The translations under genes were made by a program, and so were the position numbers. The notes under the pieces are model-generated. The model ran no database searches and had not been told where the DNA came from. It saw only the letters and a list, made by a program, of their open reading frames with translations. Below, one piece after another: positions 1-64,000 of a stretch of DNA of 64,000 nt (within the stretch, counting starts at the first letter, position 1; every line of letters starts with the position of its first letter). The stretch is from Rugamonas violacea (GTDB taxonomy: Bacteria; Pseudomonadota; Gammaproteobacteria; Burkholderiales; Burkholderiaceae_D): positions 1-64,000 of the forward strand of contig NZ_JAEMNU010000040.1 in assembly GCF_016461825.1 (NCBI RefSeq), given 5' to 3'.

Positions 1-345
1 GTGCGCCAAGGCGAGCAACTGCATCCCGCCATCCTCAAGCCCAACGGCAAGCCAGGCAAGCAATCCGATGCCCACAACTTGTTGCGTCGCTTCCACGCGC
101 ATGCCGATGCCATCCTGCGTTTCATCGTGGACCCGGCAGTCCCGTTTAGCAACAACATCGCGGAACGCGCCGTGCGCATGCCCAAGGTCAAACAAAAAAT
201 CTCAGGCTGTTTCCGCACCGTCGAAGGCGCCAACAATTTCTGTCGCATCCGCTCCTGCCTCGACACCCTGCGCAAGCAAGGCCACAGCATGCTCGACGTG
301 CTGTACCGTGCATTTATTGGCGATCCGATCATGCCTGCTGCATAG
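1..345 (+). CDS. IS66-family transposase, C-terminal fragment (runs off left edge)
   Basis: The 114 visible residues match the end of the IS66-type DDE transposase (TnpC). The conserved stretch around residues 50-75 reads NNIAERAVRMPKVKQKISG and is followed by FRTVEGA, the usual IS66 block containing the last catalytic Glu. The frame is open at base 1, so the start and most of the protein lie outside the window. The stop is about 15 bases before a likely right inverted repeat, the normal IS66 spacing. The accessory genes tnpA and tnpB, if present, are off the left edge. Confidence 0.85.
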   Translation: MRQGEQLHPAILKPNGKPGKQSDAHNLLRRFHAHADAILRFIVDPAVPFSNNIAERAVRMPKVKQKISGCFRTVEGANNFCRIRSCLDTLRKQGHSMLDVLYRAFIGDPIMPAA

Positions 346-360
346 CGGCTGAACAGTTAC
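346..360. repeat. Probable right inverted repeat of the IS66-type element
   Basis: Read from outside inwards, the complement starts GTAACTGTTCAGCCG. IS66-family ends typically begin with GTAA. The other DDE transposase frame on the minus strand breaks exactly here, which marks this as the element boundary. IS66 elements usually make 8-bp target duplications, so 361-368 is the candidate; the left copy is not in the window, so this is inference. Confidence 0.55.
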
Positions 361-989
361 CTCGAATGAAACACAGGATGGTTGTCTGTTTTGATGGCGG
401 TTGGCTTGCCATACTCCCCAATTGCCAGAAAAACACAACCCAAGAAGGTCCAGGAGTTAAAACGCTTCAGGTATTGCATCGCCGCATTCAGACGGCTTCC
501 ATGATCGATGATGCCAAAAACGATATTCTGGGTCTTGTTGGCATCGGTCACGCAAGTGGTGTCGATACCCCACACACTATTCAACGGAACCTGCTCGGGC
601 ACCCGATGTTTCAATTTCTTTTGAAGATGCAGGGCCTCATGGGCTTCCTTGATCAGAAGTTCGCGCACCCAGGTGCGGCCTACGGAAACACCGCTGGACG
701 CGGAATACAACTGGTTGAACATGTCGGCCAGTTTGCGGTGCGATAGGCCGAAGCGTTCATGCAACTCCAGACTTCGCGATCTTACCCACGCCTCCTTTTT
801 GGCAGGAAAGCCGTTCCTCGCCAATGCCGCATCGCCCCCCTGCTCTTGCTTGCGCCTGCCGCGCCGCTTGACCACGCCAGATCGTGGCCAACGCAGATTT
901 TCAAAAACCCAAACAATCAACACAATGCAAATGCAGACAGTGGCCAGATAAAATATTTCTAGCCAAAATGGCGCATTACCCAACGTCAA
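357..989 (-). pseudogene. DDE (rve/integrase-core) transposase, 3' end cut off by the IS66 insertion
   Basis: The 210-residue frame starts with a hydrophobic segment (residues 7-28) and a basic stretch, then an integrase catalytic core. The first Asp sits in VWGIDTTCVTDANK with IIDHGSR following, and the second in AIKTDNHPVF. The frame stops at HSR, before the third catalytic acid, at the point where the IS66 right end begins. The rest of the gene should lie left of the IS66 element. The protein cannot be an active transposase as it stands. The N-terminal hydrophobic segment is unusual for a transposase, so the true start may be further in. Confidence 0.75.
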
Positions 990-1239
990 GAATCGGAAAA
1001 CGCGGGTATCGAAAGCAGCGCCGACCAGTAGTGAAAATCGAAGCAGTAACGCAGGAACATCTTAGAATAGAACCGAAAATGTGAACAAATGAAATGTATC
1101 CAAAAATTCGGCCAACTGTTTAGCTAGAAACGAAAACAAAACATTGAGGCGTACAGTGCTACTTCGACCGCTTGGCCGGCGGCGCCACGCCGGCGCAAGT
1201 GGCCGACTACATCATCAACGTCAATGGAATCCAAGCGGA
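990..1239. other. Intergenic region with possible short gene remnant
   Basis: This stretch joins the transposase debris to the urea-transporter gene. Around 1157-1222 the plus strand reads like a coding fragment (YFDRLAGGATPAQVADYIIN) with GC-rich third positions, but it has no credible start and runs into the transporter gene. It may be the tail of a gene destroyed by the insertions. The rest is A+T-rich, and I see no RNA gene or clear terminator. Confidence 0.3.
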
Positions 1240-2190
1240 TCAATTTTCCCGCCGGTCATCTGCCGAGGTAAGCGATAAGACGGTCCAGCAGGCCAGCACA
1301 AAGGGCAAGGTGAAGTACGGCAGCGCCAGTGCACCAAAAAGCAAACACAGCGCCGTGCTAAAGGCTGCGCCGACTAGTAAAAGCCGCCAGGAGCGTTTGT
1401 GCGTCGGCAGGCCAAGCACCACAAGAATGCCGTTGATACCTATGCCAATTGCCTGCGCAGAAAAACCCGCCTGAGGCCATGCGGCCTCCCCCACCGCCAC
1501 CATCGCCATGGCGAGCAAGCCGACAGCCAGCACCCATAGGCCTTGCCGCCGCTGCCGCCAGATCAGCGCGGCCCACATCAACATGCCCAATCCCGCCGAA
1601 CCGACAAATGCGATCTGGCCGAACGCACAAAACACATAGTCCATCGGCGCCCCCACACATGCGCCGGCAGTTGCGGCGGCGGCTAACTGCCGCAACCCCA
1701 ACATCGGCGCCGTGCCGGCGGCCAGCCACATGGTGAGCACGAACCAGATGGTCAGCATCGGCAATCTGGCGCGTTGGAATAGGCGCATCAACACGCAACT
1801 GGCGACGCTGGCGCAGATGATCCATGCCAGCAACGCCGCGTTGAATTGGTAGCATGCGCATAGGCCGATGCCGCTCAGGGCGGCGTTGTAGCCGTACAGG
1901 CCCGCATTGCGCTGCTCGACCGGAAAGCGTGCCAGCACGGCGGTGGCCGTGGCTGTGCCGACGCCGAGCAGACAACCCAGCGCCAGAACGGGGCCGGTCA
2001 GGTAAAGGCAAAGCAGGAAAACCAAGCCAAACAAGGGCGAGGTTTGGAAGTAGATCTGGCCGATGCCGGCCAGTTGGCTGCGCAGTGCGGCCGGTATGAA
2101 CCGACCGCCCCGACTGCCGATGATGGCGGCGCGGCGCGCAGCGGGAACCGTGCCGCGCCGCGCGCGGGCGCCAGGCGAGCGCGCCTGCAT
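1240..2190 (-). CDS. Urea transporter (UT family membrane channel)
   Basis: This 316-residue, highly hydrophobic protein matches bacterial urea transporters. It has [18 protein letters not shown] near residue 45, the [13 protein letters not shown] signature near 95, and a second-half [13 protein letters not shown] motif near residues 285-297, which corresponds to the channel-lining repeat of the family. It starts 18 bases after the pyk stop and is the last gene of the gcl-hyi-glxR-ttuD-pyk operon. Urea uptake fits purine/allantoin breakdown, which yields urea and glyoxylate together. The N-terminal 30 residues are Arg/Ala-rich and may be untranslated if a later start is used. Confidence 0.8.
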
Positions 2191-2208
2191 GATGCGGGGC
2201 CGCCGGCG

Positions 2209-3651
2209 CTAAGCCGCCGCCGGCACCACCGGCCAGATCTGCGCGATGCGCAGCAGGTTGGTGCTGCCCGGCTGGCCAAAGGGCACGCCGGCGGTGATGG
2301 CGATGCTGTCGCCGGCCACGGCGAAGCCCTGTTCCAGCGCCGCCTGGCAGGCCGCCGCCACCATGCGGTCGACGTTGCGCACGTCCTGGCTGACGGTGGA
2401 GTGCACGCCCCATGCCAGCACCAGCCGGCGCGCCGTCGACAAATTCGGCGTGATGCTGAGGATGGGCGCCATCGGCCGCTCGCGCGCGGCGCGCAAGCTG
2501 GTGTGGCCGGAGCTGGTGTAGGTGACGGTGGCCACCGCGCCGACGATCTGCGTCACGTCGCGCAGCGCCGAGCAGATGGCGTCGCCGCTGTTGGGCAGCG
2601 GCGCCTGGTTCTGCGCGTCGATCATCTGGCGGTACAACGGGTCTTTCTCCACCTCGCGGATGATGCGGTCCATGATCTGCACCGCCTCGACCGGATAGGC
2701 GCCGCTGGCCGATTCGGCCGACAGCATCACGGCATCGGCGCCGTCGTAGATGGCGCTGGCGACGTCGGAGGCCTCGGCCCGCGTCGGCACCGGCGCCGAA
2801 ATCATCGATTCAAGCATCTGTGTGGCGATGACGATGGGCTTGCCGTGCTGGCGACAGGCGCGCAGGATGCGCTTCTGCACGCCGGGCACGCGCTCGGGCG
2901 GCAGTTCCACACCCAGGTCGCCGCGCGCCACCATGATGGCGTCGGAGACGGCGACGATGGCGTCCAGGCCGTCGAGCGCCGCCGGTTTCTCCAACTTGGC
3001 CAGCAGCGCGGCGCGGTTGCCGATGATGGCGCGCGCCTGCAGCACATCCTCGGGCCGCTGCACGAAGGACAGCGCGATCCAGTCGGCGCCCATCTCCAGC
3101 GCGAAGTCGAGGTCGCGCAGATCCTTCTCGGTCAGCGCCGGGATAGGCAGCACAACGTCCGGCACGTTGACACCTTTGCGGTCGGACAGCACGCCGCCGT
3201 TGACCACGCGGGTGCGGATGGAGCGGTGGTCGGCGCTGCGGCCCAGCACCTCCAGGCGCAGCTTGCCGTCGTCGAGCAGCAGCGACTGGCCGGCGTCGAT
3301 CACTTCGAACAGCTCGGGGTGCGGCAGACAGACCCGCTTGACGTCGCCCGGCGCGGGGTCGCGGTCGAGCGTGAACTCGGCGCCAGCCTCCAGCGTCACC
3401 CTGCCCTCGGCGAACTGGCCGACGCGCAGCTTGGGTCCCTGCAGATCGGCCAGGATGGCGATGGGCCGACCGGCGGCACGCTCGATCTCGCGCACGATGT
3501 TGCAGCGCGCTTGGTGGTCCTGGTGGCTGCCGTGGCTGAAATTGAAGCGGAACACGTCCGCCCCGGCGTTGAACAAGGCCTGGATGGCCTCCTTGCTGCT
3601 GCTGGCCGGGCCGAGTGTGGCCACGATTTTGGCTTGGCGTAGACGTCGCAT
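2209..3651 (-). CDS. pyk: Pyruvate kinase
   Basis: The enzyme converts phosphoenolpyruvate and ADP to pyruvate and ATP in the cytoplasm. Its 480 residues equal the usual length of PykA-type enzymes. Visible motifs are the N-terminal [11 protein letters not shown], the substrate/metal block [11 protein letters not shown] near residue 40, and the family signature [14 protein letters not shown] near 260. A later block reads [20 protein letters not shown] and continues into [15 protein letters not shown]. It is preceded by a purine-rich site (AAGGGGATCAC before ATG). It follows ttuD by 42 bases and consumes the downstream product of the glycerate made by this operon, so it is probably the pathway-dedicated isozyme. 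Confidence 0.95.
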
Positions 3652-3693
3652 GTGATCCCCTTGATTATATTTTTTTGTGTGACGGACGGCGCG

Positions 3694-4962
3694 CTACAGC
3701 ACCAACACGGCGCGGAAATCGTTGACGTTGGTGCGGGTCGGACCGCTGACCACCAGGTCGTCGAGGGCGCTGAAGAAGCCGTAGCCGTCATTGTTTTCCA
3801 ACAGCGTGCGGGCGCGCAGGTTGAGCGCCTGGCCGCGCGCCAGCGAGTCCGGCGCGTACAGGGCGCCGGCGTTGTCCTCCGAGCCGTCGATGCCGTCGGT
3901 ATCGCAGGCAATGGCGTGGATGCCGGGATGCGCCTCCAGCGCCACGCCAAGACTGAGCAGAAACTCGGCGTTGCGGCCGCCACGGCCGCTGCCGCGCACC
4001 GTCACCGTGGTCTCGCCGCCGGAGATGATGACGCAGGGCCGCTGGAACGGTTGGCCGCGCGCCGCCACCTGGCGTGCCATGGCGGCATGCATGACGGCGA
4101 TGTCGCGCGACTCGCCCTCGATACCGTCGGACAGGATATAAGGCGTGATGCCGGCGGCGCGGGCGTGCTGCGCCGCCGCCTCCAGCGCGTCCTGGGCGAT
4201 GGCGATGACGTGGTGCTCGTTGCGGGCGAAGCGGGGGTCGTTCGGCTTGGGCGTTTCGCCGGCGCCGGATTCCAGATGCTCGCGCACGTTGGCCGGCACC
4301 TCGATGGCGTACTTGCGCAGCACGGCCAGCGCGTCCGCGCAGGTGGTCGGGTCGGGCAGGGTCGGGCCGCTGGCGACGATGCCGGGATCGTCGCCCGGCA
4401 CGTCGGAGATCAGCAGCGTGACCACGCGGGCCGGCGCGCAGGCCAGCGCGAGGCGGCCCCCCTTGATGGCGGACAGGTGTTTGCGCACGCAGTTCATTTC
4501 GGAGATCGCGGCGCCGCTCTTGAGCAGCGCGCGGTTGATCGCCTGCTTCTGCTCCAGCGTGATGCCGGGCGCCGGCAGCGCCAGCAGCGACGAGCCGCCG
4601 CCGGAGATCAGGCACAGCACCAGATCGTTCTCACTCAGGCCGCGCACCATCTCCATGATGCGGCCGGCGGCGCGCAGACCCGCCTCGTCCGGCACCGGAT
4701 GGGCCGCTTCGATCACTTCGATGCGCTGGCAGTCGACGCCGTGGCCGTAGCGCGTCACCACCAGGCCGGAGATGTCGCCTTGCCAGTGCTGTTCGACGGC
4801 GCGCGCCATGGCGGCGGCGCCTTTGCCGGCGCCGATCACCAGCGTGCGGCCGTTGACGGGCGGCGTGGGCAGATAGGCGGGCAGGCATTTCTCGGCGCTG
4901 ACGGCGGCGACGGCGCTGCCGTACAGCTCAAGCAAAAATTGGCGGGGATTGAAGGTGCTCAT
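3694..4962 (-). CDS. ttuD: Glycerate kinase, MOFRL/TtuD type
   Basis: This protein belongs to the class II glycerate kinase family (also annotated hydroxypyruvate reductase TtuD). It phosphorylates glycerate, giving 2-phosphoglycerate in this pathway. The N-terminal domain has LVIGAGKGAAAMARAVE near residue 45 and CLISGGGSSLLALP near 115. The C-terminal MOFRL domain has SGGETTVTVRGSGRGGRNAE and DTDGIDGSEDNAGA. I chose the ATG at 4962 (MSTFNPRQ, 422 residues) over an upstream one at 5004, because the family begins close to this point and the upstream residues overlap the T-run of a hairpin terminator. It lies between glxR and pyk, exactly its metabolic position. Confidence 0.9.
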   Translation of the reverse strand: MSTFNPRQFLLELYGSAVAAVSAEKCLPAYLPTPPVNGRTLVIGAGKGAAAMARAVEQHWQGDISGLVVTRYGHGVDCQRIEVIEAAHPVPDEAGLRAAGRIMEMVRGLSENDLVLCLISGGGSSLLALPAPGITLEQKQAINRALLKSGAAISEMNCVRKHLSAIKGGRLALACAPARVVTLLISDVPGDDPGIVASGPTLPDPTTCADALAVLRKYAIEVPANVREHLESGAGETPKPNDPRFARNEHHVIAIAQDALEAAAQHARAAGITPYILSDGIEGESRDIAVMHAAMARQVAARGQPFQRPCVIISGGETTVTVRGSGRGGRNAEFLLSLGVALEAHPGIHAIACDTDGIDGSEDNAGALYAPDSLARGQALNLRARTLLENNDGYGFFSALDDLVVSGPTRTNVNDFRAVLVL

Positions 4963-4976
4963 CCTGGTGCTTTCAT

Positions 4977-5027
4977 AAAAAAGAGCGCGGCGGCGGTGAC
5001 GCAAGGGAGTAAAGACGCCGCCGCGCT
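4977..5027 (-). terminator. Intrinsic terminator or attenuator between glxR and ttuD
   Basis: On the minus strand a perfect 12-bp stem (AGCGCGGCGGCG paired with CGCCGCCGCGCT) encloses a 20-base loop and is followed immediately by CTTTTTT. This is a textbook intrinsic terminator inside what otherwise looks like one operon. It would reduce transcription of ttuD, pyk and the urea transporter relative to gcl, hyi and glxR. Confidence 0.7.
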
Positions 5028-5054
5028 GAGGGAAACGTGGTCAGACCGCTGCGC

Positions 5055-5942
5055 TCACGCCTCGGCGATCTGGTGGTTGGACATCAGCTCGATGGCGCGG
5101 CACAGCGCCGAGTGGTCCAGGCCACCCATGCCGTTGGCGGTGCAGGCGTTCATCAGCTCCTGCGCGGTGGCGGTGTTGGGCAGCGACACGCCGAGCGCCT
5201 TGGCGCCCTGCAGCGCCAGGTTCAAGTCCTTCTGGTGCAGTTCGATGCGGAAGCCGGGATTGAAGGTGCGCTTGACCATGCGCTCGCCGTGCACTTCGAG
5301 GATGCGCGAGGCGGCAAAGCCACCCATCAGCGCCTCGCGCACCTTAGCCGGATCGGCGCCGGCCTTGGAGGCGAACAGCAGCGCCTCGGCCACCGCCTGG
5401 ATGGTCAGCGCGACGATGATCTGGTTGGCCACCTTGGTGGTCTGGCCGTCGCCGTTGCCGCCGACCAGGGTGATGTTCTTGCCCATCATCTCGAACAACG
5501 GCTTGACGATGTTGAAGGCCGCCTCGGGACCGCCGACCATGATGGTCAGCGAGGCCGCCTTGGCGCCAACCTCGCCGCCGGAGACCGGCGCATCCAGGTA
5601 GTCGCAGTCCAGCGCGTTGATCTTGCGGGCGAATTTCTTGGTCTCGATCGGCGAGATCGAGCTCATGTCGACCACGATGGAGCGGGGCCGCAGGCCTTCC
5701 GCCACGCCCTTCTCGCCGAACAGCGCGGCTTCGACGTGCGGCGTGTCCGGTACCATGACGATGATGATATCGGCGCGCATGGCCACTTCGGCGGCCGAGG
5801 TGCAGACGGTGGCGCCGGCTTCGATCAGCGCGAACGGCGGGTTCTTGATGTCGTGCAGGTAGAGCTTATGGCCGCCGGCCAGCAGGTGTTGTGCCATTGG
5901 CGCGCCCATGATACCCAAACCGATAAATCCGACTCTCGACAT
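5055..5942 (-). CDS. glxR: Tartronate semialdehyde reductase (2-hydroxy-3-oxopropionate reductase)
   Basis: The enzyme reduces tartronate semialdehyde to D-glycerate with NAD(P)H. It is a 295-residue beta-hydroxyacid dehydrogenase with the N-terminal nucleotide fold GFIGLGIMGAPMAQHLL, the substrate-binding DAPVSGGEVGAKAASL near residue 120, and the catalytic Lys in GQTTKVANQII near 170. An AAGGAAG site lies about seven bases before the ATG. The gene follows hyi after 188 bases that contain a palindromic repeat. GarR and GlxR types cannot be separated by eye; the context with gcl and hyi favours GlxR. Confidence 0.93.
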   Translation of the reverse strand: MSRVGFIGLGIMGAPMAQHLLAGGHKLYLHDIKNPPFALIEAGATVCTSAAEVAMRADIIIVMVPDTPHVEAALFGEKGVAEGLRPRSIVVDMSSISPIETKKFARKINALDCDYLDAPVSGGEVGAKAASLTIMVGGPEAAFNIVKPLFEMMGKNITLVGGNGDGQTTKVANQIIVALTIQAVAEALLFASKAGADPAKVREALMGGFAASRILEVHGERMVKRTFNPGFRIELHQKDLNLALQGAKALGVSLPNTATAQELMNACTANGMGGLDHSALCRAIELMSNHQIAEA

Positions 5943-6046
5943 GATGATCTTCCTTTGAATGTGTGTGATTAGTGTTCGTTTTACAGACAGCCTTTACCTA
6001 CGGCTAACTTGCCGGCGGCTACAAAACCACCCAAAGGCAAAGAGCC

Positions 6047-6086
6047 GGGGTCGGACTCCCCGCCTTGGCGCGGCGGGTCCGACCCC
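6047..6086. repeat. Dispersed palindromic element, copy 1
   Basis: The arms GGGGTCGGAC (6047-6056) and GTCCGACCCC (6077-6086) are perfect inverted copies around a GC-rich 20-base centre. The same core occurs again at 45419-45446 behind purT. It lies between hyi and glxR, so it forms a hairpin inside the operon transcript. Two copies in one window suggest a REP-like family spread through the genome. Confidence 0.7.
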
Positions 6087-6130
6087 AGATTTACGCCTGT
6101 GGGGTTTCCGTGCTTGGCTAGCGGCGCCAC

Positions 6131-6910
6131 CTACAGGCCGTGTTCGGCGCGCCAGGCCAGGCCCACCGCCGTATCCCCGCGCGGTTTGTACTCGCAACCT
6201 ATCCAGCCGTCGTAGCCGAAGCTGTCCAACTGGGCGAACAGGAAGCGGTAGTTGATCTCGCCGGTACCCGGTTCGTTGCGACCCGGGTTGTCGGCCAGCT
6301 GAACGTGGCGGATCAGCGGCAGATAAGCCTTGATGCTCGCGCTCAGCTCACCCTCCATGCGCTGCATGTGGTAGATGTCGTACTGGATGAACAGGTTGTC
6401 CGAACCGGTCGCCTCGATAATGCGGGCCGCCTGGCTGGTGCGCGACAAGAAGAAGCCGGGGATGTCGAAGGTGTTGATCGGCTCGATCAGCAGGCGGATG
6501 CCTTCCTGCTTCAACGCGTCGGCGGCGAACTTCAGGTTGGCCACCACGGTGCGTTCGGCGCTCTCCAGGCTGACGTCCGGCGGCACGATGCCGACCAGGC
6601 AGTTAAGCTGCTTCACACCGAGCGCCTTGGCGTAGATGACGGCCTGCTGCACCCCTTGGCGGAACTCTTCGACCCGCTGCGGATGACAGGCGATGCCGCG
6701 CTCGCCGGCCTCCCAGTTCCCGGCCGGCAGATTGTGCAGCACCAGTTCAAGGTCGTTGGCCTGCAGGCGCGACACCAGCTCCTTCACCTCGTATGCATAG
6801 GGGAAGAGGAACTCGACGGCCTTGAAACCGGCGGCCGCCGCCGCCTCAAAACGGTCGAGGAACGGTACTTCGTTAAACAGCATGGTCAGATTGGCTGCCA
6901 GTTTGCTCAT
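6131..6910 (-). CDS. hyi: Hydroxypyruvate isomerase
   Basis: The protein interconverts hydroxypyruvate and tartronate semialdehyde. Its 259 residues match the family length. It is a xylose-isomerase-like TIM barrel, with LTMLFNEVPFLDRFEAAAAAGF at the N-terminus, a run ending EPINTFDIPGFFLS near residue 145, and QYDIYHMQRMEG near 180. The metal-binding acids of the family are in these blocks. It starts 26 bases after gcl, so the two are surely co-transcribed. Confidence 0.93.
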   Translation of the reverse strand: MSKLAANLTMLFNEVPFLDRFEAAAAAGFKAVEFLFPYAYEVKELVSRLQANDLELVLHNLPAGNWEAGERGIACHPQRVEEFRQGVQQAVIYAKALGVKQLNCLVGIVPPDVSLESAERTVVANLKFAADALKQEGIRLLIEPINTFDIPGFFLSRTSQAARIIEATGSDNLFIQYDIYHMQRMEGELSASIKAYLPLIRHVQLADNPGRNEPGTGEINYRFLFAQLDSFGYDGWIGCEYKPRGDTAVGLAWRAEHGL

Positions 6911-6936
6911 GTCGCTTCCTTTCGTGTCAATTCAGT

Positions 6937-8712
<1,776 letters not shown>

Positions 8713-8800
8713 GCTGGTCTCCCTGAGCTATGATGTTTGAACTGATGAGTCACATCGTAGCGGCAAAGGACGGCCGTGATAAGAAGACAAAAACTCGCTT

Positions 8801-8825
8801 TATTCGATACTCCTTGTATCGAATA
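8801..8825. promoter_or_regulatory. Perfect palindrome, probable LysR operator
   Basis: TATTCGATAC and GTATCGAATA are perfect 10-bp inverted copies with a 5-bp spacer. The element lies between divergent gcl and the LysR gene, 19 bases before the LysR start, which is the usual place for an autoregulatory LysR site. It fits the T-N11-A form of LysR boxes. Confidence 0.75.
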
Positions 8826-8843
8826 CTTGTGGAATAATGGGCC

Positions 8844-9752
8844 ATGGACAAACTCACCCAAATCGAGGCCTTCGTCGACGTGGCCGAAAAGGGCAGCCTG
8901 GTGAAGGCGGCGCTGGGCCAGCACATCACTCCGGTGATGCTGGGCCGGCGCATCGACGCGCTGGAGAAGCGCCTCGGCGTCAAGCTGATGCACCGCACCA
9001 CGCGGCACCTGACCTTGACCGAACAGGGCACGCTTTACCTCGACCACTGCCGCAAGCTGCTGGCCGACCTGGGCCACGCCGACCGCATGGTCTCCGAGGG
9101 CCGCCACCGCGCCACCGGCCACCTCACCGTGTCGGCGCCGGCCGCCTTCGGCCGCAAGCATGTGGCGCCACACGCTGCCGGTTTCGTGCGCGCCCATCCC
9201 GACGTGCAGATTTCCTTCAACCTGACCGACCGCGTGGTCGATCTGGTGCGCGACGGTTACGACGTCGGCATCCGCATCGGCGGCGTCATCGATCCCAGCT
9301 TCGTCGCCGTCAAGCTGGCCAGCAACCGCCGCGTGGTGTGCGGCACGCCGGACTACTTTGAACGCAAGGGCATCCCGCGCACGCTGGAGGATCTGGCGCA
9401 GCACAACTGCCTGGCCTTCAATCTGCAGGGCGGCCAGCAGCGCGGCTGGTACTTCCAGCAGAACGGCAGGCAGGTGACCATGCGCGCCGACGGCAATTTG
9501 AACTGCAACGACGGCGAACTGCTGCACCGCTGGGCCACCGAGGGACTGGGCCTGGCCTGGCGCTCGTCGTGGGAGATCGAATCGCAACTGGCCTCGGGTG
9601 AACTGATCACGGTGCTGGACGATTTCGCGCTGCCGCAATACGACATCATCGCGGTGTATCCACAGCAGCGCCATTTGCCGGCCAAGGTGCGCTTTTTCAT
9701 CGACATGCTGAAGGAGATCTACGCCCGCCCCGACTACTGGCTCACACGCTAG
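8844..9752 (+). CDS. LysR-family regulator of the glyoxylate operon
   Basis: This 302-residue protein has the LysR winged helix at residues 1-60 (TQIEAFVDVAEKGSLVKAAL and RRIDALEKRLGVKLMHRTTR) and a two-lobed effector domain starting around residue 90 (GHLTVSAPAAFGRKHVAPH). It is transcribed away from gcl with a perfect palindrome in between, so it most likely senses glyoxylate or a purine-breakdown intermediate and controls gcl; the ligand is inference. A hairpin terminator follows its stop. Confidence 0.88.
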   Translation: MDKLTQIEAFVDVAEKGSLVKAALGQHITPVMLGRRIDALEKRLGVKLMHRTTRHLTLTEQGTLYLDHCRKLLADLGHADRMVSEGRHRATGHLTVSAPAAFGRKHVAPHAAGFVRAHPDVQISFNLTDRVVDLVRDGYDVGIRIGGVIDPSFVAVKLASNRRVVCGTPDYFERKGIPRTLEDLAQHNCLAFNLQGGQQRGWYFQQNGRQVTMRADGNLNCNDGELLHRWATEGLGLAWRSSWEIESQLASGELITVLDDFALPQYDIIAVYPQQRHLPAKVRFFIDMLKEIYARPDYWLTR

Positions 9753-9775
9753 CGCATCACCTTCTCCACACCTCA

Positions 9776-9801
9776 AAAGCGGCCATGTGCCGCTTTTTTT
9801 T
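9776..9801 (+). terminator. Intrinsic terminator of the LysR gene
   Basis: The stem AAAGCGGC / GCCGCTTT has a 5-base loop (CATGT), and the run of eight T ends at 9801. It lies 24 bases after the LysR stop and insulates the NRPS operon from read-through. Confidence 0.85.
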
Positions 9802-9817
9802 CGCCGCAAACCGGCGT

Positions 9818-9865
9818 CTCAAAACGCGGCTCAAAACGCGGCTCACAGCGCGACTCACAGCGCGC
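9818..9865. repeat. Four 12-bp tandem units
   Basis: Two identical units CTCAAAACGCGG (9818-9829 and 9830-9841) are followed by two variant units, CTCACAGCGCGA (9842-9853) and CTCACAGCGCGC (9854-9865). They sit between the LysR terminator and the A+T-rich NRPS promoter region. The function is unknown; iterated regulator binding or simple slippage are both possible. Confidence 0.6.
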
Positions 9866-10327
9866 CTTCAAGCCTGAAAAACGGCCTGTTTTTCCTCGCA
9901 AAAATCAAACCTCACAGCAATAAATATTTCAAAAATATACATTTCCGCACCGCACCAAAAGTGTAAATAAAGCATCTAATTATTTGTGAACTTTTTGTGT
10001 CTTTTTTTTGACAATTTGTTAAATATTCGAATTCGGCAATTTGCCACTGGCATAAAGCAAGCTGAGCATTTTTTTCGCGAAACTTGCATAACGTAAGTTA
10101 ACATCGTTTAACTGAGCCATATACACACAGTAAACCGCCCGCGTATTACCACAATTTGACAGTTAATATTATCTGTTGGATCAAAGTGACAAAAGAACAT
10201 TTTTGATAAAAATTGTCACAACGGTGCTATATTTCCGTTGGCAAATAGGTATCAACTATCAGATTGATTGCCATTCGAACGATGGTTACCGCCATTCATT
10301 TCTCAACACTTTTTGCGATGTCCCGAC
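9866..10327 (+). promoter_or_regulatory. A+T-rich leader and promoter region of the NRPS operon
   Basis: About 460 bases without a gene, strikingly A+T-rich for this genome. One possible promoter is TTGATA (10203-10208) with TATATT (10228-10233), but the 19-base spacing is long. TTGACA-like hexamers also occur at 10008 and 10156 without a good partner. TGACAATT (10009-10016) and AATTGTCA (10211-10218) are inverted copies of the same octamer, which also forms a palindrome before the toxin gene at 52908-52938. The composition fits silencing by an H-NS/MvaT-type protein, which is inference. Confidence 0.45.
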
Positions 10328-13300
10328 ATGGTCTTTAGCAACTCGGTTTTGGTAATTCCAGCCCCCGGCGAGCAGGTGCCGGCCCACTTCAACGACACCG
10401 CGCGCAGCTATCCCCGCAGCGCCGTGATCCCACAAATCTTCGAACGGATTGCCGCCGCCGCGCCCGAGCGCATCGCCCTGGACGACCTGACGGAGCAGCT
10501 CAGTTATGCCGAGTTGAACCGCCGCGCCAACCGACTGGCCCATCTGCTGCTCGAACTGGGCGTGGGACCGGACCGCCGCGTCGCCCTGCTGTTCGAACGC
10601 GGCATCGGCATGGTGGTTGCCAGCCTGGCCGTGCTGAAGGCCGGCGGCGCCTATCTGCCGCTCGATCCGGCCACGCCGCCGGCCCGTCTGGCCGAGATCC
10701 TGGCCGACGCCGCGCCGCAAGCGCTGCTGTGCACCAGCGCCATCGCCGGCCTGGACTGCGGCGCCGCCCTGGTCGAGCTGGCGCGCGACGGTGAACGGCT
10801 GGCGCGCCAGCCCGAACACAATCCCGACCCGGCCGCCAGCGGACTGCATGCCCGCCACCTGGCCTATGTCATGTACACCTCCGGCTCGACCGGCGCGCCG
10901 AAGGGCGTGATGATCGAGCACCGCAGCGTGCTGCGGCTGGCGCTCAACAGCGGCTTCGCCCCGCTCGACGAGCGTGATTGCGTGGCCCATTGCGCCAACC
11001 CGGCCTTCGACGCCGCCACCTGGGAGATCTGGGGCGCGCTGCTGAACGGCGCCCGCCTGCTGGTGCTGGCGCCGGACACGGTGTTGCGGCCGCGGGCCTT
11101 CAACGACGCGCTGATCGCCGGCGGCGCCACCGCGCTGTGGCTGACGGCCGGCCTGTTCCACGAATACGCCGACGCGCTGGAGCCAGCCTTCGGCCGACTC
11201 ACCTGGCTGCTGGCCGGCGGCGACGTGCTCGATCCCAAGCGCCTGGCCGCCGTGCTGGCCAAGTCCAGCCGGCCGCGCCATCTGCTCAACGGCTACGGTC
11301 CGACCGAGACCACCACCTTCGCCACCACCTTCGAGATCGACGCCGCCGCCGCGCGGGCCGGCGCCGTCCCCATCGGCCGGCCGATCGGCAACACCCAGGT
11401 GCGCATCCTCGACGAACACGGCCAACTGCTGCCCTTCGGCGCCACCGGCGAAATTTGCATCGGCGGCGACGGCGTGGCGCGCGGCTATCTGAACCGGCCG
11501 GAGCTGAGCGCCGAGCGTTTCGTGGCCGATCCATTCAGCACCGAGCTCGACGCCCGCCTCTACCGCAGCGGCGACCTGGGGCGATGGCGGGCCGACGGCA
11601 ACATCGAATTCGTCGGCCGCAACGACTTCCAGGTCAAGCTGCGCGGCTTCCGCATCGAGCTGGGCGAGATCGAGGCGCGTCTGGCGGCCTGCTCCGGCGT
11701 GGACGAGGCGCTGGTGCTGCTGCGCGAGGACTACCCGGACGACAAGCGCCTGGTCGGCTACCTGCGCCAGCAGGCCGGCGCCGACGCCATCGACACAGGC
11801 GCCGTGCGCGCCGCGCTGAAACGCGCGCTGCCGGCCTACATGCAGCCCAGCGCCCTGCTGGTGTTGGCGCGCTTTCCCTTGACGGTGAACGGCAAGATCG
11901 ACCGCAAGGCGCTGCCGGCACCGGCCCGCGCCGACGCCGCCGGGAGCGACTACAACGCGCCGGAAGGCGACAGCGAACAAGCCTTGGCGCTGTTGTGGCA
12001 GGAGCTGCTGGCGCTGCCGCAGGTGGGCCGGCACGACAACTTCTTCGAGCTGGGCGGCCATTCCTTGCTGGCGCTGCGCTTGATGTCGCGCCTGCGCCAG
12101 CAGTTCGACGTCGAACTGACGCCGCGCGTGCTGTTCGAACATCCCACCGTCGCCGGCCTGGCCGCCCAGTTGAGCGGCGCCGACCGGGTCCGCTGGGTGC
12201 CCATGGCCGCCGGCGAACCTGGCGCCGCCGGCACAACCGGCACAGCCGGCATCCCGGCCGGGCACGCGCCCTTGTCGCACGCCCAGCAGCGCCTGTGGTT
12301 CCTGCACCAGCTCGACTCCGCCGCCGGCCTGGCCTACCACATGCCGGTGGCCTACCGGCTCAGCGGCACGCTGCACGAGGACGCGCTAAAGGCCGCGCTG
12401 GCGCGCATCGTGCAGCGCCACGACAGCCTGCGCACGCGCTTTGTCATGCTCGACGGCGCGCCGGTGCAGCGCGTCGCGGCGGCCAAGCAGACCCCGCCGT
12501 TGCTGGAGCAAGACCTGAGCTACCTGGACGAACCCGAGCAGGCGGCCGCGCGCGGCGCCCTGTACGCCGCCGAGATCGCCCGTCCCTTCGACCTGGCCGC
12601 CGGCCCGCTGCTGCGGGTGATGCTGCTGCGCTTGGCGCCGGAGCTGCACGAGCTGCTGCTGATCCAGCACCACATCATCTCGGACGGCTGGTCGATGGGT
12701 GTGCTGAAAACCGAGCTGGGCGCGCTGTACAGCGCCTTCAGCCAGGGCCGGCCCGACCCGCTGCCGCCGCTGCCGTTGCAGTACGCCGATTACGCCGCCT
12801 GGCAACGCCAGCCGGCGCAGGCCGCCGCGCTGCAACGGCAACTGGGATTCTGGCGCGCCCACCTGGAGGGCGCGCCGGTGCTGCTGGAGCTGCCGACCGA
12901 CCGGCCACGGCCGGCGCGGCAAAGCTATCGCGGCGGCCGCGTCGCCTTCGCGCTGGACGCCAACGCCAGCGCGGCCCTGCGCCAGCTCGGCCAGCGCCAC
13001 GGCGCCACCCTGTTCATGGTGCTGCTGGCCGGCTGGTCCGCCTTGCTGGCGCGCCTGAGCGGCCAGGACGACATCGTGGTCGGCACGCCGGTGGCCAACC
13101 GCCAACGGCCGGAAGTGGAGGCCTTGATCGGCTTCTTCGCCAACACGCTGGCGCTGCGCGTTCGCCTGGACGGCAATCCCGCCACCGCCGCCCTGCTGGC
13201 GCGGGTGCGCGAGACCACGCTGGCGGCCTACGAGCACCAGGAGCTGCCGTTCGACCACCTGGTCGAAGCGCTCAATCCGCCGCGCAGCATGGCGCACGGC

Positions 13301-15631
13301 CCGCTGTTCCAGACCGTCCTGGCGCTGGACAACACGGGCGCCGAGCATCTCGACCTGCCGCCCGAGCTGGCGCTGCGCGAAACCAGCCTGCCGCAAAACA
13401 CCACCCACTTCGATCTGTCGCTGTTGTTGGCCGACGACGGCCGCCAGGTGGCCGGCCACATCGAGTACGCCAGCGACCTGTTCAACCACGCCACCATGCG
13501 GCGCCTGGCCGACAGCCTGCACATCCTGTTGGCCGGCATGGCCGCCGACGACACGCTGCCGCTCAGCCGCCTGCCGCTGCTGGCGCCGGCGGCGCGCCGG
13601 CAGTTGCTGGTCGACTTCAACGCCACCACCACTGCGTATCCGCGCGACGACCTGATCCACCGGCAGTTCGAACGCCAGGCCGCCGCCACGCCGGACGTGA
13701 TCGCGCTGTGCTTCGGCGCCGAACGTCTCAGCTACGCCGAGTTGAACCGGCGCGCCAACCGTCTGGCCCACGCCCTGCTCGCGCTCGGCCTGGCGCCGGA
13801 CGACCGCGTCGCGCTGCAGCTGTGGCGCGGCAGCGCGCTGGTGGTGGCCATGCTGGCCGTGCTGAAGGCGGGCGCCGCCTACCTGCCCTTGGAACCGGAC
13901 GCGCCCGCCGCCCGCCTGGCGCACATCCTGAGCGATGCCGCGCCGCGCGCGCTGCTGTGCGCGCCGGCCACCGCGCGCTCGCCGCAATTGGCGACGCTCG
14001 GTGCGACGTTCAACGGAGTTCTGCTGCAGCTCGACGAACACGGCGGCGGCGCCGACGGCGACCAACTCGGCATCGCCAGCCGATCCGACGCCAACCCGGA
14101 CGCCGCCGCCCTCGGCCTGCACACGCGCCACCTGGCCTACGTGATCTACACCTCCGGCTCGACCGGCCTGCCGAAAGGCGTGATGGTCGAGCACCGCAAC
14201 GTGCTGCGGCTGGTGCTCAACAGCGGCTACGCGCCGTTGACGGCGGAGGACTGCGTGGCGCACTGCGCCAACCCGGCCTTCGACGCCGCCACCTGGGAGA
14301 TATGGGGCGCGCTGCTGAACGGCGCCCGCCTGCTGGTGCTGCCGGCGCAGACGGTGCTGCGGCCGCAGGCGCTCAACGCCGCCCTGCTCGACGGCGGCGT
14401 CACCGCGATGTTTCTGACCACCGGGCTGTTCCACGAATATGTCGACGCGCTCGAACCGGCCTTCGCCCGCCTGCGCTGGCTGATGACCGGCGGTGAGGTG
14501 CTCGACCCGCAGCGCGCCGCCCGCGTGCTGGGCAAGGCGGGCCGGCCGCGCCACCTGCTCAACTGCTACGGACCGACCGAGACCACCACCTTCGCCACCA
14601 CCTGCCAGCTCGGCGCCGAGACGGCGCAGGCGCGCGCCATCCCCATCGGCCGGCCGATCGGCAACACCAGCGTCTACCTGCTCGATGGCGAGGATCAGCC
14701 GGTGCCGATCGGCGTGGCCGGCGAGATCTGCATCGGTGGCGACGGCGTGGCGCGCGGCTATCTGAACCAGCCGGTGCTGAGCGCACAACGCTTCGTCACC
14801 GATCCGCTCAGCGGCGTCGAGGGCGCCCGCATGTACCGCAGCGGCGACCTGGGACGCTGGCGCGCCGACGGCAACCTCGAATTCATCGGCCGCAACGACG
14901 AGCAACTGAAGCTGCGCGGCTTCCGCATCGAACCGGGCGAGATCGAGGCGGCGCTGACGGCCTGCCCCGGCGTGCGCGAAGCGCTGGTGCTGCTGCGCGA
15001 GGACAGCCCCGGCGAGCGCCGTCTGGTCGGCTATTTCAGCGCGACCGACGGCGCCGACCTCAAGCTGGAAACGGTGCGGCAGGCTTTACGGGCGGCGCTG
15101 CCCACCTACATGCTGCCCAGCGCCCTGGTGCGGCTGGCGCGCTTTCCGCTGACGCCGAACGGCAAGGTGGACCGGCGCGCCCTGCCGCCACCGGGCGACA
15201 CCGCGGCGCCGGACCACGCGGCGGACAGCACCACGGCGGCGCCCGCCGCGGCGCTCAGCGCCGAGGAGGAGGAGCTGGCCGAACTGTGGCGCGCGCTGCT
15301 GCGCCCGCCACCGCTTGCCGCCGGCGACAATTTTTTCGACCTCGGCGGCCACTCGCTGCTGGCGGTACGGCTGGTGGCCCGCATCGAACAGCACTACGGC
15401 ATCGAGTTCCCGCTCGACGCCGTGTTCGAGGCGCCGACACTGAACCAGATGGCGGCACGCATCGCCATCCTGCGGGCCGACTACCAGCCCGAGGCCCTCG
15501 ACGACCTGCTGCGCCAGCTGGAAGGCCTCAGCGACGAGCAGGCCAGCCAGCGTCTGGGCCACGCTTGGACGCCACCCACCTCCATGCCACCGCCGCAACA
15601 GCCGCAGCGGCCGGAGCCATCACAACAATAG
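10328..15631 (+). CDS. Nonribosomal peptide synthetase, modules 1-2 (A-T-C-A-T)
   Basis: This protein starts peptide assembly. The order in 1767 residues is A1 (from about 35; core YTSGSTGAPKG near 183), T1 (LGGHSLL, Ser near 577), C (HHIISDGWS near 781), A2 (from about 1112; YTSGSTGLPKG near 1273) and T2 (LGGHSLL near 1672). Without a leading C domain, module 1 is the loading module. By-eye specificity codes are DAWWLGGTFK (A1), close to the classical Val code DAFWIGGTFK, and DAWFMGCTFK (A2), probably also aliphatic (Val/Ile). No epimerase domain is seen. I chose the ATG at 10328; an in-frame TTG at 10268 adds 20 residues, and neither has a strong ribosome site. The gap to the next NRPS gene is 75 bases. 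Confidence 0.93.
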   Translation: MVFSNSVLVIPAPGEQVPAHFNDTARSYPRSAVIPQIFERIAAAAPERIALDDLTEQLSYAELNRRANRLAHLLLELGVGPDRRVALLFERGIGMVVASLAVLKAGGAYLPLDPATPPARLAEILADAAPQALLCTSAIAGLDCGAALVELARDGERLARQPEHNPDPAASGLHARHLAYVMYTSGSTGAPKGVMIEHRSVLRLALNSGFAPLDERDCVAHCANPAFDAATWEIWGALLNGARLLVLAPDTVLRPRAFNDALIAGGATALWLTAGLFHEYADALEPAFGRLTWLLAGGDVLDPKRLAAVLAKSSRPRHLLNGYGPTETTTFATTFEIDAAAARAGAVPIGRPIGNTQVRILDEHGQLLPFGATGEICIGGDGVARGYLNRPELSAERFVADPFSTELDARLYRSGDLGRWRADGNIEFVGRNDFQVKLRGFRIELGEIEARLAACSGVDEALVLLREDYPDDKRLVGYLRQQAGADAIDTGAVRAALKRALPAYMQPSALLVLARFPLTVNGKIDRKALPAPARADAAGSDYNAPEGDSEQALALLWQELLALPQVGRHDNFFELGGHSLLALRLMSRLRQQFDVELTPRVLFEHPTVAGLAAQLSGADRVRWVPMAAGEPGAAGTTGTAGIPAGHAPLSHAQQRLWFLHQLDSAAGLAYHMPVAYRLSGTLHEDALKAALARIVQRHDSLRTRFVMLDGAPVQRVAAAKQTPPLLEQDLSYLDEPEQAAARGALYAAEIARPFDLAAGPLLRVMLLRLAPELHELLLIQHHIISDGWSMGVLKTELGALYSAFSQGRPDPLPPLPLQYADYAAWQRQPAQAAALQRQLGFWRAHLEGAPVLLELPTDRPRPARQSYRGGRVAFALDANASAALRQLGQRHGATLFMVLLAGWSALLARLSGQDDIVVGTPVANRQRPEVEALIGFFANTLALRVRLDGNPATAALLARVRETTLAAYEHQELPFDHLVEALNPPRSMAHGPLFQTVLALDNTGAEHLDLPPELALRETSLPQNTTHFDLSLLLADDGRQVAGHIEYASDLFNHATMRRLADSLHILLAGMAADDTLPLSRLPLLAPAARRQLLVDFNATTTAYPRDDLIHRQFERQAAATPDVIALCFGAERLSYAELNRRANRLAHALLALGLAPDDRVALQLWRGSALVVAMLAVLKAGAAYLPLEPDAPAARLAHILSDAAPRALLCAPATARSPQLATLGATFNGVLLQLDEHGGGADGDQLGIASRSDANPDAAALGLHTRHLAYVIYTSGSTGLPKGVMVEHRNVLRLVLNSGYAPLTAEDCVAHCANPAFDAATWEIWGALLNGARLLVLPAQTVLRPQALNAALLDGGVTAMFLTTGLFHEYVDALEPAFARLRWLMTGGEVLDPQRAARVLGKAGRPRHLLNCYGPTETTTFATTCQLGAETAQARAIPIGRPIGNTSVYLLDGEDQPVPIGVAGEICIGGDGVARGYLNQPVLSAQRFVTDPLSGVEGARMYRSGDLGRWRADGNLEFIGRNDEQLKLRGFRIEPGEIEAALTACPGVREALVLLREDSPGERRLVGYFSATDGADLKLETVRQALRAALPTYMLPSALVRLARFPLTPNGKVDRRALPPPGDTAAPDHAADSTTAAPAAALSAEEEELAELWRALLRPPPLAAGDNFFDLGGHSLLAVRLVARIEQHYGIEFPLDAVFEAPTLNQMAARIAILRADYQPEALDDLLRQLEGLSDEQASQRLGHAWTPPTSMPPPQQPQRPEPSQQ

Positions 15632-15706
15632 GCAGCAGACACCAACGCGGCGCACGCCGCCCTTGCCCCCCAATAGCCACAACCACGACTCACACTGGAT
15701 GACATC

Positions 15707-18700
15707 ATGACTGATTTGAACCAACGACTGGCCGGCCTGTCGCCGGAAAAACGCGCCCTGCTGATGCAGCAGCTGAGCAAACAAACCACCCCGCCGGTGA
15801 GCCGCGACATCGGCCGCCGGGCGCGCCCGGCCCGCGTGCCGCTCTCCTTCGCCCAGCAGCGCCTGTGGTTCCTCGACCAGTTGGAGCCTGAATCGCCGGT
15901 CTACAACGTGCCCAGCGCGATGTGGATGCAGGGCCGGGCCAACGCCGCCGTGCTGGAACGGGCGCTGGGCGAAATCGTCGCCCGCCACGAAGTGCTGCGC
16001 ACCGTCATCGTGCAGGACGAGGCCGGCCCGCACCAGCGGGTGCTGGCGGCGGCGCCGTTCACGCTGGAGCGGCTCGACGTCGGCACGCTGCCGGCCGAAC
16101 AGCGCCGCGCGGCGGCGCTGCGCCTGGCGCGCGACGAGGCGCGCCGTCCGTTCAAGCTGTCCAGCGGCCCGCTGCTGCGCGCAGTGCTGATCCGGCTCGA
16201 CGAGCAGCAGCACCTGTTCGTGCTGAACGCCCACCACATCGCCTTCGACGGCTGGTCGCACGGCGTCATCTTCGCCGAGCTGTGCGCGCTGTACGACGCC
16301 TTCCAGGCCGACCAGCCGTCGCCACTGGCCGAGCTGCCGATCCAGTACGCCGACTACACCTTGTGGCAAAACGAGCTGCTGGCCGAAGGCAGCGCCACGC
16401 TGGCGCGCCAGCTGGACTATTGGAAGGAGCGCCTGGCCGGCCAATTGCCGGTGCTGGAGCTGCCCGGCGACCGGCCGCGCCCGGCCGTGCAGAGCAAGCG
16501 CGGCGCCGCCCGCTGCCACCGCATCGCCGCCACCCAGTACGAGGACATCAAGCGCTTCGGCCGCGACGAGGGCGCCACGCCGTTCATGGTGGTGGCCGCC
16601 GCCTTCCAGACGCTGCTGGCGCGCTACTCCGGCCAGGACGACCAGATCGTCGGCGTCGGCGTGGCCAACCGCCGCCGCCAGGAAATGGAACCGCTGGTCG
16701 GCTTCTTCGTCAACACGCTGGCGCTGCGCACCGACCTGTCGGGCGACCCAAGTTTCCGCGAGCTGCTGGGCCGCGTCAAGGAGGGCACGCTGGGCGCCTA
16801 CTCGCACCAGGACCTGCCGATCGAACGGCTGCTGGAGGAGCTGGACCTGGAGCGCTCGCTAAGTCATTCGCCGCTGTTCCAGGCCATGCTGTTCTTCCAA
16901 AACTTCCCGCCGCAAGAGGTCAATCTACAGGGCCTGACCTTGATCCCGACCGAACACGGCGCGCTCGACGCCGGCACCGCGCGGGCCGACCTGACCTTGT
17001 TCGCCGGCGAGGAGGACGGCGGCCTTAGCCTGTATCTGGAATACGCCACCGACCTGTTCGACGCCGCCACCATCGACGCCTTCGCCGGCCACCTGGGCCA
17101 GCTGCTGCGTGCGGCCGTCGCCGCGCCGCAGCTGGCCCTGTCCAAACTGGAGATCCTGGCGCCGGACCAGCGCCGTCAATTGCTACATGACTGGAACGCC
17201 AGCGCCCAACCGATGCCGGCGCAGGCCAGCGTGCACGCCATGTTCGAAGCCCAGGCCGCCCGCACGCCGGACGCCGTCGCCTTGCGCCACCTCGGCCGCA
17301 GCGTCAGCTACGCCGAGCTGGATCGCCGCGCCAACGCGCTGGCCCGGGCGCTGACGGTGCAAGGCGTCGGCCCGGGCGACCTGGCCGGCCTGTTCGTGCG
17401 CCGCTCGCCGGAGATGATGGTGGCCCTGCTGGGCATCCTCAAGGCCGGCGCCGCCTACCTGCCACTCGACCCGGCCTATCCGGCCGAGCGGCTGGCCTTC
17501 ATGCTGGAGGACTCGGCCGCCCGCGTCGTCGTCACCGAACGCGCCCTGCTGGAGCAATTGCCGGCCCAGGCGCCCGCCACATTGCTGCTCGACGCGCTGG
17601 GCGAAGTGGCCGAAGTGGCCGGGCTGGCCGAGGCGCCGGCTATCGCCCTGGCCGCCGACGCGCTGGCCTACGTGATCTACACCTCCGGCTCGACCGGCCG
17701 GCCCAAGGGCGTGCTGCTGCCGCACCGCGCGGTGGTCAACTTCCTCGCCTCGATGGCGCGGCGGCCCGGCATGACGGCGGCCGACCACGTCTGCGCCGTC
17801 ACCACGCTGTCGTTCGACATCGCCGTGCTCGAACTGCTGCTGCCGCTGACGCTGGGCGCCAGCATCGAGATCGCCGACAGCGCCACCGCCGCCGACGGCG
17901 CCGCCTTGGCGCGCCTGATCGAGAGCAGCGGCGCCACCTTCATGCAGGCCACGCCGGCCACCTGGCGCATGCTGCTTGAAGCGGGATGGAGCGGCCGCGC
18001 CGGTCTGACCGCGCTGAGCGGCGGCGAGGCGCTGACGCGCGAGCTGGCCGACCGCTTGCTGGAGCGCTGCGGCGCGCTGTGGAATATGTATGGCCCGACC
18101 GAGACGACGATCTGGTCGACGCTGGAACAGGTGACGCCGGGCGAGGCAGCTATCAGCATCGGCCAGCCGATCGCCAACACGCAAATCTACGTGGTCGACG
18201 CCCACATGCAGCTGCAACCGGCCGGCGTGCCGGGCGAAATGCTGATCGGCGGCGCCGGCGTGGCGCTGGGCTACCTGCGCCGCGCCGAGCTGACGGCGGA
18301 GAAGTTCATCGCCGATCCGTTCAATCCAGCCACGCCGGACGCCAAACTGTACCGCAGCGGCGACCTGGCGCGGCGCTGCCGCGACGGCCGCATCGAGGTG
18401 CTGGGCCGGATCGACAACCAGGTCAAGCTGCGCGGCTACCGCATCGAACTCGGTGAGATCGAGGCGGTGCTGCAGGAGCATGCGGCGCTGGCCCAGGCGG
18501 TGGTGATCTGCCGCGAAGACCAGCCCGGCGACAAGCGCCTGGTGGCCTACCTGGTCGCCGCGGCCGGCGCCAGCGTGCCGCCGGCCGCCGAGCTGCGCGC
18601 CCACAGCGCCGGCCGTCTGCCCGAATACATGCTGCCGTCGGCCTTTGTCGCCCTGCCCCAGCTGCCGTTGACGCCAAACGGCAAAATCGACCGGCGCGCG

Positions 18701-19081
18701 CTGCCCAAACCGGATGGCGCCAGTGTCGAGGGCGCCGGCTACCGCGCCCCGCGCAACGCCGACGAGGAGGCGCTGTGCACGCTGTGGGCCGAGGTGCTGG
18801 CGCTGCCGCAGGTCGGCATCGACGACGACTTCTTCAAGCTGGGCGGCCACTCGCTGCTGGCGACGCGGCTCATCATGCGCGTCCAACAAACCCTGGGCAC
18901 CGAGCTACAACTACGCAGCCTGTTCGAGGCGCCCACCGTGGCCGCCTTCGCCGAGCTGCTGCTGCGCACCCGCCTCGACGATGTCGGCGATGGCGCCCTG
19001 GCCGCCATGCTCGACCAGCTCGAAGGTCTTTCCGACGCCAACATCGACGCGCTGCTGGCCGGCGCCGTGGAGCAACAATGA
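15707..19081 (+). CDS. Nonribosomal peptide synthetase, module 3 (C-A-T), Gly-specific by code
   Basis: The 1124 residues hold C (FAQQRLWFLDQLEPESPVYN near 45, HHIAFDGWS near 176), A (from about 511; YTSGSTGRPKG near 657) and T (LGGHSLL near 1044). The A-domain code read by eye is DILQLGMIWK, which agrees with the published glycine code (DILQLGLIWK) at nine of ten places. It is therefore expected to add glycine as residue 3. The stop overlaps the next start in ATGA, so the two proteins are made in step. Confidence 0.93.
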   Translation: MTDLNQRLAGLSPEKRALLMQQLSKQTTPPVSRDIGRRARPARVPLSFAQQRLWFLDQLEPESPVYNVPSAMWMQGRANAAVLERALGEIVARHEVLRTVIVQDEAGPHQRVLAAAPFTLERLDVGTLPAEQRRAAALRLARDEARRPFKLSSGPLLRAVLIRLDEQQHLFVLNAHHIAFDGWSHGVIFAELCALYDAFQADQPSPLAELPIQYADYTLWQNELLAEGSATLARQLDYWKERLAGQLPVLELPGDRPRPAVQSKRGAARCHRIAATQYEDIKRFGRDEGATPFMVVAAAFQTLLARYSGQDDQIVGVGVANRRRQEMEPLVGFFVNTLALRTDLSGDPSFRELLGRVKEGTLGAYSHQDLPIERLLEELDLERSLSHSPLFQAMLFFQNFPPQEVNLQGLTLIPTEHGALDAGTARADLTLFAGEEDGGLSLYLEYATDLFDAATIDAFAGHLGQLLRAAVAAPQLALSKLEILAPDQRRQLLHDWNASAQPMPAQASVHAMFEAQAARTPDAVALRHLGRSVSYAELDRRANALARALTVQGVGPGDLAGLFVRRSPEMMVALLGILKAGAAYLPLDPAYPAERLAFMLEDSAARVVVTERALLEQLPAQAPATLLLDALGEVAEVAGLAEAPAIALAADALAYVIYTSGSTGRPKGVLLPHRAVVNFLASMARRPGMTAADHVCAVTTLSFDIAVLELLLPLTLGASIEIADSATAADGAALARLIESSGATFMQATPATWRMLLEAGWSGRAGLTALSGGEALTRELADRLLERCGALWNMYGPTETTIWSTLEQVTPGEAAISIGQPIANTQIYVVDAHMQLQPAGVPGEMLIGGAGVALGYLRRAELTAEKFIADPFNPATPDAKLYRSGDLARRCRDGRIEVLGRIDNQVKLRGYRIELGEIEAVLQEHAALAQAVVICREDQPGDKRLVAYLVAAAGASVPPAAELRAHSAGRLPEYMLPSAFVALPQLPLTPNGKIDRRALPKPDGASVEGAGYRAPRNADEEALCTLWAEVLALPQVGIDDDFFKLGGHSLLATRLIMRVQQTLGTELQLRSLFEAPTVAAFAELLLRTRLDDVGDGALAAMLDQLEGLSDANIDALLAGAVEQQ

Positions 19082-22000
19082 ATCAGCCATCCCAACCCGG
19101 CGGCGCCACGGCGGAAGACCGCCTGGCCCGCCTGACGCCGCAGCAGCGCGCGCTACTTTTGCAGCGCCTGAGCGCCGGCAGCAAAGGCGCCGAGCACGCC
19201 GCGCCCGACCTGGCCGGCAGCATCGCGGCCCTGCCGCCGCTGGCCGACGGCACGCCGTTCGCCCAGGCGCCGGCGCAGCAGCGCATCTGGTTCTTCGAAC
19301 GGCTGCAACCGGGCAGCGGCGCCTACAACCTCTACCAACACCAACGCCTGCGCGGCGCGCTCGACGCCGAAGCCTTGCAGACCGCCTTCGAGGCCATCGT
19401 CGCGCGCCACGCCGCCCTGCGCACCGGCTTCAGCGAACTGGCCGGCCAGCCGCTGCAAACCGTCCACGCCGAGGTCGCCTTCCATATGCGGCGGCTGGAC
19501 CTGTCGGCGCTGCCGTGCGCCGCGCGCGAGACGGAACTACTCCGCCTGGCCAGCCGGGAGAACGCCCATCCCTTCGACCTGGCCTGTCCACCGCTGTTGC
19601 GCGCCACGCTGGTGCGCCTGGCCGACGACGACCACGCGCTGTTGGTGGTGTTGCACCACATTGTAGGCGACGCCTGGTCCAGCGACGTGCTGGCCGCGGA
19701 GCTGGAGCTGCGCTACAACACCCTGCTCAACGGCGCCGCCGGCGAAGCGCAGGAATGGACGCCGCCGCAGCCCAGCTTTGCCGACATCGTGCGCTGGCAA
19801 ACCGCGCCGGCGCAGCAGCGCAAGCTGGAACGTGAGCTCGACTACTGGCGCGGCGCGCTGGCCGGCGTCAGCGGCGCGCTGGCTCTGCCGACCGACAAGC
19901 CCCGGCCCGACACGCTAAGCGCGGCCGGCGCCCGCCACAGCTTCCTCCTGCCGGCCGAATTGGTCGAAGGACTGGAGCAAACCGCACGCAATGAAAACGC
20001 CACACTGTTCATGGTGCTGCTGGCCGCCTTCCAGTGTCTGCTGGGCCGCCACGCCGGGCAGGACGACGTGGTGGTCGGCACGCCCTTCGCCAACCGGGGA
20101 CGGGCCGAATTCGAACCTTTGATCGGATTGTTCGCCAACACGCTGCCAATGCGCGGCGACCTGTCCGCCGATCCCTCGTTCCGCCAACTGTTGGCGCGCA
20201 CCCGCAGCTACTGTCTGGATGCCTACAGCCATGCCGACACGCCCCTGGAGCGCATCGTCGACATCCTCAAGCTGGAGCGGGTGCCCGGCCGCAGCGCGCT
20301 GCTGCAAACCATGTTCGTCCTGCAGCCCGGGGTGGACAAACCAATGCAGCTGCGCGGCCTGCGCGCCGAAGCCCTGCATGGCGACTTCGACCGCGCCCGC
20401 TTCGAGCTGACCTTGTCGCTGACCCGCCAGGCCGACGGCATGCTGGCGGCGTTCGACTACAGCACCGACTTGTTCGAGTCGGCCGGCATCGCCCGCATGG
20501 CCGGCCAGTACCTGGTCCTGCTCGGCGGCGTGGTGCGTGAGCCGGACTGCGCGCTGTCGCGCCTGCCGCTGCTCGACGCGACCCAACGCGCCGAGCTGCT
20601 CGCCCTGGCCGACGGCGGCCCCGCCGCCGCCTTGCTGGCGCCGCCGGCTGGCGGCAATCTGTTCGGCTGGGTCCGCGCCCAGGCAGCGCTGCGGCCGGAT
20701 GCCGCCGCGCTGCTGGCGCCGGATGCGCGGCTCAGCTACGCCGAGTTGGTGCGCGCGGCCGACGCCGTGGCCCGGCAACTGCGCGAACTCGGCGCCGGCC
20801 CGGGCCGCCGCGTCGCCCTCCTGGCCGACCGCTCGGTCGATGCCTTGGTCGGCCTGCTCGGCATACTGGCGGCCGGCGCCGCCTATGTGCCGCTCGATCC
20901 GGCCCACCCGGACGAACGCCTGGGCCATATGCTGGACGACGCCGGCGTCGGCGCGCTGGCCTTCCCGGCGCCGCTGGGCCGCCGCGCCGACCGGCTGGCC
21001 GGCAAGCGCCCGCTGCCGCTGTTGAATCTGGACTGGCGTGAACTGGTAACAGAGGCAGCACTGGCCGGCGAACCGGCCAACCCGCCGCCGCAGGAAGCGC
21101 CGGCCGCCACGCGCCGCATGTCGGCAGCGGCACCGGCCGCCGCGCCCATTGCGGACGCCGCCGAAGCCTACGTCATCTACACCTCCGGCTCGACCGGCAC
21201 ACCGAAGGGCGTCTCGATCAGTCACGCCGGCGTCATCAATCTGGTGCAGGCCTTCGCTTTGCGCCACGACTGCGCCGGCCACCGCCTGTTGATGATCCCG
21301 CCGCTGCAGTTCGACGCCTCGGTCGGCGACATTTTCCCCGTGCTGGCGGCCGGCGCCACGCTGGTGCTGCATCCCGCGCCGAACGAGCTGGGACCGCGCG
21401 AACTGGAACGCTACTGCGCCGACTTCGACATCAGCGCCATCGACGCGCCGGCCGCACTGTGGCGGCGCTGGACCGAGGGCCTGGGCCAGGACGCCGCCGG
21501 CGGCGCACGCGCCACGCCGCTGCTGCCGTCGCTGCGCATGTTGATGTTCGGCGGCGAGGCCGTGCCGCTGTCGCTGGTGCGCCGCTTCGCCGCGCTGACC
21601 GGCCAGCGCGTCACCCTGAGCAACCACTACGGCCCCACCGAGGCCACCGTCTGCGCCACGCTGCTCAGCACCATCGACGGCGCCGGACTGGCCGGACCGG
21701 ACCTGCCGATCGGCCGGCCGCTGCCCGGCGTGCAAACGCACGTGCTGGACGCCCATCTGCAACTGGCCCCGCGCGGCGTCGTCGGCGAACTGTGCATCGG
21801 CGGCGCCGGCGTGGCGCGCGGCTACCTGAACGCGGCCGAACTGGACGCCGCCCGCTTCGTCGCCGACCCGCTGGCGGCCGAGCGCGACACCGGCGCGGGC
21901 AGCGGCGCGGCCCGCCTGTACCGCAGCGGCGACCAGGCCCGCTGGAACGCCGACGGCAGCCTGCACTTCATCGGCCGCAGCGACCACCAGGTCAAGCTGC

Positions 22001-23790
22001 GCGGGGTGCGCATCGAACTCGGCGAGGTCGAAGCCGCGCTGAGCGACTACCCCGGTGTCAGCGCCGCCGTCGCCAGCGTGTGCGAGCTGGCGCCCGGCGA
22101 GCGCCGCCTGGTGGCCTACTTCGTCGCCGGCGGCGACGCCGTGGTCGACAGCGCCAGCCTGCGCACCTTTCTGGCCGGCCGACTGCCGGACGCCATGCTG
22201 CCGTCGCTGTTCCAACGCCTGGACGGCATGCCCTTGACCGTCAACGGCAAGGTCGACCGCCGCGCCCTGCCGGCGCCGACGGCCATGCCGCAGGATGCGC
22301 CGCAACGCGTCGCCACGCCGCCACACAACGACACCGAGCGCGCCATCCTGGCGATCTGGAGCGAGCTGCTGGCGCGCCATGACCTGGGCACCGACGACGA
22401 ATTTTTCAGCGTCGGCGGCGACTCCCTGCTGACCCTGCCGCTGGTGTTCCATCTCGGCCTGGCCTTCAACGTCGAGGTGCCGCTCAGCGCCGTGTTCGCC
22501 GCGCCCACCGTGGCGGCGCTGGCGCGGGTGGTCGACGATCTGCGCGCCGGCATCGCACCGGCGCAGCTGGACCTGGTCGCGCAGGTGCGACTGCCGGACG
22601 AGATCGACCCGGCGCGTGCCCTGCCGGCGCGCGCCCCGCGCGCGCTGCCGGACTGCGTCTTCATCACCGGCGCCACCGGCTTCCTCGGCGCCTACATGCT
22701 GCGCGACCTGCTCGACATGACCGCCGCCCGCATGCTCTGCCTGGTGCGCGCGGCCGACCAAGCCGACGGCCTGCGCCGCATCCGCGCCAACCTGGAAGGC
22801 TACGGCCTATGGCGCGACGGCGACGAGCGGCGCATCGAAGCCCTGCCGGGCGACCTGGCCGCGCCGTCCTTCGGCCTCGACCCGGCCGGCTTCGCCGCGC
22901 TGGCCGACCGCGCCGACGTGATCTTCCACAACGGCGGCCAGGTCAACTTCCTCGCCCCCTACCAGAGCCTGGAGGCGGCCAACGTGGGCGGCACGCGCGA
23001 CGTGCTGCGCCTGGCCAGCAGCGGCCACCTCAAGCCGGTGCATGTGGTCTCGACGCTGGGCGTCTACCTGACCGAGGACCAGCTCGACGCCACCATCAGC
23101 GAGCAATCGCCGCCGCCAACGCCGGCCGGCCAGCACGGCGGCTACAACCAGAGCAAGTGGGTGGCCGAGCAGCTGGCCTTGGCTGCCCGCGCACGCGGCC
23201 TGCCGGTGGCGTTGTACCGGCCGGCGCGCATTACCGGCGACAGCCGCCACGGCACCGCCAACCTGGCCGACTACTTCCATTCATGGATCAAGGGCTGCGT
23301 CCAATTGGGCCTGGCGCCGAGCGGCGACGGCGACAGTTTCGACATGGCGCCGGTCGACTATGTCAGCCGCGCCATCGTCCAGTTGGCGCTCGGCGCCGGC
23401 GCGGCCGACGGCAATTTCCACTTGCTCAACCCGCAACGCATGGCCGTGGACGATCTACTCGCCTGCCTGCGCGACGCCGGCCATGCCGTCGCGCCGACCG
23501 ACTACGCCAGTTGGCGCCTGGCCCTGCTGGCCGCCACCACCAACTCGCGCGACAACGCCCTGGCCAGTTTCGCCGCGATGTTCCCGCCGGCCGAGCGGAT
23601 CGACGCGCGCGAACCGCGCTTCGATTGCGGCGCGACGATGGCGGCGGTGGCGCCGCTGGGCACCGTTTGCCCGCCGGCCGACCGCAATTTGATGGCGACC
23701 TATCTGCGCTACATGCAGGCGCGCGGCTTCCTGCCGGCACCGGTTACGGCTTCGGCTTCGGCTACGGCAGCGTCGGAGCAGCGCGCATGA
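19078..23790 (+). CDS. Nonribosomal peptide synthetase, module 4 with terminal reductase (C-A-T-R)
   Basis: This is the last assembly-line protein, 1570 residues. The order is C (near 62; HHIVGDAWS near 193, with Ala in place of the final Gly), A (from about 527; YTSGSTGTPKG near 700), T (VGGDSLL near 1111) and R (VFITGATGFLGAYML near 1194; YNQSK near 1355). The R domain is an NAD(P)H-dependent short-chain-dehydrogenase-like thioester reductase; such domains release the chain as an aldehyde or, after a second reduction, an alcohol. There is no thioesterase. The by-eye A-domain code DAGDMGHVCK matches nothing I recognise, so residue 4 is unknown. It overlaps its neighbours on both sides by ATGA. 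Confidence 0.93.
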   Translation: MNQPSQPGGATAEDRLARLTPQQRALLLQRLSAGSKGAEHAAPDLAGSIAALPPLADGTPFAQAPAQQRIWFFERLQPGSGAYNLYQHQRLRGALDAEALQTAFEAIVARHAALRTGFSELAGQPLQTVHAEVAFHMRRLDLSALPCAARETELLRLASRENAHPFDLACPPLLRATLVRLADDDHALLVVLHHIVGDAWSSDVLAAELELRYNTLLNGAAGEAQEWTPPQPSFADIVRWQTAPAQQRKLERELDYWRGALAGVSGALALPTDKPRPDTLSAAGARHSFLLPAELVEGLEQTARNENATLFMVLLAAFQCLLGRHAGQDDVVVGTPFANRGRAEFEPLIGLFANTLPMRGDLSADPSFRQLLARTRSYCLDAYSHADTPLERIVDILKLERVPGRSALLQTMFVLQPGVDKPMQLRGLRAEALHGDFDRARFELTLSLTRQADGMLAAFDYSTDLFESAGIARMAGQYLVLLGGVVREPDCALSRLPLLDATQRAELLALADGGPAAALLAPPAGGNLFGWVRAQAALRPDAAALLAPDARLSYAELVRAADAVARQLRELGAGPGRRVALLADRSVDALVGLLGILAAGAAYVPLDPAHPDERLGHMLDDAGVGALAFPAPLGRRADRLAGKRPLPLLNLDWRELVTEAALAGEPANPPPQEAPAATRRMSAAAPAAAPIADAAEAYVIYTSGSTGTPKGVSISHAGVINLVQAFALRHDCAGHRLLMIPPLQFDASVGDIFPVLAAGATLVLHPAPNELGPRELERYCADFDISAIDAPAALWRRWTEGLGQDAAGGARATPLLPSLRMLMFGGEAVPLSLVRRFAALTGQRVTLSNHYGPTEATVCATLLSTIDGAGLAGPDLPIGRPLPGVQTHVLDAHLQLAPRGVVGELCIGGAGVARGYLNAAELDAARFVADPLAAERDTGAGSGAARLYRSGDQARWNADGSLHFIGRSDHQVKLRGVRIELGEVEAALSDYPGVSAAVASVCELAPGERRLVAYFVAGGDAVVDSASLRTFLAGRLPDAMLPSLFQRLDGMPLTVNGKVDRRALPAPTAMPQDAPQRVATPPHNDTERAILAIWSELLARHDLGTDDEFFSVGGDSLLTLPLVFHLGLAFNVEVPLSAVFAAPTVAALARVVDDLRAGIAPAQLDLVAQVRLPDEIDPARALPARAPRALPDCVFITGATGFLGAYMLRDLLDMTAARMLCLVRAADQADGLRRIRANLEGYGLWRDGDERRIEALPGDLAAPSFGLDPAGFAALADRADVIFHNGGQVNFLAPYQSLEAANVGGTRDVLRLASSGHLKPVHVVSTLGVYLTEDQLDATISEQSPPPTPAGQHGGYNQSKWVAEQLALAARARGLPVALYRPARITGDSRHGTANLADYFHSWIKGCVQLGLAPSGDGDSFDMAPVDYVSRAIVQLALGAGAADGNFHLLNPQRMAVDDLLACLRDAGHAVAPTDYASWRLALLAATTNSRDNALASFAAMFPPAERIDAREPRFDCGATMAAVAPLGTVCPPADRNLMATYLRYMQARGFLPAPVTASASATAASEQRA

Positions 23791-25175
23791 GCGGCGCCGC
23801 ACACCAGGCCAAGGTGGCCAAGCTGGCCGGCCTGCGCAACTTCCTGCTGATCTGGTTCGGCCAGCTGGTGTCCGGCGTCGGCTCGCGCCTGTCGGCCTTC
23901 GCGCTGGGCATCTGGGTCTTGCAGAGCACCGGTTCGACCACCCGCTTCGCGCTGATCTTCGTCGCCATGGCGGTGCCGGCGCTGCTGGTGTCGCCGCTGG
24001 CCGGCGCCCTGGTCGACCGCTGGGACCGGCGCCGCGTCATGCTCGGCTGCGAATTGCTGTCGGCCGCCACCATGCTGACGCTGGCCGCGCTGCTGGCCTT
24101 CGACCAACTGGCGCTGTGGCACATCTACGCCGGCGTCGGGCTGTCCTCGTTGGCCAACGCCTTCCTGGCGCCGGCCTACTCGGCCAGCATTCCTCTGCTG
24201 GCCACGCGTGAACAGCTCAGCCGCGTCAACGGCCTGGTGCAAACCGGCGCCGCCGTGGCCCAGGTGGCCGGGCCGCTGCTGGCCGGGGTACTGGTCAGCA
24301 GCATCAGCCTATACGGCGTGCTGCTGGTCGATGCCGCCAGCTTCCTGACCGGCGCCGTCGCCCTGGCCTTTGCACGGGTGCCGCGGCCGCCGCGCGCCGC
24401 CCCGGCCGAAGGCGACAGCCTCTGGCGCGAGGCCGGCGAAGGCTGGCGCTACGTGCGCTCGCGCGGCGGCCTGCTTGGCCTGCTGTCCGTCTTCGGCATC
24501 AACAACTTCCTGTTCGGCATAGCCAGCATCGCCATCACTCCGCTGGTGCTGTCCTTCGCCGACCCGGCCATGCTGGGTCTGCAAATGGGCTTGGGCGGCG
24601 CCGGCCTGTTGTTGGGCGGTTTGGCGATGACCGCCAGCGGCGGGCCGACGCGGCGCATCCACGGCGTGCTCGGTTGCTCGCTGCTGGCCGGCCTGGCCCT
24701 GGCGCTGCACGGCCTGGCGCCGTCGATGCTGCTGCTGACGGCGGCCGGCTTCGTGCTGTTCGCCATGCTGCCGGTGATCAGCGCCTGCAACGACAGCCTG
24801 TGGCAGAGCAAGGTGCCGGCCGCGCTACAGGGCCGCTGCTTCGCCATCCAGCGCGTGCTGTCGGAGTCGGCCATGCCGGTCGGCTACGTCCTGGCGGGGC
24901 CGCTGGCCGAACGACTGTTCGAACCGCTGCTGGCGCGCGATGGCGCCTTGGCCGGCTCGATAGGAACATGGATTGGCACCGGCGCCGGACGCGGCATCGG
25001 GCTGATGTTCATCACGCTGGGGCTGCTGATGGCGGCCATGGCTTTGGCGGCATGGTGCGTGCCTGCGGTACGCCGTGTCGAACAATTGCCGGACGCCTGT
25101 GAAGGCCCGGCGCAAACAACGGAGCGCGGCCAGATGGCGCCGGCTGGCCATGGCGGCCAAGCCGGCGCCGCCTGA
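23787..25175 (+). CDS. MFS transporter, EntS-like peptide exporter
   Basis: This 462-residue protein has about twelve membrane segments and the MFS loop LAGALVDRWDRRRVML near residue 70, typical of the MFS_3 (EntS-like) group that exports siderophores and other NRPS products. Its start overlaps the NRPS stop by four bases, so it is very likely the exporter or self-protection pump for the peptide. The substrate is inferred from position only. Confidence 0.88.
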   Translation: MSGAAHQAKVAKLAGLRNFLLIWFGQLVSGVGSRLSAFALGIWVLQSTGSTTRFALIFVAMAVPALLVSPLAGALVDRWDRRRVMLGCELLSAATMLTLAALLAFDQLALWHIYAGVGLSSLANAFLAPAYSASIPLLATREQLSRVNGLVQTGAAVAQVAGPLLAGVLVSSISLYGVLLVDAASFLTGAVALAFARVPRPPRAAPAEGDSLWREAGEGWRYVRSRGGLLGLLSVFGINNFLFGIASIAITPLVLSFADPAMLGLQMGLGGAGLLLGGLAMTASGGPTRRIHGVLGCSLLAGLALALHGLAPSMLLLTAAGFVLFAMLPVISACNDSLWQSKVPAALQGRCFAIQRVLSESAMPVGYVLAGPLAERLFEPLLARDGALAGSIGTWIGTGAGRGIGLMFITLGLLMAAMALAAWCVPAVRRVEQLPDACEGPAQTTERGQMAPAGHGGQAGAA

Positions 25176-25211
25176 GGCGCGCGCCACGCAAGTGGATCAC
25201 AACAATCTTCG

Positions 25212-26093
25212 ATGGTGAATATGATGACTCAAACAGAACTTCATACAGCACTGCCACGGGCCACCTGCCCGATGGCAGACCATGGCGTCGCGGCGGCAAC
25301 ACCCACGCCTCCCGGCCCGCGCCTGATGCGGGCCTCCGAGGTCGACCGCGACTATCCGGCCGACGCGCCGCTCGCCGAGGTACTGGCCTGGACCCGCGCC
25401 TTCCTGGCGCGCGCCCATCCGGACCTTGGCCGCAAGGGGCCGGTTTGCCCCTTCGTGCCGATCGCCCTGGCGCAGGACAGCATCTGGCTGGCCGAAATCA
25501 ACGACCCCGCACCCACCCTGGAAAGCATCGCGGCGATCATCAGCGCCTACCGCGACCTGTTCCTCGCCACGCCGCCAACCGACGGCCCGGACTCGATCAA
25601 CAAGGCCTTCATGGTGCTGTTCCCCAACCTGGGTGCGGAAGGCGCCGCCGTGGTCGACCAGGTGCAGTACCAGCTCAAGCGCGACTTCGTCGAGATGGGC
25701 CTGATGCTGGGCGAATTCCACGCCCTCAACGAGAGCGCGGGCCTGCGCAATCCCGACTTCCGCCCCCTGCGCAGTCCCATCCCCATCCTGGCGATTCGCC
25801 ACATGGTCGATTCCGACCTGCCGTTTTTGCTGCGCGACGGCTACCCGGCCGAGTCGCGCGCCGCCTTCCTGCGCTCGTATCTGTACCGCCTGGCCGGCAG
25901 CCTGGCACCGGCCAAGTTGGAGCAGGCCATCGACGGCGTGATCGAAGCCGAGATCGAACGACGCAGCAACCACGCGTTGCGCAGCGACGGCGCCGCGCTG
26001 GCCACGCTGCCGCAACCACCGGACCTGAACGGCGAGCTGCCAATCGGCGCCGCGTCCACGACCGCCGGTCTGTTCAGCGGAGCACAGCCATGA
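25212..26093 (+). CDS. DUF6875-type protein of unknown function
   Basis: The 293-residue soluble protein carries GPVCPFVPIALAQDSIW near residue 75 and a run ending in RSPIPILAIRHMVDSDLPFL near 185-205, which I recognise as the DUF6875 type, a family of unknown function. It has no signal peptide or membrane segment. It sits between the exporter and the flavin monooxygenase and overlaps the latter by ATGA, so it probably helps in tailoring. In-frame ATGs at 25221 and 25224 are alternative starts with a GGTG just upstream. Confidence 0.6.
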   Translation: MVNMMTQTELHTALPRATCPMADHGVAAATPTPPGPRLMRASEVDRDYPADAPLAEVLAWTRAFLARAHPDLGRKGPVCPFVPIALAQDSIWLAEINDPAPTLESIAAIISAYRDLFLATPPTDGPDSINKAFMVLFPNLGAEGAAVVDQVQYQLKRDFVEMGLMLGEFHALNESAGLRNPDFRPLRSPIPILAIRHMVDSDLPFLLRDGYPAESRAAFLRSYLYRLAGSLAPAKLEQAIDGVIEAEIERRSNHALRSDGAALATLPQPPDLNGELPIGAASTTAGLFSGAQP

Positions 26094-27487
26094 GCGCCCG
26101 CCTGCCAACCACGCCGCAGGACGGCCAAGCGGACCACCAACTGCACGACCACGCCGGTGCCGAACAACGCATCGCCATTGTTGGCGGCGGCCTGGCCGGC
26201 TCGCTGCTGGCGCTGGCGCTGGCGCGGCAAGGCCACGGTGTCGACGTGTATGAACGGCGGCCCGACCCGCGCCGCCAGGACGGCGCCGCCGGCCGCTCGA
26301 TCAACCTTGGCCTGTCCAAGCGCGGCATGCAGGCCTTGGCCATGGTCGGCCTGCTCGAACAGGTGCTGGCGCGCGCCGTGGTGATGCGCGGCCGCGTCAT
26401 TCACGCGCCGGACGGTTCGACCCGCTACCAACCCTATGGCCGCGACGCCGGCGAGGTGCTGCACTCGGTCGACCGCAACGAGCTCAATCGCCTGCTGCTC
26501 GACCAGGCCGAAGCCCATCCCGGCGTGCGCCTGCACTTCGAGCACCGCCTGCTGCGCGCCGACAAGGCCAGTCGCGAGCTGGAACTCGACACTCCGCACG
26601 GCAAGGTGACAGTGCGGCCGCTGTGGGTGGCCGGCGCCGACGGCGCCTTCTCCAGCATGCGGCGCGAACTGCAGCACGGCGAACGGGCCGACTACCAGCA
26701 GGAGTATCTTGAGTGGGGCTACAAGGAGCTGACCCTGGCGCCGCTGGCGGACGGCGGCTCGGCCATCGAGCTGACCGCGCTGCACGTGTGGCCGCGCAGT
26801 CACTGCCTGTTCGTCTCCCACCCCAACCTGGACGGCTCGCACACCCTGACCTTGTTTTTGCCGCACGAGGGCGAGGAGAGCTTCGCCACCGTGCGCACGC
26901 CCGAGCAGGTGACGGCGCTGTTCCAGCGCTACTTCCCCGACCTGCAAGCCATGCTGCCCGGCCTGCTGGAGCAATGGGCCAACCACCCAACGGGTTCGCT
27001 GATCACCACCCGCACCGCGCCGTGGCGCTTCGGCGACTGGGCCGTGCTGCTGGGCGACGCCTGCCATGCCGTCTATCCCTTCTACGGCCAGGGCATGAAC
27101 TCGGCCTTCGAGGACTGCTGCGTGCTGATGGCCGCGCTGGCGGCCCAGCCGGCCGACCGCGCCGCCGCCTTCAGCCAGTACGAGCTGACGCGCCGGCCGC
27201 ACACCGACGTGCTGGCAGAACTGTCGAAGGCGAATTTTGTCGAACTGCGACAGAAGGTGCAGTCGCCCTGGTTCATCGCCCGCAAACGGCTCGACCTGGC
27301 GCTGAACCGGCTGTGGCCCCGTCGCTGGCTGCCGCTGTACACCATGATCGCCCATTCCACCATGCCCTACGGCGAGGCCCTGGCCCGCTCGCATCGCCAG
27401 GAGCGCCTGCTGCGCACCGTTCTGGTCTGCGCGCTGGCCGCCGGCGGCGTCGGACTGGCAGTCGCCGCGTTAGGAGTCCCGGCATGA
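26090..27487 (+). CDS. FAD monooxygenase resembling kynurenine 3-monooxygenase
   Basis: The 465-residue protein has the FAD fold VGGGLAGSLLALALA at residues 31-45, then GRSINLGLSKRGMQAL near 72, EYLEWGYKELTL near 205, LHVWPRSHCLF near 230 and GDACHAVYPFYGQGMNSAFEDC near 321. This combination is characteristic of kynurenine 3-monooxygenase. The end (about 441-461) is a hydrophobic helix, like the membrane anchor of mitochondrial KMO. No kynureninase or tryptophan dioxygenase is nearby, so it more likely hydroxylates a building block of the NRPS product or the peptide itself. It overlaps both neighbours by four bases. Confidence 0.82.
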   Translation: MSARLPTTPQDGQADHQLHDHAGAEQRIAIVGGGLAGSLLALALARQGHGVDVYERRPDPRRQDGAAGRSINLGLSKRGMQALAMVGLLEQVLARAVVMRGRVIHAPDGSTRYQPYGRDAGEVLHSVDRNELNRLLLDQAEAHPGVRLHFEHRLLRADKASRELELDTPHGKVTVRPLWVAGADGAFSSMRRELQHGERADYQQEYLEWGYKELTLAPLADGGSAIELTALHVWPRSHCLFVSHPNLDGSHTLTLFLPHEGEESFATVRTPEQVTALFQRYFPDLQAMLPGLLEQWANHPTGSLITTRTAPWRFGDWAVLLGDACHAVYPFYGQGMNSAFEDCCVLMAALAAQPADRAAAFSQYELTRRPHTDVLAELSKANFVELRQKVQSPWFIARKRLDLALNRLWPRRWLPLYTMIAHSTMPYGEALARSHRQERLLRTVLVCALAAGGVGLAVAALGVPA

Positions 27488-29154
27488 CAACCCATCCAAG
27501 CATCACCATCGAAAGGCGCGTCGTCGCCCTGCTGCTGGCCGCCTTCTTCGGCCTGTTCGCGGCGGTCGGCTGCAGCGCCTTCGTCCGTCCCGACTCGTCC
27601 TGGGCGGCGCTGGCCCTGCTGCCGCTGCTGGCCGCGCTGCTGTGCAACGGTTCCCTGGCGCGCCGCCTGCCCACCGCATGGGACGGCTTATGGCGCGGCC
27701 GCCCCCTGCTGTGCGCGCTCTGGCTGCTGCTGGCCATGGCCGCCTTGGGCCGCAGCGCCGGCGTCGGCCTCTACATGGCCGACCCGCAGCGGCCGCAGGC
27801 CTCGGCCATCTGGTTCGACCCGTTCTACGTCAACCACAGCTGCCTGTCGGGCTACTGGAAGGCGGCCGAATTGAGCCACACGCCGGGTGTCAACGTCTAC
27901 CAGGAGAAGCCGTACGAGGGCAAGGAGGACAGGTTCAAGCTGGACGAGTACCTGTATCCGCCGCAGTTCCTGCTGCTGCCGCGCGCCGCCGGCGCCTTGC
28001 TCGGCACGCCATCGAGCAACTTCCTGCCGCTGCGCGCGTTGTGGTTCGCGCTCGACGCCACGCTGCTGGCCGGCGCCATGCTGGCCCTGTGCGGCTGGAT
28101 AGGCGGCGGCGCCGGACGCCGCGCGGCGCTGCTGCTGCCGGCCGTCTGGCTGGCGCTGCCGACGCTGATCACTCTACAGACCGGCAATTTCCAGCTGCCC
28201 GCCATCGCCTTGTCGGTGCTGGCCATGCTGCTGTTCCAGCGCGGCCGCGCACTGGCCGGCGGCGCCCTGCTGGCGGTGGCGATGGTGAAGATCTTCCCCG
28301 CCATCCTCTGCGCCTACCTGCTGTTCACGCGGCGCTGGCGCGCGCTGGCCTGGAGCGTGGCCTTCTCGCTGCTGTTCCTGGCGGCCGCTTGGGCCTTGCT
28401 GGGCGCCCGGCCCTTCCTCGATTTCCTCGGCTACGAGCTGCCACGCATTGCCAGCGGCGAGCTGTGGGCCTGGCTGGAACTGGAGGGCTTGGAGGGTGTG
28501 GTGGCGATCAACCACTCCGTGCCCGGCCTGGTCTTCAAGCTGCGCCTGCTCGGCCTGCCCGGCATGGACCATCACATGATGGCCAACGTGGCCTGGGCCT
28601 GGTCGCTGGCGCTGCTGGCGATCGCCTGGCTGGCGGCGCGCCGCAGCGCAAGCGACGCCACGGCCACAGCCACGGCCAGAACTACTGTCGGAGCCAAGCC
28701 GGCCACCAATGCCAACGCCACCGATGTCGCCAACGCCGCCACCCCTGCGGCGCGGCTGCGGCAGGCGGCGCTGTGGATCGCCCTGATCGGTTTGGCCGCG
28801 CTGCGCAGCCCGTTCACGCCGGACGACTACGCGCTGTTCCCGGCCCTATGGCTGTGGTGCCTGCTGGCCGCCGCGGCGCCCGCCGGTGCCGCCGCCGGCG
28901 CCGCGCTGGCCCTGTTGTGGCTTGTACTGGCGCCGGTCATGCCATTCAGCCAGGTCGCGCCGGCCCAGCTGCCGGCCCTGCTGGCGCTGTCGACGGCCAG
29001 CCAATTGGCCGCGCTGGCGCTGTGCCTGTGGTTTGCCTTGCGCCGTCCGGCCGACCTGGCGAGCGCCACGCGCCGAACACAAGACGCGAGTAATACCGCC
29101 ACCTCCTCCTTCCCATCCGCCGCCGCCATGTCGCGAGCGCGGACTGATTCCTGA
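27484..29154 (+). CDS. GT87/DUF2029-like membrane glycosyltransferase
   Basis: This 556-residue protein has about ten hydrophobic segments and an acidic loop after the third one (FDPFYVNHSCLSGYWKAAEL), followed by PGVNVYQEKPYEG. This layout is that of GT87 (DUF2029) polyprenyl-phosphate-dependent mannosyltransferases. A low-complexity Ala/Thr/Asn stretch lies near 390-425. It starts inside the monooxygenase stop (ATGA). The donor and acceptor are unknown; its position suggests transfer of a sugar onto the peptide or onto a lipid-linked glycan. Confidence 0.65.
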   Translation: MTTHPSITIERRVVALLLAAFFGLFAAVGCSAFVRPDSSWAALALLPLLAALLCNGSLARRLPTAWDGLWRGRPLLCALWLLLAMAALGRSAGVGLYMADPQRPQASAIWFDPFYVNHSCLSGYWKAAELSHTPGVNVYQEKPYEGKEDRFKLDEYLYPPQFLLLPRAAGALLGTPSSNFLPLRALWFALDATLLAGAMLALCGWIGGGAGRRAALLLPAVWLALPTLITLQTGNFQLPAIALSVLAMLLFQRGRALAGGALLAVAMVKIFPAILCAYLLFTRRWRALAWSVAFSLLFLAAAWALLGARPFLDFLGYELPRIASGELWAWLELEGLEGVVAINHSVPGLVFKLRLLGLPGMDHHMMANVAWAWSLALLAIAWLAARRSASDATATATARTTVGAKPATNANATDVANAATPAARLRQAALWIALIGLAALRSPFTPDDYALFPALWLWCLLAAAAPAGAAAGAALALLWLVLAPVMPFSQVAPAQLPALLALSTASQLAALALCLWFALRRPADLASATRRTQDASNTATSSFPSAAAMSRARTDS

Positions 29155-29173
29155 TATAGAAAGCGACCATCCA

Positions 29174-31432
29174 ATGCAAACCTTCCAACCCGCCCACTTG
29201 CGCCGCACCTTGCTGCCCGCGCTGCTGTTGCTGGCCTCCGCCCTGACCGCCTCGCTGAGCCATGCCGCCGACGACAAGCTGCGCATCCCGCGCGCCAGCC
29301 GCGCCCCGGCGCTGGCCGACTATGTCAACGGCGTGCCGGCCGACGCCGGCGCGCTGGTCACCGGCTTCCGCCAGTTCAAGCCGGGCGACGGCCAGCCCGC
29401 CTCGCTCGAGACGCGCGCCTACCTGTCCTATGACGACCAGAACTTCTACGCCGTCTTCGTCTGCAAGGACGATCCCAAGCAGGTGCGCGCCCGCATCGCC
29501 CGGCGCGAGGACCTGCCCGGCGACGACGCGGTGCAGCTCGACCTCGACACCTTCCACGACAAGCAGCGCTCCTTCCGTTTTTACGCCAACCCCTACGGCG
29601 TGCAGATGGACGCCAAGCACACCGAGGGCGTCGGCGACGATTTCAACTTCGACACCCAATGGCGCTCCGACGGCCAGTTGACCGCCGACGGCTACGTCGT
29701 GCTGATGGCGATTCCGTTCAAGAGCCTGCGCTTCCGCAGCGCCGACGTGCAGGACTGGGGCATCGCGCTGGGCCGCATCGTGCCGCGCCTGAACGAGTTC
29801 TCCTACTGGCCCTACATCACCCAGCGCCAGGAGGCCTTCGTGCCGCAGATGGCCAGCGCCGAAATCGCCGCGCCGGTCTCGGCCGGCCGCAACATCCAGC
29901 TCAACCCCTACGTCTACATGGGCCGCAGCCGCGCGCTGGACGCGGCCGATCCGAGCCGTCCCGGCTGGCGCCACGACAACAAGAACCAGGCCGGCCTGGA
30001 CACCAAGTTCGTGCTGGCCGACGCCTTCGCCGTCGACCTGACCTTCAACCCCGACTTCAGCGAGGTCGAATCGGACGAGCCGCAGGTCATCATCGACCAG
30101 CGCTACGAAGTGCAGTTCCCCGAGAAGCGCCCCTTCTTCCTGGAGAACTCCGGCTTCTTCGCCACGCCGCAGCCGCTGTTCTTCTCGCGCCGCATCATCG
30201 ACCCGCAGCTGGGCGCCCGCGTCACCGGCCGCACCGGCGACTGGTCGCTGGGCGGCCTGCTGATGAACGACCAGGCGGCCGGCAAGCTGGTGCCGTTCGG
30301 CGATCCGGCCTATGGCAAGGACGCCCGCATCAGCGTGGCGCGCGCCCAGCGCGACTTCTCGGCCGACTCCAACGTCGGCGCGCTGTTGACCGACCGCCGC
30401 ATCGCCGGCCACGCCAACACGGTGGCCGGCGCCGACGTGCGCTGGAAACTCAACGACAACTGGGTGCTGACCGGTCAGCTGGCCGGCAGCCGCAGCAGCG
30501 AAACCGGCGCGCCCGACGCCACCGGCAACCTGGCCTTCGTCGAGGCGCTGCGCTCGGACCGCGACTTCAACTACAGCGGCCAGTACCTCGACGTCTCCAG
30601 CAAATTCGCCAGCGACCTGGCTTTCGTGCCGCGCGCCGACATCCGCCAAACCACCCAGAGCGCCAGCTACCTGTGGAATCGCGGCGACGGCGGTTGGCTG
30701 GTCAGCCACGGCCCGAGCATCAAGGCGATCGGCACCAAGGACCACGCCAGCGTGCTGCAGGACTGGTCGACCGACGCCTGGTACAGCGTCAACGGCCTGC
30801 GCAGCACCACCTTCGAGGCGCACAAACTGGACGCCTACGAGCTCTACGCCGGCCTGGACTTCCGCAAGAGCGGCTTCCAGCTGGCCGCCAACACCGAGTG
30901 GTTCCACTGGCTGCAGGGCTGGGTCAAGGTCGGCCAGAACGACGTCATCAACTACGTCCCGGCGGCCGGCCTGGCGCCCTTCCTGGGCGACGCGCGCAGC
31001 GTCTCGGCCAACCTGAAGTTCACGCCGCATCCGCAGTTCCGCATCGAGCAGACGCTGTTCTGGAACGACCTGCGCACCAAGGACGGCGCGGCCGGTTACG
31101 CGGCCGGCAGCAACGTCTACCGCGAACTGCTGTCGCGCACCAAGTTCAACTACCAGCACAGCCGCTTCCTGACCGCCCACCTGATCCTCGACTACACGCG
31201 GCTCGACACCAACAGCGCCCTGACCGCGCTGCCCGGCGGGAAGCAGCTGACCGCCGACCTGCTGTTCAGCTATCTGCTCAGCCCCGGCACCGCGCTGTTC
31301 TTCGGCTACACCGACCGCCAGGAAAACCTGCGCCTGAGCGGCAATCCGCAGATCCTCGAACGCACCCGCGCGCTCGACCTGCACACCGGCCGCAAGTTCT
31401 TCGTCAAGCTGAATTACCTGTTCCAACTGTGA
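29174..31432 (+). CDS. DUF5916 outer-membrane protein with CBM9-like domain
   Basis: The 752-residue protein has a signal peptide (residues 1-31, ending SLSHA). A CBM9-like beta-sandwich follows at about 60-200 (RAYLSYDDQNFYAVFVCKDD, DDAVQLDLDTFHD). The long remainder is rich in alternating aromatic residues and ends KLNYLFQL, as expected for an outer-membrane beta-barrel. PEKRPFFLENSGFF near 320 is a family hallmark. It begins 19 bases after the GT87 gene. The family's function is not established; a surface or export role for a glycan or peptide is possible. Confidence 0.78.
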   Translation: MQTFQPAHLRRTLLPALLLLASALTASLSHAADDKLRIPRASRAPALADYVNGVPADAGALVTGFRQFKPGDGQPASLETRAYLSYDDQNFYAVFVCKDDPKQVRARIARREDLPGDDAVQLDLDTFHDKQRSFRFYANPYGVQMDAKHTEGVGDDFNFDTQWRSDGQLTADGYVVLMAIPFKSLRFRSADVQDWGIALGRIVPRLNEFSYWPYITQRQEAFVPQMASAEIAAPVSAGRNIQLNPYVYMGRSRALDAADPSRPGWRHDNKNQAGLDTKFVLADAFAVDLTFNPDFSEVESDEPQVIIDQRYEVQFPEKRPFFLENSGFFATPQPLFFSRRIIDPQLGARVTGRTGDWSLGGLLMNDQAAGKLVPFGDPAYGKDARISVARAQRDFSADSNVGALLTDRRIAGHANTVAGADVRWKLNDNWVLTGQLAGSRSSETGAPDATGNLAFVEALRSDRDFNYSGQYLDVSSKFASDLAFVPRADIRQTTQSASYLWNRGDGGWLVSHGPSIKAIGTKDHASVLQDWSTDAWYSVNGLRSTTFEAHKLDAYELYAGLDFRKSGFQLAANTEWFHWLQGWVKVGQNDVINYVPAAGLAPFLGDARSVSANLKFTPHPQFRIEQTLFWNDLRTKDGAAGYAAGSNVYRELLSRTKFNYQHSRFLTAHLILDYTRLDTNSALTALPGGKQLTADLLFSYLLSPGTALFFGYTDRQENLRLSGNPQILERTRALDLHTGRKFFVKLNYLFQL

Positions 31433-31434
31433 CC

Positions 31435-33213
31435 ATGAGCGCCATGCAAATCATCGTCCCCATGTCCGGCTTCGGCGAACGCTTCCGCCGCGCCGGCCAC
31501 CGGCTGCCCAAGCCGCTGATCGAGGTCGACGGCAAACCGATCATCGCCCACGTGATCGGCATGTTCGACGCCGACTGCGAATTCATCTTCGTCTGCAACC
31601 AGGAGCACCTGGCCGAGCCGGCCTACCGCATGGCCGAAACGCTGCGCCGCTGGTGCCCTCAGGGCCGCATCGTCGCCATCGCGCCGCACAGCCTGGGGCC
31701 GGTGCACGCCGTGCTGCAGGCGCTGCGTCAGGCAACCCAGTTGATCGATCCGGCGCGGCCGGTGCTGCTCAACTACTGCGACTTCTGCTGCTATTGGAAC
31801 TGGCAGCATTTCAAGCAGTTCGTCGCAGCCAACGCCTGCGATGGCGCCATCCCCGCCTACAAGGGCTTTCATCCGCACACGCTGGGCAGCACCAACTACG
31901 CCTATCTGCGTGAAACCGAGGGCTGGGTCGAGGCGATCCAGGAGAAGCAGCCCTACACCGACAACAGGATGGAGGAATACGCCTCCAGCGGCAGCTACTA
32001 CTTCGCCAGCGGCCGGCTGATGGAGGAGGCGCTGCGCGGCGCCGTCGAGCAGCAGTTGACCGTCGGCGGTGAATACTACGTCAGCCTGGCCTACCGCCCG
32101 CTGTTGCAGGCGGGCCGCCGCATCGCCGTGTATCCGCTGCAGCACTTCATGCAGTGGGGGACGCCGCAGGACCTGGCCGAGTACCAGGGCTGGTCGGCCG
32201 CCTTCGCCCGTCTGGTGCAAGGCCCCGAGGCGGCGCCGTCGCCCGCCGGCGCTGTGCTGCTGCCGATGGCCGGCATGGGCCAGCGCTTCGTCGACCAGGG
32301 CTATGCGCTGACCAAGCCGCTGATCGAGGTGTCCGGCCGGGCCATGGTCGAGCAGGCGCTGCGCGACCTGCCGCCGGCCGCGCAGCACTGCTTCGTGCTG
32401 CGCGCCGACATGCCGGGCCACGACGAGATCGCCGCCGAGCTGCGCCACAGCCATCCCGCCGCGCAGATCGTCAGCGTGGCGGCGCTGACCGAGGGCCAGG
32501 CCTGCACCGCCCTGCTCGGCGCCGAGGCGCTGCTGCGGGCGCCGGCCGAAGGCGGCAACGGCGACAGCAGCGACAGCACCAACAGCACCAGCAGCGGCGG
32601 CCCGCTGACGGTCGGCGCCTGCGACTTCGGCATGCTGTACGACGCGGCGGCGCTACAGGCGCTGCTGGCCGATCCGGCGGTCGACCTGATCGTCTGGGGC
32701 GCGCGCGGCAACGCCAACGCCATCCGCCGGCCGCAGATGTTCGGCTGGATAGACGCCGACCAGCAGGGCCGCATCCGCCGCATCTCGGTCAAGACGCCAC
32801 TGGCCGCGCCGGCCAGCGATCCCATCGTACTGGGCGCCTTCACCTTCCGCCGCGCCGACGACCTGCGCCGCCTGGTCAAGCTGCTGGTCGCCCGCGACGG
32901 CCGAATCAATGGTGAGTTCTACCTCGACTCCTGCATCAACGACGCCATCGCGCTGGGGCTGGACTGCCGCCTGTTCGAGGTCGACCACTACCTGTCCTGG
33001 GGCACGCCGGACGACCTGCGCACCTTCGAGTACTGGCAGTCCTGCTTCCACAAATGGGACGGCCACCCGTACACGCTGGAGGGCGACGGCCGCGTCCCGC
33101 CCGCCAAGGTGGAACAACTGGCGCGGCGCTTCCGCGCCAGCGTGCCGGCCGCGCCGGGCCGCCACCAGCCGGCGCCAAGCCTGACGCCGGCGCGGCTGAC
33201 GGAGCCGACATGA
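31435..33213 (+). CDS. Tandem nucleotidyltransferase (two sugar-NTP-transferase domains)
   Basis: The 592-residue protein contains two similar NTP-transferase domains. Domain 1 (residues 5-265) starts IIVPMSGFGERFRRAGHRLP followed by KPLIEVDGKPII; domain 2 (about 274-560) starts LLPMAGMGQRFVDQGYALT followed by KPLIEVSGRAMV. Both carry the glycine-rich nucleotide loop and the KPL(I)EV motif. A Ser/Asn/Thr linker interrupts domain 2 near 373-390. Such enzymes activate sugar or polyol phosphates to NDP forms. Two full domains in one chain are unusual; they may make two different donors. The start is two bases after the previous stop and the end overlaps the GT2 gene. Confidence 0.8.
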   Translation: MSAMQIIVPMSGFGERFRRAGHRLPKPLIEVDGKPIIAHVIGMFDADCEFIFVCNQEHLAEPAYRMAETLRRWCPQGRIVAIAPHSLGPVHAVLQALRQATQLIDPARPVLLNYCDFCCYWNWQHFKQFVAANACDGAIPAYKGFHPHTLGSTNYAYLRETEGWVEAIQEKQPYTDNRMEEYASSGSYYFASGRLMEEALRGAVEQQLTVGGEYYVSLAYRPLLQAGRRIAVYPLQHFMQWGTPQDLAEYQGWSAAFARLVQGPEAAPSPAGAVLLPMAGMGQRFVDQGYALTKPLIEVSGRAMVEQALRDLPPAAQHCFVLRADMPGHDEIAAELRHSHPAAQIVSVAALTEGQACTALLGAEALLRAPAEGGNGDSSDSTNSTSSGGPLTVGACDFGMLYDAAALQALLADPAVDLIVWGARGNANAIRRPQMFGWIDADQQGRIRRISVKTPLAAPASDPIVLGAFTFRRADDLRRLVKLLVARDGRINGEFYLDSCINDAIALGLDCRLFEVDHYLSWGTPDDLRTFEYWQSCFHKWDGHPYTLEGDGRVPPAKVEQLARRFRASVPAAPGRHQPAPSLTPARLTEPT

Positions 33214-33908
33214 GATTCTCCCTCGTCATCCCTTGCTATAACGAGGCCGCCAACCTGCCGCTGCTGCTGGAACGCTGCGCGCCGCTGGGCCGCCTCGACG
33301 GCGTCGAGGTGATCCTGGTCGACAACGGCTCGACCGACGCCAGCGCACAGGTGCTGGCCGCGCTGCTGCCGGCCTGCCCCGGCTGCCGCAGCGTGCGGGT
33401 CGAGCGCAACCAGGGCTACGGCCACGGCATCCTGGCCGGCCTGGCTGCCGCCAGCGGCGAGATCCTCGGCTGGACCCACGCCGACCTGCAAACCGATCCG
33501 CAGGACGCGCTGCGCGGCCTGGCCCTGTTCGAGCGCCACGGCGACGCCATCTTCGTCAAAGGCCGCCGCCACGGCCGTCCGCTGGCCGACGTGCTGTTCA
33601 CGGCCGGCATGAGCTGCTTCGAAACCCTGCTGCTGCGCGCGCCGCTGTGGGACATCAACGCCCAGCCGACGCTGTTCCCACGCCGCTTCTCCAACAGCTG
33701 GCGCGCCGCGCCGGACGATTTCTCGCTCGACCTGTACGCCTACTATCAGGCGCGCCGGGCCGGCCTGGCCGTGCACCGCTTTCCGGTGCGCTTCGGCCAG
33801 CGCGCCCACGGCGTGTCGCACTGGAACGTCAACTGGGCCGCCAAGCGCAAATTCATCCAGCGCACCGTCAGCTACAGCCTGCAACTGAAAGCCGCATTGA
33901 AACCATGA
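33210..33908 (+). CDS. Glycosyltransferase family 2
   Basis: This 232-residue protein has the GT-A fold: FSLVIPCYNEAANLPLLLE at the N-terminus, VILVDNGSTDASAQVL near 35 and the metal-binding THADLQTDP near 88. It has no obvious membrane segment. It lies between the nucleotidyltransferase and the GDPD-like gene with ATGA overlaps on both sides, so it probably uses the donor made by the preceding protein. The acceptor is unknown. Confidence 0.88.
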   Translation: MRFSLVIPCYNEAANLPLLLERCAPLGRLDGVEVILVDNGSTDASAQVLAALLPACPGCRSVRVERNQGYGHGILAGLAAASGEILGWTHADLQTDPQDALRGLALFERHGDAIFVKGRRHGRPLADVLFTAGMSCFETLLLRAPLWDINAQPTLFPRRFSNSWRAAPDDFSLDLYAYYQARRAGLAVHRFPVRFGQRAHGVSHWNVNWAAKRKFIQRTVSYSLQLKAALKP

Positions 33909-34519
33909 ACCTGATCTCACACCGCCGCAACACCCTGGCCCAGCTGCGCGACACGCCGCCGCATTACGGCGTCGAAATCGACATCCGCAGCCACGGCGAA
34001 CAACTGATCCTGCAGCACGACGCACTGACGCCGGGCGAGCCGCTCGAACCCTGGCTGGCCGAATACCGCCACGGCACGCTGATCCTCAACGTCAAGGAGG
34101 AAGGCCTGGAGGCGCCGCTGATCGACTTGATGCGCAGCTACGGCATCAAGGACTACTTCTTCCTCGACCAGTCCTTCCCCTTCCTGGTCAAGTGGGCGCG
34201 CGCCGGCGAACGGCGCTGCGCGGTGCGCGTCTCCGAATACGAATCCATCGACACCGCGCTGGCCCTGGCCGGACAGATCGACTGGGTCTGGGTCGACTGC
34301 TTCACCCGCTTCCCGCTGGACGGCGCAGCCGCGCTGCGCCTGCGCCAGGCCGGCTTCAAACTGTGCCTGGTGTCGCCCGAACTGCAGGGCCGCGAGGCCA
34401 GCGAAGGCATCGCCTCCTTGGCGGCCCAGCTAGCCGAACAGGGCATCGTCGCCGACGCGGTCTGCACCAAGCGGCCGGACCTGTGGCGCGAGCCATACCA
34501 AACGGCGGCGCAACCATGA
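33905..34519 (+). CDS. Glycerophosphodiester phosphodiesterase-like protein
   Basis: The 204-residue protein shows the GDPD active-site pattern: His6-Arg7 (SHRRN), Glu24-x-Asp26 (GVEIDIRS) and His38 (LQHDALTPGE), then NVKEEGL near 61 and DYFFLDQSFP near 81. GDPD enzymes cleave glycerophosphodiesters. The protein is slightly short for the family. Inside a sugar-nucleotide operon it could trim or turn over a glycerophosphate-type substituent; this is inference. Confidence 0.72.
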   Translation: MNLISHRRNTLAQLRDTPPHYGVEIDIRSHGEQLILQHDALTPGEPLEPWLAEYRHGTLILNVKEEGLEAPLIDLMRSYGIKDYFFLDQSFPFLVKWARAGERRCAVRVSEYESIDTALALAGQIDWVWVDCFTRFPLDGAAALRLRQAGFKLCLVSPELQGREASEGIASLAAQLAEQGIVADAVCTKRPDLWREPYQTAAQP

Positions 34520-36561
34520 GACGTTTGTTCACCCATCCGCTGTTCGGCATCGGCCTGGCGCTGCGTCTGCTCATGATGGCCCTGCTGGTGCCGAAGGCGG
34601 CCGCCGAGTGGTACGCGCCCTTCATGGACGCCAGCGTGGCCCACTTCTCGCTCGATCCCTGGGGCGCCTTCCTGGCCCAGGGCGGCGCGCCGCAGGCCTT
34701 CCCCTACGGCGTGGCGATGTGGCTGCTGCTGTTGCCCTTGACCGCGCTGGCCAAGCTGGCCGGCTTCGGCGCCCTGCACGCCTACGCCTTCAGCCTGATG
34801 GCGGCCGACTGCATGCTGCTGCTGCTGTTGCGCCGCCTGCTGCCCGAGCGCGACGGTCTGCTGCTGGCGTTGTACTGGTTGTCGCCCATCGTGCTGCTGG
34901 CCACCTACGGCCTGGGCCTGAACGACCTGGTGCCGACGCTGCTGCTGACGGCGGCGCTGTGGCGCACCCGCCAGCGCCGGCTGTTCCAGGCTGGCGCGCT
35001 GTGCGCGGCGGCGGTCTCCGCCAAACTGAGCATGGTGCTGGCGCTGCCCTTCTTCCTGGTCTACCTGCTGCGCAACCGCAGCCTGCGCGCCGCGCTGCCG
35101 GACTACCTCAAGGGCGGCGCGCTGGCCGGCGCCTTGCTCGGCCTGCCCTTCCTGGCCTCGCCGGCCGCGCTGCGCATGCTGCTGCAAAATCCGGAGATGG
35201 GCAAGGTCTACCAGTTCGCCCTGCAAGTGGGCGGCGACACGGTGCTATACGTGATGCCGCTGGTGTATCTGCTGACGCTCTACCTGGCCTGGCGCGTGCG
35301 GCGCATGAACTTCGACCTGTTCAGCGCCCTGCTCGGCCTGGGCTTCCTGCTGGTGGTGCTGTTGACACCCGCCTCGCCCGGCTGGTTCCTGTGGCTCGTG
35401 CCGACCTTGGTGGCCTACCAGATGGGCAGCGGCCGCATGGCCATCGCCCTCAGCACGGCCTTCGCCGCCTTGTTCGTGCTGGAGAACCTGCCGCTGCCGG
35501 CCCTGTCGACATTGGCGACGGCGGCAATGCCGGCGTCGGCCCTGCAACTGCCGCTGCTGCCGCTGCGCCACACCGTGCTGACCGGCCTGGGCATCGTGCT
35601 GGCGCTGCGCATCTGGCGCGAGACGGTAGGCTCGAACGACTACTTCCGCCTCAGCCGCAAGCCCTTCGTGATCGGCATCGCCGGCGACTCCGGCGCCGGC
35701 AAGGACACCCTGGCCGAGTCGCTGCGCGGCCTGTTCGGCGGCCACTCGGTGGCCCACCTGTCCGGCGACGACTACCACCTGTGGGACCGGCAGAAACCGA
35801 TGTGGCAGGTGATGACGCATTTGAGCCCGCTGGCCAACGACCTCGAATCCTTCGCCACCGACCTGCTGGCCCTGAGCGACGGCAAGGCCATCCTGTCGCG
35901 CCATTATGACCACGGCAGCGGCAAGATGAGCCGCCCGCAGCACGTCGCCAGCAACGACTTCATCATCGCCAGCGGCCTGCACGCGCTGTACCTGCCGGTG
36001 CTGCGCGAATGCTACGACCTGGCCATCTACCTCGACATCGACGAGAGCCTGCGGCGCTACTACAAGCTGCAGCGCGACGTGCTGGTGCGCGGCCACAGCG
36101 CCGAAAAGGTGCGCAGCTCGCTGGCCCAGCGCGAGCCTGACTCGGCGCGTTTCGTCCGGCCGCAGGCCCGCCACGCCGGCCTGGTGCTGGCGCTGCAGCC
36201 GGTCCAGCCCAACCTGCTGGAGGGGCCGCTGGGCAGCGAGGCGCCGCGCGTCAGGCTGCTGGTGCGCTCGCGCCAGGGCCTCAACGAACTGTCGCTGCGC
36301 CGCGTGCTGGTGGGCGTATGCGGCCTGCACGTCGACCTGAGCATGGACGGCGAGGCCAGCGAAATCACCCTCACCATCGAGGGTGAGGCCAGCGCGGAGG
36401 ACATCGCGATGGCGGCCGCCATGCTATTCCCGCGCATCATGGAATTCCTCGACATGCGGCCGCAATGGCGCGAAGGCGCACTCGGGCTGATGCAGTTGAT
36501 CGCATTGGCACATATTAACCAGGCGCTCAGTCGGCGCCTGCTTTGGCAGACATCATCATGA
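34516..36561 (+). CDS. Fusion: polytopic GT-C-like membrane protein with a uridine-kinase-like P-loop domain
   Basis: The 681 residues form two parts. Residues 1-375 are polytopic membrane, about ten hydrophobic segments, with the acidic-loop layout of GT-C glycosyltransferases (MDASVAHFSLDPWGAFL near 35, LNDLVPTLLL near 136). Residues about 385-600 are a soluble kinase of the uridine kinase/phosphoribulokinase type: Walker A in GIAGDSGAGKDTLAESL, then LSGDDYHLWDR, SRHYDHGSGKM and LDIDESLRRYYKLQRD. The frame is continuous without a frameshift. I know of no described protein with this architecture. It overlaps both neighbours by ATGA. Confidence 0.75.
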   Translation: MRRLFTHPLFGIGLALRLLMMALLVPKAAAEWYAPFMDASVAHFSLDPWGAFLAQGGAPQAFPYGVAMWLLLLPLTALAKLAGFGALHAYAFSLMAADCMLLLLLRRLLPERDGLLLALYWLSPIVLLATYGLGLNDLVPTLLLTAALWRTRQRRLFQAGALCAAAVSAKLSMVLALPFFLVYLLRNRSLRAALPDYLKGGALAGALLGLPFLASPAALRMLLQNPEMGKVYQFALQVGGDTVLYVMPLVYLLTLYLAWRVRRMNFDLFSALLGLGFLLVVLLTPASPGWFLWLVPTLVAYQMGSGRMAIALSTAFAALFVLENLPLPALSTLATAAMPASALQLPLLPLRHTVLTGLGIVLALRIWRETVGSNDYFRLSRKPFVIGIAGDSGAGKDTLAESLRGLFGGHSVAHLSGDDYHLWDRQKPMWQVMTHLSPLANDLESFATDLLALSDGKAILSRHYDHGSGKMSRPQHVASNDFIIASGLHALYLPVLRECYDLAIYLDIDESLRRYYKLQRDVLVRGHSAEKVRSSLAQREPDSARFVRPQARHAGLVLALQPVQPNLLEGPLGSEAPRVRLLVRSRQGLNELSLRRVLVGVCGLHVDLSMDGEASEITLTIEGEASAEDIAMAAAMLFPRIMEFLDMRPQWREGALGLMQLIALAHINQALSRRLLWQTSS

Positions 36562-37328
36562 TTAAAATATCCAACGGCGATCGCTTCGACCGCGTCCCCA
36601 ACGCCATCCTGTTCGACACCGACAACACCCTGTACCACTACGACCCGGCCCACGCGCTGGCGATGAGCGCGGTGCGCGACAAGGTCGCCGCCACCTTCTC
36701 GATCGACCCGGCCGACTTCGACCGCGCCTTCGCCACCGCCCGCAGCGAGGTCAAGGCGCGGCTGAAGGACACCGCCGCCTCGCACAGCCGCCTGCTGTAC
36801 CTGCAGCGCATGCTGGAGATCATCGGCCTCGGCTCGCAGGTGCTGCTGGCGCTCGACCTGGAACAAACCTACTGGCGCACCTTCCTCGGCAAGGCCGTGC
36901 TGTTCGACGGCGTCAAGGAGCTGCTCGACGACATACGCCTGCTCGGCATCCCGACCGCCATCGTCACCGACCTGACGGCGCAGATCCAGTTCCGCAAGAT
37001 GGTCTACTTCGGCCTGGACCGCTACTTCGACTACATCGTCACCAGCGAGGAAGCCGGCTACGACAAGCCGCACGGCGCCCAGTTCGAGCTGGCGCTGGAG
37101 AAGGTGCGGCCGAGCGGCGATTGCATCTGGATGATCGGCGACAATCCGGTCAACGACATCGGCGGCGCGCGCCGGCGCATCGACGCCGTCACGCTGCAAA
37201 AGCTGCACCAGGGCGTGCAGCCGGGCCAGGGCGAGAACGCCGCCGACGCCGTGTTCGACGAATTCGGCCAGGTGCGCCGCCTGCTCGGCCGGCTTGGGCA
37301 ATTGGGCCAACCGGGAGCGACGCATTGA
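36558..37328 (+). CDS. HAD-superfamily phosphatase
   Basis: The 256-residue protein has all four HAD motifs: the nucleophile block LFDTDNTLYHY near 17, the Thr motif AIVTDLT near 135, the Lys in YDKPHG and the acidic MIGDNPVNDIGG near 190. It hydrolyses a phosphate ester, probably a sugar phosphate made by the neighbouring aldolase or kinase; the exact substrate is unknown. The chosen ATG overlaps the kinase stop (ATGA); a TTG fifteen bases upstream is less likely. Confidence 0.85.
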   Translation: MIKISNGDRFDRVPNAILFDTDNTLYHYDPAHALAMSAVRDKVAATFSIDPADFDRAFATARSEVKARLKDTAASHSRLLYLQRMLEIIGLGSQVLLALDLEQTYWRTFLGKAVLFDGVKELLDDIRLLGIPTAIVTDLTAQIQFRKMVYFGLDRYFDYIVTSEEAGYDKPHGAQFELALEKVRPSGDCIWMIGDNPVNDIGGARRRIDAVTLQKLHQGVQPGQGENAADAVFDEFGQVRRLLGRLGQLGQPGATH

Positions 37329-38437
37329 ACGCGCCCGCCGCACGCGGCACCGGCGAGGCCGCCGTCGTGGGCCAGCGCGCCACGCTGAGCGACTACTGCG
37401 CCAGCATCGGCGCCGAGCCGCTGCTGGTGCAGGGCGCCGGCGGCAACGCCTCGTGGAAGGACGGCGACACCTTGTGGGTCAAGGCCTCCGGCACCTGGCT
37501 GGCCGAGGCGCGACAGCGCGACATCTTCGTGCCGGTCGACCTGGCGCATCTGCGCGGCGCCATCACCAGCGGCCAACTGGACGTGACGCCGCGCCCGCTC
37601 GGCGACAGCGGCCTGCGCCCGTCGATCGAAACGCTGCTGCACGCGCTGCTGCCGCAGCCGGTGGTGCTGCATCTGCACGCCGTCGAACTGCTGGCCCAGT
37701 TGGTACGGCCCGGCTTCGCCGAGCGCCTGCGCGGCTTGCTGGCGAGCCAGACGGAAACGCTGCCGGCCTGGCTCGCGCTGGGCTACCACAAGCCCGGCCT
37801 GCCGCTGGCGCGCGCGGTGGCCGACGGTCTGCGGCGCCAACCCGACACACAGATCGTCTTCCTGCAAAACCACGGCGTGGTGATCGGCGCGGCCGACGCC
37901 GAGGCGGTGGACGCCATCCTGCGTCGGCTGCTGCGGCTGTGCGCCACGCCGCCGCGCCGCGTCGAGCCCCAGGTCCAGGCTCAGGTCCAGGCCCAGGTCC
38001 AGGTCCAGGCCGGGCCGCCGATAACGCCGCCCAGCGCCGCCGACGGCGCGCCCATGCAAGCGGTGGCGGACGCCGGCGTGCAGCAATTGGCGCTCGATCC
38101 GCAGTTGTACCGGCGGCTGGCGCGCGACTGGGCGATCTGCCCCGACCACGTGGTGTTCCTGGGCGCCACGCCGCGCTGCCACGACAGCGTCGCCGACTTC
38201 CTCGCCACGCAAGCGGCCTGCCGCCACGCGCCTTGGCCGGAGCTGCTGTTCATCGGCGCCGCCGGCGTCTACACGGCGGTAGACTTCAGCGCCGCCAAGC
38301 TGGCGCAGTTGCGCTGCTACTACGACGTGCTGGCGCGGCAGGACCAGCACACCCCGCTCACCGTGCTGGACCAGGCGCAGCTGGCCGAACTGCTCGATTG
38401 GGACGCGGAAAAGTACCGTTTGGCACTGTCACGATGA
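37325..38437 (+). CDS. Class II aldolase-family protein
   Basis: This 370-residue protein has the class II aldolase/adducin fold: LLVQGAGGNASWKDGDTLWVK near 34, the zinc HxH in VVLHLHAVELL near 113, and QNHGVVIGA near 180 with another metal His. Such enzymes cleave or form sugar phosphates with a dihydroxyacetone-phosphate-type partner. A variable linker of QVQA repeats lies near 216-229. The start is a TTG overlapping the HAD stop (TTGA), consistent with coupling. It is the last gene of the long operon. Confidence 0.78.
   Translation: MNAPAARGTGEAAVVGQRATLSDYCASIGAEPLLVQGAGGNASWKDGDTLWVKASGTWLAEARQRDIFVPVDLAHLRGAITSGQLDVTPRPLGDSGLRPSIETLLHALLPQPVVLHLHAVELLAQLVRPGFAERLRGLLASQTETLPAWLALGYHKPGLPLARAVADGLRRQPDTQIVFLQNHGVVIGAADAEAVDAILRRLLRLCATPPRRVEPQVQAQVQAQVQVQAGPPITPPSAADGAPMQAVADAGVQQLALDPQLYRRLARDWAICPDHVVFLGATPRCHDSVADFLATQAACRHAPWPELLFIGAAGVYTAVDFSAAKLAQLRCYYDVLARQDQHTPLTVLDQAQLAELLDWDAEKYRLALSR
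37970..38011 (+). repeat. In-gene CAGGTCCAGGC repeats
   Basis: CAGGTC-type units are repeated imperfectly and encode a QVQA-rich linker in the aldolase gene. All changes keep the frame. This is a likely slippage site with linker-length variation between strains. Confidence 0.7.
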
Positions 38438-38469
38438 TGTGCCGTTCAAGCCTCACAATTCCATAAAAA

Positions 38470-38511
38470 GGAATAATCTATTCCAATTAATCGCTATTCT
38501 TAAGAAAATAG
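38470..38511. promoter_or_regulatory. Two palindromes before the AhpD-like gene
   Basis: GGAATA-ATC-TATTCC (38470-38484) is a perfect inverted repeat. A second one follows: CTATT (38494-38498) with AATAG (38507-38511), centred on the palindrome TTCTTAAGAA. The region is A+T-rich compared with the genes around it. This looks like a regulator-binding promoter; the regulator gene is not adjacent. Confidence 0.5.
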
Positions 38512-38586
38512 GAATCGTCTACAGTGGCTCCATTCGCTGCACCAGCAGACGAAACCACCAAATCACCGCCCAAGAATGGAGCCACC

Positions 38587-39132
38587 ATGAACCGCATCGC
38601 CATCCCTACCGTAGAGCAATCCCCCGCCGCCTCGCTGCCGCTGTTGGAGGCCGTCAACAAGCAACTCGGCGTGATCCCCAACCTGATGAAGCTGGTCGGC
38701 AACAGCCCGGCCGCGCTGGAGGGCTACCTGTCGCTCAGCGGCGCGCTGGGCAAGGGCGTGCTGAGCGCCGCGCTGCGCGAACGCATCGCCCTGACCATCG
38801 CCGAGTACAACGGCTGCGACTACTGCCTGGCCGCCCACAGCTACCTGGGCAAAAACCTGGCCAAGCTGAGCGACGAGGAAATCAACGCGGCGCGCGACGC
38901 CCGTTCCGCCGATCCGAAAGCCGAGGCCGCGCTGCGCTTCGCCCAGCGTGTCGCCGCCGAGCGCGGCCGCATCGGCGAGCAAGACCTGGCGGCGCTGCGT
39001 GCCGCCGGCTACGACGCCGCCGCCACCGTCGAGATCGTCATCAACGTGGCCCTCAACGTGTTGACCAACTACATCAACAACGTCGCGCAGACGGAACTTG
39101 ACTTCCCCGCCGCCGCGCCAAAAGCGGCCTGA
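38587..39132 (+). CDS. Carboxymuconolactone-decarboxylase/AhpD-like protein
   Basis: The 181-residue helical protein carries the redox CxxC-x3-H of the AhpD-type family in YNGCDYCLAAHSYLG near residue 78. Members act as thiol peroxidase partners or stress proteins; a decarboxylase role is unlikely with this motif. A GGAG site lies seven bases before the ATG. It has its own promoter with two palindromes and ends at a strong hairpin, so it is a single-gene unit separate from the NRPS operon. Confidence 0.88.
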   Translation: MNRIAIPTVEQSPAASLPLLEAVNKQLGVIPNLMKLVGNSPAALEGYLSLSGALGKGVLSAALRERIALTIAEYNGCDYCLAAHSYLGKNLAKLSDEEINAARDARSADPKAEAALRFAQRVAAERGRIGEQDLAALRAAGYDAAATVEIVINVALNVLTNYINNVAQTELDFPAAAPKAA

Positions 39133-39161
39133 TCCGGGGCCGCAGGCGGCCCGTTCCACAG

Positions 39162-39191
39162 CCAAAAGCGTGCCTTTAAGCACGCTTTTGG
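39162..39191. terminator. Strong hairpin after the AhpD-like gene
   Basis: A perfect 12-bp stem (CCAAAAGCGTGC / GCACGCTTTTGG) has a 6-base loop. The T-rich 3' arm gives it terminator character in both directions, although no long T-run follows. It separates this gene from the small RiPP-like gene downstream. Confidence 0.7.
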
Positions 39192-39319
39192 TCTGCGCAC
39201 GCGGCGCCCCGTCAAGCCGGCCCGGCCGTTTGATATGGCACAGCACCACGCTTGCGCCCGCTCCTAGACTGGTCTTGCCGGCCGCGATTTCGCGCCGGAT
39301 AAAACCAACGGAGACAAGC

Positions 39320-39661
39320 ATGGAAATCCAAGACGACACCGAAACACTGCGCAAGTTGTTCGACCAGGTCAACCCCGGCATGGGCGAGGTCGAGTCTATC
39401 CACAAGGCGGAGCTCGACGCCGAGCACGCGCTGGCGCTGATGGCCAACCCGAAAATGGCGCTGAAAAGCATGGGCATTCCGGTCAGCGACGCCTCGCAGG
39501 TCAACATCACCATGAAGAACCGGGCCAACCGCGACGCCGGCAGCGTGATGGACGCCGCCACGATGACGGCGACCAGGGCCGCCCAGTTGCGCCGCATCAT
39601 CGTCATCATCATCCACTACAGCAACTGCGACGCCGACATCATCATCATCGCCACCCGCTGA
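39320..39661 (+). CDS. Candidate RiPP precursor with NHLP-like leader
   Basis: The 113-residue protein has a helical, acidic N-terminal part. Residues about 33-60 (ELDAEHALALMANPKMALKS followed by MGIPVSD) resemble nitrile-hydratase-like leader peptides (NHLP), which usually read as a 'LMADPKAALEEAGI' pattern and then a short beta strand (here QVNITMKN). The C-terminus is unlike any folded domain: basic, then an Ile/Val-rich end (RRIIVIIIHYSNC and DADIIIIATR) that would be the modified core. A GGAG site lies 7 bases before the ATG. No maturation enzyme or peptidase is adjacent, so it is an orphan precursor if real. The leader similarity was judged by eye. Confidence 0.5.
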   Translation: MEIQDDTETLRKLFDQVNPGMGEVESIHKAELDAEHALALMANPKMALKSMGIPVSDASQVNITMKNRANRDAGSVMDAATMTATRAAQLRRIIVIIIHYSNCDADIIIIATR

Positions 39662-39820
39662 ACAGCGCCGCGGCACCGGCGCGCGCAGCGGACGCGCCGG
39701 CCGCCGGCAGGCTCAGCCCGTCTCGGGTACAATGCAGCCTCTTCTGTTAGACGCATGGCACGCCACTACGCGCGCCGCTACAGTCGGCCCGCCACCGGCC
39801 CGCCGACGCCATCAAAAATT

Positions 39821-40570
39821 ATGAAATCAATTTCCCTGCTCGCCTTGGCACTGGCCATCGCACACGGCGGCGTTGCCGCCAAAGAAACCCCCGAACCCGG
39901 CCGCACCTGGAACACCTCCGCCGAACTGGGCGCCATCACCACCTCCGGCAACACCGTCGGCACCTCCGTCACCGGCAAAATCGACGCCCGCCAAGAGCTG
40001 GAGGACTGGAGCAACGAATACGTCCTCAGCGGCTATTTCAAGGAAGACGAGAACACCCAGGACGACGGCAGCAAGGTGCGCGAGCGCTCGGCCGAGCGCT
40101 TCTCGCTGTCGGCCAAGGCGGCCTACAAATTGGTCGAGGACGGCGCCAAGCTGTTCGCGCTGGCCTCCCACGTCGACGACAAGTTCGGCGCCTACACGCG
40201 CTATTCGACACTGGGCATCGGTTACGGCGCGCGCTGGCTGAAGACACGCGACAAGAGCATCGACGCGGAAATCGGTCCCGGCTACTTCAAGGGCATGCGC
40301 GCCACCGGCGAGCTGGAAAGCGGCATGACGGTGCGTGGCGCGGCCACGCTGAAATGGCAGTTGAGCGATTCGGCCGCCTTCGCGCAGGCGATCAGCGTCG
40401 AACGCGGCACCTCGAACACCCACTCGATGGCCGAGACCTCGCTGCGCACCAAAATCAACGGCACCATGCAGATGAAGGCTGCCTTCAGCGTGCGCAACGA
40501 CACCAGCGTGCCCGAGGACAAAAAGAACACCGACTCGCAAACCTCGGTGACCTTGGTCTACTCGTTCTAA
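39821..40570 (+). CDS. DUF481 outer-membrane protein
   Basis: This 249-residue protein starts with a signal peptide (MKSISLLALALAIAHGGVAA) and continues as alternating beta-strand sequence ending in TSVTLVYSF, a typical outer-membrane C-terminus. TWNTSAELGAITTSGNT is the N-terminal signature of the DUF481 (YdiY-like) family of salt- or acid-induced barrel proteins of unknown function. I chose the ATG at 39821 over an upstream one at 39755, because it begins the signal peptide. Confidence 0.85.
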   Translation: MKSISLLALALAIAHGGVAAKETPEPGRTWNTSAELGAITTSGNTVGTSVTGKIDARQELEDWSNEYVLSGYFKEDENTQDDGSKVRERSAERFSLSAKAAYKLVEDGAKLFALASHVDDKFGAYTRYSTLGIGYGARWLKTRDKSIDAEIGPGYFKGMRATGELESGMTVRGAATLKWQLSDSAAFAQAISVERGTSNTHSMAETSLRTKINGTMQMKAAFSVRNDTSVPEDKKNTDSQTSVTLVYSF

Positions 40571-40600
40571 ACGTCGCCGCAAGCGCGTTACCGTAAACGC

Positions 40601-40632
40601 AAAAAACGCTGGCGCGGCGGGCGTCCAGCGTT
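40601..40632 (-). terminator. Terminator of the VOC gene
   Basis: On the minus strand AACGCTGG pairs with CCAGCGTT around a 12-base GC-rich loop, and TTTT follows. It lies just past the VOC gene stop and faces the converging DUF481 gene, so it may serve both. Confidence 0.75.
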
Positions 40633-40650
40633 GCTTAACGCGCTAGCGCA

Positions 40651-41085
40651 TCAGGAATACATCGCCGTCAGCAGGCGCTGCATCTCGGCCACCGGCACGT
40701 CCTTCTTGTGCGTCGAAATGGTCCAGGTGTTACCGAACGGGTCCAGCACGCGGCCCTCGCGCGCGCCGAAGAACATGTCGCTCACCGGACTCAGCTCCTT
40801 GGCGCCCTCCTTCAAGGCCAGCGCGAAGGTGGCGTCCGAATCGCCCACGTAAATCTGCGCCAACAGTGCCTGTTCCGGCCATCCTTCCATCGTCTCGCCC
40901 AGATTGATGCGCGAGTCGCCGATCTGCAGCTCGCAGTGGGCCACCTTGCCGTCCGGCGAGGTCAAACGCAGCACCTCCTCGGCACCGAAGACTTTCTTGT
41001 AAAAAGTCACCGCGTCGGCCACGTTTTTTACGATGCTGTTCGGCGTGATGGTGTGCGATCCCTCAGGTTTTCCATGCTTGATCAT
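40651..41085 (-). CDS. VOC-family (PhnB/glyoxalase-like) protein
   Basis: The 144-residue protein has two beta-alpha-beta-beta-beta modules of the vicinal-oxygen-chelate fold: SIVKNVADAVTFYKKVFGAEE in the first and FGAREGRVLDPFGNTWTIST in the second. The best match is the PhnB-like subgroup. I chose the ATG at 41085 because AAGGAG lies eight bases upstream; the longer open frame adds Arg-rich residues unlike the family. The substrate is unknown. Confidence 0.85.
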   Translation of the reverse strand: MIKHGKPEGSHTITPNSIVKNVADAVTFYKKVFGAEEVLRLTSPDGKVAHCELQIGDSRINLGETMEGWPEQALLAQIYVGDSDATFALALKEGAKELSPVSDMFFGAREGRVLDPFGNTWTISTHKKDVPVAEMQRLLTAMYS

Positions 41086-41382
41086 TTGCTTCTCCTTGGT
41101 TGAAAAAGTCATTGCAGGGCTTGCAATGTGACGCATGATGCATATTGAAAGTCGCCACGCGGCCTTATGCCGTATGGCCTTGCGCCGCGCGCCAAGATCT
41201 GGCGCGGGCCTCTGCGCCGGCCGACGAGGCACGGTGGCGAAGCTGAAAAATGGCTGGCGATGCGCCTGCGGCATGCCGTCTTGCGGCACTGCCAGGCGTA
41301 CTTGGCTGGCGGGCGGCGCAACGGCGCGCCGTGCCGCTATGATGCCCCAGTGCGGCGCCGCCGTCGATAGACAAATCGTTGA
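41086..41382. other. Intergenic region, nothing recognised
   Basis: This separates the VOC gene from the end of a LytTR regulator gene. It begins with the VOC ribosome site and promoter side. The GC-rich centre has short overlapping frames on both strands, but none has a ribosome site or a family match. Confidence 0.4.
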
Positions 41383-42135
41383 TTACATGCCTTTAAAGCG
41401 GTGCTGGAAGCGTTGACTGACCGGCAAGCGCGCCGCATGGCCGCGCAGCTGCAACCAACAGGCTTCGTCGGCGTCGCGCTGCACGGCGGCGATACGTTTG
41501 ACCGACACCACATAGCCACGGTGGATTTGCCAGAACGTGTTTGGTTCTAGCGCCTCGGCCAACTCCTTGATCGGAGTGCGAATGTGCGCCTCCAGCGCGT
41601 CCGTCACCACGCGGGTGTACTTGTGTTCCGAGCAAAAATACACCACGTCGTTCAGGTCGATGAAGTGGATCGCGTTGCCCACAGAGGCCTGCAACCAGGC
41701 CGGCGCGACGCGCGCCGGCACCAACTGTTGCAACAGGCGCGCCAGATCCGGTGGCGGCGTGCCCAGCCGGGCGCGCACGCGCTCGATGGCGCGCGCCAGA
41801 CGCACCGGATCGGTCGGCTTCATCACGTAGTCGAGCGCGCCCTCGTCGAAGGCGGCCAAGGCGTGCTCCTGGTGGGCGGTGACGAATACCACGTGGGTAC
41901 GCGCGCCGAAGGTGCGTGCCACCTCAAGGCCGCTCAGGCCGGGCATGCGGATGTCGAGGAAGGCGACGTCGGGTTGCACCTCGCGCGCGATCTGCAAGGC
42001 CTGATAACCGTCGGCCGCCTCGCCCACCATCTCCGCCTCGGGCCACAGCGCGGCCAGCGACTCGCGCAGTTCGGCCCGCAGTAGCGGTTCGTCGTCGGCG
42101 ATCAGGATGCGCGGGCGGTAAGTGGTCTGGTTCAT
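41383..42135 (-). CDS. LytTR response regulator
   Basis: The 250-residue protein has a receiver domain (residues 8-125; ILIADDEPLLRAEL, phospho-acceptor Asp in DVAFLDIRMPGLSG, Lys in YVMKPTDP) and a C-terminal LytTR DNA-binding domain (about 150-250; DLNDVVYFCSEHKYTRVVT, FWQIHRGYVVSVKRI). It overlaps the kinase gene by ATGA and is surely its partner. The target genes are unknown; LytTR proteins bind direct-repeat sites, which I could not identify here. Confidence 0.92.
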   Translation of the reverse strand: MNQTTYRPRILIADDEPLLRAELRESLAALWPEAEMVGEAADGYQALQIAREVQPDVAFLDIRMPGLSGLEVARTFGARTHVVFVTAHQEHALAAFDEGALDYVMKPTDPVRLARAIERVRARLGTPPPDLARLLQQLVPARVAPAWLQASVGNAIHFIDLNDVVYFCSEHKYTRVVTDALEAHIRTPIKELAEALEPNTFWQIHRGYVVSVKRIAAVQRDADEACWLQLRGHAARLPVSQRFQHRFKGM

Positions 42136-43214
42136 GCTGGATCGGTCGTGGTTGTGATGTAGGGGATGGTCAGCTCGGCCTCGGTCCAGCCGTCGGCGCC
42201 GATGCGCAAGGCGAAGGCGGCGTCCGCGCCGTACAGGGCGGCCAGGCGCTGGCGTAGGTTGTGCAGTCCAACCCCGCTGCCCAGCACCACGCTCACCAGA
42301 CCGGCGCCATTGTCGCGCACAGTCAGCCGCAGCCGCGCGCCGTCCAGCAGTGCGAGCAAGCGTACCTCGACGTCGCCGCTGCGCGGCTCGACACCGTGCT
42401 GGACGGCGTTCTCCACCAGTGGCATCAGCAGCAACGGCGGCAGTTGGGCGGCGCCCAGCGCGGCCGGACAATCGAGTTCGAAGCGCAGCCGCTCGCCGAA
42501 GCGGATCGCCATCAACGCCAGGTAGTGCTGCGCCAATTCGAACTCACGCCCCAGGCTGGACATGGGCCGGCGCAAGTCCGGCAGCGCACTGTGTAGATAA
42601 GCGATCAGATGGTCGAGCATTTGCACGGCGCGGGCCGGCTCGTGGCGCGCCAGATAGCGCGTGTTGGCCAGCGTGTTGTAGAGGAAGTGCGGCTCGATCT
42701 GCGCTTGCAGCGCCTTCAGGTCGGCCGTCAGCGCCGACTGGGTCAGTTGCGCCAGATGCAGCGCGCGCGCCTGGCTCTGCGCGATCCATAGCGGCAGCGC
42801 CAGCGTCAGCAGGCCGAAACCCAGCGCGCTGCTGAACACCTGCGGCAAGGCCATGCCCCGCAACCCCAAGCCGGCCAGCCCGGCACGGTAGCCGGCGGCG
42901 CAGAGCAGGCTGCTCAGTGACAGGATCAGGAGCAGCATTGGCCACAGCCAAAACCAGGCGCGCGGACCGCGCAACAGGTATTCCAGCGCCCGCAGCACGC
43001 CGGCCGTGATACCCAGCGGCAGCAGCAAGGCGCCGAACAAGGCGGCCCAGGTGTAGGCATGGCGGTGCAGGGACAGCGCCGTCAGCGCCACCACCAGCAG
43101 CAGGCTAACGGCCGCCTGCCCGCGCGAGAAACCGGCCACCTCGCGCAGTAGCGCCGCAGGGCCGCTCGGCGCGGCACCGACGCTGCGCGCATGTGGCGTC
43201 AATATTCCAATCAC
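42132..43214 (-). CDS. LytS/YpdA-type sensor histidine kinase
   Basis: The 360-residue protein has about four membrane helices (residues 15-165) and a His-kinase domain with the phosphorylated His in QIEPHFLYNTLANTRYL and the ATP site in LMPLVENAVQHGVEP and GVGLHNLRQRL. I chose the GTG at 43214 because it overlaps the preceding TGA in GTGA; the open frame extends 31 codons further upstream with Arg-rich residues. It is the sensor for the overlapping LytTR regulator. Confidence 0.85.
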   Translation of the reverse strand: MIGILTPHARSVGAAPSGPAALLREVAGFSRGQAAVSLLLVVALTALSLHRHAYTWAALFGALLLPLGITAGVLRALEYLLRGPRAWFWLWPMLLLILSLSSLLCAAGYRAGLAGLGLRGMALPQVFSSALGFGLLTLALPLWIAQSQARALHLAQLTQSALTADLKALQAQIEPHFLYNTLANTRYLARHEPARAVQMLDHLIAYLHSALPDLRRPMSSLGREFELAQHYLALMAIRFGERLRFELDCPAALGAAQLPPLLLMPLVENAVQHGVEPRSGDVEVRLLALLDGARLRLTVRDNGAGLVSVVLGSGVGLHNLRQRLAALYGADAAFALRIGADGWTEAELTIPYITTTTDPA

Positions 43215-43783
43215 AACGAAGGCCGCTGCGCAAGTGGCGCGCGCGGCGGCATCCGGTCGACCGCCACGTCGTCGCCGACGACCTCCAGCGACAGCTCGTC
43301 CATCCACACCTCGCCGCTGCCGGAATTGATGACGCCGAACAGCATGCTCTCGGCGTCCGCCGGAACGTCGAGCACCACGCTGCGCGTCTGCCAGGCGACG
43401 CTGCCCTTGATCGGCTTGTCTTGGCTGTTGTAGAAAGCAGCCCCTTGGGTGCTCTGGCTATCGGCGCGCATCCATAGGCCGGCCCAGCCGTCCACATCGC
43501 GACTCTTGACCTTGGCCTGGAAGCGCACGCGCCGGCCACGGTAATTGTCGGCGCCGATTTGCTGCGTCAGCGAGCCCCAGCTCTTGCCGTCGCCCGCCAC
43601 ATGGCGCAGAAACTTGGCGCCCTTGCCGCTGCTGGTCTCGGTGTAGTCGATGCCGGCCTGGTAGGCGGCGGGCGATTCGCCGGCCAGCATCCAGGTCGAG
43701 GGCAGCGTGCCGGTGGCGTTCTCGGCCAAGGCCCACAGCGACGTGGCGGCCAAGGCGGCGGCAATAATGTACATCGGTTTCAT
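43211..43783 (-). CDS. Secreted protein of unknown function, first gene of the LytTR operon
   Basis: This 190-residue protein begins with a signal peptide (MKPMYIIAAALAATSLWALA). The mature part looks like a beta-sandwich: GRRVRFQAKVKSRDVDGWAG, LWMRADSQ, SVAWQTRSVVLDVP and GEVWMDELSLEVVG. It resembles jelly-roll ligand-binding modules, but I cannot name the family. GGAGAG lies just upstream of the chosen ATG. The overlap with the kinase gene suggests that it binds a signal for the two-component system. Confidence 0.65.
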   Translation of the reverse strand: MKPMYIIAAALAATSLWALAENATGTLPSTWMLAGESPAAYQAGIDYTETSSGKGAKFLRHVAGDGKSWGSLTQQIGADNYRGRRVRFQAKVKSRDVDGWAGLWMRADSQSTQGAAFYNSQDKPIKGSVAWQTRSVVLDVPADAESMLFGVINSGSGEVWMDELSLEVVGDDVAVDRMPPRAPLAQRPSL

Positions 43784-44161
43784 GATCTCTCCATAAGCAT
43801 GACGGGATGTCATGAACGCTACTGTGCCGCAGCCGGCGCGGCGCGGGGCCGCCTTGCGACAAGCGCCGTCAACGGCCGACAAACGCGGCCGCAGGGCGAT
43901 GGGCGGACAGACCGCGACGGTCGACTGCAGCGGGCCGCAACGCACGCCGGACGCCGTGGACGCGCCGGGTATCGCCGATCCGCTGGCCCAACATTGCGCG
44001 GATTATAACGCCCGCCATCGCCGTTGCCGCCGCCGGCTCCATCGCGCCGCCCGCCGGACACATTTGGCGCTGTCCAAAGCGAGCCCGTTTTGCTATAGTC
44101 GGCCCGCGCATGGTGACCGCCACCATTCCAAAACCCGTCCTACTTTTATCCCCACGCCACT
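43784..44161. promoter_or_regulatory. Divergent promoter region between the LytTR operon and purT
   Basis: A perfect inverted repeat CATGAC-N5-GTCATG (43798-43814) lies 15 bases upstream of the secreted-protein start and may be an operator. A -10-like TATAGT (44094-44099) lies 63 bases before purT, without a convincing -35 partner. The middle is GC-rich, and I see no gene in it. Confidence 0.35.
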
Positions 44162-45370
44162 ATGACTACGCCACGCATTTTCGGTACCCCCCTGTCCCCT
44201 TCCGCCACCAAGGTCATGCTGCTCGGCTCCGGTGAACTCGGCAAGGAAGTCATCATCGCCCTGCAACGGCTGGGCGTCGAAGTGATCGCCGTCGACCGCT
44301 ATCCGAACGCGCCCGGCCACCAGGTGGCACACCGCTCCCACGTCATCAACATGGCCGACGGCGCCGCGCTGGCCGCCTTGATCGAACTGGAACAGCCCGA
44401 CCTGATCGTGCCGGAGATCGAGGCGATCGCCACCGACACCCTGGCCGCGCTGGAGCAGGCCGGCAAGATCACCTGCATCCCGACCGCCCGCGCCGCCCAG
44501 CTGACCATGAACCGCGAAGGCATCCGCTGCCTGGCCGCCGAGACGCTGGGCCTGGCCACCTCGCCCTACCGCTTCGCCAGCAGCCTGGCCGAGCTGGAGG
44601 CCGCCTGCGCCGAAATCGGCTTCCCCTGCGTGGTCAAGCCGGTGATGTCCTCGTCGGGCAAGGGTCAGTCGAAACTCGACGGTGCCGCCGAAGTCAAGGC
44701 CGCCTGGGACCACGCCGCCGCCGGCAGCCGGGTCGACAGCGGCCGCGTCATCGTCGAGGGCTTCATCGACTTCGACTACGAGATCACGCTGCTGACGGTG
44801 CGCGCCATCGGCGCCGACGGCACGGTCGAGACGCAGTTCTGCGAGCCGATCGGCCACGTCCAGGTGCAGGGCGACTATGTGGAATCGTGGCAGCCCTGCC
44901 GCATGGACCCGCTGGCGCTGCAACGCGCGCGCGACATCGCCGAAAAAGTCACCGGTGACCTGGGCGGCCTGGGCCTGTTCGGCGTCGAGCTGTTCGTCAA
45001 GGGCGACATGGTCTGGTTCTCGGAAGTGAGCCCGCGTCCGCACGACACCGGCATGGTCACCATGGCGACCCAGGTGCAAAGCGAGTTCGAGCTGCATGCC
45101 AAGGCCATTCTCGGTCTGCCGGTGAACGTGGCGCTGCGCGCGCCGGGCGCCTCGGCGGTGATCTATGGCCAGCACGAGGCGGCCGGTATCGCCTTCGAGG
45201 GCGTGGCCGAAGCGCTGCGCGTGCCGGGCAGCGACATCCGCCTGTTCGGCAAACCGGAGTCCTTCGCCCGCCGCCGCATGGGCGTGGCGCTGGCCACCGC
45301 CGATGATGTAGAGACGGCGCGCCTGCGCGCCAAGGAAGCGGCGTCCAAGGTCAAGCCGGTGCTGGGCTGA
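44162..45370 (+). CDS. purT: Formate-dependent phosphoribosylglycinamide formyltransferase
   Basis: The enzyme formylates GAR with formate and ATP in purine synthesis, independent of folate. The 402 residues are the usual length. It has the ATP-grasp fold with [20 protein letters not shown] at the start, [18 protein letters not shown] near 45, [14 protein letters not shown] near 85 and [15 protein letters not shown] near 160. [15 protein letters not shown] near 290 holds metal ligands. It is a single-gene unit followed by a palindromic repeat. Confidence 0.97.
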
Positions 45371-45418
45371 CAGCCGGCGCGCCGGCGGCGCACGCAACAC
45401 CCCGAGGCGTGAAGCTGG

Positions 45419-45446
45419 GGTCGGACCCCTCGGGGTCCGACCCCGG
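45419..45446. repeat. Dispersed palindromic element, copy 2
   Basis: GGGGTCGGACCCC and GGGGTCCGACCCC form a perfect 13-bp inverted repeat with two bases between. It shares its core with 6047-6086. Similar CAGCCGGCG[C/T]GCCGGCG blocks flank it on both sides, so the whole unit is nested. It may also terminate purT, with TTTTGCGTTT following. Confidence 0.75.
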
Positions 45447-45504
45447 TTTTGCGTTTGGGGGGCAGCCGGCGTGCCGGCGCGCTAAACCAGGCCCACCTCC
45501 CGCC

Positions 45505-46434
45505 TCACATCTGGCGGAACAGGTCGACGTAATTGCGACTGACCACCAGCTGCTCCGGCCGCCCTTTCAGCTGCACCATCAGCCGACCACGAAAATCGGT
45601 CTTGGTGCCGGCCACATGGCGCGCCGCCACGATCACGCTGCGGTGGATCTGCCAGAAGTTGGCTTCGTCGAGCTGCTCGCGCAGTTGGCGCAGCGGCGTG
45701 CGGATCAAACTCTCGCCGCCAGCCAGGAAGACGCTGGTGTACTTGTCGTTGCTCTGGAAGTAGATCACCTCCTCGATCGGAATCAATCGCGTCTCCTCGC
45801 CGTGGGCGGCGCGTATCCATTGCAGCGGCGCGACGACCGGCGCCGACACCAGCGGCGCGCCCATACTCGCCCCCATACCCACGCCAGCACCTGCGGCGGC
45901 GCCAATGCCAGCGTTGGCAGCCGCGCCAGCCGCCCCCCCGCCCGCCACCAACTGCGCGCTAAGCTGCAGCAGCAAGGCTTGCACGGCGTCGATGGCCGGC
46001 GCCACCGCCGGCTCGCGCAGCGTTGCCTTCAGCTTGGCCACGGTTTTACCCAAGCGTTCCAGGTTGACCGGCTTGAGCAGGTAGTCGACGGCGGCGTGCT
46101 CGAAGGCGTCGACGGCATACTGGTCGTGCGCGGTGACGAAGACGATATGCGGCGGCCGCGCGCCGGCGGCCAAGCGCGCCGCCACGTCCAGGCCACTCAG
46201 GCCGGGCATGCTGATGTCGAGGAAGACCACGTCGGGCGCCTCCTCGTCGATCAGGCGCAGCGCGTCGAGACCGTTGGCGGCCTTGGCGACGATCTTCAAT
46301 TCGGGCCAGACGCCGGCCAGCTGGCTGGCCAAATAGTCCAGCAGGTGCGGCTCGTCGTCGGCGATTATGGCGCGGGGATGGTTGATGATGGCTCCGTGTT
46401 CAAAGGCAGCAGCAGACGCACAGTCAGGCCGCAA
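45505..46434 (-). CDS. LytTR response regulator (second pair); start uncertain
   Basis: The receiver domain (RAIIADDEPHLLDYLASQLA, Asp in DVVFLDISMPGLSG, Lys in YLLKPVN) is followed by a Gly/Ala-rich linker and a LytTR domain (PIEEVIYFQSNDKYTSVF, FWQIHRSVIVAARHV). No ATG lies near the domain start. The nearest usable codon is the TTG at 46434, giving 309 residues and overlapping the kinase gene by about 70 bases; an ATC about 45 bases further in has GGAG just before it and could be a rare start. An in-frame GTG at 46578 is too far upstream. It pairs with the adjacent kinase. Confidence 0.82.
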   Translation of the reverse strand: MRPDCASAAAFEHGAIINHPRAIIADDEPHLLDYLASQLAGVWPELKIVAKAANGLDALRLIDEEAPDVVFLDISMPGLSGLDVAARLAAGARPPHIVFVTAHDQYAVDAFEHAAVDYLLKPVNLERLGKTVAKLKATLREPAVAPAIDAVQALLLQLSAQLVAGGGAAGAAANAGIGAAAGAGVGMGASMGAPLVSAPVVAPLQWIRAAHGEETRLIPIEEVIYFQSNDKYTSVFLAGGESLIRTPLRQLREQLDEANFWQIHRSVIVAARHVAGTKTDFRGRLMVQLKGRPEQLVVSRNYVDLFRQM

Positions 46435-47537
46435 GGTTGATTTTCCAATAATTGTACCTGAGCGCCGTCGCCATACAAACTGGCCAGCCGGGCGCGGATG
46501 TTGCTCAGGCCGACGCCGCCGCCGGGCTTGCTCGACGGTGCGCCCAGACCGGCGCCGGTGTCGCTGACCTGCAGGCACAGCTTGCCGTCGGCGAGCCGCG
46601 CGCTGAGCAGCACCTCGCCGCCCTCCACCTTCGGCTCCAGGCCGTGGGCGATGGCATTTTCCACCAGCGGTTGCAACAGCATGGGCGCCAGCGGCGTCTG
46701 ACGCAGCTCGTCGGCGATGTCGATGCGGTAGCGCAGCCGCTCGCCCATGCGCACCGCCAGCACGTCGAGGTAGGCGGCGACCATGTCGGCCTCGGCGCCC
46801 AAGGTGGCCTGCTCGGCGCGGCTGGCGGCCAGGCTGGCGCGCAGATAGTCGATGAAGCGTTCGAGCATGCGCCGCGCCAGCGCCGGTTTCACCTCGATCA
46901 GGCTGACCACGTTGGCCAGCGTGTTGTAGAGGAAGTGCGGCTCGATCTGCGCCTGCAGCGCGCGCAGCCTGGCCTCGGCCAGCAGGCGGCCGGTGGCGGC
47001 GATCTGCTCGGCCTGGCGCGCCGCCAGCGTTTCGGTGACGATGCGCCGCTCGCCCAGCACCACCACCAGCGCCATGAACAGGGCGACGAAGATGGCGAAG
47101 GGCAGCGTGGCGCTCATCATGCTGCTGTCGAGCAAATAGCGCAGCGGGCTTTTGCCACGCAGCAGCGCAAGTCCCAGCGAGACGCCGACCACCACGCAGC
47201 AGCTAATCAGCGCGATGTAGTAGACGCGGCGCTGCAGGCCCTTGGCGCGCGACGGCCAGCCGCCCAGCAGGCGGTTGAACAGTTCCTGGCTGCCGTGGAT
47301 CAGGTAGCCGACGATGTTGGAGATCAACAGCATCGGCCACCAGTAGTAAGAAAACGGCTCGTTATGCGCGGTGAACGCCTTGTTGACCAGCGTCAGCACC
47401 AGGGCGATGCAGCAGTTCCACAGGGCGGTGTAGAGCAGATCGCGCAGCGGCGAACTGGGCCAGCGGCGGAACAGCGGCAGCAGATCGAGCGGATGGGTCG
47501 ATACGTCAGGCTCGGACCGGCTGGATGAAACTGTCAT
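46365..47537 (-). CDS. LytS-type sensor histidine kinase (second pair)
   Basis: The 390-residue protein has four membrane helices (about 35-160), then a His-kinase domain with QIEPHFLYNTLANVVSLIEV near 215 and the ATPase motifs PLVENAIAHGLEP and GVGLSNIRARLASLYG. It is a paralogue of the 42132-43214 kinase. It lies 96 bases after the carotenoid-oxygenase gene on the same strand and may be co-transcribed with it. Confidence 0.92.
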   Translation of the reverse strand: MTVSSSRSEPDVSTHPLDLLPLFRRWPSSPLRDLLYTALWNCCIALVLTLVNKAFTAHNEPFSYYWWPMLLISNIVGYLIHGSQELFNRLLGGWPSRAKGLQRRVYYIALISCCVVVGVSLGLALLRGKSPLRYLLDSSMMSATLPFAIFVALFMALVVVLGERRIVTETLAARQAEQIAATGRLLAEARLRALQAQIEPHFLYNTLANVVSLIEVKPALARRMLERFIDYLRASLAASRAEQATLGAEADMVAAYLDVLAVRMGERLRYRIDIADELRQTPLAPMLLQPLVENAIAHGLEPKVEGGEVLLSARLADGKLCLQVSDTGAGLGAPSSKPGGGVGLSNIRARLASLYGDGAQVQLLENQPCGLTVRLLLPLNTEPSSTIPAP

Positions 47538-47633
47538 GCGTTGTTGCTCCTCATTGTTACAGGTGTCGAACGGCGCCGCGCCGCGCGGACCGCTCGGGGC
47601 CTGCTCGGCGCCGCCGCTCGGGCGGCCAAATTA

Positions 47634-49133
47634 TCATGCAGGCAAGAAGTTGCCATGGAAACAGTGCGGCGCGCGATAGGGCAAACGCGCCAGCGCCAGC
47701 GGACCGGCCGCCACGCGGGCCGCGTCGAACACCGTCAACACCGTCTGGCCACGCCGCAGGTCCTGCGCCACGCCGACCAGATAGCCGTCCGTTTCGCTGC
47801 GGGCATGGCGGCGCGGCACCAGCACATGCTCCTCGACCTGCCAACCGGCGCCGAAAGCATAGCCGTCGGCCTTGCCGCTGTCGACGTCGACCAGGTTGAC
47901 GGAATTGAGCATGCGGTCGACGCCGGAGTCCAGCAAACCGGCCACCACCAGCCGGCGGTGGCGCCGCGACACGGCCTGCGGCGCCACGCGGGGGAACTCG
48001 CTGTCGCCGAACAAACGCGCCTCGCGCGCCTGGCCGCTGGCGTAGTCCAGCGTGATCTGGGTCAGCGCGCTGCGGCTGGCGTCGCGCGGCGGACGCTGGC
48101 CGCGCATCAGGCCGCCCAACTCGCCGAGCATGTCGCCGTCGTGCAGCACGGCGTCGAAGCGGGTGGTCTGGCCATCGTCGAAGGCGTTGCCAAAATGAAA
48201 CACCATGCGTGCCGGCAGCTCGAACACCTGGCGCAATTGCAGTGTGTTCTTGTCCACCACCACCGCGCGCAGCGCCCTGCCCTGCGGCCCGGCGCCGGCC
48301 CAGACATGGCGCTCGGCGAAGCTCAGCGTGGTGTCTGGCAACAGGTCGTAGGGCGGGATCAGGAAAATCAGGTGGCGCGCGCTGACCACGAAATCGTGCA
48401 CCATGGCCAGCTTGGGCACTTGGATAGTGGCGGTGTTCATCAACTGGCCGCGCGCGTCGAGGCGGTAGACGGCCAGCAGGTCGGCGCCGGGAATGGTGCC
48501 GAAATTCCACAGCCCGCCGTCCGGGTCCATCTTGGGATGGGCCGAGAACGGCATCGATTTCAGATCCTCGCGCCAAGTCTTGGTGCCGATGGTGGCCAGG
48601 GTGGCCGGGTCGACCTCGGTGGCCGAGCCGCCCTCCCACAGCGCGTACAGGTGGCCGTCCAGCGGCAGCAGGTTGGTGTTGGCGGAGTTCATCGTGTCGT
48701 TGTTGTCGAGTGCGCTTCGGCTCACCGAGGTGCCGAAGGACGGATACAGGAACTGGCCGGCGGCGCTTTCCTCGACGAAGCGGCGGGTCTGGACGAATTT
48801 GCCGAGGTGGCTGACCTGGCCGTCGCGGATCTGCCAGCGCTGGGCGAAGCCGTCGCCGTCGAACCAGTGGTGGCAACGCTCACCGCCCAGCTCGAAGCGG
48901 CCCGGGCCGTTGCGGAACAGCACGCCGTTCAGCTCGCGCGGGATGCGGCCCAGCACGGTCGCGGCGCCGGCCTGGTCGCCGGCCACGTCGGCGTAGACCT
49001 GGACGCTGGGGTCGGCGGCCAGCGCGGCGTGGAAGCGCCGCAAGGTGTCGCTGTTGGCCAGCGCGGCGCCGGAGCTGAGTCCGAGGGCGCCCAGACTGGC
49101 GCTGCGGGAGAGGAATTGGCGGCGGTTCATCAT
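47634..49133 (-). CDS. Carotenoid oxygenase-family protein, Tat-exported
   Basis: This 499-residue protein belongs to the RPE65/carotenoid cleavage dioxygenase family, non-heme Fe(II) enzymes that split polyene or stilbene double bonds. Four iron-binding His are visible in AHPKMDP, MVHDFVV, VFHFGNAF and CFHGNFLPA. The N-terminus (MNRRQFLSRSASLGALGLSS) is a twin-arginine signal, so it folds before export to the periplasm. DUF2141 precedes it in the operon. The substrate is unknown; no carotenoid genes are nearby. Confidence 0.9.
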   Translation of the reverse strand: MMNRRQFLSRSASLGALGLSSGAALANSDTLRRFHAALAADPSVQVYADVAGDQAGAATVLGRIPRELNGVLFRNGPGRFELGGERCHHWFDGDGFAQRWQIRDGQVSHLGKFVQTRRFVEESAAGQFLYPSFGTSVSRSALDNNDTMNSANTNLLPLDGHLYALWEGGSATEVDPATLATIGTKTWREDLKSMPFSAHPKMDPDGGLWNFGTIPGADLLAVYRLDARGQLMNTATIQVPKLAMVHDFVVSARHLIFLIPPYDLLPDTTLSFAERHVWAGAGPQGRALRAVVVDKNTLQLRQVFELPARMVFHFGNAFDDGQTTRFDAVLHDGDMLGELGGLMRGQRPPRDASRSALTQITLDYASGQAREARLFGDSEFPRVAPQAVSRRHRRLVVAGLLDSGVDRMLNSVNLVDVDSGKADGYAFGAGWQVEEHVLVPRRHARSETDGYLVGVAQDLRRGQTVLTVFDAARVAAGPLALARLPYRAPHCFHGNFLPA

Positions 49134-49184
49134 GGTGATTCCTTGAATGGGGGGATAGCGGGGAGGTGTGTGGTCGGCGTCGGA

Positions 49185-49604
49185 TCAATGCAGGCTGAAC
49201 CGGATGGCGGCGCCGGCGGCCGGCAGGCTCAAGCGGGCGCTGTCGAAGCTGGGCGGCCCCATGTTGCCGCGCGCGTTGTTGCTGAAGCCGACGCGCTCGG
49301 TGGGGATGCCGAAGGCGTTGGCGTCCATCTTGCCGTTGCTGTTCTCGTCGTGGAAAACGGCGATGGCGTAGTCGCCCGGCGGCAAATCCTTGACCACCAC
49401 GGTGGTACTGCCGGCCACGGGCACGACGACCAGATCGCTGAGCGGCTTGCGCAGGAAGTTGGCGGCGCTGTCGTAGACGGCCACCATCAGCTTGCCGTCG
49501 GCCGACTTGACGGCATCGACGACGATGCTCAGGTCGGCCGCGCCGGCCGAGGCGCAGGCCAGCAGCAAGGCGCCGCACAGGGTGGTGGTGGTGATTGCGT
49601 TCAT
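49185..49604 (-). CDS. DUF2141 secreted protein
   Basis: The 139-residue protein has a signal peptide (ITTTTLCGALLLACASAGAA) and a transthyretin-like beta-sandwich typical of DUF2141: KLMVAVYDSAANFL, DLPPGDYAIAVFHDENSNGK and FGIPTERVGFSNNARG. Two ATGs are six bases apart; AGGAG touches the first and lies six bases before the second, so the second (49604) is chosen. It is 51 bases upstream of the carotenoid oxygenase gene and shares its transcript. Confidence 0.87.
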   Translation of the reverse strand: MNAITTTTLCGALLLACASAGAADLSIVVDAVKSADGKLMVAVYDSAANFLRKPLSDLVVVPVAGSTTVVVKDLPPGDYAIAVFHDENSNGKMDANAFGIPTERVGFSNNARGNMGPPSFDSARLSLPAAGAAIRFSLH

Positions 49605-49818
49605 GTTCATCTCCTGGTGGGTGGCAGCGCGGATGGCTGCGGCAGGACTGAACTTTAGGACGACGCCGAGCTCAAAAGATGAGGATGCGACGAACTGCGC
49701 GCTGGCGGCGCGAGTTGCGGCCGGTCGGCGTGAACGGCGAAGCAACTATTCGTGGCAGGTAGTCATTCATCGGCGGTCGATGACTATACTATTCATCACA
49801 ACTCTCATTGGGAGCAAT

Positions 49819-50352
49819 ATGCCGACCACGACCACGACCACGACCAACACCACCAACACCGCCGCCCCGCCCTGGCTTCTGGTCGCTCCCGAACTGAAGA
49901 AAGACGTCGTTTTCTTCGCCACTATTGGCATGCTTTGCGGTTTCATACAATTTTTTGGCTACAACTACGCCAAAAAGTCGGAATTTGGCAGCGAACTGCT
50001 GCAAGAGCACATCGCCTTCCATTCATTGATGTTGATGACCATGTTTGTGCTGCTGGGACGGGGCATCCAATTGTGGCGCAGCAAACGCGGCCAGCAACGG
50101 AACAGCCCATTCATCGACCACGTCGCCGCCCGGGCGGTCGCTTTTGCCTCAGTGGCGGCCTGCGTGATATTCGGCTTTGCCATCAGCGCCGGTTTGGTCA
50201 ACGCGATTGGCCCGGCCATCAAATTCGTCCAGGCCGCGCTGTTCTTCGTCGCCATCGCCGAGGCCGTAGCCTCGCCGTTGACGCGAGAAGGCCAGTCCAG
50301 GCTGTATTGGCTGGCCTTGGGCATGGTGATTGTCACCCCTTCCAGCTTTTAG
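49819..50352 (+). CDS. Four-helix membrane protein of unknown function
   Basis: The 177-residue protein starts with a Thr/Asn-rich low-complexity stretch (TTTTTTTNTTNTAAP) and then has about four membrane helices, for example VVFFATIGMLCGFIQFFGY and AVAFASVAACVIFGFAISAGL. I recognise no family. GGGAG lies four bases before the chosen ATG, and a -10-like TATACT lies at 49785-49790. It diverges from the DUF2141 operon. Confidence 0.6.
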   Translation: MPTTTTTTTNTTNTAAPPWLLVAPELKKDVVFFATIGMLCGFIQFFGYNYAKKSEFGSELLQEHIAFHSLMLMTMFVLLGRGIQLWRSKRGQQRNSPFIDHVAARAVAFASVAACVIFGFAISAGLVNAIGPAIKFVQAALFFVAIAEAVASPLTREGQSRLYWLALGMVIVTPSSF

Positions 50353-50406
50353 AGAACGGGACCACGACGCCGGCCCCGCCCTTCCCGACCGTCTAAGCCA
50401 AGCCGC

Positions 50407-51456
50407 TTACGCCAGCACGTTCTTGCTGAAGCTGTGGGCGGTGTTGCCGAGGTAGTCGCTGAACAGCCCCAACAACTTGTCCAGCGCCGGCGCACTCAGT
50501 TCCTCGGCGGCCACCCCGCGCAGCGCGACGACAAAGGCCGCGCAGGCGTCGCGGAACTTGGCCGCCTCCGTCATCAGCGGCTTTCTGTCCTGGTCGACAC
50601 CCGCCACCGCCGCCAAGTCGCCCAGCACGGCGTCGCTGGAGAGCACTTGCGCGTGGGCCGCATCGATCAGCCCGGTGAGCACGTCGTAGCGCGCGTCGAA
50701 AGTCTTGCGGACGTCGGCCAACTGGCTGTATTTCACTCCTTCTGAAACATTGTTGAGCATTTTGCGCACCAATTCCACCGACAGCATGACGGCGGTGACC
50801 TCGGGCTTGCTCAGATCAATGTTTTTCAGCTCGGCCTCGCTGGGAATGTAGTCCTTGAACGTGTCGACGATGTTGCGCGCGCGGATGATGTCCTGGGCCG
50901 CAATAATCTTCGCCCGGTCGTCGACCACGCCTTTGCGCTCCGCCTCCTTCGCCGTGATGGTGGCGAGCGCTTCGACACGGCGGTTTTTCTCCATCTCCAG
51001 CGCGCCGTCGACGCGCTCGGCGATCACCACCTCGCCGAGCTCGCCCAGCTTGGCGTCGAGCGCGCTGGCCACGTCGGCCACCTGCTTGGCGACGGCCGAC
51101 AGGTCGCGCGCCATGTCGGCGACCACGTGCGCCCTCTCCTCGCTCAGCGCCTGCAGGCTGTCCTTGTCCAGCGCGGGGTCGGCCAGCGCCTCGTCGATTT
51201 CTTTGAGCGGCGCGAAGGCGTCGCCGGAATCGGCGTTGCTGATAACGCTTTGCAGACTGGGCAGTTTTTCGCGGAAAATGTTTTCCAGTTGGTTGGCATA
51301 CATGTCGATCCGCCTCACCTTGTCCTGGAGGATCTCGTACTTGGTCGATTTGAACAGCGCCTTGCAGGCGATGTTTTTGACCGACTGGGTGAAGATCTTG
51401 GTGTCCATCGCTGTGTACACGGGTGTTGTTACGGGCAGTGTGGAAATCTTTGCCAT
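50407..51456 (-). CDS. xaxB: Alpha-xenorhabdolysin-family binary toxin subunit B
   Basis: This 349-residue, almost wholly helical protein matches the size and character of XaxB/YaxB (about 350 residues), the subunit that partners XaxA in a pore of the ClyA-like alpha class. Visible are long amphipathic helices (SLQALSEERAHVVADMARDL, EMEKNRRVEALATITAKEAE) and NVSEGVKYSQLADVRKTFDA near 240. There is no signal peptide, as in the known toxins. It follows the subunit A gene after 72 bases, in the same order as in Xenorhabdus. Assignment rests on by-eye family resemblance plus the pair. Confidence 0.78.
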   Translation of the reverse strand: MAKISTLPVTTPVYTAMDTKIFTQSVKNIACKALFKSTKYEILQDKVRRIDMYANQLENIFREKLPSLQSVISNADSGDAFAPLKEIDEALADPALDKDSLQALSEERAHVVADMARDLSAVAKQVADVASALDAKLGELGEVVIAERVDGALEMEKNRRVEALATITAKEAERKGVVDDRAKIIAAQDIIRARNIVDTFKDYIPSEAELKNIDLSKPEVTAVMLSVELVRKMLNNVSEGVKYSQLADVRKTFDARYDVLTGLIDAAHAQVLSSDAVLGDLAAVAGVDQDRKPLMTEAAKFRDACAAFVVALRGVAAEELSAPALDKLLGLFSDYLGNTAHSFSKNVLA

Positions 51457-51528
51457 GATAAATTTTCCTTCAAACGAATGGGGTGATGAAAAGGGGCCGT
51501 GCCGCAGTGGACAACGGCCGGCGCTCAG

Positions 51529-52752
51529 CTAGGCCTTGTTGGCATACAGTTTCTTGTACTCAAGCAGTCCCTCGTTGAAGGTCTTCACCAACGCCTGGGC
51601 GCTGTCCTTGACCTCGCGCCACGGCGCCACCACTTTTTTGAAGGCGACCACGAAGCGGGTCAGGCTCAAACCGTCGTTGATGCTGGTGAATTGCCGCTGC
51701 GACTCGTCGATCTGGCTCAGCATGTTCTGCCACATGTATTCCAGATTATTCAAGGCCACCTCCGCGTCGATCATCCTGGTGCCGATGTCGTTGAAGTCGC
51801 TCTGCAAGTTTTCTATCGCTTTCTGCAAGGCTTTTTTCTCGTTGACCTGATCCTGCAAAATGCGCACCTGGTCAATCAACTCGTTCTTTTCCTTGCGGGC
51901 TTTTTCCGCCTTGTCGCCGAAGATGCCGCCGGTGATGGCCAGGCCGATCAGGCCGCCGGCCGCGCCGGAAAACGCCAGGCCGACATACTTGTCATAGTCC
52001 GCCTTGCATTGGGTGATGCGATCGTTTTTTTCCTTGATCTCCTCGTCCAGGCGGGTGATGGTGGCCTTCAAATTGTTCTTTTCCATCAGCGTGTTCTTCT
52101 GGTGCACCTGCGGTTCCAGCCCGCTCACCGCGGTCCCGTTCGACAGCATGCCGCCGGCGATTTCGATGCGGAAGTCCGACACCAGCGTCTTCACCTCGGC
52201 GGTGTTCACCTGATGGTCGCCGATCTCCTTGCGCATGCTCGCCAGGATTTTTCCCAGCTCCACGCTGACTTCCTTGTCGTCGTTTTCAAAGGTGATGGCG
52301 CCGAGCTGGGCATCGGAAATCTGCCCCAACGTGGTCTTGATCTTGCTCATGATCGGCATCTGGTCGATGATGCTGACGATGTCGTCGCCGGTGCTGGTGA
52401 TGTTCACCGCCGCGATGTCCAGGTCGATGCTCTGCTGCAGCGAGCTTTTCTCGACATTGTCCCAAGCCAGCACGTTGCTGTTGATTTTCTGGAAGAGGTC
52501 CTTGATGTCGACCGGTTCCAGACCGGCAATACCGGCATGCGTGTAGCCGACGTAGGTCTCGACGCCGATCTGCGTCACCGGCAGCGACAAGCCTTTCTTG
52601 ACATACAGCTTGATGTTGATCAGGTCGTCCTTGGTGAAAATCCCGGCGGCGCGCGACACCCCCTCCTGTTGACCCGTCAATATCGATAGCGCCACCTTGG
52701 GAATATCGACCGGATCGATTTTCAGATCGACGACGCTTTGAGCTTGTGCCAT
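51529..52752 (-). CDS. xaxA: Alpha-xenorhabdolysin-family binary toxin subunit A
   Basis: The 407-residue protein matches XaxA/YaxA (about 408 residues). Two long coiled-coil helices (about 220-255 and 282-330) flank a glycine-rich hydrophobic hairpin at 257-279 (VGLAFSGAAGGLIGLAITGG), the membrane-inserting part in this class. It has no signal peptide. AGGAG lies just upstream of the ATG. It is the first gene of the toxin pair. In known systems the subunits assemble into a lytic pore on eukaryotic cells; the target here is unknown. Confidence 0.8.
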   Translation of the reverse strand: MAQAQSVVDLKIDPVDIPKVALSILTGQQEGVSRAAGIFTKDDLINIKLYVKKGLSLPVTQIGVETYVGYTHAGIAGLEPVDIKDLFQKINSNVLAWDNVEKSSLQQSIDLDIAAVNITSTGDDIVSIIDQMPIMSKIKTTLGQISDAQLGAITFENDDKEVSVELGKILASMRKEIGDHQVNTAEVKTLVSDFRIEIAGGMLSNGTAVSGLEPQVHQKNTLMEKNNLKATITRLDEEIKEKNDRITQCKADYDKYVGLAFSGAAGGLIGLAITGGIFGDKAEKARKEKNELIDQVRILQDQVNEKKALQKAIENLQSDFNDIGTRMIDAEVALNNLEYMWQNMLSQIDESQRQFTSINDGLSLTRFVVAFKKVVAPWREVKDSAQALVKTFNEGLLEYKKLYANKA

Positions 52753-52907
52753 GTGTGTCTCCTCAAGAGATGTTCAGCAACTCGAAGTACGCCCGCAAGG
52801 TCATCGGTATGGGCGCAACGCCGCCTCCGCCTCATCCGGCGGGATCACAGGTATTGGGAATGCCGGGAAACCGGCAAAAAGAGGTGGTCGCACAAGGATT
52901 CTAGTCC

Positions 52908-52938
52908 TGACAATTCGCAATATTCTATTAAATTGTCA
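52908..52938. promoter_or_regulatory. Inverted repeat before the toxin operon
   Basis: TGACAATT and AATTGTCA are perfect inverted copies, 15 bases apart, about 155 bases before the xaxA start. The A+T-rich spacer stands out. The same octamer occurs in both orientations upstream of the NRPS operon. The rest of 52753-53126 holds the FNR box at 53012 and no gene. Confidence 0.45.
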
Positions 52939-53011
52939 CAGCCGGAGCATACCGGACCGGCGCGTCGGCACGCCGCGATATCGGGCGCTTGTTGTTGAAA
53001 TGCGGCACTAC

Positions 53012-53025
53012 TTGACATAGATCAA
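53012..53025. promoter_or_regulatory. FNR/ANR box upstream of the first FNR-type gene
   Basis: TTGACATAGATCAA fits the FNR consensus TTGAT-N4-ATCAA with one change. It is about 102 bases before the FNR-type gene start, suggesting autoregulation, and lies in the shared region with the divergent toxin operon. Confidence 0.65.
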
Positions 53026-53126
53026 GGTTTATTCAATTGGCCATTGATAAGCTTTTTATATTCCGTCCCCTGCCGCCAGCAGGGGCCATCCAGCACCTGT
53101 CAGCATGCAAGAAAGTTGAATCAAAA

Positions 53127-53933
53127 ATGAATCGCCTGCTCACGCCGCCTCCCGCCGAGACCCACCACAACGGCAGCGCCGCACCCAAGATCGACTGCTC
53201 GACCTGCCTGGTCGGCCGCATCTGCCTGCCGGCCAGTCTGACCAGCACCGCCGCCGACTGCCAGATGGTGCAACGACGCATCAAGATCATCCGTGGCGAC
53301 CATCTGTACCAGCTCGGCGATCTGGTCGGCGAACGCTTCTACGCCGTGCGCTACGGCAGCTTCAAGACCTACCACCTCGATCCGGGCGGCCAGCAGCGCA
53401 TCGTCGGCTTCCACATCAGCGGCGACCACATGGCGCTCGACACCATGGGCCTGGGCAAGCACCGCTGCGGCGCCATCGCGCTGGAGGACAGCGAGGTCTG
53501 CGAGATCTCCTACGATTGCCTGCACGCCCGCCGCGACGCGCTGATCCCGCTGCAGCGCCATTTCTACACCATGCTCAGCAAAGAGATCGCGCGCGAGCAG
53601 GACGCCGCCCTGCTGTTGCGCAACACCCGCGCCGAGCAAAGGCTGACCGCCTTCCTGCTCGGCATCTCGCTGCGTTACGCCGCGCGCGGCTACTCCTCGA
53701 CCAGCTTCCGCCTGCACATGAGCCGGCAAGACATCGCCGACTTCCTCGGCCTGACGCCGGAAAGCGTCAGCCGCCTGCTGTTCGGACTGAAGAGCCAAGG
53801 CTTGCTGGAGGTGTCCGGCCGCGCCGTCACCGTACTGGACGCGGCCGGCCTGCAACGCCTGGCCGGCGGCCCGGTCGCCGCCGAAAGCGCCGAGGCGCGT
53901 CAGCCACGGCAAAGCGCCGCCGAAGCGGCCTGA
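53127..53933 (+). CDS. FNR/ANR-type oxygen-sensing regulator (copy 1)
   Basis: The 268-residue CRP/FNR protein has the four cysteines that bind the oxygen-labile [4Fe-4S] cluster: Cys24, Cys27 and Cys33 in CSTCLVGRIC and Cys114 in KHRCGAIAL. The C-terminal helix-turn-helix (SRQDIADFLGLTPESVSRLL) has the E-SxxR pattern that reads TTGAT half-sites. I chose the ATG at 53127, because the family starts shortly before the first Cys; an upstream TTG at 53037 would add 30 residues. An FNR box precedes it. Confidence 0.9.
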   Translation: MNRLLTPPPAETHHNGSAAPKIDCSTCLVGRICLPASLTSTAADCQMVQRRIKIIRGDHLYQLGDLVGERFYAVRYGSFKTYHLDPGGQQRIVGFHISGDHMALDTMGLGKHRCGAIALEDSEVCEISYDCLHARRDALIPLQRHFYTMLSKEIAREQDAALLLRNTRAEQRLTAFLLGISLRYAARGYSSTSFRLHMSRQDIADFLGLTPESVSRLLFGLKSQGLLEVSGRAVTVLDAAGLQRLAGGPVAAESAEARQPRQSAAEAA

Positions 53934-53965
53934 GGCCCGTCTTTCCCTTAAGAGCATCTCTAAAA

Positions 53966-54062
53966 ACCGTCATTCCCGCGCAGGCGGGAATCTATACCCC
54001 GCATGTCCATTGGCTCAGCATGGGTTCCCGCCTACGCGGCGGTCCCCCGATGCGGAACGACG
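53966..54062. repeat. Dispersed CATTCCCGC-type inverted repeat
   Basis: ATTCCCGC-GCAG-GCGGGAAT (53972-53991) is a perfect hairpin. A second, degenerate arm (TTCCCGCCTACGCGG, with GAACGACG at the end) lies about 35 bases on. The form CGTCATTCCCGCGCAGGCGGGAAT is a repeat seen in many proteobacterial intergenic regions. It separates the FNR-type gene from uspA. Confidence 0.65.
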
Positions 54063-54085
54063 AATTCAGCTCATTCGATGCACCC

Positions 54086-54523
54086 TTAACGGAACACCAG
54101 CACCGGAATCTGGCTGTGGGTCAGCACCTTCTGCGTTTCGCTGCCCAGCAACAACGCCTTGACGCCCTTGCGGCCGTGCGAGGCCATGCAGATCAGATCG
54201 CAATCCTTCTCCTTGGCCACCTTGACGATGGCCGCATAGGGTTCGTTGTCCTGCACGAACAGCGTCTCGCAAGCCACGCCGGCGTCCTGCGCGGCCAAGG
54301 CCATGTCGGCCAGGTAGTTGCGCGCGTGCGCCTCGCTGTCGAGCTTGTACTGTTCGCGCGTGTCGACCACCATTTCCGGCTGATAAGCGAAGACGTGGAA
54401 ATCGGGAATCACGTGCAGGCCGATGATCTTGGCGCCGCTCTCCCTGGCCATTTCGATGCAACGACGCATCATGGCGTTGGCAATCACCGAACCGTCGGTG
54501 GGCAGCAGTATGGTCTTGAACAT
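54086..54523 (-). CDS. Universal stress protein (UspA family)
   Basis: The 145-residue protein has the Usp fold: FKTILLPTDGSVIANAMM at the start, CDLICMASHGRKGVKALLLG near 108 and the end THSQIPVLVFR. G-2x-G-9x-G(S/T) nucleotide-binding elements are present in the second half. I chose the ATG at 54523, which has AAGGAAA upstream and starts the fold. An FNR-like palindrome lies about 135 bases upstream, as for several oxygen-controlled Usp genes. Confidence 0.9.
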   Translation of the reverse strand: MFKTILLPTDGSVIANAMMRRCIEMARESGAKIIGLHVIPDFHVFAYQPEMVVDTREQYKLDSEAHARNYLADMALAAQDAGVACETLFVQDNEPYAAIVKVAKEKDCDLICMASHGRKGVKALLLGSETQKVLTHSQIPVLVFR

Positions 54524-54655
54524 GATGATATTTCCTTGGCAGCAGAGTTGAAAAATCGGTTTGCGTCGGCGCGAACGGCCGCCATACGGCGCGACAGGGT
54601 CGCGGCTGCGCAGCCCCACTGTACGGGCGGCCTGTGGGTGAGTCAGCAGGGTCGC

Positions 54656-54669
54656 TTGACGTGCGTCAA
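54656..54669. promoter_or_regulatory. FNR-like palindrome upstream of uspA
   Basis: TTGAC-GTGC-GTCAA is a perfect palindrome with FNR-type spacing. It lies 133 bases before the uspA start and 32 bases beyond the end of the second FNR-type gene. Confidence 0.5.
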
Positions 54670-54700
54670 GCGGAGGTGGAATTGAGTGGCGGTGTGCCGA

Positions 54701-55498
54701 TCAAGCGGCTATGGCTTGACGGATCTCAACAACGCTGGCGCGCGGCGCGGCGGCGATGCCGGTCGACAAGGCTTCCAGGCTGGGGCGGTCGAGGATGGCC
54801 AGTTCGCGGTTGTCGATGGAAATCCAGCCGGCCTTGCGGAACTTGGACAGCAGGCGGCTGATGCTTTCGATGGTCAGACCGAGGTAATCGCCGATGTCCT
54901 CGCGCGACATGCGCAGCTGGAAGTTGCTCGACGAATAGCCGCGCGCCGCGTAACGCGTCGACAGGTTGAGCAGGAACACGGCGAAGCGCTGCTCGGCGCG
55001 CATGTTGCCGAGGAAGAGCATGACGTTCTGCTCGCGCATGATCTCCTGGCTCATGATGCGGTGGAAGTGTTGCAGCAACTGGGGCATTTGGCCGAACAAC
55101 TCTTGCAGACGGGCGAAGGGGATCTCGCACACCTCGCTGTCCTCCAGCGCCACGGCGGAGCAGGCGTGGCGGCCGGCGCCGATGGCGTCCATACCGAGCA
55201 GGTCGCCGGCCATCTGGAAGCCGGTGATCTGCTGTTTGCCGTCGGCATTCACCTGCGCCGTCTTGAAATGGCCGAAGCGCACCGCGTACAGGCTGGTGAA
55301 GGGCTGGTCCATGCGGTACAGGTTCTCGTCGCGGGACACGCGGCGGCGCCGGCCGATGATCTTGTCGAGACGGCCGACATCGGCCTCGTCCAGACCCAGG
55401 GGCAGGCACAGCTTCTTGAAGCTGCACACCGCGCATTTATTCTGGCCGCTCATGGCCGGCTGGGCCGTGGATGCCACCATCTGCATGGTCGTTGTCAT
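54701..55498 (-). CDS. FNR/ANR-type oxygen-sensing regulator (copy 2)
   Basis: The 265-residue paralogue of the 53127 protein also keeps all four cluster cysteines: Cys22, Cys25 and Cys31 (CAVCSFKKLC) and Cys113 (GRHACSAVAL). The DNA-reading helix has SREDIGDYLGLTIESISRLL. GGGGAG lies about eight bases before the chosen ATG. The two copies point in opposite directions, 767 bases apart, so a simple tandem duplication is unlikely. Both probably read similar sites. Confidence 0.9.
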   Translation of the reverse strand: MTTTMQMVASTAQPAMSGQNKCAVCSFKKLCLPLGLDEADVGRLDKIIGRRRRVSRDENLYRMDQPFTSLYAVRFGHFKTAQVNADGKQQITGFQMAGDLLGMDAIGAGRHACSAVALEDSEVCEIPFARLQELFGQMPQLLQHFHRIMSQEIMREQNVMLFLGNMRAEQRFAVFLLNLSTRYAARGYSSSNFQLRMSREDIGDYLGLTIESISRLLSKFRKAGWISIDNRELAILDRPSLEALSTGIAAAPRASVVEIRQAIAA

Positions 55499-55611
55499 AT
55501 CGCTGCTCCCCTGTGTATTGTGTTGCCAGATGGCGGTGAATCGCCTCTTGCCTATGTACACAGTATCAACGCTGGGGAGCGAATCCGATATCGGGCATCG
55601 CCGTCAGTTTC

Positions 55612-55654
55612 TGTAGGGGAAAACAGGGTAGTTTGTTGTAGGGGAAACCCTACA
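55612..55654. promoter_or_regulatory. TGTAGGG palindrome with direct repeat
   Basis: TGTAGGG-GAAA-CCCTACA (55637-55654) is a perfect inverted repeat. TGTAGGGGAAA also occurs as a direct repeat at 55612-55622, 25 bases earlier. It lies between the second FNR-type gene start and the end of the NarL-type gene. It could end the NarL-type transcript or bind a regulator of the FNR-type gene. Confidence 0.45.
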
Positions 55655-55670
55655 GGCGGCATTCGTCCAT

Positions 55671-56309
55671 TCAAATGATGCCATTCTCCAGCGCATACCG
55701 GGTCAACTCGGCGTTGCTGCCCAGCCCCATCTTCTCCAGGATGCGGGTGCGGTAGGTGGTCACGGTGTTCGGGCTCAAATGCATCAGCTCGCCGATACGC
55801 ACCAGCGATTCGCCGGCGGCGATCAACTTGAACACCTCCAACTCGCGGTTCGACAGCGACTCGTGGCTGGAGGTGCCGCCGCCGCCGATCAGGCTGGCCA
55901 GCTTCTCCAGCAGCGCCGGGCTGACGTGTTTGCCGCCGGCCGCCGCCTTGCGCACCGCCGCCACCAGCACCGCCGTCGGCGCGTCCTTGGTCAGGTAGCC
56001 GGCGGCGCCCAGCTTGAGCGCGCGCACCGCGTAGATCTCCTCCGAATAGGTGCTCAGCATCAGCACGGCCAGCTTGGGTTGTTCGGCGCGCAGTTGCTTG
56101 AGCAGCTCCAGGCCGTTCTTGCCGGGCATGGTGATGTCGATCAGGGCCACGTCGAACACCTGTTCGCCGACCCGCTCGATGGCCTCGACGGCGTTGGACG
56201 CCTCGCCCATCACGCAAATATCGTCGGCGGCACTGAGCATCAGGCGCACGCCGTTGCGGGCGATGGCGTGGTCGTCGACCAGCAGCACGCGGATCGGCTT
56301 AACTTCCAT
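55671..56309 (-). CDS. NarL/FixJ-type response regulator
   Basis: The 212-residue protein has a receiver domain (RVLLVDDHAIARNG, Asp in DVALIDITMPGKNG, Lys in YLTKDAPT) and a LuxR-type helix-turn-helix (SNRELEVFKLIAAGESLVRI, SPNTVTTYRTRILEKMG). It overlaps the end of the preceding kinase gene by 11 bases, so that kinase is its likely phosphodonor. It is the output of the four-gene relay 55671-59751. Confidence 0.93.
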   Translation of the reverse strand: MEVKPIRVLLVDDHAIARNGVRLMLSAADDICVMGEASNAVEAIERVGEQVFDVALIDITMPGKNGLELLKQLRAEQPKLAVLMLSTYSEEIYAVRALKLGAAGYLTKDAPTAVLVAAVRKAAAGGKHVSPALLEKLASLIGGGGTSSHESLSNRELEVFKLIAAGESLVRIGELMHLSPNTVTTYRTRILEKMGLGSNAELTRYALENGII

Positions 56310-57783
56310 TGTTTTCTTCCTCCAGGGGCAGGCGCAGGCGCAGGGTGGTGCCCTGCCCGGCCTTGCCGTGTATGTTCAATTCGCCGTCGAAATGACGGCT
56401 GCGTTCGTGCATGCCGAGTATGCCCCAGGACTCGCGGTTGAGCAGACGCTCGGCTTCGATGCCCTTGCCGTCGTCGTCGATCACCACCTCCAACGCGCCG
56501 GCCACGCGGCGCACGCTCAGGCTGACCTGGCTGGCCTCGGCGTGCCGCACGACGTTGGTCAGCGCCTCCTGGACGATGCGGAACAGCATGGTGCTGCGCT
56601 CCGCGCCCAGTTCCAGCGCGGCGGCGGCGGCGTCGATGTGGCAGCTGCAGTGCAGGCCGGCGCGCTGACCGACTTGTTCGACATACCATTCCAGCGCCGC
56701 CCACACGCCCAGTTGGTCGAGCACGCTGGGGCGCAGGTCGGTGATGACCCGGCGCACCGTGCCGATGGCGTCCTGCGCCAGCCCGGCGGCGTCGGCCAGC
56801 AGCGGCTCGGCCGGCCGGCCGGCTGCCTCGGCCCGCTCGATGGCCACCGTGATGTAGGCCTTGATGCCGGTCAGCAGGCCGCCCAGCTCGTCGTGGATCT
56901 CCTGGGCGATGCGTTTGCGCTCACCCTCCTTGATGCTCTCCTGGTGCGCCGCCAGGCGGCGCAGCTCGTGCTGCGACTGCAGCAGCGCCCGCTCGGCCAG
57001 CTTGTTGGGGGTGATGTCGATCAGGATGCCCTGCATGAACAGCGGCACGCCGGCGTCGTCGCGCACCACCTCGGCCTCGTCGCGGAACCAGTGCTCGGCG
57101 CCGTCGCGCGCGTACAAGCGGTACTCCTGGCGCAGCGCCGTGCCGGCGTAGCGGCTGGCGCCGATCGCCCGCAGCGCGGCGAGCCGCTCGTCCGGATGCA
57201 TGCGGCTGGCGTGCAGGCCGGGCGTGCCCAGCCATTCGGCCGGCGTGTAACCCAGGGTCTGGATCTGCGGGCTGATGTAGCGCATGGTCTCGGCCGCGTC
57301 GAGCTCGGCGATGTAGGTGATCGCCTGGATCTGCTCGACCAGGGTGCGGAACTTGGCTTCGACCTGGCGCTTGTCGTCGAGCAGGCGCTGCTCGCGCAGC
57401 ATGCGGTCGATGGCCTGCGGCAGGAAGCGCAGATAGTGGCCGTCGACGTCCTTGACCAGGTAGTCGCGCGCGCCACGGCGCATCGACTCGGCGGCCACGG
57501 CGGCGCTGTCGGCGCCGGTCAGCATCATCACCGGGATGGCCGTCGCCACCGGGTCGGCGCCGATGCGGGCGAGGAATTCGAGGCCGGTCAAATCGGGCAG
57601 GTGGTAGTCGAGCAGGATGCAGTCGGGCCGCTCGCTGTGCGCCAGCGCCAGGCCCTGCTGGCCGCTCTCGGTCTCCAGCAGCACGAAGTCGTGCTCCTTG
57701 TCTGCGGCGAAGGCGCGCCGGCAGGCGAGGCGGTCGACCACGTCGTCCTCGACGATCAAGACGCGGATCAGGTGCTTGTCCAT
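56299..57783 (-). CDS. Hybrid sensor kinase REC-PAS-HisKA_3
   Basis: This 494-residue soluble protein has an N-terminal receiver (RVLIVEDDVVDRLACRRAFA, Asp in DCILLDYHLPDLTG), a PAS/PAC domain (about 150-265; ISPQIQTLGYTPAEWLG, MQGILIDITPNKLAE) and a NarX-like kinase (His in ERKRIAQEIHDELGGLLTGI; ATP site EALTNVVRHAEASQ). No membrane segment is present, so it senses a cytoplasmic signal. The N-terminal receiver may take phosphate from the upstream kinase; the kinase then acts on the NarL-type regulator. Confidence 0.9.
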   Translation of the reverse strand: MDKHLIRVLIVEDDVVDRLACRRAFAADKEHDFVLLETESGQQGLALAHSERPDCILLDYHLPDLTGLEFLARIGADPVATAIPVMMLTGADSAAVAAESMRRGARDYLVKDVDGHYLRFLPQAIDRMLREQRLLDDKRQVEAKFRTLVEQIQAITYIAELDAAETMRYISPQIQTLGYTPAEWLGTPGLHASRMHPDERLAALRAIGASRYAGTALRQEYRLYARDGAEHWFRDEAEVVRDDAGVPLFMQGILIDITPNKLAERALLQSQHELRRLAAHQESIKEGERKRIAQEIHDELGGLLTGIKAYITVAIERAEAAGRPAEPLLADAAGLAQDAIGTVRRVITDLRPSVLDQLGVWAALEWYVEQVGQRAGLHCSCHIDAAAAALELGAERSTMLFRIVQEALTNVVRHAEASQVSLSVRRVAGALEVVIDDDGKGIEAERLLNRESWGILGMHERSRHFDGELNIHGKAGQGTTLRLRLPLEEENNGS

Positions 57784-57788
57784 GGCGT

Positions 57789-58202
57789 TCAGGGCATCTC
57801 GCTGAGGGTCCAGTACAGGTCGATCGAGCGCATCATCTCGACGAAGCGGCGGTAGTCGACCGGCTTGGCCATGTAGCCGGCCACGCCCAGGTTGAAGCTG
57901 CTCACCTTGTCCTGCTGCTCCTCCGAGGTGGTCAGCACGATCACCGGAATGCGGCGCAGCTCGGGATCGGCCTTGACCAGCTGGAGGAACTCGATGCCGT
58001 TCATGACCGGCATGTTCAGGTCGAGCAGGATGATGCAGGGGCGTTCCACGCCGGGCGCGCGCAAGTGCTCCAGCGCCGCCTCGCCGTTCTCCATGTTGAC
58101 CACCGGGTTGCCGACGTGGATCTCCTTGAGCGCGCGCAGGATGGTCATCACGTCGACGCGGTCGTCCTCGACCAACAGGATAGGTTTGCTGCTGTTTTTC
58201 AT
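57789..58202 (-). CDS. Single-domain response regulator (Rcp1-like)
   Basis: The 137-residue protein is one receiver domain: PILLVEDDRVDVMTILRAL, Asp in CIILLDLNMPVMNGIEF, Thr in VIVLTTSEEQQD and Lys in YMAKPVDYRRF. It has no output domain, as in the Rcp1-type partners of phytochrome-like kinases. It lies 10 bases after the PAS-kinase gene and 5 bases before the hybrid kinase gene. It probably shuttles phosphate between them. Confidence 0.92.
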   Translation of the reverse strand: MKNSSKPILLVEDDRVDVMTILRALKEIHVGNPVVNMENGEAALEHLRAPGVERPCIILLDLNMPVMNGIEFLQLVKADPELRRIPVIVLTTSEEQQDKVSSFNLGVAGYMAKPVDYRRFVEMMRSIDLYWTLSEMP

Positions 58203-58212
58203 GCGGGTGTCC

Positions 58213-59751
58213 TTATTTCGCGGCCGCCGACGGCGCCGCCTTGGGTAGCGTGAACCAGAAGGTGCTGCCTTGGCCGACCACCGATTCGACGCCGCACTGG
58301 CCGTGGTACATCTCGACGATTTTTTTGACCAGCGCCAGGCCGACGCCGGTGCTCTCGATGCGGTCGCGCGAGGCCAGCGTCTGGAACAGCTGGAAGATGC
58401 GTTCGAAGTGGCGCGTCTCGATGCCGGGGCCGTTGTCGCTGACCGTGAAGCGCCAGTCGGCGCCGGCGTCGGCGCAGGCCACGTCAATCTGGCCGTCGGC
58501 CTTGTCCATGTATTTGATGGCGTTCGAAATCAGATTGTGGAACACCTGCTGGACCCGGGTCGGTTCCAGCACCACGGTGGGCAGGCCGGGCGCCACCGTC
58601 ACGCGCACGCCGGCCGGCGCCGCCAGCAGGTCGACCACGTCGGCCAGCAGCTTGTTCAAGTCGACCGGCAGCAGCGCCTCCTTGACGCGGCCGACGCGCG
58701 AGTACTGCAGGATGCCGTCGATCAGCGCGCCCATGCGGTGCACGCGGTTGACCAGCAGCCGCATGTGCTCCTTGCCCTCGTCGTTGAAATGCTCGGCGTA
58801 GTCGGTGGCCAGCCAGTCGGCCAGCGAGCCGATGCCGCGCAGCGGCGCCTTCAGGTCGTGCGAGACGACGTAGGCGAAGTTGGTCAGCTCCTCGTTGGCG
58901 CTGCTGATCTCCTGCATCAGCGCGCGGTTGTGCTGCTCGGCGAGCTTGCGCGCGGTGATGTCGCGCACCATGCCGGTGAACATGCGCCGGCTGCCCAGCT
59001 TCATCTCGGTCACCGTCAAGTCCATCGGGAACACCGTGCCGTCGCGGCGCAGACCCTCGACCTCGCGCCCGGTGCCGATGATCTTCTTCTCGCCGGTGTC
59101 CAGATAGTGCGCCAGATAGCCGTCGTGTTGGGCGCGGTGCGGCGCCGGCATCAGGATCGCGACGTTGCGCCCGGCCGCCTCGGCCTCGCTGTAGCCGAAC
59201 AGCGCCTGCGCGGCGGGGTTGAGGCGCTCCATGATGCCGCGCTCGTCGATGGTGATGATCGCGTCGACCGCCGTCTCGAAGATGGCGCGCATGCGCGCCT
59301 CGCTCTCCTGCAGCGCCGCCTCGGCCTGCTTGCGGCTGGTGATGTCGTGGATGGTGGCCAGCACCAGCGGCTGCGCCTGCGAGCTTTGCAGCGGCGACAG
59401 GCTGACCTCGACGGGGAACTCGCGGCCGTCGCGGTGCAGCGCCATCAACTCGGCGCCGCCGCCCATGGCGCGCGGCCGCGGCTGGCTGAAGAAGTCGGCG
59501 CGCTGGCCGACGTGGGCGTGGCGCAGGCGTGCCGGCACCAGCATTTCGATGGTCTGGCCGAGCATCCCGGCGCGGTCGAAACCGAACAGTTTTTCCAGCG
59601 CCGGGTTGACCAGCACGATCTTGCCCTCGTGGTCGATAATCAGCATGGCGTCGGTGGCCGACGTCAGCAACCATTCCAGGCTCTGTCCTTCAAATACCAA
59701 ATTCTTCAAGGGGATAATCCTGACGGCGTGCCGTTTCAATGGGAGCAACAT
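58213..59751 (-). CDS. Double-PAS sensor histidine kinase (FixL/phytochrome-kinase-like)
   Basis: The 512-residue soluble protein has PAS1 (about 25-140; LLTSATDAMLIIDHEGKIVL), PAS2 (about 148-270; IFETAVDAIITIDERGIMER, with HRAQHDGYLAHYLDTGEKKI) and a HisKA/HATPase unit (His in YVVSHDLKAPLRGIGSLADW; NLISNAIKYMDK; STGVGLALVKKIVEMYHGQC). The PAS2 HRAQHDGYLAHY stretch resembles the heme-binding FixL PAS, so it may sense O2; this is inference. An FNR-like box lies 36 bases upstream. It heads the four-gene relay. Confidence 0.88.
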   Translation of the reverse strand: MLLPLKRHAVRIIPLKNLVFEGQSLEWLLTSATDAMLIIDHEGKIVLVNPALEKLFGFDRAGMLGQTIEMLVPARLRHAHVGQRADFFSQPRPRAMGGGAELMALHRDGREFPVEVSLSPLQSSQAQPLVLATIHDITSRKQAEAALQESEARMRAIFETAVDAIITIDERGIMERLNPAAQALFGYSEAEAAGRNVAILMPAPHRAQHDGYLAHYLDTGEKKIIGTGREVEGLRRDGTVFPMDLTVTEMKLGSRRMFTGMVRDITARKLAEQHNRALMQEISSANEELTNFAYVVSHDLKAPLRGIGSLADWLATDYAEHFNDEGKEHMRLLVNRVHRMGALIDGILQYSRVGRVKEALLPVDLNKLLADVVDLLAAPAGVRVTVAPGLPTVVLEPTRVQQVFHNLISNAIKYMDKADGQIDVACADAGADWRFTVSDNGPGIETRHFERIFQLFQTLASRDRIESTGVGLALVKKIVEMYHGQCGVESVVGQGSTFWFTLPKAAPSAAAK

Positions 59752-59786
59752 GGAAGCAAAGGCCAGTTTAACGTATTCAAGCTGTT

Positions 59787-59800
59787 ATGACAAAAGTCAA
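59787..59800. promoter_or_regulatory. FNR-like box upstream of the PAS kinase
   Basis: Read on the minus strand this is TTGAC-TTTT-GTCAT, an FNR-type site with one mismatch in the second half. It sits 36 bases before the kinase start. Confidence 0.4.
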
Positions 59801-59836
59801 ACGGCGGTGGAGGCGGCGAGTCTTTTGTCGAAATTT

Positions 59837-59850
59837 TTGACCTAGATCAA
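59837..59850. promoter_or_regulatory. FNR box upstream of the DksA/TraR-type operon
   Basis: TTGACCTAGATCAA fits the FNR consensus with one change, and is identical to the site at 60942-60955. It lies 137 bases before the small ORF at 59987 and may also act on the divergent kinase operon. Confidence 0.65.
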
Positions 59851-59986
59851 ATGCACCTACTGACTCAAGCTGTCTTCACAGTTACATTGCAATCAAAGCA
59901 CTGCCAAGTACGGCCAAGCAAACCGCCGGTCGAGTCCGCCCTCCCTACGCATCCGCGCGCCAACGGCCCGCTAACCAGGAAACACC

Positions 59987-60052
59987 ATGTCAACTCCCGC
60001 CCGCCACTCCATCGTCAACGCGCCGCTGAGCCGCCGGGAACAGGCGGCATGA
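59987..60052 (+). CDS. Small 21-residue ORF coupled to the DksA/TraR-type gene
   Basis: ATG is preceded by AGGAAACACC, the best ribosome site in this stretch. The frame reads MSTPARHSIVNAPLSRREQA plus one Ala and stops in ATGA, overlapping the DksA-type start. This looks like a leader peptide that couples translation. No family is recognised. Alternatively, the larger gene could start elsewhere and this would be chance. Confidence 0.5.
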   Translation: MSTPARHSIVNAPLSRREQAA

Positions 60053-60444
60053 CGCCATTCGCCAAGCAATTGCTCGACGAGTTCGGCGAGCAATTGCGCG
60101 CGCAGCGCCTGCGACTGATCGCCAACTTGCGCGAGCGCATGCACCAGGGCGACGATCCGCAGCATCTGGCGCTGGCCAACTTCTTTGAAAACGGCGGCGA
60201 GCAGGCCGAGGCGACAATGGAGAACGACGCCAACCTGGCCCAGCTGAGCCATGAGCTGGCCGAGCTGCGCAGCGTCGACGCGGCGCTGGGCCGCATCGCC
60301 GGCGGCACCTACGGCAGTTGCGTCAACTGCGGCGCCTTGATCGGCAGCGAGCGGCTGCGCGCCCAGCCGGACGCGCGCATGTGCCTGGCCTGCCAGGAGG
60401 AGGCGGAGCAACATCCGAACCGCCAGCGCGTCAGGCCGCACTGA
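60049..60444 (+). CDS. DksA/TraR-family zinc-finger protein
   Basis: The 131-residue protein has an N-terminal helical hairpin (residues 5-85) and the four-Cys zinc finger of the TraR/DksA family: CVNC near 90 and CLAC near 112 (GTYGSCVNCGALIGSERLRA). Such proteins bind in the RNA polymerase secondary channel. The start overlaps the stop of a 21-residue leader ORF (ATGA). FNR control is likely from the box at 59837. Confidence 0.87.
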   Translation: MTPFAKQLLDEFGEQLRAQRLRLIANLRERMHQGDDPQHLALANFFENGGEQAEATMENDANLAQLSHELAELRSVDAALGRIAGGTYGSCVNCGALIGSERLRAQPDARMCLACQEEAEQHPNRQRVRPH

Positions 60445-60472
60445 GGAGCGCGGGGCGGGGGGGCGCCGCCGA

Positions 60473-60850
60473 TCAGGCGGCGGCCAGGTTCAAGGCCATC
60501 GCCAGCGCCGCATCCTGGGTCGACAGGTGGACCTGGAACCATAGCGGCAGCAGGCCCAAGGCCTCGCGCGCGGCGGCACGGTCGCCCGGAGCGACGGCGT
60601 GCAGCGCGCCGAGCACGCGGGCGTGCTGCTCGCGATGGCTCTTGATGACTGGATAGTCGATGCTCTCCATCAAGTCCTCCTCTTCGCGGAAGTCGCGTTC
60701 CAGATGCTTGACCAACAGCACGAAACCATCGTCGAGCGCGTCGTCGTCGGCATCGCCCAGATGCAACATCTGCGCCATCAACGCCTGGTGCGCCAAGTCG
60801 AGCGATTCGACTCCCAGCGCCATTTCCGGCGACCATTTCATCTGTTTCAT
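60473..60850 (-). CDS. Hemerythrin-family protein
   Basis: The 125-residue protein shows the di-iron ligands of bacterial hemerythrins: His in SLDLAHQALMAQM, HLERDFREEED (H-x3-[DE]-x3-E type), SHREQH and the final VHLSTQD (H-x4-D). These bind O2 or iron. AGGAGG lies six bases before the ATG. An FNR box is 92 bases upstream, so it is probably induced at low oxygen. Confidence 0.88.
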   Translation of the reverse strand: MKQMKWSPEMALGVESLDLAHQALMAQMLHLGDADDDALDDGFVLLVKHLERDFREEEDLMESIDYPVIKSHREQHARVLGALHAVAPGDRAAAREALGLLPLWFQVHLSTQDAALAMALNLAAA

Positions 60851-60941
60851 ATTGCCTCCTGCTGAGTAATGAATTCTTGCCGCGCAACGCGCATGCCCAT
60901 TCCACTTTGAGCGCCTCGCCAAGCAAAGTCAGTAGCTTCGA

Positions 60942-60955
60942 TTGACCTAGATCAA
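60942..60955. promoter_or_regulatory. FNR box upstream of the hemerythrin gene
   Basis: TTGACCTAGATCAA is identical to the box at 59837-59850. It lies 92 bases before the hemerythrin start on the minus strand, within an A+T-rich divergent promoter region. Confidence 0.65.
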
Positions 60956-61024
60956 GTGGATCGGTAAAACAGCATTGCGCATGCTCAACCCAACAAAACA
61001 TTTATATTAAATATTGCTTTAAAG

Positions 61025-61200
61025 CGTGACATCGCTTACCATCGGCTGTTCGAGGCCACCACCAGCCGCCTGTTCGCGCCCGAACTGGCGGCCGAACTCA
61101 TGCCGGTGGCACGACGCATCGGCGGCAGCCTGCCACACGGTTTTTCGGCGAGGTCGAAGTCGCCTGAGTCCAGCTTCATCCAGCTTCATCCAGCTTCAAC
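61025..61200 (+). pseudogene. Possible gene remnant and 10-bp triple repeat before the DUF1971 gene
   Basis: From 61025 the plus strand reads like a real protein with GC-rich third positions (DIAYHRLFEATTSRLFAPEL followed by AAELMPVARRIGG) but has no start codon in frame. It continues in frame into the DUF1971 gene. At 61171-61200 CAGCTTCATC is repeated twice, with a third copy CAGCTTCAAC. A truncated upstream gene is the simplest reading. Confidence 0.4.
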
Positions 61201-61213
61201 TACCGGAGTCGCC

Positions 61214-61489
61214 ATGAAAACCCTGCCCGCCCACGTCAGCCATTACAAAAGCAGCCCCGAGTTCACCGAGACCAGCACGCCGGCCGCGCTGCAAAAAGGC
61301 CATACCACGGCCGCCGGCGTCTGGGGCCGCATCACCATCCTCGAAGGCAGCCTGCGCTACCACATCAGCGAACCCGAGCCGGAGGAGCTGCTGCTGACGC
61401 CCGAGCGGTTCGGCGTGGTCGAGCCGCAAATGCGCCACGAGGTCGAATTGGTCGGCCCGGTGCGCTTCCGTGTTGACTTTCATAAATAG
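61214..61489 (+). CDS. DUF1971/TehB-N-like cupin protein
   Basis: The 91-residue protein is a small cupin-like beta barrel: SPEFTETSTPAALQKGHTTA, GVWGRITILEGSLRYHI, FGVVEPQMRHEVELVGPVRF. This is the DUF1971 type found alone or as the N-terminal part of some tellurite-resistance proteins. GGAG lies just before the ATG. The ligand is unknown. It may share the FNR-controlled promoter region with hemerythrin. Confidence 0.82.
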   Translation: MKTLPAHVSHYKSSPEFTETSTPAALQKGHTTAAGVWGRITILEGSLRYHISEPEPEELLLTPERFGVVEPQMRHEVELVGPVRFRVDFHK

Positions 61490-61578
61490 CAACGTTAGTT
61501 TCTTCTATGTAATTATGATGTCACAAATGGCAGGTATGCTGGGTGTACTTTCGAAGTCCCCACACCTTGGACACCACC

Positions 61579-63270
61579 ATGACATTCCCCAAGCTGACCA
61601 CCGGTCTCCGCGTTATCGCCTCCTTCGCCATCGTTTTGCTGGTGATGGCCTGCATGTCGGCGCTGGCGCTGTGGCGCATGCACAGCGCCGACGCGCTGAC
61701 CTCCGACCTGGTACACGACAAGCTGGCGCGCCAACAGCTCAGCGCCGAACTGCTCGCCGCCGCCCGCCTGAACGGCCTGCGCGCCACCTCGATCGCCCGC
61801 AGCGACAGCCTGGAAGTGGCCGAATACTTCCTCGCCGAGCTGGCCGGCGGCCAAAAAGCCCAGGCCGCGCTGGAACAGCAGCTCGCCGCCCTGCCGCAGA
61901 ACGGCGCCGAGCAAACGCTGTGGCGCGCCGTGCAACAGCACAAGAGTAGTTATCTGACGGTGCAGACGGAGGTGTTCCGCCTCAAGGATCTCGGCAAGAC
62001 GCAGGAGGTCGGTGAGCTGGTCGACACCCGCATGGCCGCCACCTTCAAACAGTACGGCGCCGCCATCGAAGCGCTGCTGCGGCACCAAACCGGCCAGGCG
62101 CGCGCGCTGGCCGAGGAGTCGGCCAGTCAGTTCCGCCACAGCCAGATCCTGCTCAGCGTTCTCGGCGCCGCCGCCCTGCTCACCTGCGCCGTGCTGGCCT
62201 GGCGGCTCACCCGCAGCATCGTCGCGCCGCTCAAGCAGGCCGTCACGCTGGCGCTGCGCGTCGCCGCCGGCGACCTGCGCGCCACGCTGCAGCATGAGCG
62301 CAGCGACGAAATCGGCCAGTTGCTCGACGCCTTGAACGACATGAACGGCCGCCTGGCCCACACCGTCGCCCAGGTGCGCGACGGCGCCGCCGACATCGAC
62401 CACGCCTCGCGCGAAATCGCCGCCGGCAACCTGGACCTGTCGCGCCGCACCGAGCAGCAGGCCGACGCGCTGGTGGAAACCGTGTCGTCGATGGAGCAGC
62501 TGACCATCACCGTCAAACAGAACAGCGGCAACGCCCGCGCCGCCAACCAGTTGGCGCAGTCGGCCTCGGACGTGGCCGGCCAGGGCGGCCGCGTGGTGTC
62601 CGACGTGGTCGAGACGATGGAGGCGATCAACGACTTCGCCCACAAGATCGTCGACATCACCGGCGTCATCGACGGCATCGCCTTCCAGACCAACATCCTG
62701 GCGCTCAACGCCGCTGTGGAGGCGGCGCGTGCCGGCGACCAGGGACGCGGCTTCGCCGTCGTCGCCGGCGAGGTGCGCAACCTGGCGCAGCGTTCGGCCA
62801 CCGCCGCGCGCGAGATCAAAAAGCTGATCAACGACTCGGCCGAGAAGATCGACAACGGCAGCCAGCTGGCCAAGACCGCCGGCGCGACCATGCACGAGGT
62901 GGTGCAAAGCGTGCAGCGGGTGACGGCCATCATGGCCTCGATCAGCCAGGCTAGCGCCGACCAGGAGAGCGGCATCGAGCAAATCAACGTCGCGCTGACC
63001 GAGATGGACGGCGCCACCCAGCACAACGCCGCCATGGTCGAGGAGGCGGCCAGCGCCGCCGAGGCCATGCACCGGCAGGCCAACAAGCTGACCGCGCTGG
63101 TCAGCCACTTCAAGGTCGACCCGGTGGATGGCAGCGCTCAGCGCGCGCCGGCCGCCGGCGTGGTGCGCCTGGCGCCGCGTGCCGCGACGGCCAAGGCGCT
63201 GGCCATATCGCCCCGCGCGAGCCGCCAGGCCGCGCTGGCCGAAGCGACGCGCCGGCTCCTGCGCGCCTGA
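61579..63270 (+). CDS. Methyl-accepting chemotaxis protein
   Basis: The 563-residue protein has a membrane helix at about 11-33, a periplasmic helical domain (about 34-190), a second helix (about 191-212), HAMP (LTRSIVAPLKQAVTLALRVA) and a signalling domain with the tip FQTNILALNAAVEAARAGDQ. No C-terminal CheB/CheR pentapeptide is visible. I chose the ATG at 61579 because it starts the membrane anchor; a GTG at 61543 is possible. The ligand is unknown. Confidence 0.94.
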   Translation: MTFPKLTTGLRVIASFAIVLLVMACMSALALWRMHSADALTSDLVHDKLARQQLSAELLAAARLNGLRATSIARSDSLEVAEYFLAELAGGQKAQAALEQQLAALPQNGAEQTLWRAVQQHKSSYLTVQTEVFRLKDLGKTQEVGELVDTRMAATFKQYGAAIEALLRHQTGQARALAEESASQFRHSQILLSVLGAAALLTCAVLAWRLTRSIVAPLKQAVTLALRVAAGDLRATLQHERSDEIGQLLDALNDMNGRLAHTVAQVRDGAADIDHASREIAAGNLDLSRRTEQQADALVETVSSMEQLTITVKQNSGNARAANQLAQSASDVAGQGGRVVSDVVETMEAINDFAHKIVDITGVIDGIAFQTNILALNAAVEAARAGDQGRGFAVVAGEVRNLAQRSATAAREIKKLINDSAEKIDNGSQLAKTAGATMHEVVQSVQRVTAIMASISQASADQESGIEQINVALTEMDGATQHNAAMVEEAASAAEAMHRQANKLTALVSHFKVDPVDGSAQRAPAAGVVRLAPRAATAKALAISPRASRQAALAEATRRLLRA

Positions 63271-63314
63271 GAATTGCGCCGCTGGCGCGCAACGATGCTG
63301 GAGGCGGTCGTTTT

Positions 63315-64000
63315 TTAATCGCGCAGCGACACCACACGGTCGCCCTCGCCCGGCTTGCAGCCTTCGGCAAGGGCTGTCCAGCCCCGGTGAACCACAATCC
63401 GCTGCTCGTCATGGCATAGTTCGACCCGCTCGCTGGCAGGGTAGCGCGCCCGCACGAAGGTCTCGATGGTCGACGGCAGACTGACTTGCAGCCGCATCGC
63501 CCGGCGGTCATCGTAGGGATGGTCGTCCATTTGCAGCAGCGGCACGAAATACGCGGCCAGCATCAGGAAACGCGAATCGACATTCACCGGCTCCGGTGAA
63601 TAGCGCTCGTCGCGCAGCCATTGCTGGGCGCGCGCGCGCAAATCGTCGCCGTCCGCCAGACCGCCCCAGCCGGCGGCCAGCATCTCCATGATCCATTGAT
63701 TGCAATTCTGGTAGCGCAGGCTGAAGGCATAGGCGTTGGCGCTGTATTGCGCGGCCAGCAGATGCTGCACGCGCGGCATGTCGAGCAAGGCTGGCCGCAG
63801 CGGTTGTATCGCCCGCGCCGGCAGACGCACGATGGACAAATAGCCCATCGCCGGATCGTCCGTGCCCATGGCGAAGCCGGCCAGGCCCTGATCGAAGATT
63901 CTCGGCCGGCTTTCGTCGCAGGCATAGTACAACTGCCGCGCCGACCAGATGCCGTTGTCGGCGCGCCAGGCCAGCGCGGCGTGCGAATAGCGGATGCCGA
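63315..64000 (-). CDS. DUF2145 family protein (runs off right edge)
   Basis: About 228 residues are visible, with the frame open at base 64000, so the start lies outside. The sequence reads RYSHAALAWRADNGIWSARQ and LYYACDESRPRIFDQGLAGF, the DUF2145 signature. The middle has CNQWIMEMLAAGWGG. The family's function is unknown. Confidence 0.78.
   Translation of the reverse strand, partial: GIRYSHAALAWRADNGIWSARQLYYACDESRPRIFDQGLAGFAMGTDDPAMGYLSIVRLPARAIQPLRPALLDMPRVQHLLAAQYSANAYAFSLRYQNCNQWIMEMLAAGWGGLADGDDLRARAQQWLRDERYSPEPVNVDSRFLMLAAYFVPLLQMDDHPYDDRRAMRLQVSLPSTIETFVRARYPASERVELCHDEQRIVVHRGWTALAEGCKPGEGDRVVSLRD

Follow-up and report, generated by a model that had tools for sequence, protein, structure and literature searches.

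A reductase-type nonribosomal peptide gene run with a membrane glycosyltransferase and an apparently exchangeable sugar-donor cassette in Rugamonas

Several described systems decorate exported nonribosomal peptides with sugars carried on polyprenyl phosphate. Ram29 of ramoplanin, MppH/I of mannopeptimycin, and Dbv20 of A40926 are integral-membrane GT-C glycosyltransferases that transfer a polyprenyl-phosphate sugar to an exported NRPS peptide; the sugar is mannose, and no polyprenyl-phosphomannose synthase is described within these clusters in the available text. The biffamycin A cluster of Streptomyces encodes a small NRPS tetrapeptide with a modified tryptophan, along with a lipid-linked sugar synthase (BifO, polyprenyl-phosphate-mannose) and a transferase (BifP), and no biffamycin A is formed when bifOP is absent. 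For surface glycans, the GtrA/GtrB/Gtr* and Citrobacter youngae pentofuranose systems both combine a lipid-linked donor synthase, a flippase, and a GT-C transferase, the acceptor being an O-antigen. On the product side, antibiotic 5812-A/C from Streptomyces roseoflavus is a nonribosomal peptide containing kynurenine and arabinose, and pyrrolobenzodiazepines (anthramycin, sibiromycin) are made by a kynurenine-pathway monooxygenase together with NRPSs that end in a terminal reductase.

Here, we describe a run of 14 genes (g1-g14, positions 10328-38437, all on the plus strand) from Rugamonas violacea. The window, that is, the whole stretch of DNA that was analysed, comprises 64,000 nucleotides (contig NZ_JAEMNU010000040.1, forward strand). 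The run and its borders contain the following features:

8838..9752, plus strand: LysR-type regulator (Pfam LysR), upstream of the run, left border of the insertion site
10186..10213, plus strand: promoter-like pair before g1 (consensus match alone)
10328..15631, plus strand: g1, NRPS A-T-C-A-T, modules 1-2, without a starter C domain (Pfam; A codes DAWGLGGTF and DAWGMGCTF)
15707..19081, plus strand: g2, NRPS C-A-T, module 3 (Pfam; A code DILALGMIW)
19078..23790, plus strand: g3, NRPS C-A-T-thioester reductase, module 4 (Pfam; A code DAGAMGHVC)
23787..25175, plus strand: g4, MFS exporter (Pfam)
25224..26093, plus strand: g5, DUF6875 (Pfam; alternative start 25212)
26090..27487, plus strand: g6, kynurenine 3-monooxygenase (KMO) family (PDB matches 6fox/5fn0, E about 1e-97)
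27484..29154, plus strand: g7, GT87 integral-membrane glycosyltransferase (Pfam over cut-off; aligned from 10 clusters)
29174..31432, plus strand: g8, DUF5916 (partial Pfam match, 75 residues; one hydrophobic N-terminal signal-like segment)
31435..33213, plus strand: g9, sugar-nucleotidyltransferase with two domains in tandem, opening the putative exchangeable donor cassette
33210..33908, plus strand: g10, GT2 (Pfam)
33905..34519, plus strand: g11, resembles glycerophosphodiesterases on visual inspection (unmatched in Pfam and NCBIfam)
34516..36561, plus strand: g12, membrane domain fused to a phosphoribulokinase-like kinase (9 hydrophobic segments in a simple scan)
36558..37328, plus strand: g13, HAD phosphatase (best NCBIfam model ribulose-1,5-bisphosphate 5-phosphatase, under cut-off)
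37325..38437, plus strand: g14, class II aldolase (Pfam/NCBIfam)
39755..40570, plus strand: DUF481 gene outside the run, bordering the insertion site on its right

The original prediction of 14 mostly overlapping plus-strand genes is borne out, with the ends it gave. Nine of the 13 junctions are 4-base overlaps, with ATGA at g2/g3, g3/g4, g5/g6, g6/g7, g9/g10, g10/g11, g11/g12, and g12/g13 and a TTG start at g13/g14; the gaps measure 75 bases at g1/g2 (the widest, as predicted), 36 or 48 at g4/g5 depending on the g5 start, 19 at g7/g8, and 2 at g8/g9. The two overlaps singled out in that prediction, NRPS/exporter (g3/g4) and monooxygenase/GT87 (g6/g7), are both of 4 bases; the latter overlap and the gene order are found again in R. 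rubra, R. rivuli, and R. aquatica, which points to more than a chance arrangement. In a consensus scan of positions 23000-40000, 3 terminator-like sites were found versus 8.6 in shuffled sequences; the sole plus-strand site lies within g5, and none falls at the g6/g7 or g8/g9 joint. The LysR-type gene is a possible regulator of the run.

Compared with the described systems, the run shares with the Ram29 group an integral-membrane enzyme of the kind that transfers lipid-linked sugars to exported NRPS peptides, and the membrane transferase that marks clusters of the ramoplanin/biffamycin type is present as GT87, over its cut-off. It differs in having its own donor genes and in that Ram29 is described only as GT-C. 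Biffamycin A is similar in its small NRPS, modified tryptophan, and in-cluster donor synthase and transferase; unlike the run, it involves SurE-domain macrocyclisation, mannose, a Streptomyces host, and one donor gene rather than an exchangeable multi-gene cassette, and neither DUF6875 nor a reductase appears in the descriptions available. Antibiotic 5812-A/C resembles the product proposed here, but is a larger cyclic peptide, and is compared by compound description, not by genes. Of the GtrA/GtrB/Gtr* components, a GT2 is present in the run and GtrA in relatives; the acceptor of those systems differs from the peptide that we propose, and C. youngae uses a MATE flippase and GT136. Pyrrolobenzodiazepine pathways, in contrast, use two NRPSs (A-PCP and C-A-PCP-RE), a kynurenine hydrolase, and an anthranilate-type block, whereas the run has four modules with the oxidised residue probably last, gave no kynureninase match for any of its 14 genes, and does not qualify as such a pathway. 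The earlier statement that no described system has this gene set holds for the exact set within the literature searched, but needs to be tempered by the close precedents of ramoplanin and biffamycin; no paper on this cluster was among the literature matches listed, preprints and most subscription papers being outside their scope.

We consider it somewhat likelier to be right than wrong that the run makes a small glycosylated nonribosomal peptide, with GT87 using the lipid-linked sugar supplied by whichever donor module is present. Gene content, gene order, co-occurrence, module exchange, and intact motifs are direct observations; all substrates, the GT87 acceptor, the flip, and the role of g8 are inferred. 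In this scheme, g5 and g6 would oxidise tryptophan to a building block that probably resembles 3-hydroxykynurenine, and g1-g3 would join four residues, the last A domain loading the oxidised tryptophan/kynurenine block. The terminal reductase would free the chain as an aldehyde or alcohol, which g4 would export from the cytoplasm. The products of g9-g14 would activate a sugar, which is probably a pentose, and load it onto polyprenyl phosphate, after which it would be flipped outward; GT87, in the inner membrane, would then move the sugar from lipid to peptide outside the inner membrane, and g8 may serve passage of the product across the outer membrane. The lipid-linked sugar would come from the cassette in Rugamonas and Lysobacter, whereas Janthinobacterium and one further genus would obtain it through an arabinofuranose pathway of the DprE1/DprE2/UbiA kind. 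If this is correct, genera such as Rugamonas, Janthinobacterium, and Lysobacter would produce peptide aldehydes or alcohols, glycosylated and derived from tryptophan, that form a Gram-negative family with no counterpart among the literature matches listed.

In g3, the HHxxxD motif of the fourth C domain and the YxxxK of the reductase are intact, in agreement with an NRPS with reductive release; this terminal reductase is absent from the text of the original prediction. The fourth A code is identical in all 10 NRPSs read (the fourth A domain of G203 is outside this count), including that of Lysobacter ISL-50, whose NRPS is otherwise different and yet retains g5 and g6, with no g7-g14 match within 40 kb. 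The third A domain is nearly as constant, with the same code in six of nine reductase-type clusters and one or two changes in the rest, so the link between the fourth A domain and g5/g6 comes mainly from ISL-50. In G338, the second A domain is split over two frames, and its pieces were read apart, giving an incomplete code. The g5 product scores 194.4 bits against a DUF6875 cut-off of 24.5 and is encoded in single copy in each of nine genomes; members of the family are reported to be haem-binding tryptophan oxidases ("cytochrome P422"), and g5 is a predicted haem enzyme acting on tryptophan. The g6 product is closest to solved KMO structures and conserves the counterparts of Arg84, Tyr98, Asn369, and Tyr404 in Pseudomonas KMO; it is assigned to the KMO family with a probable kynurenine-type substrate. 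Its best NCBIfam model, VioC, was dropped, as the score is far below cut-off and KMO structures match instead. Occurring next to DUF6875 and the monooxygenase, the invariant A code offers a candidate marker for an oxidised tryptophan building block.

The original prediction had placed the joint between the peptide and sugar halves at 27484, with GT87 on the sugar side. This boundary is ruled out, since GT87 and DUF5916 accompany the NRPS in Janthinobacterium and G074, a member of one further genus, and GT87 does so in Lysobacter as well. All 10 reductase-type clusters read over a stretch long enough to include GT87 have it together with the NRPS (an eleventh, Lysobacter Root916, covers only 18 kb, too little to reveal GT87 or the cassette, and is not counted), with 49-50% identity between the GT87 proteins of the window and Lysobacter. 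Because of this constancy and the exchangeability of the donor half, the joint is set at g8/g9, and g7 and g8 (27484-31432) belong to the peptide half; judged from gene content, what can be exchanged is the cassette of six genes that follows 31435. The g8 product, presumably located in the outer membrane, also has a CBM9 match under its cut-off; at E 1e-100, it was matched in just one of the 369 genomes searched from the class, the window's own.

In Janthinobacterium and G074, DUF5916 is followed by homologues of the polyprenyl-phosphate-arabinose set (UbiA, DprE1, DprE2), three homologues that correspond to the mycobacterial arabinofuranose donor pathway (DPPR synthase, DprE1, DprE2). The G074 slot encodes homologues of UbiA/phosphoribosyltransferase, DprE1 (339 bits), DprE2 (183 bits), and a flippase-like protein; the DprE1, DprE2, and phosphoribosyltransferase models all score under their NCBIfam cut-offs, and for the DprE2 homologue the better fit is to a generic SDR model (351 bits). 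All four genes are matched in two Janthinobacterium genomes, and the first two in a third before its contig ends. No g9-g14 match was found in 40-kb stretches of two Janthinobacterium genomes and G074, and, conversely, DprE1 was not found in any of the four cassette genomes tested (G000 among them), nor the DprE1/DprE2/UbiA pathway in the window. This natural swap of donor modules beside one transferase lends itself to comparing the donors that GT87 will use and to finding the product of g9-g14. That relatives retain the pairing but exchange the sugar genes points to a peptide that receives its sugar outside the inner membrane. More tentatively, a constant peptide line and GT87 may be fed by unrelated, interchangeable routes to the same kind of lipid-linked pentose, the cassette being an undescribed second polyprenyl-phosphate-pentose route common to polysaccharide loci; we regard this extension as possible, although doubtful.

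Within the cassette, g10 presumably resembles GtrB/dolichol-phosphate-sugar synthases. No GtrA match was found in the run of the window, where GT2 and GT87 are the GtrA/GtrB/Gtr* components present, or in that of R. rubra; a GtrA gene stands directly before g10, within the cassette, in R. rivuli and R. aquatica, and GtrA is also matched in eight of nine stand-alone loci and four of six Lysobacteraceae loci. The cassette comprises six or seven genes: tandem nucleotidyltransferase, GtrA, GT2, phosphodiesterase-like protein, membrane kinase, phosphatase, and aldolase. The pentose assignment is weak because g12, g13, and g14 all score under the curated cut-offs of pentose-enzyme models. Since the kinase, phosphatase, and aldolase families are broad, there is an appreciable minority chance that the cassette supplies a heptose, tetrose, or other unusual sugar accepted by GT87, which must be weighed against the pairing of GT87 homologues of about 50% identity with an arabinofuranose-type pathway in relatives.

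The distribution of the run bears on whether the two halves act as one unit. The whole run, in unchanged order, occupies one site in four genomes (the window's, R. rubra, R. rivuli, and R. aquatica), with a g8/g9 joint of 2-3 bases in all four. The same site lacks the run in eight of nine other near relatives read, namely the nine nearest of 34 genomes of the genus with the LysR gene and without the run, and the LysR gene there is 94-98% identical with or without it. Among 335 Lysobacteraceae genomes, g9 occurs in 19 and KMO in 24, with both in 19; g9 is found in 0 of 311 KMO-negative genomes, and five of the 24 KMO-positive ones lack it (Fisher p 9e-27, a description only, as it ignores shared descent). 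The two genes share a contig in 17 of the 19, spaced 15.0-15.5 kb in 16 and 10.7 kb in one, and the cassette lies on the opposite strand with a different gene order in the two loci read. An initial view of Lysobacter as a core without sugar genes was wrong, as the divergent cassette lies beyond the 10-kb flank first read. These data favour a single unit, but the halves also occur apart: in nine genomes of the window's family, the stretch read around the cassette gave no NRPS-half match, and Janthinobacterium and G074 have the NRPS half without the cassette. The original prediction named separate loci for the two halves in relatives as evidence against it, and this is in part what is seen. Glycosylation of the peptide is the best of the options first proposed.

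ArnT-type sugars protect against polymyxin, and in much the same way GT87 and the donor module could decorate lipid A, O-antigen, or some other molecule on the surface of the producer itself, so that an unglycosylated peptide, once exported, would do it no harm. We judge such self-protection, the main alternative, unlikely but credible: GtrA/GT2/GT-C systems are known for surface glycans, two stand-alone cassettes (G206 and G348) sit among polysaccharide genes, and equally strong NRPS co-occurrence would be predicted. However, GT87 tracks the NRPS clusters and has no match in the nine stand-alone stretches, and a donor that varies by lineage beside a constant GT87 would fit a fixed acceptor better than a variable surface. 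Coupling of the peptide to a surface glycan, or joint export with one, was the other option of the original prediction and is highly improbable, as gene proximity is all that speaks for it, the exporter found is MFS, and no glycan polymerase, ligase, or Wzm/Wzt exporter is among the Pfam matches of the 14 genes (g11 being matchless). Insertion of a cassette with an unrelated job of its own behind the NRPS operon in Rugamonas would agree with the stand-alone cassettes in nine family genomes, among which the Rugamonas cassettes nest in a quick tree, but is scarcely to be expected given the same pairing in a different layout in Lysobacteraceae, the lipid-sugar set filling the same slot in Janthinobacterium and G074, and the tight g8/g9 joint.

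An AU test speaks marginally against a single clade, and hence one shared origin, for the cassettes linked to an NRPS in Rugamonas and Lysobacter (p 0.045, for a group chosen after pairwise identities were known), in a quick tree that included two of the six available Lysobacteraceae g9 loci and excluded G213, which has no g10/g13 on its contig. We lean towards the view that NRPS-linked cassettes may have arisen twice.

Re-reading of the open reading frames in the window bore out the original prediction of 14 genes with their ends and junctions:

10328..38437, plus strand: the run g1 to g14, with a peptide half (g1-g3 NRPS, g4 MFS, g5 DUF6875, g6 kynurenine 3-monooxygenase family (KMO), g7 GT87, g8 DUF5916) and a sugar cassette (g9-g14)
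31435-33213, plus strand: g9, tandem nucleotidyltransferase, first gene of the cassette

Four-base overlaps occur at nine of the 13 junctions, the remaining gaps being 75, 36 (or 48), 19 and 2 bases, and the C-terminus of g3 is a thioester reductase (PF07993, 211 bits, Pfam), absent from the earlier description. A consensus scan placed no terminator-like site at the questioned joints of the run, with such sites overall fewer than in shuffled sequence. The genome holding the window comprises 6.93 Mb in 173 contigs.

Within the genus, g9 is matched in eight of 74 genomes, near full length in four (the window's, Rugamonas rubra ATCC 43154, R. rivuli FT103W and R. aquatica FT29W) and in the other four as a single-domain match at 31-33% identity. 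All four near-full-length carriers hold the whole 14-gene order, bounded by the same gcl/LysR genes on one side and DUF481 on the other, keep the four-base g6/g7 overlap, and leave 2-3 bases between g8 and g9; an additional gene separates g9 from g10 in R. rivuli and R. aquatica, and Pfam identifies that of R. rivuli as GtrA. LysR is matched in 38 of the 74 genomes, and the run-free site was compared in nine non-carriers with a LysR 94-95% identical: in eight, DUF481 comes 0-2.9 kb after LysR and the run is absent; in the ninth (G001), DUF481 was not found within the 8.5 kb read; and no partial run was seen in any of the nine. Directly behind the run in the window, a carboxymuconolactone decarboxylase family protein (38587-39132) has no match in the compared stretches of the three other species. 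A small open reading frame at 39320-39661 encodes a product whose N-terminus is leader-like and whose short C-terminus is rich in Ile. R. rubra has a copy 88% identical, while the corresponding position in R. rivuli and R. aquatica gave no match, nor did Pfam; by eye, it looks like a ribosomal peptide precursor.

Close relatives of g6 (70-79% identity) occur in three Janthinobacterium genomes (G338, G203 and G288) and in one of a further genus (G074), where the order NRPS, MFS, DUF6875, KMO, GT87, DUF5916 is conserved (in G203 covered from inside g3, at a contig end) and the cluster stretches contain no g9-g14 match. Because GT87 and DUF5916 are kept there with the NRPS genes in the absence of g9-g14, they belong with the peptide genes, and the boundary between the halves originally drawn at GT87 (27484) does not hold.

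Downstream of DUF5916, G074 instead carries four closely spaced or overlapping genes, encoding a flippase-like protein (PF03706), a HAD-UbiA fusion, and homologues of DprE1 and DprE2. The fusion scores 653 bits with the general UbiA model (over the cut-off) and 173 bits with that of decaprenyl-phosphate phosphoribosyltransferase (cut-off 207); the DprE1 homologue scores 339 bits (cut-off 500), with a PDB DprE1 match at E 5e-71, and the DprE2 homologue 183 bits (cut-off 250), or 351 bits with the general SDR model. Judged by these matches, the DprE/UbiA homologues likely perform arabinofuranose-donor functions, an assignment short of certified. All four genes are matched in G338 and G288, and the first two in G203 before its contig end; in Janthinobacterium, about 100 bases separate DUF5916 from UbiA (nearest in-frame start). 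DprE1 was not found in four cassette genomes (the window's, R. rubra, G780 and G781) in a search that included no positive control and hence says little; the same query matched Janthinobacterium in a separate search.

According to published accounts, lipid-linked sugars are attached to NRPS peptides in ramoplanin and biffamycin, and both three-component glycosylation systems and a kynurenine-containing peptide with arabinose are already known. Among the literature matches listed, no publication on the g1-g14 gene set was found; the unusual part of the system is its exchangeable donor modules.

Matches to g12 were obtained in 13 of 392 family genomes, comprising the four run carriers and nine from other genera; the four DprE-type genomes, which presumably belong to the 392, are absent from these 13. 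At eight of the nine other-genus loci, the contig-covered g9-g14 members are collinear on a single strand, some loci having additional genes; on the 5.6-kb contig of the ninth (G213), g9 is on the opposite strand and g10 was not found. None of these nine stand-alone stretches, three on short contigs (9.4, 5.6 and 22.7 kb), matches g1-g8, and eight have a GtrA match. Neighbours were annotated in G206, which has a Wzm/Wzt-type exporter, and in G348, where one protein contains three GT1 stretches; judged from its surroundings, the G100 cassette does not lie in a polysaccharide locus. A membrane-type protein of 575-589 residues without a Pfam match follows the HAD gene in G348 (L044:11361-13085) and G100 (L048:11032-12798), a position occupied by GT87 in Lysobacter, and one of 573 residues follows the aldolase in G206. 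These proteins are possibly acceptor-specific transferases.

The two nucleotidyltransferase domains of g9 (two Pfam stretches) both contain, by eye, G-x-G-x-R and K-P motifs, and the tandem is matched over most of its length in the cassettes read, except in the contig-cut G080. g10 resembles polyprenyl-phosphate sugar transferases, with no model above cut-off; g11, with no Pfam or NCBIfam match, is glycerophosphodiesterase-like by eye; g12 joins a membrane domain to a kinase resembling phosphoribulokinase (195 bits, cut-off 236); the nearest model to g13, a HAD protein, is ribulose-bisphosphate phosphatase (161, cut-off 330); and g14 is a class II aldolase. Taken with the GtrA of relatives, g9-g14 resemble the donor module of a three-component system. 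A pentose is weakly suggested by the kinase and phosphatase and by the arabinose-type genes that occupy this slot in other genomes.

Among 335 Lysobacteraceae genomes, KMO (E up to 1e-150) is matched in 24; g9 (E up to 1e-100) is matched in 19 of these and in none of the others. Both lie on a single contig in 17 of the 19 (15.0-15.5 kb apart in 16, 10.7 kb in one) and on separate contigs in two. Of the 24 KMO-positive genomes, gene-level reading covered Root76, cf310 and ISL-50, with 10-kb flanks and in longer stretches. In Root76 and cf310, a three-module NRPS, MFS, DUF6875 and KMO share one strand, and the cassette occupies the opposite one, running aldolase, g9, g10, g11, g12, g13, GT87. 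In Lysobacter ISL-50 (L132-L133), KMO and DUF6875 adjoin a five-module NRPS of another type, which lacks a reductase match, and g7-g14 have no match within 40 kb; this cluster would use the same building block independently. The three Lysobacter genomes checked for it each carry another KMO-like gene at a different site, with 42-43% identity to g6, and the cluster KMO is therefore a separate enzyme. A quick tree, built on a concatenation of five proteins across 14 loci, places the Rugamonas cassettes within the stand-alone ones of their own family and sets Lysobacter off by a long branch (0.98). A single clade of NRPS-linked cassettes is disfavoured (AU p 0.045, quick method), so that the tree leans, marginally, towards two separate recruitments to NRPS, which, if true, would strengthen the functional link between cassette and NRPS.

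The nine-residue code of adenylation domain A4 is identical in all 10 NRPSs read (the tenth residue, K, being assigned by rule), including ISL-50, where it lies at module 4 and the other adenylation domains differ. Since the A3 code varies little more across the nine reductase-type clusters (six identical, three with one or two changes), ISL-50 is the main basis for the predicted specificity of A4 for the g5/g6 product. By far the best matches of g6 are kynurenine 3-monooxygenases of known structure. g5 belongs to DUF6875; according to a 2026 paper citing a preprint, such proteins have recently been found to bind haem and to be capable of oxidising L-tryptophan. In g5, Cys75 and His166, invariant in 12 of 12 homologues, might, as a guess, bind haem. 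Tryptophan 2,3-dioxygenase is matched in eight of nine hosts, G074 being the exception, and in R. rivuli (L084; G036:C11:197351-199450) the match directly adjoins another KMO-like gene. The window's genome also encodes a second FAD monooxygenase (C160:16590-17825), 32% identical to g6 and of a type found in many family members, which we guess is possibly VioC of violacein biosynthesis.
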